33,853 nucleotides of DNA, taken from the NCBI GenBank assembly GCA_903904545.1, contig CAIVDB010000049.1:1-33853 (forward strand). Reading direction: 5' to 3'. A program made the position numbers and the translations under genes. Origin of the DNA: an uncultured bacterium. GTDB lineage: Bacteria; Patescibacteria; JAEDAM01; Absconditabacterales; Absconditicoccaceae. Shown here piece by piece: positions 1-33,853 of the stretch; position 1 is the first letter of the stretch; every line of letters starts with the position of its first letter. Under the pieces are notes generated by a model, which saw only the letters and a program-made list of their open reading frames with translations, did not search any database and was not told where the DNA came from.

Positions 1-604
1 TATATTGTTTATTATTTATATAGTAAGATGCATTTTCTAGTCCATCACACTTTATACATTCGGAGCATCAAAGCATATTTGAAGAAAACCAAACATTGTT
101 TGAATTAGTAATAAATCTAGAATAAAATATATTCGAAGAGGTAATAACTCAATTAGAAGAAAATACATTCTGTGATCAATCTACAACATAAACACTATTT
201 AATACATCGTTACTCTCTCTACACATAAAACTATATAAAACATTTTGAGATCATCTTGTTACAACAAAACTAAGATATGCATCTTTAACATTTACAGCCG
301 TATCAGCATATTGTGAATTTTCATTTTCTCATCGATGATTGACAGCGGATAGAGTTGTCTGATTAAAGAGATTCTTTAGTCAATTAAATAAATTCATATT
401 ATCCATTTCTCATACTTCAGAAAAAGAATACTCTTTCAATGTACATACCTTAACCCTATTGGTAGGTGGGTATGAAGAAATTATTCAATTATTTTTATAT
501 AATACCACCGGCATCCAACTACAAATTTCTTTCACAAAATCTCTCCAAGGGGTATCTTTTCTCTTTTCTTGCATTTTTAATTCCCACTGTTTGATATCTT
601 GCAT
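1..604 (-). CDS. Solenoid-repeat protein, type B, C-terminal part cut by window edge
   Basis: Partial gene; the ATG is at 602-604 and the frame is open to base 1. About 200 residues are visible. It begins MQDIKQWELKMQEKRKDTPW, the basic leader of the type B members, followed by an RDFVKEICSW segment. From roughly residue 90 it runs into 12-residue repeats of the form [ND][IV]xxS xx[IV]xx[SN]x, for example NVLYSFMCRESN and NIFYSRFITNSN, closed by a Cys-rich cap (ECIKCDGLENA) and YYINNKQY. At least nine in-frame TGA codons occur, all where a glycine fits. The function of this family is unknown. An octamer array sits immediately upstream of the start. It lies 49 bases downstream of the next type B gene on the same strand and is probably co-transcribed with it. 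The identity as a paralog is certain; the function is not. Confidence 0.85.
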
Positions 605-610
605 GGAAGA

Positions 611-650
611 AGCGGTGAAACGATAAAACGGTTAAACGACTAAACGATTG
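611..650 (-). repeat. Octamer tandem array in the 5' leader of the type B gene at 604
   Basis: Four degenerate 8-base units, on the coding strand CGTTTAGT, CGTTTAAC, CGTTTTAT and CGTTTCAC, end ten bases before the ATG. The same kind of array precedes several other starts in this window. No Shine-Dalgarno sequence is present between it and the start. Confidence 0.75.
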
Positions 651-653
651 CAA

Positions 654-2144
654 TTATTTGAACTTAAATCAAAGCTTTATCCTTTCCAACCAATGAATCT
701 CAGGCAGTGGTAATCCATGTTTCATAAGGAAATCATATTCCATTTTCACAATTCTATACGAATTCCCCTTCTCGTCTACAATAACTTTCTTGAGAATCTC
801 TGGGTTAATTTCTCGCGCTCATTTTTCGTTATATCATTGATACGTATCTAACTCCTTACTCTTGACCACTTCTGCTCCTGCAGGAATATCTACTTTGACT
901 TCTTCGTCTCTTCGAAGATATCATTCAGCAGCTACTTCCTCTTTGGTAAATGTATCGTCTACTAGATATGCTATAGTATCATTGAAATAAAATGGATTTA
1001 ATTGTCATGGGAAGAATGCTCATAATGATCAATCTTGGTCCATATGTGCGAAAATCTTATCTGCTAATGCAAATCGTTCTTCCTTAGTGTATTGTTTGTT
1101 TAAGATACAAAATGATTTATTTATGAGTCCAACACAGCCCAAACAGTAGGAACAGCTTTCCATCCCATAGCAATAATACACATTGGTACAACGGGGTATA
1201 ATGACACTATTATAGATGTTGTGCCCTCCTGTACATCACATAATGCCGTAATAACCATCTCCCGTTGGTCCACCTGTTGCAGTAAAGGTATCATAAAGAT
1301 TATCACACGATTCGCCTCCCGATACCAACATAACATTTCTACTATCATGAGTAGCATGAAGATAGTATCCATCTTGTATATTAGAGCATTCCGTCAAATA
1401 TGTTCACGATACATTGGTACTTATAGCGGCTACAATGTGTTTATCTAAAGTGGAAAACATTGAGAGGAATTCTTCTTTTTTACTTAGGAGTTTCTCTTTT
1501 AGAATTGTGTATTCTTCTTTTGTATACTCTTTGTTGGCTATATGGTATGATGCATTCTCTAGGTTATTACACAAAAGACACTCATGACATCATATCATAT
1601 TGGTACTGAATCGGATATCACCACAATTATCAATCTGTTTGGAATAAAATACATTGTATGATTTCATCACGTTGAAGCTTTGGTAGATATTCTCGCTCCT
1701 GACAACACTTATACAATTTAAGATATTGGTACTATTATCTTTGATTACCATACTATACAGAACATTTTCACTCCCAACAATCACATAACTTAGATAGCAA
1801 TTTTTTGCATTCATGGCTTGGTCTGAATATTCTGAATTTTCACATCCACTGAATAATAAGGTGTTTTCTAGTGGGATACGCCTAAAGAGATCCTGAAAAT
1901 TTTCGAAAAAAGATTTATCTTCTGTATAGTCTAATCAATAATTTAGCAATTCGTCCCTTTTGGAGATAAATTCCTTTCATGGGACAACGCTATCTATTCT
2001 ATCACTCTTAGGATATCTCGAAATGAGCGTATCTACCTTATAGAATGGCAGAGCTCTCCAGCTGCAGATTTCTTTGAGAAAATCACGAAAGCTCGTTGTC
2101 TTTCTCTTCTCTTGCATTTTAAGCTCTCGAACATGCAGGTCCAT
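654..2144 (-). CDS. Solenoid-repeat protein, type B (496 aa)
   Basis: Reads MDLHVRELKMQEKRKTTSFR at the N-terminus and ends KLGFKFK-TAA. I chose the ATG at 2144 because it aligns with the starts of the other type B members; an ATG nine codons upstream (2171) overlaps a TATAAT box and is less likely. The first solenoid (about residues 105-195) has 12-residue units such as NIYQSFNVMKSY and NVFYSKQIDNCG, then a cap with CHECLLC and NKEYTKEEY. A second Cys-rich block ends CLGCVGLINKSFCILNKQY, followed by the EERFALADKIFAHM helix. A FFPGQLNPFYFND motif and a C-terminal MEYDFLMKHGLPLPEIH module follow. About twelve TGA codons lie in frame, including the Gly of KLGFKFK, which is GGA in the copy ending at 3101. 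Function unknown. Confidence 0.88.
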
Positions 2145-2169
2145 AAGAACGTGATCATGAGATAAAATC

Positions 2170-2198
2170 ATTATACAAGTAGTATATCATTTTATACC
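2170..2198 (-). promoter_or_regulatory. Putative promoter and dyad upstream of the type B gene at 2144
   Basis: A perfect TATAAT box on the minus strand (bases 2170-2175) would place the transcription start about 20 bases before the ATG at 2144. It overlaps an inverted repeat, TATAC-N5-GTATA (2172-2186), that could be an operator for the divergently encoded TrmB-like regulator. No good -35 hexamer is visible at 17 bases. This is inference from sequence only. Confidence 0.35.
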
Positions 2199-2330
2199 AC
2201 GAAAGCAAGTAATAGTCAGATTAACACTATTTTTCTTTTCTCTTATTTGTGCTTATTACCTCTTGATTTTACTCGTTAAATGTGTAAATTATCAAATAAC
2301 ATAACATTTTTTATTTTTCCTCCTTTCGCG

Positions 2331-3098
2331 ATGCAACAAGAGCATGTCAAACAAATTCTTATGAAATTAGGGCTCACAGAATCTGAGATAGATGTGGTAT
2401 TTATGGGACTAAAATTATGACCCGCAACGATTATCCAGCTTGCTAAGCATACTGGTCTCAAGAGAATCACTACGCATGCAATCGTGCAGAGGCTTTTGGA
2501 GAAAGGAGTATTTTCTGAGACAAAAAATAAGACCAAAAGACTCGTCTATCCTAATGATCTCAAATGTCTCTCTCGTCTCTTAGAGAAGAAAAAACAGGAG
2601 ATAGAAGATATCGAAAACGAATTGGACAAGGCGTCTCAGTTTCTCACTAATATCCAGGCATGGAGCCAATGATTTCCCAATGTGAGGTTTTATAAGGGGA
2701 AAGAAGGAGTGCAATTGATGTTTGATGAGATCTTGTGAGATAAAAAAGATATGTATGTCCTCTCTGATCATAGCTACTTCTACGATGTTATAGATAATCA
2801 ATTTCTGGAGAAGTCTTTGGAGTTGAGGAAAAAATATAAGCTGAATACTAAAATGTTGTTTCCTGCCGGATTTGAGTATTTCTGTTTTTCTCAGGGAGTC
2901 TACGAACAAAAATTATCTATCAAGGCCTTGCCAGAAGATTTTCCTCTCATCTGAGCAGTAAATATCTGGGGAGAGAAAGTAGGTTTCCATACAGAAAAAG
3001 GTGGCTTCATTACTACCACCATTATCGAAGATGAAAAGGTCAGTCAGATTATGAAATTCTTATTTGAACATGTCTGGAAAGTTGCTAATGAATATTAA
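2331..3098 (+). CDS. TrmB-family transcriptional regulator (255 aa)
   Basis: The N-terminal 70 residues form a winged helix-turn-helix: KLGLTESEIDVVFMGLKLG, then IIQLAKHTGLKRITTHAIVQ, typical of TrmB-like regulators. A coiled segment of Lys/Glu (about residues 84-110) and a C-terminal ligand or dimer domain follow, with the RFYKGKEGVQLMFDE motif common in this family. Four in-frame TGA codons (glycine) interrupt it; the one after LKL is at the turn that is glycine in the second TrmB of this window (LELG). It is encoded divergently from the type B gene at 2144 with a 186-base gap, and its stop lies 2 bases from the convergent stop of the gene ending at 3101. It may control the neighbouring solenoid genes and itself. 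The family is confident, the targets are guessed. Confidence 0.9.
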
Positions 3099-3100
3099 GA

Positions 3101-4582
3101 TTATTTAAATTTAAATCCTAGCTTTATTCTCTCTAACCGATGAATCTCTGGTAATGGCAATCCATGTTTTTGCAGAAATTCTAATTCCATCGGGACGATT
3201 CTATAATAATTTCACTGCTCGTCTTTAATTACTTTCTTGAGAATTTCTGGGTTAATTATCCATTCTCATTGGGCGTTGAGTCATTGATAGTGATTTAATT
3301 TATTCGTTTCGATTACTTCTGCAGTTGTTGGGATATCGACTTTAATTTCCCCTTCTCTTCGTAAATATCATTGTTTAGTCACTTCTTCTTCCGTAAAGCT
3401 CTCGTCTATCAAACACGCAGCCGTGTCGTTGAAGTAAAAGGGATTCATCCATCACGGGAAGAACGCTCACAAAGTTCAGTCTTTTTCCATCTGTGCAAAA
3501 ATTTTATCTGCTAATTCGAATCGCTCTTCTTTGGTATATTGTTTATTCAAAATGCAAAATGATTTATTTTTTAAACCGATACATCCCAGACAATATGAAC
3601 AATCGTTTAGAAAATATGAATAATAGATATTTGATCAGCCCACAATCTCTATACTACAAAAATAATTATTTCATAGCCCCCCGCCTACAAGTCCGTAATA
3701 GTCTTTCCCATATGCGGCACTTCCTACATCGTAGAAATTTTCACATCATTGAACATCTCCCACGAAGAGTGTATTTCTTCCGTGATACACTTGATAAGAA
3801 AACATTCCTTGCTCTAGATCAGTAGATTTCATAAGATAGGATCATGAAGTGTTTTCACACGCTAAGCGTGTATCATGGAGAGGAAGCTGAAGAAAATAGT
3901 TTTGAAATTTCTCTTTTGATTGAAGTATATCTCTTTTGATGGTCATATATTCTTCTTTCGTATATTGTTTATTCTGGATGCAGTAAGATTTATGGTCAAG
4001 ATTGTCACAGAGAATACATTCATGACAGCCCAATACATGTGAGGAAAATCGTATGTCTGAACTATCAAAAACAAATCTAGAATAAAAGACATTAAAAGAT
4101 TTGAAGATACCCACTGCGTTGAAGATATTCTCGGAGTTTTCCCCAACCATGACAGAATTAAAAACATAGGAACAATTATCTTTCACATTTACACTATACA
4201 CGACCTTCTCAGAATAACACACTTCGAAACTCAGATAAGAATTGTTTGAATAAAATACTTTGTGTGCAAAATCTGCATTCGTTACATTGCCTCGTTTTGC
4301 TACGTGAGGAAATGAAATATGAGAGAACATCTTTTTGTATGCTGATCGAAAATCATCTTTGTAGTCTTGTCCGTATTGAAGATACCCCTCTCTCAAGGAT
4401 TCAAATTCAAGATAGGGAATTCCTTTCCCTGAGAAATCTGGACAAAGAACGGTAGGATTCCCATCATTACTTTTGTATAAACTAAGATTATAATAACTTC
4501 CTATCTCCATCAAAAAATCTCTCCAAGAAGTCTTTTTCCTCCTAGCTTTGATCTTTTCTTGTCGCATCTTTATATCATTCAT
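3101..4582 (-). CDS. Solenoid-repeat protein, type B (493 aa)
   Basis: Starts MNDIKMRQEKIKARRKKTSW at ATG 4582; the GTG directly before it is an alternative. The leader is strongly basic. 12-residue solenoid units occupy about residues 130-200 (for example NIFNAVGIFKSF), capped by CHECILCDNLDHKSYCIQNK and QYTKEEYMTIKRD. A second Cys-rich set ends CSYCLGCIGLKNKSFCILNK. Next come FFPGWMNPFYFND, a YLRREGEIKVDIP strand, and the C-terminal KHGLPLPEIHRLERIKLG module with stop TAA. About eleven TGA glycines are in frame. It is the same length as the neighbour upstream, and their 3' 130 bases are about 90% identical. It starts 6 bases after that neighbour's stop, so the two are in one operon. Function unknown. 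Confidence 0.88.
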
Positions 4583-4588
4583 CACTAT

Positions 4589-6070
4589 TTATTTAAATTT
4601 AAATCCGAGCTTTATCCTCTCCAATCGATGAATCTCTGGCAATGGCAGTCCATGTTTTTGCAGAAATTCTAATTCCATCGAGACGATTCTATAGTAATTT
4701 CACTTCTCGTCTTTGATTACTTTCTTGAGAATTTCTGGATTAATTTTTCGTTCTCAGGGACTAGTGTATCATTGATACTGATTTAGATCTTCAATTTCAA
4801 TCACTTCCGCATTAGCTGCTACGTCCACTTTGATTTCATCATCACGTCGGAGATAGCCTGCCTTTGTCACTTCTTCTTTAGTGAAACTCTCATCTATCAG
4901 ATATGCAGCAGTATCGTTGAAGTAGAAAGGATTCATCCATCACGGAAAGAACGCTCATAATGTTCAGTCCTTTTCCATCTGTGCAAAAATCTTATCTGCC
5001 AAGACAAACCATTCTTCCTTAGAATACTGTTTATTGAGAATACAGAAGGATTTATTCTTCAAACCGATACATCATAAACAATACGAGCAAGAAGAGTCTA
5101 TATTCATACAGTAATAAGCATTGGAAGCGCCTATAAAGACACAACAATACGCATCATGTGCTTTGGTACCTGCCTGAACCGTCGCATAAAAATCATGGGA
5201 ATCGAGTCCAATATCTATTCCATCATAGAAATTATATGACCCCGTCTTTCCTCATTCGTAGAGGATAACATTTCTAGAATCTCTCGCATAGGAAACATAA
5301 TAGCCATTTTCTATATGCTGAGCATGGGCAATCCCCTTCCCTGTTGTCTCTTGTACGTCTAAACTATCCATCTTGGCATGAAGTTCCTCATACCACTGAG
5401 AAAACTTTACTTTGTCAGACAAAAGAGCCTGTTTTTGTTCTTGGTACTCTTGCTGAGACAGCTGTTTATTGTGAATACAGTAGGATTGGTTTTGGAGGTG
5501 ATCACAGAAGAGACAATGCGTACATCCTATCAGGTTGGAAGAAAATCGGATATCGTGAGCATGATCTATTTGAACGCTATAGAAAATATTTGATGATTCT
5601 AAGATATTCTTTGAGAAGAAAATATTATCACAATTGGAAGTCACACAAAAGGAATTGAGTACATTCGTACAGTTATGGATGATGAAGGTAGAATACAAGG
5701 CATTCTCTACATCTCGTCCTGCTCAGAAACTCAGATAACAGTTTTTTGCCCCATAACTTCCATCAGAGAATTCACAATTTTCATTTCTCCCATAATGCAG
5801 GATATTTGCCTTAGGTGAGCGCGTATACAAATCATAAAAATCCTTGAAAAAGTCTCCTGTATACTCTCCTATGCAGTCATTATGCATGCTGATGGATAGA
5901 TCATTTACTATATTTTTGTTCCTCTCTTCTTCTGGATATCTTGAAATAAATCCCTGATATCTAAAGAGATTGAAATTATATCGGCTCGTGATCTCTTGGA
6001 CAAAATCACGAAAGGGGGTTTTCTTCCTTCTCGCCTTGATTTTTTCTTCTCGCTGTTTAATGTCTTGCAT
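4589..6070 (-). CDS. Solenoid-repeat protein, type B (493 aa), tandem paralog
   Basis: Starts MQDIKQREEKIKARRKKTPF and RDFVQEITSRYNFNLFRYQG at ATG 6070. The first solenoid spans about residues 110-190, with NCDNIFFSKNILESSNIFYS as a typical stretch and CTHCLFCDHLQNQSYCIHNK as cap. The second block ends CSYCLGCIGLKNKSFCILNK. It then has FFPGWMNPFYFND and KHGLPLPEIHRLERIKLG, ending FKFK-TAA. Ten or so TGA codons are in frame; each sits where a paralog has Gly or an equivalent turn. A short octamer-like leader (CATTTTAT) and CTTC precede the ATG, and no Shine-Dalgarno is seen. It lies between a GC-rich inverted-repeat element and its twin gene downstream. Function unknown. Confidence 0.88.
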
Positions 6071-6099
6071 GAAGAATAAAATGATAAAGGGAATAATAA

Positions 6100-6216
6100 C
6101 CCCCGGTCCCTGTCATCCCGGCATTAAGTTTTGCGGCCGGGATCTACCGGGGGACTTCTTGATAATTAAGATTCCGGCCGCAGTCCGGTTCACCGGACAA
6201 TAACGCCGGAATGACA
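6100..6216. repeat. GC-rich inverted-repeat element with terminal repeats
   Basis: A GC-rich block inside AT-rich DNA. It carries near-perfect 12-base terminal inverted repeats: TGTCATCCCGGC (6111-6122) and GCCGGAATGACA (6205-6216). Nested inside and beside these are CCCCCGGT/ACCGGGGG, ATCCCGGC/GCCGGGAT, ATTCCGGC/GCCGGAAT and GTCCGGT-TC-ACCGGAC. No coding sequence is seen in it. It resembles short non-autonomous palindromic or MITE-like elements; copy number elsewhere is unknown. Confidence 0.7.
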
Positions 6217-6226
6217 ATGAAGGCGA

Positions 6227-7936
6227 TTATCCATAAATTTCTTTGTTATAGCAGGCTTCGCAGTAAACAATTTCTGGTCTCTCAGGAGCATAGCTTGTCT
6301 TGATGCCTACTCAACACTTCGCACATTTTCTTTCTCGTAATTTTCTAGGATTCCTCAATGACATTCTTTTCTCGTGCCTCACGTCGGGGTGTATTTGAGG
6401 CAATGGCAAATTGTGTTTACGATAGAAATCCAATTCTGGCTTAATTATTTTGAAGGGTTTTTTACTTATAACACAGATGATAGCCTGTTCAAGAATCGCT
6501 TCTGTTGTATCCTCAATAGAGGGAAGTTCGTTTGCTTGGAGGGTCTTAGCTGCTTGAGGGAATGGGGCCTCATAGTCTGATCGTTTAAATCATTTTTCTT
6601 TAGCACGAGATTTATCTAAGGGATAGTAATCATTAGCGGCTGTCTCATTATATCCAAAAAGAGAGAGTCCTGCTGGGAAAAATTCCCCTCGCTCCCCTGT
6701 TTCCTTCATGTGATCGATAATCTGGGGAACTAAGATCTCATATTCTTCTTTCGTATATTGTTTGTTTAGAATGCAGTATTCTTTTTTCTTAAGTCCTGCA
6801 CAGCCAAAAGTATGTGAACATCCATGCATAAAGATAGAGTACATGGTGGAGTTACAGGTTCCTCGATTACAAATGCCAAAAAGCACTTTGTATGAACTAC
6901 TGCCTACAGCGATCGCATTGTAGATAAACGTGGAGTTATCACCTCGTGATTCATAATCATAACAGTCGCTTGCCTTGAGCAATCTTGCTGAATATTTACA
7001 GTCATGAATCTCAAATGAATCATAACAGCCAAAACAATTTTTTGCATTCTCTAGATTGTCGCCGACACAGTCTTCTGTATGTAAGGTACAGGCATGTCTA
7101 TGAGGAAGCTGAAGTTTCCAGTCAGTAAATTCTTTCTGGATCTCTTCATGTCCTCCGTGTTGGAGTTTATCTAGATAAGCTTCTTTGATTTTCTGGTAGT
7201 CCTCCGGTGTATACTCTTTGTTCTTGTAATGGTATGCGGCGTTGGTCAATCACATACAGAGCAAGCAATCATGACATCCTCTACAATCAAAGAGGAAGTA
7301 TCCATCACGGCAATCATTGCAATGCATGGAATACAAGAGGCTATGACATTTTGTACAGTTACAACATGCATAACACTGTTCACTATATAAGGTATAGATA
7401 CAATCTACACAGTCTTTGGCAAAACTTACTTTCAGCCCATAGTAGCAATCCTCAGATTCCATACTATCGAAAACAAGATAACAATTTTTCATGGTCCCTG
7501 CATAATTATTGTAGAGAGAATTAGATTGCCGTCCTTTGCTATTGAAAATTGCCTTTTTGGGCACTTCATTGAGCAAGTCAGCGTACTGAGAGAAGAATGG
7601 TTTGGTGAAGTCAAAGTCTCTACCATATGCCAATCCATCTCGTTCATCTCCATCATAATAAGGACTATTGTATACTGTATAGGGTTTATCTGGAGAGTAC
7701 ATGGAGATAATAGATTCTCATGAGATATCGCAGGTTCTTTTGTACAGATTTTTTTCGTTACGAAACGCAAGTCTCTTTTGTGCCCTACAATCTGGGCATG
7801 TCTTTGGCGAAGCAACCAGATATTTCTTTCATGCAAAAATTGGAGAAATCTTATCATAGAATTCCAGATCCTTGTCGGTAACGGTGAATGACGTTCCACA
7901 AGAACATACTTTAGTCTCTACAATAGTCTCTGGCAT
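6227..7936 (-). CDS. Zinc-ribbon solenoid protein, type A (569 aa)
   Basis: Starts MPETIVETKVCSCGTSFTVT. The N-terminal ribbon has C11 and C13 (CxC rather than CxxC) plus C47-PD-C50, then the RAQKRLAFRNEKNLYKRTCD stretch and SMYSPDKPYTVY. The first solenoid (about residues 145-230) is very Cys-rich; its cap CRGCHDCLLCM leads into TNAAYHYKNKEYTPEDYQ. The second repeat block ends FGCAGLKKKEYCILNKQY. FFPAGLSLFGYNET, ELDFYRKHNLPLPQIHPDVR and a C-terminal ribbon (C538, C541, C559, C562) finish it, ending NKEIYG-TAA. TGA occurs at the Gly of CDISG, which is GGC in the copy starting at 23489. The metal-binding pattern suggests structural zinc sites; partner and role are unknown. Confidence 0.88.
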
Positions 7937-7938
7937 AG

Positions 7939-7965
7939 GTTGAACGTTGAAACGCTAAAACAACG
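7939..7965 (-). repeat. Octamer array 5' of the type A gene at 7936
   Basis: On the coding strand CGTTTCAA and CGTTCAAC follow a CGTTGTTTTAG segment, ending two bases before the ATG. Fewer and less regular units than in the arrays at 21593 and 23490. Confidence 0.6.
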
Positions 7966-8050
7966 AATCGAAAAGGAATTGGTTTATTCGGGAGTTACTT
8001 ATTAAACAATTCTGATAGAAAAGACGTTGGTAATAATCAATGAGACCAGA

Positions 8051-10306
8051 CTATATAATTGGTTCACTAAAATCTTCGATGGTCTTGATAACATCTGCTT
8101 GTTTCTCTTCCAATACTTTCTTTGCCTCAGCAAGTGATCTTGCATAGGTCAATCTAGAAAATTCATATAACTGAGCAACGTAGTCTTTACGGATAGGTGC
8201 ATCGGGAATATAACAACTTTTGAGTCCAAAGGGATCTTTTACTTGTCCTTGTACCAGAAGCTTACAATAAAATTCTCTAATATTGAGATTAGCCAAATCG
8301 TAACCATCTAAGAAAGGACTAAACTGTTGTTTCATATACTCTGCATCTTCAGAAGAGATCCTGAAACTGACTAAGGTTCCTACATTTCCAAATAAGGATG
8401 CTGAGATATTTTGGGGGATTTGCTTGATATACTGGTGAGCTACGGACAAGGAAAGTCCGTATTTTCTAGCTTCGGAAAGAATCTCATTGAAGGTATCCGT
8501 AGCGAAATTTTGGAACTCATCTACATAGAGGAAGAAAGGAGTTCTCTGACTTTTCTCTACGTTTTGTCTTCCCATGGCTGCTTGGAAAAGTTTCGTTACA
8601 AACATTGCTCCGAGGAAGCCCATAATGTCTTCTTGAAGTTTTCCCTTGGGTAATTTGATCAATAAGATTTTACTTTCATCCATCACCTTTCTAAAGTCCA
8701 ATTTATTTTCTGGAGAAGCAAAGATATTTTTGAGGACTTCGATAGAAAGCAATTGTCCTATCTTATTTAGGATTGGCATGATGGCTTCGGTATTGAATTG
8801 TTGTGACCATCCCGCAAATTCATTGGTCCAGAAGTTTCTGACTACATCATCCTGGATTGCATCGATCATTGTATATCTAAAGTCCTTGTCTGTCAAGGCT
8901 CTAATGATATCAAAGAGAGTTGCTCCCGGTTTATCTAACAATGCGAGGAAGATCATTCTGAGTACGTGTTCAAGTTTTGGATTCCAGTTTGCTCAGAAAA
9001 ACTTATGGAAAATATCAATAAATCATTTTGCTAAGACTTGTTTAGACTCATCCGCCTGGACATCCAGAGGATTGAAACAGAATGGATATTGGTCATCTGT
9101 GGGATCGAAAATGATGACATCTTTTTTGCGAGATTCCGGTATGTGCATCATAATTTCCTCGATAGCATCTCCATGCGGATCGATTACTCCTACTCCTTTT
9201 CCTTGGATAATATCATTGATCATCAGGGATAACAAAAATTTTGATTTTCCTGTACCGGTCTTTCCTACCACATAGACATGTTTGAGTCTATCCTCATCGT
9301 AGATCCCTATCGGCACCTTGATAGATCTATAATCAGAGATTCCTATGATATTGATATCTTGAGGGAAATTTTTGGGAATAATCTCTCACTTTTCTGTCGT
9401 GGTATATTCAAAGGTAGGGATACCGACGGGGAGTGCTAATTTTCTTGCTCTTACGGTCAAAAGCGAGGTCTCATTTTTAGGATTTTTGGGGAAATGGAAG
9501 AAAGAAGAGATCTCTTGGGAAGTCATATAAAACTTTCCAAAGGGGCCATTGAAATCTCTCACCTGATTGAGCGAAGTAATCGTCTTATGAATCTTGATAT
9601 GGAACTGATTGAGTGGATAATTTTTGAAAACAAGAAAATTATTGAATAACGATTTGATCCTGCCTTCAGCCATTGCTTTATTCTGTGATTGGACGATGAA
9701 ATACAGTTTTGTTTCGAAGAGATTACTTTGTAATTTATCTCTGAAATAGGTATGCCCTACCTGTTTCCAGTTCTTTTGGATTTTATGGTTGAACATATAT
9801 TTATAAAAATTGAAAGACAACTTCCATTTGAATATCCAATGCAAAAATTTGGATCTAATAAAGAAAAAGAAACTTTCATTGACTACGGGTTTCATCTCTA
9901 CAAAGAAGCCTATTTTATCATTGATAACATCGAAATTTTCGAAAGTCCTAAACATATTGAAGATAAAATCTGAATTATCTTCATTATCCATCTTGTATGG
10001 GAAAAACCGATCGTTTGCTAATTTTATTTCTCCAATCACTGATCTCGACTTATCATATGCCCAGATATTCTTTTCATCATCGATGATCTGGAAATTATTG
10101 AAATGAGTATAAAATTGTGACTCAAAGGTGGGATAGGTCTTGGGCCCGGAAGTGAAAGAATAGAAAATCTCTCCCTTACTATAGTGGAGTCCTAAAGTAA
10201 ACCTTTGTTGTGATAAGGTCTTGGAGATATCTTCCAAAAATTCCATAAAGACCTTTCTTCCCTTATCGAATGAGTGATATATCTTGATCAAATAGCTTTT
10301 ATTCAT
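8051..10306 (-). CDS. VirD4/TraD-like conjugative-coupling ATPase (751 aa)
   Basis: P-loop ATPase of the HerA/VirD4 (type IV secretion coupling protein) superfamily as found in CPR genomes. Walker A is GKTGTGKS at about residues 348-355, preceded by KHVYVVG and followed by GVGVIDPHGDAIEEI. Walker B is FLYVDEFQNF at about 592-601, followed by SLSVAHQYIKQIP, the sensor-like segment. Residues 1-320 form a mixed alpha/beta N-terminal domain without an obvious transmembrane helix. Three TGA glycines are in frame, at about residues 307, 428 and 437; stop TAG. The N-terminus follows ACTTC-ATG with no Shine-Dalgarno. No other type IV secretion gene is in the window, so a role in DNA or protein translocation is inferred from family only. 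It is divergent from the SIMPL gene. Confidence 0.88.
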
Positions 10307-10368
10307 GAAGTATTTTAATGGTAAATTATGGACAAAACCAAAAATGAACTCTATGTATCTTCATAGTC

Positions 10369-10445
10369 AAACAGTTGTCAAACGGTAGCTAAACAATAGC
10401 CCAATCGTAGCTACTGTTCGTCTATTGTTCGTCTACTGTTTAGCT
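10369..10445. repeat. Mirrored 11-bp tandem array in a 306-base divergent intergenic region
   Basis: Seven consecutive 11-base units. The first ones read AAACGGTAGCT and AAACAATAGCC; the last read ACTGTTCGTCT, ATTGTTCGTCT and ACTGTTTAGCT, so the second half is the complement theme of the first. A perfect 10-base inverted pair, TAGCTAAACA (10386-10395) and TGTTTAGCTA (10437-10446), lets it fold, and a T-run follows. The rest of 10307-10612 holds a promoter and an octamer leader for the plus-strand gene. Confidence 0.75.
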
Positions 10446-10491
10446 ATTTTTTTATTCCTTTTTATTATTTTAAGCGATAGTATCCATTTAC

Positions 10492-10518
10492 TTGACAAAA
10501 TCAAAGGTTTTTGATACT
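10492..10518 (+). promoter_or_regulatory. Putative sigma70-type promoter for the SIMPL gene
   Basis: A perfect TTGACA at 10492-10497, 15 bases, then GATACT (4 of 6 matches to TATAAT) at 10513-10518. The predicted leader is about 90 bases and includes the octamer array before the ATG. Confidence 0.45.
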
Positions 10519-10570
10519 AATTGAACTTGATTTTTCAGCCCGTAAAGGTATCTTGATATCGTTTACATGG

Positions 10571-10612
10571 CGATTTTTATCGTCTCATTATTTTATTATT
10601 TTATTGTCATCT
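10571..10612 (+). repeat. Octamer array 5' of the SIMPL gene
   Basis: Period-8 units CGATTTTT, ATCGTCTC, ATTATTTT, ATTATTTT and ATTGTCAT end two bases before the ATG at 10613. No Shine-Dalgarno sequence is visible. Confidence 0.6.
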
Positions 10613-11389
10613 ATGGAACAAAACAAAAACTGAATTTTTATCTTGGTCTCATCGATCATCTTCGCAGGAGTATTCCTTTTCGTAGGACTCGCTGTCACCT
10701 CTTCACTCAAAAACAATCAACAAACATCTCAAGGGATCACCAATACGATATCCGTAGTCGGAGAAGGGAAAGCAAACGTAGCTCCTGATACTCTAGAGAT
10801 CCATACTTCTGTGTCAGAACTTAAACCTACTACCAAAGAAGCTCAAGATTCTGCTAACAAAAAGATTGCAGCATTGCAACAAATGCTTAAGGATCTCAAA
10901 GTCCCTGCAGAAAGTCTACAAACAACAAATGTAAGTGTCAATCCTGAATACGATTGGACAAACAATGCGAGAAAATTACTTGGATACAGATCACAACAAA
11001 GTGTGACTATCAAAGTATCAGGTACTGACTTTGTAACTATCGGAGGACAAGTGATCGACAAAATCGCTAGTATCGGAGAAGTACAAGTAGATAGCACTTT
11101 CTTTACGGTAAAAGATCAAATCAAGGCGATGGAATCTGCAAGACAAAAGGCATTTGACAATGCTAAGGCCAAAGCTGAACAGCTTGCAAAGGTTGGTGGA
11201 GTAACTCTTGGTAAACCGGTAATGATTAGTGACAATGGGGTACAATACACTCCCGTACCTTATTATAGAAATGGAATGATGAAAGCAGAAATGGCTGTTT
11301 CTGATGCAAGTGCTGGAAGTACTGCTCCACTTTCTGCTGGAGAATCTGAAGTACAAATGACTGTCAATGTTGTTTATGAAATAAAATAG
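10613..11389 (+). CDS. SIMPL-domain (DUF541) membrane-anchored protein (258 aa)
   Basis: Starts at ATG 10613 with MEQNKNG; residue 7 is a TGA glycine. A single hydrophobic segment follows (IFILVSSIIFAGVFLFVGLA, about residues 8-27), an uncleaved anchor or signal. The rest is the SIMPL fold: NTISVVGEGKANVAPDTLEI opens it, then TSVSELKPTTKEAQ, LQTTNVSVNPEYDW and the helix MESARQKAFDNAKAKAEQLA, with YEIK-TAG at the end. Family members are periplasmic or extracytoplasmic; their biochemical role is poorly known. An internal TTG start would skip the TGA but would cut the membrane segment, so the ATG is preferred. It has its own promoter and a strong terminator, so it is monocistronic. Family assignment is confident. 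Confidence 0.9.
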
Positions 11390-11417
11390 TCTTAAAGTCA
11401 CAACAATAAAAGAATTG

Positions 11418-11440
11418 CCTCGCAAAATGCGGGGTTTTTT
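11418..11440 (+). terminator. Intrinsic terminator of the SIMPL gene
   Basis: Stem CCTCGC/GCGGGG around an AAAAT loop, followed by six T. It starts 29 bases after the TAG stop. Confidence 0.85.
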
Positions 11441-11469
11441 GATGGAAATTTATTTAAAAACGATATAGC

Positions 11470-11626
11470 AAAATCCCCCGTCCTAAAGGACACCTCCCCC
11501 TTTGAGTAAAGGGGGTACGCAATTATCCCAATTGAATTCCCTCTTTATTTGACCGAAGGGAATCCTGTGGATAAAGAGGGGGGACCCCGGCGTCCCGAGG
11601 GCAAGCCGGAACGGTGGGAGATTTTT
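11470..11626. repeat. GC-rich foldback element at the edge of the TGA-free block
   Basis: In the 323-base gap 11390-11712. Ends are imperfect inverted repeats (AAAATCCCCCGT and ACGGTGGGAGATTTT). Inside are CCCCCTTT-GAGT-AAAGGGGG, GTCC-TAAA-GGAC, CCCTCTTTAT/ATAAAGAGGG and CCGGC/GCCGG. No frame of note. Likely a MITE-like or palindromic repeat; copy number is not known. Confidence 0.65.
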
Positions 11627-11631
11627 AAAAT

Positions 11632-11663
11632 AAAAAAAACTGCCTGGATTATTCTCCAAGCAG
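11632..11663 (-). terminator. Intrinsic terminator downstream of the beta-barrel-like gene
   Basis: On the minus strand: CTGCTTGG, 8-base loop, CCAGGCAG, then eight T. Its sequence is nearly the same as the terminator at 21765-21796. Confidence 0.85.
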
Positions 11664-11712
11664 CCATTTACCTCCTTTCAGATAGTTTAATAGGTTAATT
11701 TTTTATGTTGGA

Positions 11713-12567
11713 TTAGATATGGATGAAAAAGTACACAGATACTCCCCTTTTCACATTGTCCCATCCTATACCGTACAATCCTTTGATGTACGTAGATTTA
11801 AAGTCCTTTAGTAAGCCGTTTTCACAGCGAACTAATTCTTTCGTTGAGATGTTGTATCCATTGTCTGCATAGAAGGTAATACCTTTAGCAGGGATAAGCT
11901 TGATAGTCAAGAGATTAGATACAATCTGATTTTGCTTCCATACCAAGGTATTGTATACCCTGTCGAAATCCAATGTCAGTGCTGTACTAAATTTCTTATT
12001 ATACTGGCCGTACCAGCTAGAGAGTTGTACCTTTTTGTAGGTCACTCTTGCAGAATATTCTGGTTTATCATTGCGTACTGCAATGCCACCAGCTAATTGG
12101 AAGTCTTTAGTAATGTCATACTTTAGTTTGGCGCTGATAGCCATACCAGGGATATTACTTTCAGTCCATGTTTCGAACTGACCATTCCCTGAAACGGGAT
12201 GTGGTCTTTGTTCTGTAGTCAAGGTAGCCATGGATCCAAATTCTAAGCTAAGCTTATGTATTGGAGTCATTTTTACCCAGAACTGTTGAAGTGTAAATGG
12301 TTTCGCATCTCCATCAAGTTGGATCATTCCCCAACCCTTGAAAGACATCCAGTTAGTTACCTTGTAGGTTCCCATTGCTCCTATTCTAACTCCGGTGAAT
12401 CCGTTAGCCTGTAAAGAATCAGTAGTGAAGTTGGTGCCTGATAGCATCCCAACATAGATTTTGTCTATGACGACTGAGCTATCTCCAGTCATTTTGATGT
12501 TGGTAATTTGAGCAGTTACGCTCGTTGTGATTGCTACGAAGGCAATGATTGCGATTAATTTTTTCAT
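11713..12567 (-). CDS. Secreted beta-strand-rich protein, porin-like (284 aa), no TGA codons
   Basis: Signal peptide MKKLIAIIAFVAITTSVTAQ with a likely cut after TAQ, a style common in Bacteroidetes. The mature part alternates polar and aromatic/hydrophobic residues in many short strands (YKVTNWMSFKGWGMIQLDG; SARVTYKKVQLSSWYGQYNK) and ends in an aromatic run (VSVYFFIHI-TAA), as in outer-membrane beta barrels. About 24 glycines are all GGN. The gene lacks a Shine-Dalgarno and has an A-rich leader. CPR cells are not known to have an outer membrane, so this looks imported from, or active against or with, another organism. The fold is inferred from pattern only. Confidence 0.75.
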   Translation of the reverse strand: MKKLIAIIAFVAITTSVTAQITNIKMTGDSSVVIDKIYVGMLSGTNFTTDSLQANGFTGVRIGAMGTYKVTNWMSFKGWGMIQLDGDAKPFTLQQFWVKMTPIHKLSLEFGSMATLTTEQRPHPVSGNGQFETWTESNIPGMAISAKLKYDITKDFQLAGGIAVRNDKPEYSARVTYKKVQLSSWYGQYNKKFSTALTLDFDRVYNTLVWKQNQIVSNLLTIKLIPAKGITFYADNGYNISTKELVRCENGLLKDFKSTYIKGLYGIGWDNVKRGVSVYFFIHI

Positions 12568-12604
12568 TTTGAATTGATTTTTGATTGTTTACTAATTTAA
12601 TTTT

Positions 12605-13048
12605 TTAATTTTTTTGTTTTTTTGTTTTGTACAGATCGCCTGTAAAATGTAATGTTCTTCCATCTGGCGAATTGTAGTAGAAGCCCAGTACCACGAATTG
12701 TTCTCCTGGGTGATGGTAGAATATTTCTACTTGATCTCTGTACCCTACCCATTGCATATAGTCCTTGACTGCAGCCCATTCAAATTCGTAGGTTCCCGTC
12801 ATATCAGCTACAAACTGACAACGACTATGTCCTACTTCTTCTAATGTTACCTGATGATAAGTCTCGTAAGTTTTCTTACCTTCAGTCCAAAGGGTGATAG
12901 TATCTCCAAGTCTTCTGAGTGAATCCATCGAAATGGTAGGTAATTTTTTGGAAGATACGGTTGCTTCTGTACTTTCATGTATACTGCTTTGGCAGCTTGA
13001 TAAGGCTATACCTAGTAGGGCGCATATCAAAATAATTTTTGTTTTCAT
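12605..13048 (-). CDS. Putative lipoprotein (147 aa), no TGA codons
   Basis: MKTKIILICALLGIALSSCQ is a lipoprotein signal with the lipobox LSSC; Cys19 would be lipidated. The mature part begins QSSIHESTEATVSS, a flexible linker, then a compact domain with repeated aromatic residues (YEFEWAAVKDYMQWVGYRDQ, FYHHPGEQFVVLGFYY) and a KKQKN tail. I do not recognise the family. It is the gene before the porin-like protein on the same strand, 37 bases apart, so the two may act together at the cell surface. All ten or so glycines are GGN. Confidence 0.75.
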   Translation of the reverse strand: MKTKIILICALLGIALSSCQSSIHESTEATVSSKKLPTISMDSLRRLGDTITLWTEGKKTYETYHQVTLEEVGHSRCQFVADMTGTYEFEWAAVKDYMQWVGYRDQVEIFYHHPGEQFVVLGFYYNSPDGRTLHFTGDLYKTKKQKN

Positions 13049-13198
13049 GTGTTTTATTTTATTAATTTGTTTGTATTGACTTATTTTGTTTTTGTTGTAT
13101 TTAGTGTATAACTAAAAAATGGCATAAGTCAATTCTTAATTAGTAAAACCTGTTGTAGATGTTCTTCAACACCCTTAGAGTATTTTCGTTCAGAATAG

Positions 13199-13228
13199 AA
13201 AAAGCTCCATCTGTATATCGATGGAGCT
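13199..13228 (-). terminator. Intrinsic terminator after the two-TM protein gene
   Basis: On the minus strand AGCTCCATC, 8-base loop, GATGGAGCT, then five T; it begins about 20 bases after the TAA of the gene ending at 13248. Confidence 0.8.
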
Positions 13229-13247
13229 CCTAATAAGATAGATGAAA

Positions 13248-13883
13248 TTACTTTGATTTTTTAAGCCATTTTCTGGACTTAAAGTATTGCCAGAAGTTCT
13301 TCTCCTGGACCTGGTTGTAGAATTGCAGTTCTGTTTCCAAACGAACAATCTCCTCATCAAGGACATCATAGGCTTGTTGGAGTTTCTTTACTTGTTCTTC
13401 TTCCAACCTGATCATGCTGGTGATATAATATCCCCACTTCTGGTCTGGTATAGCTTTGGGAAGCGAGCACATCCATGACAAGAGATTGTTTTTACTTGCT
13501 AACTTTGTCTTTCTTGCTGTTAGTCGTCTTTCTATTCCTACTCTTTCCTGTAATTTCTCTTTGAAAGGGATTTTTAGCTTTTTGAGCTTTCCTAAGATAT
13601 TGTAGGGTTGGAGCTTCTCTGATATCAAGATAAACGAAGATACGAACATAGCGAACCATAAAATAATACTAGAGATAATAAGAAATGCTATTTTTTCCCG
13701 TATTCCGATCATTGAAGCGAGAAATGCGAATCCTCCTAATACAGTACCTATCGGGATTTGGTAAATTAGACTCCAAATACCCCATTTACGCCGTTTTTCG
13801 AAGTCAGCTTCTGTTTTTTTCCAAACTTCTTGCTGGATTTCTTCTACGGTTTGTTTGTTGTTTACGTTTTGTTGTGTGTTCAT
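13248..13883 (-). CDS. Two-TM coiled-coil protein of unknown function (211 aa)
   Basis: The N-terminus is polar (NTQQNVNNKQTVEEIQQEVW) and coil-forming. Two membrane segments follow, about residues 39-60 (IYQIPIGTVLGGFAFLASMI) and 68-90 (IAFLIISSIILWFAMFVSSF). The rest is Lys/Glu-rich with a C-terminal coiled coil (RLEEEQVKKLQQAYDVLDEE) and ends in KKSK. This hairpin-membrane plus long coil layout does not identify a family. The glycines are all GGN. It is followed by a terminator and preceded by a methyltransferase 12 bases upstream on the same strand, so it is the last gene of a three-gene unit. Confidence 0.75.
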   Translation of the reverse strand: MNTQQNVNNKQTVEEIQQEVWKKTEADFEKRRKWGIWSLIYQIPIGTVLGGFAFLASMIGIREKIAFLIISSIILWFAMFVSSFILISEKLQPYNILGKLKKLKIPFKEKLQERVGIERRLTARKTKLASKNNLLSWMCSLPKAIPDQKWGYYITSMIRLEEEQVKKLQQAYDVLDEEIVRLETELQFYNQVQEKNFWQYFKSRKWLKKSK

Positions 13884-13895
13884 GATGTTTGTTGT

Positions 13896-14495
13896 TTAAT
13901 TTTTTTTGATAATTACTTGCATAATGTGATGGGTATGAGGCATCGGTAACTTATCTTCGCGGAGAAATATTTTTTCTTCCACGATTTCAAAGTCTTTGAG
14001 TAGCTCATAGACATCGGATTTTTTCTGATGATAATCGATAGAATAATTCTGATCAATGATCAAAAGATTGAAGTGGATGAAGGCATAGCCTCCCGGTTTG
14101 AGTGTTCTATGGATTTCTCCAAGAACCTTGGGTGCATCGACATAATGCAACACGTTGATACAGAAATAAGCATACTGCGAATTGTCTTCAAAAGAAAGAT
14201 TTTCAATATCCTGTACAGATAAGACATCTTGAACAGGCAGCTCTGTTTTTTTGACACAATCAGTATTTTTATCTAGTCCAATTGCCTTTATGTATTCTTC
14301 GCTACGGAAGTAGTGAACATCACGGCCACTACCACACCCCAAATCAACAATCTGATAGGGCGCCCAGAAATCCATAAATACAAACTTTTTGTCATTAAAT
14401 CGCAGAAAATTTGCGAATTCCTTTGCATACATTGTCGGATGATTTTCCCAGTGATTGCCATCACGGTACTTGTCGAATAAATTCTGGTTTTTCAT
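13896..14495 (-). CDS. Class I SAM-dependent methyltransferase (199 aa), no TGA codons
   Basis: Rossmann-fold methyltransferase: motif I is IVDLGCGSGRDV (about residues 49-60), the acidic strand-2 residue is in AIGLDKN, and the FINVLHYV-like strand 4 reads YAYFCINVLHYVDA. Post-motif LGEIHRTLKPGGYAFIHF (about residues 129-146) is typical of the Methyltransferase_11 group. The substrate cannot be told. It follows the radical SAM gene by 21 bases on the same strand, so a paired modification pathway is plausible. The C-terminus ends in IIKKN-TAA. Confidence 0.85.
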   Translation of the reverse strand: MKNQNLFDKYRDGNHWENHPTMYAKEFANFLRFNDKKFVFMDFWAPYQIVDLGCGSGRDVHYFRSEEYIKAIGLDKNTDCVKKTELPVQDVLSVQDIENLSFEDNSQYAYFCINVLHYVDAPKVLGEIHRTLKPGGYAFIHFNLLIIDQNYSIDYHQKKSDVYELLKDFEIVEEKIFLREDKLPMPHTHHIMQVIIKKN

Positions 14496-14516
14496 TGTAA
14501 TGTTTTTTTATTTTGT

Positions 14517-15980
14517 TTATACTCTAAGTTTGTTTGACTGATTGCGTTCTAAACCAAGATATTGTAATCTCATGTCCAGAAGTTTTTCCAAGCACGACCA
14601 AATAGCTTGCCGAGAAAAAGTAATATTTCCATACTTATCTACGAGATCATAGACGGGATAGTTATATACCAATCCATAGTTCTTGGGATTGTGATTTATT
14701 ATTTGTAATCTATAATCCTTAGCAACTGCAGATCCTGGCAATGGAGACAAAATATGACATTGCATATCATCGATCAAATTATTAATCAATAATTTTTCGA
14801 TCAAATCATAGGATCGCTTTTCTTCCAACAAAGAAGATCCAGGATGTCCTACGATAAGGAAGATACCTACCTCTATATCATACTCTTTTATTATACGACA
14901 AGCCTCGATGATCCATTCAGATTTATAATCCTTTTTCATCTCGTTCAATATTACCTGAGAAGCACTTTCTACACCCAAAAATATTTTCCGAACCCCTGCT
15001 TTTTTTAATGAATTAAGCTGACTGTGGATTCGTTTATTGCTATTTCTAAAATGAGAAACTCGAGATTGTACATAAAAGTTCACATCAGGGAATCGTGATC
15101 TGACATTGGACAAAATACCCACCACCTGATTAAATGATTTCTCAGTTACCAAGATATCATCATCCCATACAGATATCTTTGTCAATACTCCTTGATTAGC
15201 CAACCAAGAGACTTCTTGTTCAAAGCTTTGTATTGATTTGCTTGTCACTTGGCGATTCCACATATTAGGACTCGTACAAAACGTACAACTACTTTTACAG
15301 GCTCTGGTGAATATCACAGAATGATTGAACATGGTAACATTCACATCATCTGGAAGTTTAATCAGATTGTAATTTAGTGGCGGCAGCTCTTTTAGATTGC
15401 CCCTGAGTCTGTCAGGATTGTGTGTAATACATCCATCTTTTAGATAGCTAATGCCTTGTATTTTGACTTTATCAAAAGATTTATTTAGATAAGCCGCAAC
15501 AATCTCCTTCGTTGTCCATTCTCCTTCTTTTCTCACAACAATATCAATTACGTTATTTTTCGATAATATCTCATCTGAACAAAATGTTGCATGATTCCCT
15601 CCGACAATAATAAGTTTTTGAGGAAACATTATTTTGATCTTTTTGATAATATCGATTACAGTATCTGAGTTGAAAGTGTACATCATTTCAAATGCCAATA
15701 TCTCAGGATCATAAAATAAAATCTGTTCTCTAAAAAGAGAAACGATAGTATCTATTAGATGTGAGACATCTACAATCTTTCTTTTGTACAAGAATGCATC
15801 TATTGGCACAACAAGTGACTGTATACCAAAACAATGCAAGTAGCTAGCTATATGAAGTAATCCATTGGGAATTTCTCCGCATGGTTGACCCAATACAATT
15901 CTATGTTCTAAGAGCGCAGGGTTTAGGTGCACTGGTGATGAGAAAAAGATAATATCTTTTTCGTTTTTTTTGTTTTTCAT
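14517..15980 (-). CDS. B12-binding-domain radical SAM protein (487 aa), no TGA codons
   Basis: The N-terminal 150 residues resemble a cobalamin-binding domain (IPNGLLHIASYLHCFGIQSL; PEILAFEMMYTFNSD; KLIIVGGNHATF). The radical SAM core carries the cluster motif CKSSCTFC at C228, C232 and C235, then WDDDILVTEK, FYVQSRVSHF, and KIFLGVESASQVILNEMKKD. The late GIFLIVGHPGSSLLEEKRSY also fits this family (RiPP, lipid or hopanoid-type enzymes). The exact substrate is unknown. It is the first gene of the unit and has the only strong Shine-Dalgarno of this window. All of about 21 glycines are GGN. A different radical SAM gene in this window (26823-28208) does use TGA. Confidence 0.88.
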   Translation of the reverse strand: MKNKKNEKDIIFFSSPVHLNPALLEHRIVLGQPCGEIPNGLLHIASYLHCFGIQSLVVPIDAFLYKRKIVDVSHLIDTIVSLFREQILFYDPEILAFEMMYTFNSDTVIDIIKKIKIMFPQKLIIVGGNHATFCSDEILSKNNVIDIVVRKEGEWTTKEIVAAYLNKSFDKVKIQGISYLKDGCITHNPDRLRGNLKELPPLNYNLIKLPDDVNVTMFNHSVIFTRACKSSCTFCTSPNMWNRQVTSKSIQSFEQEVSWLANQGVLTKISVWDDDILVTEKSFNQVVGILSNVRSRFPDVNFYVQSRVSHFRNSNKRIHSQLNSLKKAGVRKIFLGVESASQVILNEMKKDYKSEWIIEACRIIKEYDIEVGIFLIVGHPGSSLLEEKRSYDLIEKLLINNLIDDMQCHILSPLPGSAVAKDYRLQIINHNPKNYGLVYNYPVYDLVDKYGNITFSRQAIWSCLEKLLDMRLQYLGLERNQSNKLRV

Positions 15981-15989
15981 TTTAATGAT

Positions 15990-15995
15990 CTCCTT
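15990..15995 (-). promoter_or_regulatory. Shine-Dalgarno (AAGGAG) of the radical SAM gene
   Basis: AAGGAG on the minus strand, 9 bases before the ATG at 15980. It is notable because the neighbouring native genes lack such a site. Confidence 0.75.
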
Positions 15996-16046
15996 TTTTT
16001 TAATTATTATTTTGTTTTTATTTGATTTTTGTTTTAATTTCTTTTA

Positions 16047-16072
16047 GCTTCCTGCTTTCTGCTTTCTGCTAC
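16047..16072. repeat. Heptamer tandem array
   Basis: GCTTCCT, GCTTTCT, GCTTTCT, then GCTAC: three and a half 7-base units between the methyltransferase and the TGA-free block. Confidence 0.7.
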
Positions 16073-16095
16073 TTTATGTATGATTTTTATTTATC

Positions 16096-16782
16096 TTACT
16101 TTCTCGCCACTAGGAGGACATCCCTCTCTATTCTATCCAAAATCTCAATCTCTCTAAATCAGAGCTCTTTCAATAGCAATATTGTTTGAGACTCTTGCAT
16201 TTTATAATTAGCATCATAGTCTTGCATTTCGTGCATCTTGATTGCTTGTGCTACTTCAGGACTTAAATATCTAAATCTCTCATTTTGCAAGCTTAACGAA
16301 CGCATATTCTCCTGTGAATCATCCGTATATATTTTGTCCATGATAATCATAATTCATCCATCTTGTAACTTATCATATGTCTTTTCCAAAAGTCTCATTT
16401 GATCTTTTTTTGTGAAATTATGGATAGTCCATGCCGAAAGGATTATTCCATAGGCCTTGGTTTCTGGGTTGTCTAAGTACTCATAAGCATCTCCTTGGAT
16501 AAAATTGATGTTTTGCCCTCATGCCTTTTGCTTCGCAGAGTCTAGCATCTCTTGCGAAATATCTAGACAATCTAACTTGATATCAGGATTGTATTGCACA
16601 AGATATTTGGTCAAATCTCACTCCCCCACTCCCATCTCCAAAATTTCTAGATCTGGTTTTTGTTCGAGTGTTTTCTTGATTTCTAGAGCAAGTTCGATCC
16701 TCATAGTTTGGTTCGCTGGTGAGAGATTGATGATCTCCTGGTTATGTTGTCTAAGAATTTGATCGTATCTGTTTTGTAACAT
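16096..16782 (-). CDS. Class I SAM-dependent methyltransferase (228 aa), native code
   Basis: Motif I is EMGVGEGD at about residues 49-56. Of its three glycines (GxGxG), G55 is TGA, and this is a position where glycine is strongly expected. Downstream are LDCLDISQEMLDSAKQKAG (motif II region, Gly by TGA), IQGDAYEYLDNPETKAYGII (motif III/IV) and LLEKTYDKLQDGGIMIIMDK (motif VI, one of two Gly by TGA). Four TGA in total; stop TAA. The substrate is unknown. It is the last native gene before the TGA-free block and lies 36 bases downstream of an unknown protein gene on the same strand. Confidence 0.88.
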
Positions 16783-16818
16783 GGGTAAAAAGATTAAATA
16801 TAAAACTATGTAATATTT

Positions 16819-17517
16819 TTATTTGACTAATAATTTGAACTTTTCATCATTATAGATTCATTTAAATCAGTTTCTAATATATATAATACCGTCAACAATA
16901 TCTCTTATTGTTTGTGCATTGTTTTTAATCAATAATTCTATTCAGACTATGCCACTTAGGATCATAGTGCCATTACACAATATAACTCTTATTGCAGAAC
17001 GACTATCTTTGTCCTGCTCTATAGAAAGTAAATTATCTTTAGCATATCTTTTGATATTTGTATATCTTAGCATAAATTGTTGCGCATTATTCTTATCATC
17101 CAATTGCACGTCAGACAAATCAAGACCGACTATATCATCTTTAAGTTTCCCCGATTCTTCATAAATATATTTTATATCTTGGCATATTTTTATCGTTTCT
17201 TGAATACCCGGCATAGATCAAAATTGTTTATTATCAATCTGTAATGCTTGTAAAATTTCTTCACTTGTTTTATTTGTAGCATCAGAAATAGCTAATATTC
17301 ACTCTATAAGTTTGTTAGATTTTCGAAGCAATATCTTACGAAGTGTAGAATCTCTATATGTTTCAGTGTCTATTATATGATGATTTGAGTATCATGTCAT
17401 TTTAAGAACTTTTTCTCGATGTATATTTGTTGCCTCAGCAATCTTTTTAGAGAAATCTTCTCGAGTCATGGTCTGAGGTAGATTATCTAGTATGTCTAAA
17501 GAATTAATATCATTCAT
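16819..17517 (-). CDS. Hypothetical protein (232 aa)
   Basis: Starts MNDINSLDILDNLPQTMTRE at ATG 17517. Mainly helical: an early segment (EDFSKKIAEATNIHREKVLK) that might be DNA- or protein-binding, a Leu/Ile-rich middle, and a C-terminal half with ESGKLKDDIVGLDLSDVQLD and KNNAQQFMLRYTNIKRYAKD. Six TGA glycines are in frame, including two near the end (RNGFKG); stop TAA. I recognise no family. It sits in a run of three close genes (starts 18193, 17517, 16782) transcribed together. Confidence 0.75.
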
Positions 17518-17542
17518 TTCTCATTTTTTCTAACATATAAAA

Positions 17543-18193
17543 TTACAATATTTTACTCATCAGCTCAAATACATTTTTGATATCTTCTTGAGTTGCTACT
17601 TCTATAGCCAATAGATCATCTGCGAAAGCATAATCTGGGGTTTTGGTTTGAAGAAAGCAATCTTTTCATTTTACTATCACCCTAGGAATATTCTTTCTAG
17701 GAATGTCGAATTGTTTTACGCTTGTAGATAATTTGAGAGAATCTTTGAATATAATTTCGATATCTCATGGACGCATGATGAGGCGAGAATGAATCCAATC
17801 CGAATCTTTAGTAATCTGTCTTTGACTATCTAATATTTCAAATGCGTCTTTGTTTGCCTCAAAAAATTTTGGTCAAATACTGAGCTCTTTAAAAAGCTTG
17901 ATTGAAAAATTTTCTCTTAGATCTATGAGTTTATCGTAATTCTCATATTCAAAGATATATTGAAACATTTGATTTTCTATTTGTTTAGTTAGTTTTATTC
18001 ATGTTTTTTCTCTAAATAATTCACAAGCCTTTTGGTATCAATGATTACTAATGTCCTGTTGAAAAGAATTTCGAATATTTTTCTTGAGTCAGAGCATAAG
18101 ACTATCTTCTCATGGTCACTTTTCTCTAGAAATAGTATCCAATTCAAAAGGATGCTTGGATAAATAGGAAATGTCTTGTGCTGATGTATTCAT
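17543..18193 (-). CDS. Hypothetical protein (216 aa) whose every glycine is TGA
   Basis: Starts MNTSAQDISYLSKHPFELDT. Eight TGA codons lie in frame, and I find no GGN codon at all, so all eight glycines depend on the recoding. One stretch gives EKGPGEDSLMLGLKKNIRNS. The rest is helical and charged, with a Phe-rich middle (FQYIFEYENYDKLIDLRENF) and a C-terminal acidic end (EVATQEDIKNVFELMSKIL-TAA). No family recognised. A good promoter lies about 30 bases upstream of the ATG. Confidence 0.78.
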
Positions 18194-18222
18194 TCTTGTT
18201 GGGGTAAAAGATAAACACCCCC

Positions 18223-18250
18223 ACTATATACTATTCCTATGAAATGTCAA
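18223..18250 (-). promoter_or_regulatory. Sigma70-type promoter for the three-gene unit 18193-16096
   Basis: On the minus strand: TTGACA (18245-18250), 16-base spacer, TATAGT (18223-18228), 5 of 6 matches. The start codon is at 18193. This is the best promoter match I found in the window. Confidence 0.7.
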
Positions 18251-18262
18251 TGTATCAAAACG

Positions 18263-18290
18263 AAAAACTGCTGTTGACGAGCATCAACAG
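18263..18290 (-). terminator. Intrinsic terminator of the 833-residue protein gene
   Basis: On the minus strand CTGTTGA, 6-base loop, TCAACAG, then CAG and five T. It lies about 25 bases after the TAG stop at 18316. Confidence 0.7.
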
Positions 18291-18315
18291 TCAGCTTTCT
18301 TTTCGTGTGTTTTTC

Positions 18316-20817
18316 CTATCTTGGTCGGGAATTTCTTGTGTTTGGAATATAGTCATTAGTGTCCTTTTCTCTCGGCAATGGTCTGTAACTTTGGGAGGCA
18401 CTTTTTAATTTTTTTTCATAGAGAATCTTCTTTTGGAGAAATTGAGCTTTGGTTTGAAAATAATCTTTGGCTACTTCGTACCCTGCATTTGTAGAATAAG
18501 TCTTACCATATCGGGAGTGTCAAGATTTGTGTACCTTCCTGGCACAGAAATATCTTTTACCATCTATAGCTACTGATCATACAAAATATTTCTCTCCTGT
18601 TGATGATATATATTGCTGTATGTCCGAATGATTTTTTTCTTCTTCTAATTGATATTTCATTATTTCCTGATTTAGTCGGGCTTTTGGTTCATTTAATTTT
18701 CAGATATCTTTGATTGTGTTCTTCATTACTTCCTCATATTTTTGAAATCAATCATTTGGGAGAGCATTACAGAATCAAGAATTTTTTAATGTATCGTAGT
18801 TCTCTATTACAAAATCATCCAAATACCTATTGATTGTACTCATCTGTTTTTGCTTGTCAGTAGGGAGTGTTTTATCTTTCTTTTTAAATAATCATTTACG
18901 TAAAAAATCTTTTATCAATAGCGCTTCGATATCTCGACGAAGAGTTTCCTTTTCTCTGATTATTTGAAGTGATCAGGTTTCTGATAAGGTATAATAATCT
19001 TTATAAAATTTATAATAACGAATCATATACTGATCCAATAATTGCATTATACTGGGCTGTGTCTCTTTGAGAAAATCTATTGCAAGTTCTTTTCATCTAG
19101 AAGAGGTTAGCTTATATGCCTCTTTGGAATTAAATTCGCCTTTTGTTATACAGCTTTCTGTGGCGACCACAAAATATTTTCATCATCTCGTCAGCAGTCA
19201 TAGTTCATACATCCCAGCACTACTACCCATTACTCATTGATATTTGGGAGAATATGCCCCTATATCCTTTATACTTTTATTTTGGGCTATGTATTTAGGT
19301 CCCGAAGAGAGTGTATACTCTTCCCAGTCCGTTTCAAAGTCTTTCTCTACGAGTATGGTATGGATAAACGCATCTGTATATTCCAAATACTTTTCATAGG
19401 GCACTACTGACACGCCACTAATTATAAATTCTCATTTGTTGAGAGGGAGAAAATACTCATCAATAATCTTGTCTTCCTTAGACATTCATCATCCACAATA
19501 TCATTCTCATAATATATCTAACGCTTTCTGATTGGTTAAACATCAAGCAATTTTAGCTTTAAATTCGAGTTCACTAAATCCTCATGTATTGCCATAACGA
19601 ATCAAAAATCTCTCATAAATACTTTGAATATAATTATTAATTTTTTCTTCCTTTTCCTTTCCCTCGTATTCTATGAGAACATCACCAGACTCAGTTACTG
19701 TATTATTCTCGAAGATATCTTTGATAGTCTCCTGCAGTTGAGCTTTGATCTTCTCTTTTTGGTAGTGATTGATTCCCGCCTTTACTCCTCATAGGCTCAA
19801 GGCGCCTAAAAGTGCTATAGCAGTATAGGTTCTAATTTTACTTGAGTTTACTTTTTCCTGAGTCACCTTTTCTGTCAGTGTTCTATATCTTTTGGAATTC
19901 CCATCCATATAGAGTGTTTCAAATTTTTGATCTCAAAGTTTGCTGAGACAAAAATCTCTAAGTGGCTGAAGCTCAGGATACTGAGTGATACTTATGTAAG
20001 GATTCACTATTTCTCTTATAATGCCGTCGTATTGTTTTTGTTTGAGCGCTCATCATTGGATTGCTACTCCCTTGAGAAGATCAGTCAAACGGATTGCAAT
20101 CTCAATAAGCGCATAAAAATCAGATTTTGCTTTTTCTGGTTTGATGGCTTTGATTTTTTCCCAAAGCATTTTGTTTTTTTTACATGCAATAGAGAGGTAT
20201 CTTGCAATGTCTAGACTTGTAAAATTTTCTTCGTTTAGGTCAACTGCCTTATTTAAGAACGTCAACTTATCAAATGATGGAGTCAGGTCCAATTTTCCTA
20301 GTCCCAATCATTTCTTTGCCGCCTCACCTTTGAGAGTTGTTTCATATTTTCTCAATTCTTGAAAAAGCTGCGGATGATTATCCTCGATATTGATTATTTT
20401 TACCTGTTTTTCTTTTTTCTTTCCAAAATTTTTTCTTATAAATTGTTGGATATATTGTTTTTGCTCTTCATAGTTCATAAATCACTGCATATTTTCTCCC
20501 AAAACCTCACTCACCCCATTTGCCAATTCCAAAGAGACTTTTTCTCGTGAAGGAGTATGGAGAAAATAATATTGAAGTATCCCTTTGAGAAAATCATCTG
20601 AGTATATCCCTATCTCTTCTTCATTCATTTTTCCCATATAGATGCGACTACGATGTCTAGTCAACCAAGGAGATTTATCTTTACTATTTCCATTGGAGTC
20701 CACATAGGAAACAACTTTATCTATATCAGAAATACTTGTATTCCCGAGGATTCACCTGGAGAATTTTTTTCCTGCTGATAGAATATGTTTTCCTATAGAG
20801 AGTTCTGAAGAATTCAT
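18316..20817 (-). CDS. Large membrane-anchored protein of unknown function (833 aa)
   Basis: Starts MNSSELSIGKHILSAGKKFS at ATG 20817 and is open to TAG with over 20 TGA glycines. An N-terminal helical part (residues 1-320) includes FTSLDIARYLSIACKKNKML and IQGGALKQKQYDGIIREIVN; a single hydrophobic segment, TYTAIALLGALSLGGVKAG, lies near residue 325-343. The C-terminal 490 residues are charged and rich in Lys, Tyr and Glu. The gene at the right edge (from 33853) is a distant paralog: SLDIAKYLYRV, GERFQGGVQRQRRYDKIIKT and a membrane segment in the same order. No family recognised. It follows the second TrmB gene by 19 bases, so it is likely co-regulated with it. Confidence 0.8.
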
Positions 20818-20836
20818 ATGGATAAAGAAGATAAAT

Positions 20837-21592
20837 CTATTTTTTCTTTTTGTGTGTATCTCGAATTAAAGTAAATAAGCTGGTCAGCCCGTCGTGTAAG
20901 GTCTGACTTTCGATGGTAAGTCACGACATCTCTGCGGTATCATACATCAGTATCGCGACTTTATTGTCTCCATAGACCACAATCTCATTTCCCAAATCAA
21001 ACAAAGGTTTATCTACTAATACTGTGGTGTAGGTCTTTTTGTGATACTCAATATATTTTGATGTATTTTGAGACATAATTGCCTTCGTTTTGATCTTTAT
21101 TTTGGCTCTCTGAGGGATAAATTCTTTGGAGATATAGTCCTCTACTCTTTGGTCCATTTCATTTGTCCCAACGAAACTGAGATAGGGCTCCGTCATTGTC
21201 TTCCCTGCAGCAAGCACTTCCTCAAAGACCTTTTTGATCCCCTCAAATCACTCGAAAAACTGGGTTCTGGGTCTATTTCCAAATTTATCCGCTATAGCGA
21301 GCAGATTAGGTAAAGAAGACTTCATTTTCTCATATTTCTCTTCTTCTCTTCTAAAGAGTGCTTCTGGGCTGAGTACGCTAAAATATTTCAATTCATCCTT
21401 AGTATTTTCGCTTACTATCCCTCTTCTTTTGAAATCTTCTAAGATGGAATAAGCAGTTCCTCTATTGATCTCTGCACGTCTAGCAATGGTACTTGCAAGA
21501 CTTGATCATAATTCCAAGCAAGTAAGGTAAATCCTCGCCTCTTTATCTGAGAAACCATAGGTCTGGAGCGAATGTATAAGTTCTGAGTCCAT
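20837..21592 (-). CDS. TrmB-family transcriptional regulator (251 aa)
   Basis: Starts MDSELIHSLQTYGFSDKEAR at ATG 21592. Winged-HTH residues follow (IYLTCLELGSSLASTIARRA, EINRGTAYSILEDFKRRG), then the FFEGFEGIKKVFEEVLAAGK motif and a C-terminal region with AIMSQNTSKYIEYHKKTYTT. Three TGA glycines (residues of LELG, FFEG and MSG) are in frame; stop TAG. The family senses small molecules in other organisms, often sugars; the effector here is unknown. It has a promoter and a five-unit octamer array directly before the ATG, and the 833-residue protein gene follows. It is a second TrmB in the window, only loosely similar to that at 2331. Confidence 0.9.
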
Positions 21593-21632
21593 AATGAACG
21601 ATGAAACGGTAAAACGGCAAAACGCCTGAACG
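21593..21632 (-). repeat. Octamer array 5' of the TrmB gene at 21592
   Basis: Five exact-period 8-base units on the coding strand, CGTTCAGG, CGTTTTGC, CGTTTTAC, CGTTTCAT and CGTTCATT, the last one ending directly at the ATG. This is the most regular of the leader arrays. Confidence 0.8.
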
Positions 21633-21648
21633 AAGAATGCTCTTTATA

Positions 21649-21676
21649 ATTGTATCCATAATTGGTTTTTTTGCAA
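21649..21676 (-). promoter_or_regulatory. Putative promoter of the TrmB gene at 21592
   Basis: On the minus strand TTGCAA (21671-21676), 16 bases, TACAAT (21649-21654). The transcript would begin just before the octamer array. Confidence 0.5.
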
Positions 21677-21701
21677 ATAATCGAAGAGGAATTGGGTAGT
21701 G

Positions 21702-21722
21702 GGAATCTGGAATCTGGAATTA
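21702..21722. repeat. Heptamer tandem array
   Basis: GGAATCT, GGAATCT, GGAATTA: three 7-base units between a terminator and the TrmB promoter. Confidence 0.65.
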
Positions 21723-21764
21723 GTTTATTGGAGACCAGTCTAAGTTCTAAGCTTTTTTTACAAT

Positions 21765-21796
21765 AAAAAAAACTGCTTGAATTATAGTCCAAGCAG
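21765..21796 (-). terminator. Intrinsic terminator of the solenoid-gene operon 31977-21816
   Basis: On the minus strand CTGCTTG, 10-base loop, CAAGCAG, then eight T, starting 19 bases after the TAA at 21816. It is nearly the same sequence as the terminator at 11632. Confidence 0.9.
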
Positions 21797-21815
21797 CTCG
21801 TTTAATTCTCAACTT

Positions 21816-23489
21816 TTATCCATATATCTCGTGATTGTAACACTCCTCACAATATACAATTTCAGGTCTTTCTGGCGCATAGGTCGTTTTGGTTGCTCTT
21901 CAACATTTAGCGCAGTTCCTATCCCAAAGCTTCCTAGGGTTTCTCATCATCATTCTCTCTTTGTGTCTTTGGTCAGGATGCTTTGTCGGGAGAGGTAATT
22001 GATGTTTACGATAAAAATCTAATTCTGATTTAATGATCCTAAATGGTTTGTTCGTCACTTCGCATAGGATAGCTTGTTGGAGAATATCATCACTCACCTC
22101 TTCGATGGCAGGCAATTCTTTCGCTTTCAATGTTTTTTCTACAACAGGGAATGGTGCTTCATAGTCAGATCGTTTGAATCCTTGTGCAATGGCCTCGTCT
22201 TTGGTGAGAGGGAAATGTTCGTTTACCAGCGTTTCGTTGTAGCCAAAGGGAGATATTCGTGAAGGAAAGAACTCCCCTCGTTCGCCATCTGCCTGCATCT
22301 TTTTTATAATCTGTGGAACTAACTTTTCATATTCTTCTTTGCTATATTGTTTATTTAAAATGCAGTAGGAGGTATTGCAGACGCCACTACAGAGGAAGAC
22401 ATGAGCACTATGGAAACATCCGATACAATAGTAGGCATCTTGTGAGGGATAACAGTAATAGAGGAAATAATTATTGTAGCCATCTATCCCTGCAGCCACA
22501 CATTCGTACACTCTATCTACGGGTCCATAACTCGAGAAACAATCCATAGCATTGGTAGTTTTATTATAGAGATCTGATGAATAACGGACATTTTCACAGT
22601 CACGGATATTGAAACTCTTCCGTACATTCTTGGAATGATAGATACTATCGCCTACAGCATTTTCACTTCAGACGATATCGATATCCTTACGTGGAAATGC
22701 AAGACAGAACGAAGAAAACTTTTCAGCAGTCATTTCTTTTAGCTTCTGAGGAAAAAGCTCTTGATATTCCTCTTTGGTATATTGTTTATTCTCTATACAG
22801 TAGGAGGCGTTATGTAAATTGACACAACACAGACAATTACTACAGTTGTCACAGGCGTAGAGATACCAAGAAAGGGAACAATTTTTACAAGACTGACAAT
22901 ACCAAAGCATGGTACTATCATCGATATCTACCGATTGAAAAATCTGGCGGCTTCTATTGACCCGAGTGGAATCGTAGACGTGTTCCCCATCGACGATCCT
23001 ATATCCATAATAACAATTTTCACAATTAGCACTTCCATGGACAAGGTAACAGTCTTTCATATTGGCTGCGTGCTGGCAATACTCGCTATTGTGACACATT
23101 TCATTGATCAGTGAGGACTGAGGGACTTTTCTGTAGAGCTCCTGGTATTGGAGAAAAAAAGACTGACTAAAATCAGGTTCGCGTCCGTACTCTAGGGGGT
23201 CTCGTTTATCAGAGTGTCGGATATGGTGGTCGTAGACTGTCATAGGACTTTCTGGACTATACATCGAGATGATTTCTTTGCCACTAAAGTCACAGGTTCT
23301 ACGATAGAGTTTCTTATCATTACGAAAAACAAGTTTCCTTTGCAAACGACAATCAGGACAAAAGGTCGGTGTCGGAAGGGGAAATTTTTCTCCATCGAAG
23401 GTCGGAGAAAGAAGCTCTAACATATCGATATCTCCTTGCATAATAGGGAATGACTTTCCACAATGCTTGCAGGTTTTGGTTTCTTGCAT
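21816..23489 (-). CDS. Zinc-ribbon solenoid protein, type A (557 aa)
   Basis: N-terminal ribbon: C7-KH-C10 and C44-PD-C47, followed by RLQRKLVFRNDKKLYRRTCD and SMYSPESPMTVY. Solenoid 1 (about residues 144-230) has exact 12-residue units such as NCYYGYRIVDGE and QIFQSVDIDDST, capped by CSNCLCCVNLHNASYCIENK. Solenoid 2 (about 275-375) repeats the plan and ends SYCILNKQYSKEEYEKLVPQ. Then FFPSRISPFGYNE, a SELDFYRKHQLPLPTKHPDQ module, and a C-terminal ribbon C526, C529 (CAKCG; Gly by TGA), C547, C550, ending NHEIYG-TAA. Only two TGA are in frame (the residue-274 Gly and that after C529). Function unknown. Confidence 0.9.
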
Positions 23490-23529
23490 GAAGTATGATA
23501 AAATGATAAAGTGTTGAAATGATAAAATA
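23490..23529 (-). repeat. Octamer array 5' of the type A gene at 23489
   Basis: Period-8 units on the coding strand CATTTCAA, CACTTTAT, CATTTTAT and CATACTTC, the last ending directly at the ATG, with TATTTTAT before. Confidence 0.78.
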
Positions 23530-23551
23530 GGAAACAGGAATTGGTATATTG

Positions 23552-23580
23552 GTAATTCGTAATCCGTAATTCGTAATTAG
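23552..23580. repeat. Heptamer tandem array
   Basis: GTAATTC, GTAATCC, GTAATTC, then GTAATTAG: four 7-base units immediately after the stop of the gene ending at 23581. Confidence 0.7.
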
Positions 23581-25266
23581 TTATCCATAGATTTCCTTGT
23601 TATAACATTGCTCACAGTATACTATTTCTTTCCTCTCAGGAGCATAAGAACTTTTTATAGGAATTCAACATTTCATGCATGGCCTCTGCCATAACTTTCT
23701 TGGATTTCTCTGGTGCATTCTTTCCAAATGTCTCTGATCGGGATGTTTGGTAGGAAGTGGGATAGTATGAGATTTGTAATATTCTAATTCTGATTTGATA
23801 ATTCTAAAGGGCCTGCCAGTTACTTCACATATGATTGCTGTCTGTAAAATATTTTCTTCTGCTTGCTGGATATTGGGGAGATCTTTCGCCTCTATTTTTT
23901 GGAGTGAGGCAGGGACATTGATCGCATAGTCTTCATCCTTCCGAGTAAATCATTGGCCTAAAGCTTCTTCTTTCGTTAAAGGGAAAGACTCCTGTCCGAG
24001 ACTCTCGTTGTAGGCAAAAGGAGAAATACGTGAAGGGAAAAACTCCCCCCATTCTCATTCAGCCTCCATTTTTTCTATGATCTGTGGAACTAACTTTTCG
24101 TATTCTTCTTTCGTATATTGTTTATTCAAAATGCAATACTGTTTATTCCTAATCCCGGTACAAGCAAAGCAATCGGAACATGCGAAACAGAAATAACTAT
24201 AAAAAATATTAGTGCACGCAGATCGACACGCATAACAAAATCTTAGATTGGAAGAGTCTTCACATCCAATCGTTTCTAAGCAGTGATTGCAGTTATTCCC
24301 AGAGAAGTTATCATCTTGTATATTTTGTACAATCATAGGATCATAAACATACCCACAGTCCTCGCTGTCTTTTGCTCCGTATACTTCATGACAATTTTTA
24401 CATCTGCTCAAATTATCTCCTGTTACGTTTTCACAGAACATGATGTTGGCATATTTATGGATACTTTTGTTTACTACCAAATCAGTAAATTGTGATTGGA
24501 GTGATGCGATTCATTGTGCTTTTAGCTCTGCGACTTTGATCTCATAGTCTTCTTTGGTATAGGGAACATTCAAGATATAAAATTGTTTATTTGCAAGATT
24601 ACTCGAGAGGAAACAACTATTACATCCTACGCAATCATAACATCGCTGACAATCGTAACAGTGATCTGCTTGTCTACAAAAATCACATTTTGTACATCCC
24701 ATACAGTCTAGGAGATTACTACTCAATTCGCATTCTGCGCTGTAAGAAATATCGAAGGCGTGTTTACAAGTGTAAGATCTGGAAAGATATGCTGAGTCCT
24801 CTCCCCGCCCATAGTCGAAACACAGGTAACAATTTTTACTGTAGCCACCATGATTATTATACTCACAATTTTCGTTTCCCACGCCGAGCAAACTTATCTG
24901 AGGAGTAGTATGGAGAAGAGCATCAAATTGAGCAAAAAGAGTCTGGGTAGGGTCATAGTCACGTCCGTAATCCGTGGCATCTCGCGCATCAGAGAATCGC
25001 TCCTTTGTCTCGTAGACGGTATATGTTTTCTCTGGAGCAAAATTGGAAATAATCGTTTTCCCTGTTTTGCCACAGGGTCTATGATACAGTTTTCTCTCAT
25101 TACGAAAGGTCAGTCTCCTCTGCTGACGACAATCAGGACAGAGCGTAGGATTTGGAATATCATATTTCACTCCATTGAATGTAGGCGAATGTTTGGAGTA
25201 AAATTCTTTGTCCTGGTCCGTAATCGTGAATGATGCTGAACAATGCTTGCAAGTTTTGGATTCCAT
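23581..25266 (-). CDS. Zinc-ribbon solenoid protein, type A (561 aa)
   Basis: ATG at 25266 (MESKTCKHCSASFTITDQDK); the sequence upstream is the octamer leader, so a longer start is not used. N-terminal ribbon C6, C9, C43, C46, then CRQQRRLTFRNERKLYHRPC. Solenoid 1 (about residues 150-250) is extremely Cys-rich (CMGCTKCDFCRQADHCYDCQ). Solenoid 2 includes SEDCGYVYDPMIVQNIQDDN and caps with CFACTGIRNKQYCILNKQY. FFPSRISPFAYNE, SELEYYKSHTIPLPTKHPDQ and a C-terminal ribbon (C530, C533, C551, C554) end it at NKEIYG-TAA. At the Gly of TGKTIIS this copy uses GGG while two paralogs use TGA. Function unknown. Confidence 0.9.
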
Positions 25267-25298
25267 GAAGAAAGATAAAATTATAAAGTGATAAATAG
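25267..25298 (-). repeat. Octamer array 5' of the type A gene at 25266
   Basis: On the coding strand CTATTTAT, CACTTTAT, AATTTTAT and CTTTCTTC, ending exactly at the ATG. Confidence 0.75.
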
Positions 25299-25305
25299 TC
25301 AGCAA

Positions 25306-26793
25306 TTACTTAAATTTAAATCAGAGTTTTATTCTGTCTAATCGATGAATCTCTGGTAATGGTAGCCTATGCTTTTGCAGGAAGTCTAATTCCATTGGGA
25401 CAATTCTATAATAATTTCACTTCTCATCTTTGATTACCTTTTTCAATATTTCTGGATTGATTTTTCGTTCTCCTTGAGCACCTGCCCCGTCTTTAGCGGG
25501 GTTAAATCATTGATAATTAATTAATTCTTGTGTTGTGATCACTTCTGCGTTTGCTGGTACGTCCATCTTAATCTCTTCATCACGTCGTAGATATCATTCC
25601 TTCGTTACCTCTTCTTTTGCGAAAGAATCATCTATGAGATACGCAGCTGTATCGTTGAAGTAAAAGGGGTTCATGCTCGCGGGGAAAAACGCTCACAAAA
25701 TTCAGTCTCTTTCCATCTGCGCGAATATCTTATCTGCCAATTCGAATCGCTCTTCTTTGCTATATTGCTTATTTAAAATGCAAAAGGATTTATTTTTCAA
25801 TCATATACATCAGAGACAATATGAGCATTCTTCCAAGAAGAAAGAATGATAGTTGTGTTGGCCTCATCCCACATAATCACAACAGTAAATATGTTCTCCT
25901 GGTCCGATATAGAGTGAGGCATAACAATCTTCTCCCGATGGAGATCCACCGAGGAAGAGATCGTAAAGATTTCTATTTCCTCACTTTGATCCTGTATTGA
26001 TTACATTTCTAGCATTAGATACACGATACACATTGATACCGTTTGCTATATTCTCAGACTCTACTATAAATGATGAGCTAGGAGGAAGCGCGTTATAATA
26101 AGAGAGAAACTTATGTTTTTCTTGTACTATCTCTGACTTCAATTTTAGATATTCCTCTTTTTCATATTTTTTATTGCGGATACAATACGACTGGTTTAGA
26201 AGATTGTCACAGAATATACATTCATGGCATCATTGGAGGTCCACTGAGAAATAAATAGCACTACTATCAATGATATTTTTTGAATAAAATATATTATGTG
26301 ATCTTAGGATACCACTACATTGATAGATATTGGAACAATTGTCTCGTGCCATGTAGGTATTGAAAACATTTGTACATCACTCTTTGATATGGAAACTATA
26401 TCAGACGTTCTCTACATCAAGCACGATGCAAAAACTTAGATAACAATTTTTACAATATCGTCCATTCTCGCAATACTCTGAATTTTCCGTGTTGAGATTT
26501 CATAAATAAGGGAGCGTCACTGTCTGGTATAAATCTTGATATTGATGAAAAAACGGCTGAGAAAAATCATAATTTCTTTGAGAATTAATATTACTTTCTA
26601 ATGTTTCGTAATATTGTTTGACCGAACAAAGATTTTTGGGTCTTCTTAGACTCTCAGGGTATCTAGAGATACTGCCATCAATTTTATGGAGATTAGTAGG
26701 ACACCGGCCAGCTATCTCTTTGATAAAAGTACGGAAGTTTGTTTTCTTCCTTATCTCTTGCATTTTGAGTTCTCGAGAGTTGAGATCAGACAT
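25306..26793 (-). CDS. Solenoid-repeat protein, type B (495 aa)
   Basis: Starts MSDLNSRELKMQEIRKKTNF with the type B basic leader and ISRYPESLRRPKN. Solenoid 1 (about residues 110-200) has NIYQCSGILRSHNIFYSKNI and a CHECIFCDNLLNQSYCIRNK cap. Solenoid 2 ends CSYCLGCIGLKNKSFCILNK, then EERFELADKIFAQMERD, FFPASMNPFYFND, FDFLQKHRLPLPEIHRLDRI and KLGFKFK-TAA, the Gly being TGA. About fifteen TGA codons are in frame. The segment before INPEILKKVIKDEKG has about five extra residues encoded by a small GC hairpin. It is 29 bases from the radical SAM gene upstream, same strand. Confidence 0.88.
25485..25501. repeat. Small GC hairpin inside a coding region
   Basis: CCCCG-TCTTTAG-CGGGG inside the type B gene at 25306-26793. 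It adds residues AKDGAGAQG that paralogs lack, in frame. Confidence 0.6.
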
Positions 26794-26822
26794 GGAGAAT
26801 GTAAAGGTTGTAAAACATATCT

Positions 26823-28208
26823 TTATCTATCAAATTTACCCATATTTTCTTGCTTTTTTTGTTCAATAATTTTTGAAGAATCTCATATATCGTAAGGCAA
26901 AATAGGCAATGTTGTATTGCCGGGAATTTTGCACATTTCTAGATAATAATAATTCACTAAGTTTCTAAATGTCTTGTCAGGATGTGTGAGCTTACTTGCA
27001 AGTGCAGTGAAGTCTAATGATTGGAAAAGATGCGGATTTTGGATCAAGAGATCTACTTCTTTCTCATATTTAGGATCTTTTCGTCCATCACTTCCTGGGA
27101 TAAATGCCTTAGCTACATGCGGTCTAGGAACTGCACCATACTTATCTACCATAGCCTCTACAAATTCATAGGCATGACTTAGACTTTCTTGGGTATCTAC
27201 ACCTACATGACCAAATACCATGAGTAATTCAGGAGTGATGTCATATTTTTCTTTCGAAATGCGAATAGCATCCAGAATATCTTTTTCATTATTTTGTGGT
27301 TTTTTGATGCCTTTCCAAATTTCAGGTCCCATACCATCTACTCCGTATCCTGCACTAGTGAAACCTGCTTTAGCTAGTTTATAGAGTATCTCTGGATGTT
27401 GCTTATCTAGTTCAACAAAAGATTTTGTCCCTGCAAGTCCACGAAGTGAAAAAAGAAATCAGGGATGATTTTTTTTGATTTGCAAAATCATTTCAGCGAA
27501 TCATTCTAGTTGTTTAGGAGATTGAAATACATCAAGATTGGACATATAGATATCTAATTTCATTTTTCCTAATCCTTCTAGTCTTTTAACAAGATATTCA
27601 ACGTCTGCATGTAATACATCTTCATCTCTATATTGCTCTTTTTGGTTTTTGACTGCTCCACAAAAGCCACAATCAAATTTACATCCTTGAGAGACATACA
27701 AAGATATTTCTCTTGTGAAATAGGCGAGAAAATCTTCATCGGACAATTTTTCGTACATAGAAATGAGTGAGGTCTGACGTTCTCAACTCTTTTGGATGGT
27801 GCTGCGAATGAAATCTGGGTGCATACCATTTATTACTCCAGGACCAAATAAAGAAGAAAACTGACTCTCATCAAGTCCCAAGAGCTTTCACGTCTTTGAT
27901 TTTTTTTGTGTCAGTACTTGTCATCAAAGAATTATTTTTAAATCTGTCCCAAACTTTTCTCTAAGGTGAGTTATTTTTTCCATTGCTATAGGAATATAGG
28001 GAGCTCAGAGTAAACTTATACCAACAGTATCTCAATGAATGGTCTCAATTTTTCTGAGATTCTCATCATGGAGATAAATATCTTTTCAACTATCATGAAG
28101 CAGGGCCCCTACCGTCCAGAGAGATGTATTGGTATAAATCTGTCCTTGCGACTTTTTATCTGCATAAGAATGTCTAGGTTGAAGTAATGTTATTTCTTTA
28201 GTGTTCAT
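26823..28208 (-). CDS. B12-binding-like radical SAM protein (461 aa), native code
   Basis: Starts MNTKEITLLQPRHSYADKKS at ATG 28208. The N-terminal 145 residues are cobalamin-domain-like (DTVGISLLGAPYIPIAMEKI; KIILGGQVLTQKKSKTGKLL, the GG both TGA). The radical SAM cluster motif is CKFDCGFC at C176, C180 and C183, then LEGLGKMKLDIYMSNLDVFQ, FLFSLRGLAGTKSF, AGYGVDGMGPEIWKGIKKPQ and LLMVFGHVGVDTQ. It reads through eight or so TGA, stop TAA. The substrate is unknown. It lies between type A (28269-29978) and type B (25306-26793) solenoid genes on one strand with gaps of 60 and 29 bases, so it may be co-transcribed and perhaps modify a solenoid protein or a related molecule; this last part is speculation. 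Confidence 0.88.
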
Positions 28209-28268
28209 TCTGTTCTTAAAAGAATAAATAATTGCTCATATATTCTTTGTGTTTTTATTTTTTATCTC

Positions 28269-29978
28269 CTACCCATAGATCTCCTTATTAAAGCATTGCT
28301 CGCAGTAGATAAGCTCTTTCCTTTCTGGTGCATAGGATGTTTTGATCGCTACTCCACATTTCATACATTGACGATCTCGTAATCTTTTGGGATTGCCCTG
28401 AGCCATTCTTTCTTTATGCCTTTGGTCGGGATGTTTATGAGGAAGTGGGATATTGTGTTTACGATAAAATTCAAGTTCTTTCTTGACCATGCGGAAGGGT
28501 TTTCCACTTATTTCGCAGGTAATGGTTTGATTGAGGAAATCATCGGTCACTGATGCAATTTCATCAGGAAGATTCTTCGCCTCAATGCTTGCATCCACAT
28601 GAGGGAAAGGGGCTTCATAGTCACATCGTTTATATCATTTCTTGTTTACCATTTCTCTACTCTCTGGGAAATAGTCTTGCGCTATCGTTTCATTGTATCC
28701 GAAGGGCGAGATGCTCGGAGAAAAGAACTCTCCCCACTCCCCCGTAGTCTGCATATGAGCAATAATCTGAGGAACTATTTTTTCATACTCTTCTTGGGTA
28801 TATTGTTTATTGAAAATGCAATACTGTTTATTTCTCAAGCCGATACAGCCGAAAATATGCTGGCACCCATGGCAATTGATACAATAATAGGCATCGGTGG
28901 ATCCATACACGACGATGGTAAATGCAACTTTGATCTCATCCACTCCCGTATCCACCGTTTCATAGAGCAAAGATGCCCTCGCTCCTACTCCATAACTGTC
29001 ATAACTATCTTTGAGGTCAAATCCTCCGTGCGTACAAAACTTACAATCTTTGGCATCATTACTGAGATCAAAGCAATAGTGAGAAGAGCTTACGCCTTCC
29101 AGTCCATCACCTGTCACGTCTTCACAGGAGATAATGTCTGCAAATTTATGGATAGCTGAGGATCGAAGCTGACGAATCTTTTGTTGATATGCTTGTAAAA
29201 CAGTATGACTTTGGAAATTCAGCTGAGTGAGTTTTTCCTGGTATTCTTCTTTGGTATATTGGATATTTTCTATGCAATAGGATGTATTTATCAGATTGAT
29301 ACATCCGACACAATGATGACAACTGCCACAATTGAAAAGGAAATACGAGTCACTACAATCATTACACTTCTGACTCCAGAGTAATTGATAGGAATTTTTA
29401 CAGTCTACGCATTCATAACAGGACTGCATATTCATCCCTCGAAGAAGATCTATACAATTTTTGGAGACTCCCATACCCCTTCCATACATACAGTCTTCAT
29501 TTTCATAACAGCCGAAAATCATATAGCAATTTTTCTCTCCTACACAATGATTAGCATATTCACTATTGACGGTATTTATATTATAAAGTGCTGCATTAGG
29601 CGTTTCCTTCCATAACTTCTCAAATTGCGAAGCAAAAGATTGGGTGAAATCAAAGACTCTCCCATAACTCATAGGATCCCAATCATCTGATCGCCACATA
29701 TGTCTATCACAGACTTTATATCCTCCCTCGGGTTGGTAAATACTTATGACAGATTTTCACGTCAGATCGCAGGTCCTACGGTAGAGTTTTCTCTCATTAC
29801 GGAAGCTCAATCTTCTTTGTGCTCTGCAGTCAGGACACAATTTTGGTGCTGGGAGCACATATTTCTGACCAGCGAGTACGGGAGACATCTTATCATAAAA
29901 TTCTAGGTCCTTATCAGTAATTTCAAAGGCCGCTCCACATTGGGTACATGTTTTCTTTTCTACAATGGTTTCTTGCAT
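28269..29978 (-). CDS. Zinc-ribbon solenoid protein, type A (569 aa)
   Basis: Starts MQETIVEKKTCTQCGAAFEI; the N-terminal ribbon is C11, C14, C48, C51, then CRAQRRLSFRNERKLYRRTC and DLTGKSVISIYQPE, the Gly being TGA. Solenoid 1 (about residues 150-235) caps with CHHCVGCINLINTSYCIENI and YTKEEYQEK. Solenoid 2 caps with CQHIFGCIGLRNKQYCIFNK, then FFSPSISPFGYNET, KKELEFYRKHNIPLPHKHPD and C538, C541, C559, C562, ending NKEIYG-TAG. It has the same length as the type A copy at 6227-7936 and a similar N-terminus, so the two are close sisters. An octamer leader and a TATACT box lie upstream; the 11-bp array is just beyond. Function unknown. Confidence 0.9.
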
Positions 29979-30020
29979 GGTATGGACGTATAAACGCTAA
30001 AACGATGAAATAGTATAATA
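29979..30020 (-). repeat. Octamer array 5' of the type A gene at 29978
   Basis: On the coding strand TATTTCAT, CGTTTTAG, CGTTTATA and CGTCCATACC end at the ATG. A TATACT hexamer (30012-30017) may be the -10 box. Confidence 0.65.
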
Positions 30021-30034
30021 GGAATTAATTTGAC

Positions 30035-30111
30035 CAATAGCTTAACAGTAGACGAACGATAGCTGAACAATAGCTTTAATCATGCTACCGTTTGGCTATT
30101 GTTTGTCGCGA
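30035..30111. repeat. Mirrored 11-bp tandem array
   Basis: Seven 11-base units: CAATAGCTTAA, CAGTAGACGAA, CGATAGCTGAA and CAATAGCTTTA, then complement-like ones ending GTTTGGCTATT and GTTTGTCGCGA. Same theme, unit number and length (77 bases) as the array at 10369. It lies in the 175-base gap between two type A genes. Confidence 0.75.
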
Positions 30112-30153
30112 AGCATGAAGCGGGTTTTTCCATCTAAGCGCTACCAACTACTT

Positions 30154-31977
30154 TTATCAATAAATTTCTTTATTGTAGCACTCCTCGCAATAGACTTTCT
30201 CATCATACGAGGAAAGTATTTCTGTCCTACACTTTTCGCAATATTTAAGATAGAGTTTTCTTTTGGGTCTTTTGGTCATTCTCTGAGCATGACGAACGTC
30301 TGGATGTCTACGAGGCAGTGGTAATCCATGTTTGCGGTAAAACTCTAGTTCCATAGCAACGATTCTAAAGGGTCTTCCCGTTTCTGCACAAAGGATTGTT
30401 TTATCTACTATGTCATCTGAGATATCTTGGATAGCATCGGGAAGATCTTGCGCCTTGATTTGCTGAGAATTCCCTTGGACATTGATTTCATTTTCTTTTG
30501 TTCTTCGTTTGATTTTTATCTTTTCCTCTCCTCTCAAATCTAGGAGAGCATTGGAAATATGTTTTTCTGGTTGGAGAACCGTTACACTTCCTCTCCCCTC
30601 AGGATTGATGATTATCTCTTGGCCTTGATTACAAAGTTTCTGGATGGGATAGTAATCATATGCGACGGAATCGTTGTAGGGAAACGGAGAATCTTCTATA
30701 TCGAAGAAATCACCATATCTCCCCTGAGACTGTAATTCTTCAGCGATAGTTTGTGTTAACTGTTCTCGTTCTTCTTTCGGATATTCTTTATTAAGTACAC
30801 AGTATTTTTTATGATCTAGGCCCATACATCCAGTGATAAAGGAGCAATTTCTATCGAAATAGACATAATTTCCATTTTGCACATTCTCGAAGATATGGCT
30901 ACCTACGATACCATTGCTCAACTGGATAGTATTGGCTACATTGTAATTTTTTTCTCCTCGAGCAAAACTTTCTATGTCCATACAATCTGAAGCAAAAGCA
31001 TAAATATTGGCATAAGCCAGACTTTTTCATTCTTCTCAAACGGTACAGAGTAAGGCATCTTTGTTAGTAATGAGTTCGTTTCCTATTACATTTTCACACA
31101 TTGTACGATTGATTCATTTTTTGGGAAACTGAGCAAGAAATACTCTATATTCTTCAAGGATGCTAAGTAATCAGAGATATGAATTTAATTTCTCGTGGTA
31201 GCTAACAGAGATTACTTCTCGTTCTTCTTTGGGAAGCACTTTGTTTTTGTAAATATAACTCGCATTACGTAATCCAAATCCAAAGATAATATTTTGACAG
31301 GAAGTAAGATCATAGGAACAAAGGATATTAAATGAGCTCTCTATTTCTTGAGAGAAAAATATCTTTTGTGATTTATGGATATTTATACTTTCATAGATAT
31401 ATTGAGATTCCAATGCCCAATAGGTATCCACAGTCCAAAGTCCTTTGAGAGAATAGGTATTGTACATACTATTCTCATTAAAATGCCCTCCAGCATTGAG
31501 ATAGCAATTTTTGTCATCAGTTTCTTGATTACAATATTCTGCATTCTCCATATTGGCGGAAAGTTTACTTGGATATGGCATATTTTTTAGCAAGATTTTC
31601 CAATCAGCAAAAAATGATCACGTATATGGTATGCCATACTGAGTATTGTTGTTTTGATAAAAATCTTCCTGAGACATAAGATGGATTCACATATCTGGAG
31701 AAATAGTTGTTATTTCATGTTTGCCTTTCTCATTGGTAAATTTATAGAATTTTCTCTCATTTCTCCATGCGATCCTTTTGATTTGTCTTGCTTCAGGACA
31801 AAGAGTTGGCAAGGAAAGAAGGTACTTTTTTCCTCCAATGATTGGAGAGATTTTCTCTAGAAGGTCTTTTTCTTTTTGATAGATAGGAAATTCTTCTCCT
31901 GTTCGTCTGCAAGTTCTTCGCTCCACGATAGGATCTCAAGTCTCTTTACTTATAAACTCATATACTTTCTTTTCCAT
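30154..31977 (-). CDS. Divergent zinc-ribbon solenoid protein, type A variant (607 aa)
   Basis: ATG at 31977 gives MEKKVYEFISKETG; a GTG at 31926 is an alternative. The N-terminal ribbon is degenerate: CRRTG and CPEA replace the two Cys pairs. RQIKRIAWRNERKFYKFTNE keeps the following motif. Solenoid blocks are less Cys-rich (for example YIYESINIHKSQ) and carry NKEYPKEEREQL. A long insertion follows (about residues 435-500) with EKHISNALLDLRGEEKIKIK. The MELEFYRKHGLPLPRRHPDV module and C-terminal ribbon (CEKC, CEEC) remain. The last codons are NKEIY-TGA-TAA: read as Gly, TGA gives the same NKEIYG end as the sisters. Function unknown. The longest family member here. Confidence 0.87.
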
Positions 31978-32056
31978 AAGTCAATAAATTATTACTAAAA
32001 ACATTTTTACTAAAATGTAAATAGCAAAATGTCTATGATTTTCAATCACATTACAC

Positions 32057-32083
32057 AAAAAAATGTAGTAGAATTTCTTCTAC
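32057..32083 (-). terminator. Terminator of the large membrane-protein paralog
   Basis: On the minus strand GTAGAA-GAAA-TTCTAC, then TACA and a seven-T run, about 65 bases after the TAA at 32148. The stem is weak in GC. The rest of the gap 31978-32147 is AT-rich and probably holds the promoter of the gene starting at 31977. Confidence 0.55.
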
Positions 32084-32147
32084 ATACCTACTATAGATAT
32101 TCTGCATATAATGATTTATATGATATACGATAGCCCCTTTCTACAGC

Positions 32148-33853
32148 TTATTCTTCTGAGGTATCTAAGTGGGCTTTTGCCTGTGTTCTAATCGATATAA
32201 TTTGCCCTACTACTTGTTTTGCAAGATCAGTAGAAAACACTTTCCTTGGCGCAAGCTTATCCAAGCAATCTGAGGCGACAATAAAATTGTAATATGTGCT
32301 GTGTCTGTTCTGATGAAGATCTTCTTGTGCTACCATCATTCTCAGCGTAATAATTCATAAGGTATATTTTTTCCCTTTTACTTCATAAATTCATATATTT
32401 TGGAAAAAGGTTGATTCTAATCATGATATATCGATATTATGTTTTTTGAGCAATGCTCACATATTATCTGGTGGAATTGCAATATCTTCGAGTGTTGGAC
32501 TTCTACTCAAAAGATAATTAATGTTTTCTTTACATCCCATAGTAAAATCAATTGCATCTTGATTTCCCTCTATTATTTTTTGGAATGGCAAAACATCTCA
32601 TCCATTGAGTGCTATTTCATAGGATCTAGTCGGATAAAATTTCTCCATAAGAAATTTATCTATTACAAAATTTGTCGAATCTTGAGCACTGAGATTGGGT
32701 GGGACCTGTTTAGTTACCTCTTGCAATCGATGATAATTGTTTTTTATCGCCTCGACTATTCGCACTTTGTAGGGAATATCATCTTTTACCAGCGTATTTC
32801 CTGTTCTATAGAAATCTCTAATTCTTTCGTATATTTTTTTAGACTCCATTGTCTCTATTGTGTTGACTATCTGATAGACTTTACTTGAGTCGATTCATTT
32901 ATCTTCGAGTACTTCAGCCAATATTTCACGAGAATTTTTGGTATTATTCTCATGATTTTTTGTAGTCACGGTGTCGTATATCACTTCTCCTAGTCCGAGC
33001 ATCCCTAGAGTACCCAACAAGGCCCATATAGTATTTCTCTTGATGGTTTTCGACTTCTCTTTTTGGCGTTCTTTTTTCCATCTATCATCTCTAAATTCTT
33101 TATCATCGATGTAAAATACATTAAATTCTTTTTTTCACAATTTTTCTTTGCAGAAATTTTGGAGAGGCAAAAGTTCAGGCATCTTATTGATATATCAGTC
33201 TTTACCCAAAATAGTTTTGATAATTTTGTCGTATCTACGTTGTCTTTGTACTCATCATTGAAACCTTTCTCCTGTGAGGATACCATTGAGACGACAAGCA
33301 AGTTCTAACATCCCATAATACTCTGGATAATTATCTTCTGTCTTTAGTATCCTAGATTTCTGTCCATCATCTCCTACCCATTTCTTTTCTGGCATAAGCG
33401 AAGAAATCCGATTTTTGAATGAAGAATTTTTCTCCATTACTCGATATAAATATTTTGCAATATCCAGACTCGTTATTTCTTGTGGCAATGAAGGAGTTTC
33501 TTGTTTATCCAAAGAGGATTGTTCAAGTCATTTTATCCCTTTTTCGGCTAACAATCTAAATAGTGATGCATTCTTTTCATCTTCTTCGGCATTATTGATG
33601 ATGATATCTTTTTTTCTGTCAGGGAAATACTTTTTCACCATATTCATAATATAAGATTCCCATTCTCTGGGGCTCATACACTCCGCTACATCTTGAGCTC
33701 CATTTGCATATTTACTTAAGCTTGTAAAATTATTTACCCTTACCTTTTCTCACTTCTTAGTATGTTTAAACAGATAGCCTAGATTAAAGAGGATCATATC
33801 ATCATCGTATATTTTGTTTGACCTTTGATACTTATCGATAAATATTTTTCAGA
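32148..33853 (-). CDS. Large membrane-anchored protein, paralog of the 18316-20817 protein; N-terminus cut by window edge
   Basis: The frame is open to the right edge; about 568 residues are visible and it ends HLDTSEE-TAA. Order of parts: helical segment with NFTSLSKYANGAQDVAECMS, then EITSLDIAKYLYRVMEKNSS, GERFQGGVQRQRRYDKIIKT, LLPLQNFCKEKLGKKEFNVF, a charged linker, a membrane segment (NTIWALLGTLGMLGLGEVIY, bases near 32990-33045) and a charged C-terminal region. Each of the first parts aligns with the 833-residue protein (SLDIARYL; QGGALKQKQYDGIIREI; ELQPLRDFCLSKLG). At least nine TGA glycines. The GG after RFQ is TGA-TGA in both copies, so that pair does not by itself prove the code. Function unknown; it is probably at the membrane. 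Confidence 0.8.

Follow-up and report, generated by a model that had tools for sequence, protein, structure and literature searches.

Insect antifreeze proteins with 12 residues per turn form a right-handed coil with a disulfide core and a flat Thr-x-Thr face, and the left-handed hexapeptide beta-helix has a triangular turn of 18 residues. Among ATP-driven motors, HerA pairs with a partner protein, as in HerA-NurA and HerA-Sir2. The Patescibacteria are tiny, probably host-dependent bacteria about which little is known. According to PMC12102498, they possess a type IV secretion system (T4SS) and many VirD4 homologs, the role of which is held to be unclear; these homologs are common and lie mostly away from virB4.

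The window, i.e., the whole patescibacterial stretch of 33,853 nucleotides analyzed here, contains ten solenoid paralogs, all on the minus strand and all open under genetic code 25 (TGA = Gly). Nine of them are whole and one, P0010, runs off the window edge. Their summed length is 15,177 bp (44.8% of the window), which bears out the ten-copy family filling about 45% of the window described in an earlier note on this DNA. The features are as follows:

2..604, minus strand: P0010, type B solenoid paralog, cut by the window edge
654..2171, minus strand: P0001, type B solenoid paralog, divergent from the TrmB gene
2331..3098, plus strand: TrmB-type HTH regulator, divergent from P0001, starting at the Met of the frame (PF01978, E 1.5e-7, 31.6 bits, cut-off 25.6)
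3101..4582, minus strand: P0002, type B solenoid paralog
4589..6070, minus strand: P0003, type B solenoid paralog (AlphaFold2 model, pLDDT 84.7)
6227..7936, minus strand: P0004, type A solenoid paralog, directly downstream of the ATPase gene
8051..10306, minus strand, read from 10303: P0251, VirD4/T4CP-like ATPase (Walker A GKTGTGKS)
20837..21592, minus strand: TrmB-type HTH regulator, downstream of P0005 (PF01978, E 1.1e-12)
21816..23489, minus strand: P0005, type A solenoid paralog (AlphaFold2 model, pLDDT 93.2)
23581..25266, minus strand: P0006, type A solenoid paralog with 40 Cys
25306..26793, minus strand: P0007, type B solenoid paralog
28269..29978, minus strand: P0008, type A solenoid paralog
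30154..31977, minus strand: P0009, divergent type A solenoid paralog with an incomplete N-terminal Cys cluster

The five type A copies (P0004, P0005, P0006, P0008, and P0009) have Cys clusters at both ends, part of the N-terminal one being lost in P0009, and the five type B copies have none at their ends. Whole copies contain 15–40 Cys (34–40 in four type A and 15–20 in four type B copies). The four ligand Cys at the type A C-terminus were kept in 405 of 412 sequences, and C10 and C47 at the N-terminus were lost together. Treble-clef Pfam domains (PF13451, PF23477) scored above the gathering cut-off in P0005 (28.3 bits, cut-off 27) and P0006 (25 bits, cut-off 24), below it in P0004 and P0008, and far below it in P0009; these profiles did not match the type B copies. 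The conserved Cys4 pattern and the two above-threshold matches support the zinc ribbons proposed earlier for both type A ends, which are best read as zinc-type Cys4 clusters. As also proposed, both solenoid blocks are closed by a cap, here CxxCxxCx8C, with its Cys residues kept in 123, 123, 121, and 97 of 123 type B rows for one block and in 119, 121, 123, and 120 for the other. Within the solenoid core, many positions exchange Cys for Ser, Val, or Ile.

A simple autocorrelation of Ser and Cys gave peaks at 6, 12, 18, and 24, so that composition alone leaves the length of the turn unfixed. Direct-coupling analysis of 446 type A sequences (Meff 404) placed the maximum of the mean coupling at a separation of 12, with z 22.8 in block 1 and 15.3 in block 2; pairs at exactly 12 made up 36 and 20, respectively, of the top 80. 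At a separation of 18 there was no signal (z −1.2 and −0.1). The peak at 12 recurred in two smaller alignments: 119 type A rows (116 of 120 listed matches plus P0005, P0004, and P0008, with P0082, P0096, P0112, and P0119 left out), with z 10.2 and 7.4, and 123 type B rows (119 of 120 listed matches plus four window copies, with P0180 left out), with z 7.1 and 5.2. The AlphaFold2 models of P0005 and P0003 (the 23489 and 6070 proteins) were confident and displayed short repeated strands or bridges. Coevolution and models together support a narrow beta-solenoid with 12-residue turns, as the earlier note had suggested. Its "strict" unit holds for type A block 1; type A block 2 and, in the 119- and 123-row alignments, both type B blocks drift between 11 and 13 residues.

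No PDB fold matched the P0003 and P0005 models at E ≤ 0.001 (Foldseek/VIA, covering mainly one solenoid block per model). A hexapeptide beta-helix enzyme, such as an acyltransferase, was rejected on turn length, as the coupling lies at 12 and not at 18. Accordingly, 94 model residues of the solenoid span about 142 helix residues in this class (GlmU, LpxA, LpxD, and gamma carbonic anhydrase), as expected for 12 versus 18 residues per turn. Position 4 of each turn is mostly aromatic (Tyr 45%, Phe 26%, Asp 12%). A ligand-binding Tyr ladder was rejected because the couplings F184-T420, Y197-M253, and D316-F408 suggest buried packing; the aromatic ladder is thus probably buried.

At E 0.001, P0005 matched 7,022 database proteins. 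The names of the named relatives read "hypothetical" or alike, except for P0111 ("Zn ribbon nucleic-acid-binding protein"), P0114 ("Caib/baif"), and P0126 ("nucleotidyltransferase"). The CaiB/BaiF label mentioned in the earlier note does therefore exist on one relative, but no CaiB/BaiF profile of Pfam or NCBIfam matched any of the ten copies at E ≤ 1, and the CoA-transferase reading was rejected. A functional DUF559 fusion in P0180 was also rejected, as the domain looks like an in-frame insertion in a linker that is expanded in P0154, P0209, and P0229 as well. The same applied to a phage origin, with one fragmentary match in viral contigs and none in a viral fold library at E ≤ 0.001. The solenoid proteins P0003, P0004, P0005, and P0252 had no match in a defence library, and no paper in the open PMC library was recognized as being on this family.

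P0251 is a 750-residue protein with a VirD4/TrwB ATPase domain that includes the Walker A motif. It matched PF10412 (2.5e-10) and PF02534 (9.7e-9), DotL/IcmO among the PDB sequences (6sz9, 3.2e-6), and also TraG-D, HerA, Mad8, TraD, and CedD profiles. In a simple hydropathy scan, no 19-residue window of P0251 reached 1.6, i.e., no membrane anchor was detected, and transmembrane windows were likewise absent from 26 of 27 locus copies of the ATPase, some of them partial. None of 15 other window proteins scanned matched another T4SS or secretion profile. The same type of scan detected a membrane-length hydrophobic window in none of the ten window copies of the solenoid family and in 3 of 240 listed homologs, and an N-terminal hydrophobic stretch in none of the 240. 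With neither a signal nor a membrane segment found, a surface role is unlikely. Of the surface, storage, binding, or partner-recognition roles listed earlier, binding or partner recognition is supported by gene context.

The solenoid genes are linked to this ATPase gene and co-occur with it. Among the 207 family matches listed, 20 of 24 genomes had a family gene within 3 kb of the best ATPase match, and 15 had one within 1 kb; it was on the same strand in 18 of the 20, and in 4 of the 24 no listed family gene was on the ATPase contig. This count leaves out G083 and G205, whose ATPases were chosen by position and with which it would be 22 of 26; crowded genomes were scored for at most 7 family candidates, and G030, where 193 bp separate the ATPase from a family gene, is absent from part of the ATPase counts. 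Of 71 other ATPase matches, only the second copy of G013 was within 10 kb of a listed family gene. One 1.4-Mb genome had 54 family matches, where a match can be a piece of one gene. Among 192 genomes of the phylum, 11 were strong family positives. The ATPase matched at E 1e-125 in 14 genomes, and the 10 of these aligned from residue 18 or earlier were all among the 11 positives. In four family-negative genomes (G103, G158, G173, and G190), the alignment of ATPase matches of E 1e-125 to 1e-129 began only at residue 195 or beyond. The match in the eleventh positive, G178, was also partial; the residue-18 rule was set after these partial matches were known. Shared ancestry confounds the co-occurrence at this level. 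At 18 loci outside the code-25 group, read under code 11, 0–957 bp separated the ATPase frame from the nearest family frame, but the sample is biased because these loci were fetched for holding the family. Both genes were present in two Staskawiczbacteria loci (L070 and L071).

A simpler arrangement was found in Saccharibacteria-class genomes. The one-solenoid family P0252 comprises 77 proteins of about 230 residues with one block, usually with a single copy per genome, though G339 has two. Its solenoid and cap are homologous to those of the ten-copy family and its neighbor is the same kind of ATPase, at L096:3690-5933 in the case of P0252, but it lacks the zinc ends, the C-terminal domain, and the second block. 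Docking in this form therefore cannot rest on the zinc ends or the C-terminal domain. Of 117 genomes, 8 had the one-solenoid gene (E 1e-6), and exactly these 8 had the ATPase in a divergent form (E 1e-40; Fisher 1.5e-12). In 9 of 10 assessable cases (L114, a 37-residue edge fragment, being outside the 10) the gene was adjacent to its ATPase gene and directly downstream of it, and the tenth was a single 629-residue ORF under code 11 comprising ATPase plus solenoid. This fusion is a single case and was not found in the 2 further positive genomes of the same family. An apparent second fusion in L036 was rejected as a TGA read-through artefact of code 25, since code 11 gives two genes 31 bp apart.

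The TrmB–P0001 divergent layout recurs in other genomes: 20 of 90 TrmB matches were divergent from a listed family gene and within 400 bp of it, with ~0.12 expected under uniform placement. A census of neighbors in 68 locus groups detected no gene besides TrmB and the ATPase in more than 10 groups, bar one largely out-of-frame-looking cluster; its TrmB cluster count was not used because antisense frames were mixed in. No nuclease genes stood out beside the arrays in this census, with clusters judged by eye. The linkage to the ATPase and TrmB genes goes beyond what the earlier note had observed.

Pairs of copies were compared with within-genome pairs <2% different left out (overlapping loci) and with genome groups hand-set from record titles. 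At a divergence of 0.30–0.36, within-genome pairs (5) differed by 19% in their ends and 53% in their solenoids, and between-genome pairs (54) by 35% and 31%, respectively. At 0.36–0.42, these values were 26% and 59% within genomes (73 pairs) and 36% and 46% between genomes (192 pairs). The likeness of ends within genomes vanished above 0.48 and rested mainly on G003 (92 of 135 pairs). As judged from these pairs, close relatives in different genomes have their solenoids in common, and the closest paralogs within a genome, mainly one genome, have their ends in common. The N-termini of type B vary, differing by 68% within the window. In only 42 of 130 genes (G003 6/6, G008 4/4, G009 4/4, G005 3/13) did the C-terminus resemble that of a paralog in the same genome more than that of the solenoid counterpart; the genes in this test were chosen by solenoid closeness, which biases the solenoid figure, and many loci had few own paralogs. 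In a silent-site test for gene conversion, codon identity was not clearly raised in the ends; at identical residues, codons differed at 0.29 in the N-terminus, 0.29 in the C-terminus, 0.22 in the C-terminal zinc part, and 0.31 in the solenoids. Because the type-A-like copies compared were at least 27% different within a genome, the paralogs are old; the expansion noted earlier stands as a multitude of paralogs but not as a recent burst.

The nearest foreign relative of an ATPase-adjacent copy was itself adjacent in 4 of 26 cases, and the ten nearest relatives included on average 0.54 other adjacent copies versus 0.77 by chance. A single ATPase-docking ortholog was rejected, as the 26 adjacent copies required 25 label changes on a quick tree read without a shuffled control. 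The exceptions are the pairs L036/L073 and L070/L071, adjacent to the ATPase in both loci. The solenoid gene beside the ATPase is thus mostly not orthologous between genomes.

The solenoid genes mostly accompany one motor-type ATPase gene, which suggests a machine with exchangeable recognition parts. Our main reading, to which we assign a probability of roughly 0.4, is that the solenoids act as exchangeable subunits, for recognition or as adaptors, of a single dedicated VirD4/HerA-like ATPase. They would form a cytosolic set serving one soluble, probably hexameric ATPase, which would spend ATP on moving or remodeling what each solenoid captures. Paralog-specific recognition would reside in the two solenoid blocks of each copy, and the more uniform C-terminal domain, together with the zinc ends in type A, would face the common partner. 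The TrmB-type regulators beside the arrays may set which of the solenoids are produced. In its simplest form (Saccharibacteria-class genomes) the system would pair one ATPase with one solenoid, and in its expanded form (Gracilibacteria, Peregrinibacteria, Peribacteria, and kin) the single ATPase would have between 4 and about 50. The data show the turn length, the linkage, the co-occurrence, one fusion, and the mosaic divergence; from them we infer physical contact, the hexamer, an adaptor rather than a cargo role, and likewise the substrate and the cellular role of the set. The full picture is more tentative still: a patescibacterial ATP-driven machine with a soluble VirD4-like motor and up to about fifty exchangeable narrow, probably left-handed 12-residue solenoids, with the recognition surface conserved across species and the docking end matched within a genome.

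The least improbable alternative, though unlikely, is that the solenoids are cargo, i.e., effectors that the T4CP-like ATPase passes to the T4SS of Patescibacteria for delivery into host bacteria. A single ATPase whose many neighbors are diverse and exchangeable would fit this. So would a T4SS coupling protein being its closest relative by sequence among solved structures, and the T4SS and many VirD4 homologs that PMC12102498 reports for Patescibacteria. However, the ATPase lacks membrane segments in nearly all locus copies, a substrate fused to its own motor would be odd, no other secretion profile was matched in the window proteins scanned, and old paralogs with solenoids conserved between genomes are unlike fast-turning effectors. 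Slightly less probable than cargo is a lineage-specific paralog family whose neighborhood stems from a gene island inherited in common, with no functional coupling. Patescibacteria are related and inherit the arrays together, and ATPase and family were apart in four genomes among the matches listed; against this stand the patchy joint presence in Saccharibacteria-class genomes, the ATPase-solenoid fusion, and the joint presence in the two Staskawiczbacteria loci.

Less probable again is a DNA-handling module, with a HerA/FtsK-like motor and zinc-finger solenoids that bind nucleic acid in import, processing, or defence. The HerA, Mad8, TraD, and CedD matches of the ATPase, the treble-clef ends of type A, and the name of relative P0111 point this way, but these profiles have the ATPase core in common, type B and the one-solenoid form have no zinc ends, and no nuclease gene stood out by eye. 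Storage or delivery of zinc or another metal by Cys rings in the core is very improbable: it would suit the Cys-rich type A copies and the conserved Cys in each cap, but core Cys are often swapped for Ser, Val, or Ile, four type B copies are Cys-poor, and both the ATPase and the conserved solenoid identity would be left unexplained.

The solenoids, a large family almost without functional names, are a candidate partner for patescibacterial VirD4 homologs. With the pair of one ATPase and one solenoid, two proteins would be enough to test the question, and a bacterial solenoid with 12-residue turns is structurally interesting in itself. If the full picture is true, this would be an undescribed molecular machine, giving organisms that probably subsist on other cells a modular means of selecting substrates.

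P0251 resembles the T4SS coupling proteins VirD4, TrwB, and DotL/IcmO in its TrwB, T4SS-DNA_transf, and TraG-D profiles and in its DotL match, but has no transmembrane segments and is encoded beside solenoid genes. As in HerA-partner modules, a P-loop motor and its partner are encoded by two genes; unlike in HerA-NurA or HerA-Sir2, the partner is a predicted beta-solenoid, often in many versions per genome, and no enzymatic partner was seen. The Tenebrio-type insect antifreeze solenoid likewise has 12 residues per turn with every third residue, often Cys, Ser, or small, pointing inward, and no insect antifreeze chain was among the PDB sequence matches of the solenoid proteins. Unlike it, the present family, compared by period alone, is bacterial, is built of two blocks with zinc ends, and has an aromatic ladder that is probably buried.

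Ten minus-strand paralogs were read in the window under code 25. Together they span 15,177 bp (44.8%), which bears out the earlier estimate of about 45%. The paralogs and the neighboring features are as follows.

Features of the window
P0004, P0005, P0006, P0008 and P0009, minus strand: type A paralogs, about 557-607 aa, Cys clusters at both ends
P0001, P0002, P0003, P0007 and P0010 (2-604, cut by the window edge), minus strand: type B paralogs, whole copies 493-505 aa, without end Cys clusters
8051-10306, minus strand: VirD4/TrwB-type ATPase, directly upstream of P0004
10511-11389: SIMPL-domain (DUF541) gene near the ATPase
11713-15980: five genes in a row (secreted-type protein, lipoprotein-like protein, unknown, methyltransferase, B12 radical SAM)
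18316-20817 and 32148-33797: a pair of large paralogs, 28% identical, without assigned function

Types A and B have two repeat blocks and a related C-terminal domain in common, and each block ends in a Cys cap together with the motif N-x-x-Y. The sole Pfam matches were to the treble-clef ends, above the cut-off in two copies. TGA accounted for 30-89% of glycine codons in the type B copies and just 6-24% in the type A copies and the ATPase. None of the 71 glycine codons in 11713-15980 was TGA; its share was 40-100% in the flank at the 16-kb side and 6-8% at the 11-kb side (SIMPL gene and ATPase). This five-gene block is possibly a recent import into the code-25 genome from a standard-code donor.

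The proposed 12-residue solenoid is well supported. Direct-coupling analysis of 446 sequences, which is evidence separate from the structure models, peaked at a separation of 12 (z 22.8 and 15.3) and was flat at 18; the alignments of type A (119 rows) and type B (123 rows) gave the same result. The AlphaFold2 models were confident for both type A (P0005; pLDDT 93.2, pTM 0.88) and type B (P0003; pLDDT 84.7, pTM 0.88). Foldseek returned no PDB match to either model at E 0.001 or better. The nearest neighbors were left-handed hexapeptide helices, with 94 model residues superposed on some 142 helix residues at 2.5 A. Turns of 12 residues in this family and of 18 in hexapeptide helices would give this ratio. 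The handedness of these top neighbors hints at a left-handed coil here as well. An aromatic ladder occupies position 4 of every turn and includes one conserved Asp in each type A block. The ladder is likely buried, because it couples with the linker and the C-terminal segment.

At E 0.001, 7,022 database proteins matched P0005 and 704 matched P0003, with the best 120 of each listed. The organisms named among the matches listed were Gracilibacteria, SR1, Absconditabacterales and 'uncultured bacterium (gcode 4)'; a 'Caib/baif' label was attached to one relative, P0114. Named family loci include Gracilibacteria, SR1, Peregrinibacteria, Peribacteria, Abawacabacteria and Staskawiczbacteria. No published work on the family was recognised in the open PMC literature. 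In an even draw across the phylum, 14 of 192 genomes matched, 11 of them strongly and all 11 with at least 4 matches. The 16 genomes chosen via their loci held 4 to 54 matches, with 54 in the 1.4-Mb genome G001 and an array of copies in G003 (C4:57065 to 99621). The family is old rather than recently amplified, because the least divergent within-genome pair among those compared was already 27% different.

Conserved Gly columns of the type B alignment often mix Gly and Trp (49 and 47% at residue 369 of P0003). Many public translations thus seem to read TGA as Trp, and the family's database sequences to be partly mistranslated. Variable, often proline-rich in-frame insertions occur in P0180, P0154, P0112, P0209 and P0229; a DUF559 domain sits inside the P0180 insertion. 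The pattern resembles invasion of the gene by a mobile intergenic repeat. One G003 array copy (C4:96214-97896) contains 2 TAG and 4 TAA codons besides TGA codons, which indicates that some array members decay.

The window ATPase has a Walker A motif, no membrane segment was found in it by hydropathy, and its closest solved chain is the coupling protein DotL/IcmO. In 20 of 24 genomes, the best ATPase match and a listed family gene were no more than 3 kb apart (in 15, no more than 1 kb); across the genomes searched, 1 of 71 further related ATPase hits lay within 10 kb of such a gene. For 18 loci that do not belong to the code-25 group, read with code 11 and obtained through the family, the distance was 0-957 bp. 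Of the 192 drawn genomes, 14 had an ATPase match at E 1e-125. Ten matches start at residue 18 or earlier, all in strong family positives, and the remaining four start only at residue 195 or later, in family-negative genomes. The eleventh positive, G178, gave a partial match slightly short of the E 1e-125 cut. Of 90 TrmB-type hits, 20 were divergent from a family gene and no more than 400 bp away from it, against about 0.12 if placement were uniform. Two TrmB-type regulators lie in the window, and the one at 2331 has this layout with P0001. SIMPL-domain genes similar to that in the window were seen in loci L082 and L048 and, by eye, at L097:5313-5999. Homologs of the 18316/32148 pair stand beside solenoid arrays in six loci of four genomes (L006, L008, L037, L041, L085, L087).

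A minimal form, a one-block protein of 230 aa, was reached from two weak phylum hits; one of its database hits was named Candidatus Saccharibacteria. It is present in 8 of 117 genomes of the Saccharibacteria class, and a VirD4-like ATPase occurs in exactly those 8 (Fisher 1.5e-12), with just 25-27% identity to the window ATPase along a part of its sequence. Nine of the 10 assessable one-block genes have the ATPase as their immediate upstream neighbor on the same strand; in the tenth, ATPase and solenoid form a single 629-aa reading frame (L115:4196-6085). Joint action of solenoid and ATPase finds its strongest support in this patchy shared presence and in the fusion. Of the genomes checked, G205 and G256 have a TrmB gene ahead of the pair and the other 7 do not.

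The copy next to the ATPase mostly differs between genomes: the nearest foreign relative of an adjacent copy was also adjacent in 4 of 26 cases, and the ten nearest included a mean of 0.54 adjacent copies versus 0.77 by chance. Divergence is mosaic. At an overall divergence of 0.30-0.36, within-genome pairs (n=5) differed by 19% in the ends and 53% in the solenoids, and between-genome pairs (n=54) by 35% and 31%. At 0.36-0.42, the values were 26% and 59% within (n=73) and 36% and 46% between genomes (n=192). The contrast was gone above 0.48, and the within-genome pairs came mainly from G003 (92 of 135). P0003 and P0131, its nearest among the matches listed, differ by 4-6% in the solenoids and 20% in the C-terminal part; the four whole type B window copies differ by 55-58% in the solenoids, with 23% for the C-terminal and 68% for the N-terminal part. 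For 42 of 130 genes, the C-terminus resembled that of a paralog from its own genome more closely than that of the solenoid counterpart. These comparisons suggest, without a general rule, that close relatives in different species share solenoid identity and that C-terminal ends are generic, homogenised in some genomes.

We propose, with a probability of roughly 0.4, that the solenoids are exchangeable recognition subunits of one motor ATPase. Each paralog would owe its specificity to its solenoid faces and contact the common motor through its more uniform remainder, as an adaptor for a substrate, and TrmB proteins would select which solenoids are expressed. The same linkage could instead mean that the solenoids are cargo exported by the ATPase, which we consider unlikely, or that the ATPase is a DNA motor with solenoid subunits, which seems less likely still. 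Among the roles offered by the earlier note, partner-linked recognition fits best, rather than a surface or storage role. PMC12102498 counts 5,713 VirD4 homologs across Patescibacteria, places 148 near virB4 and allows other functions. Their location mostly away from virB4 fits a VirD4-like ATPase with a different job. A motor ATPase with a partner protein is a known kind of system; here, the partner is unusual.
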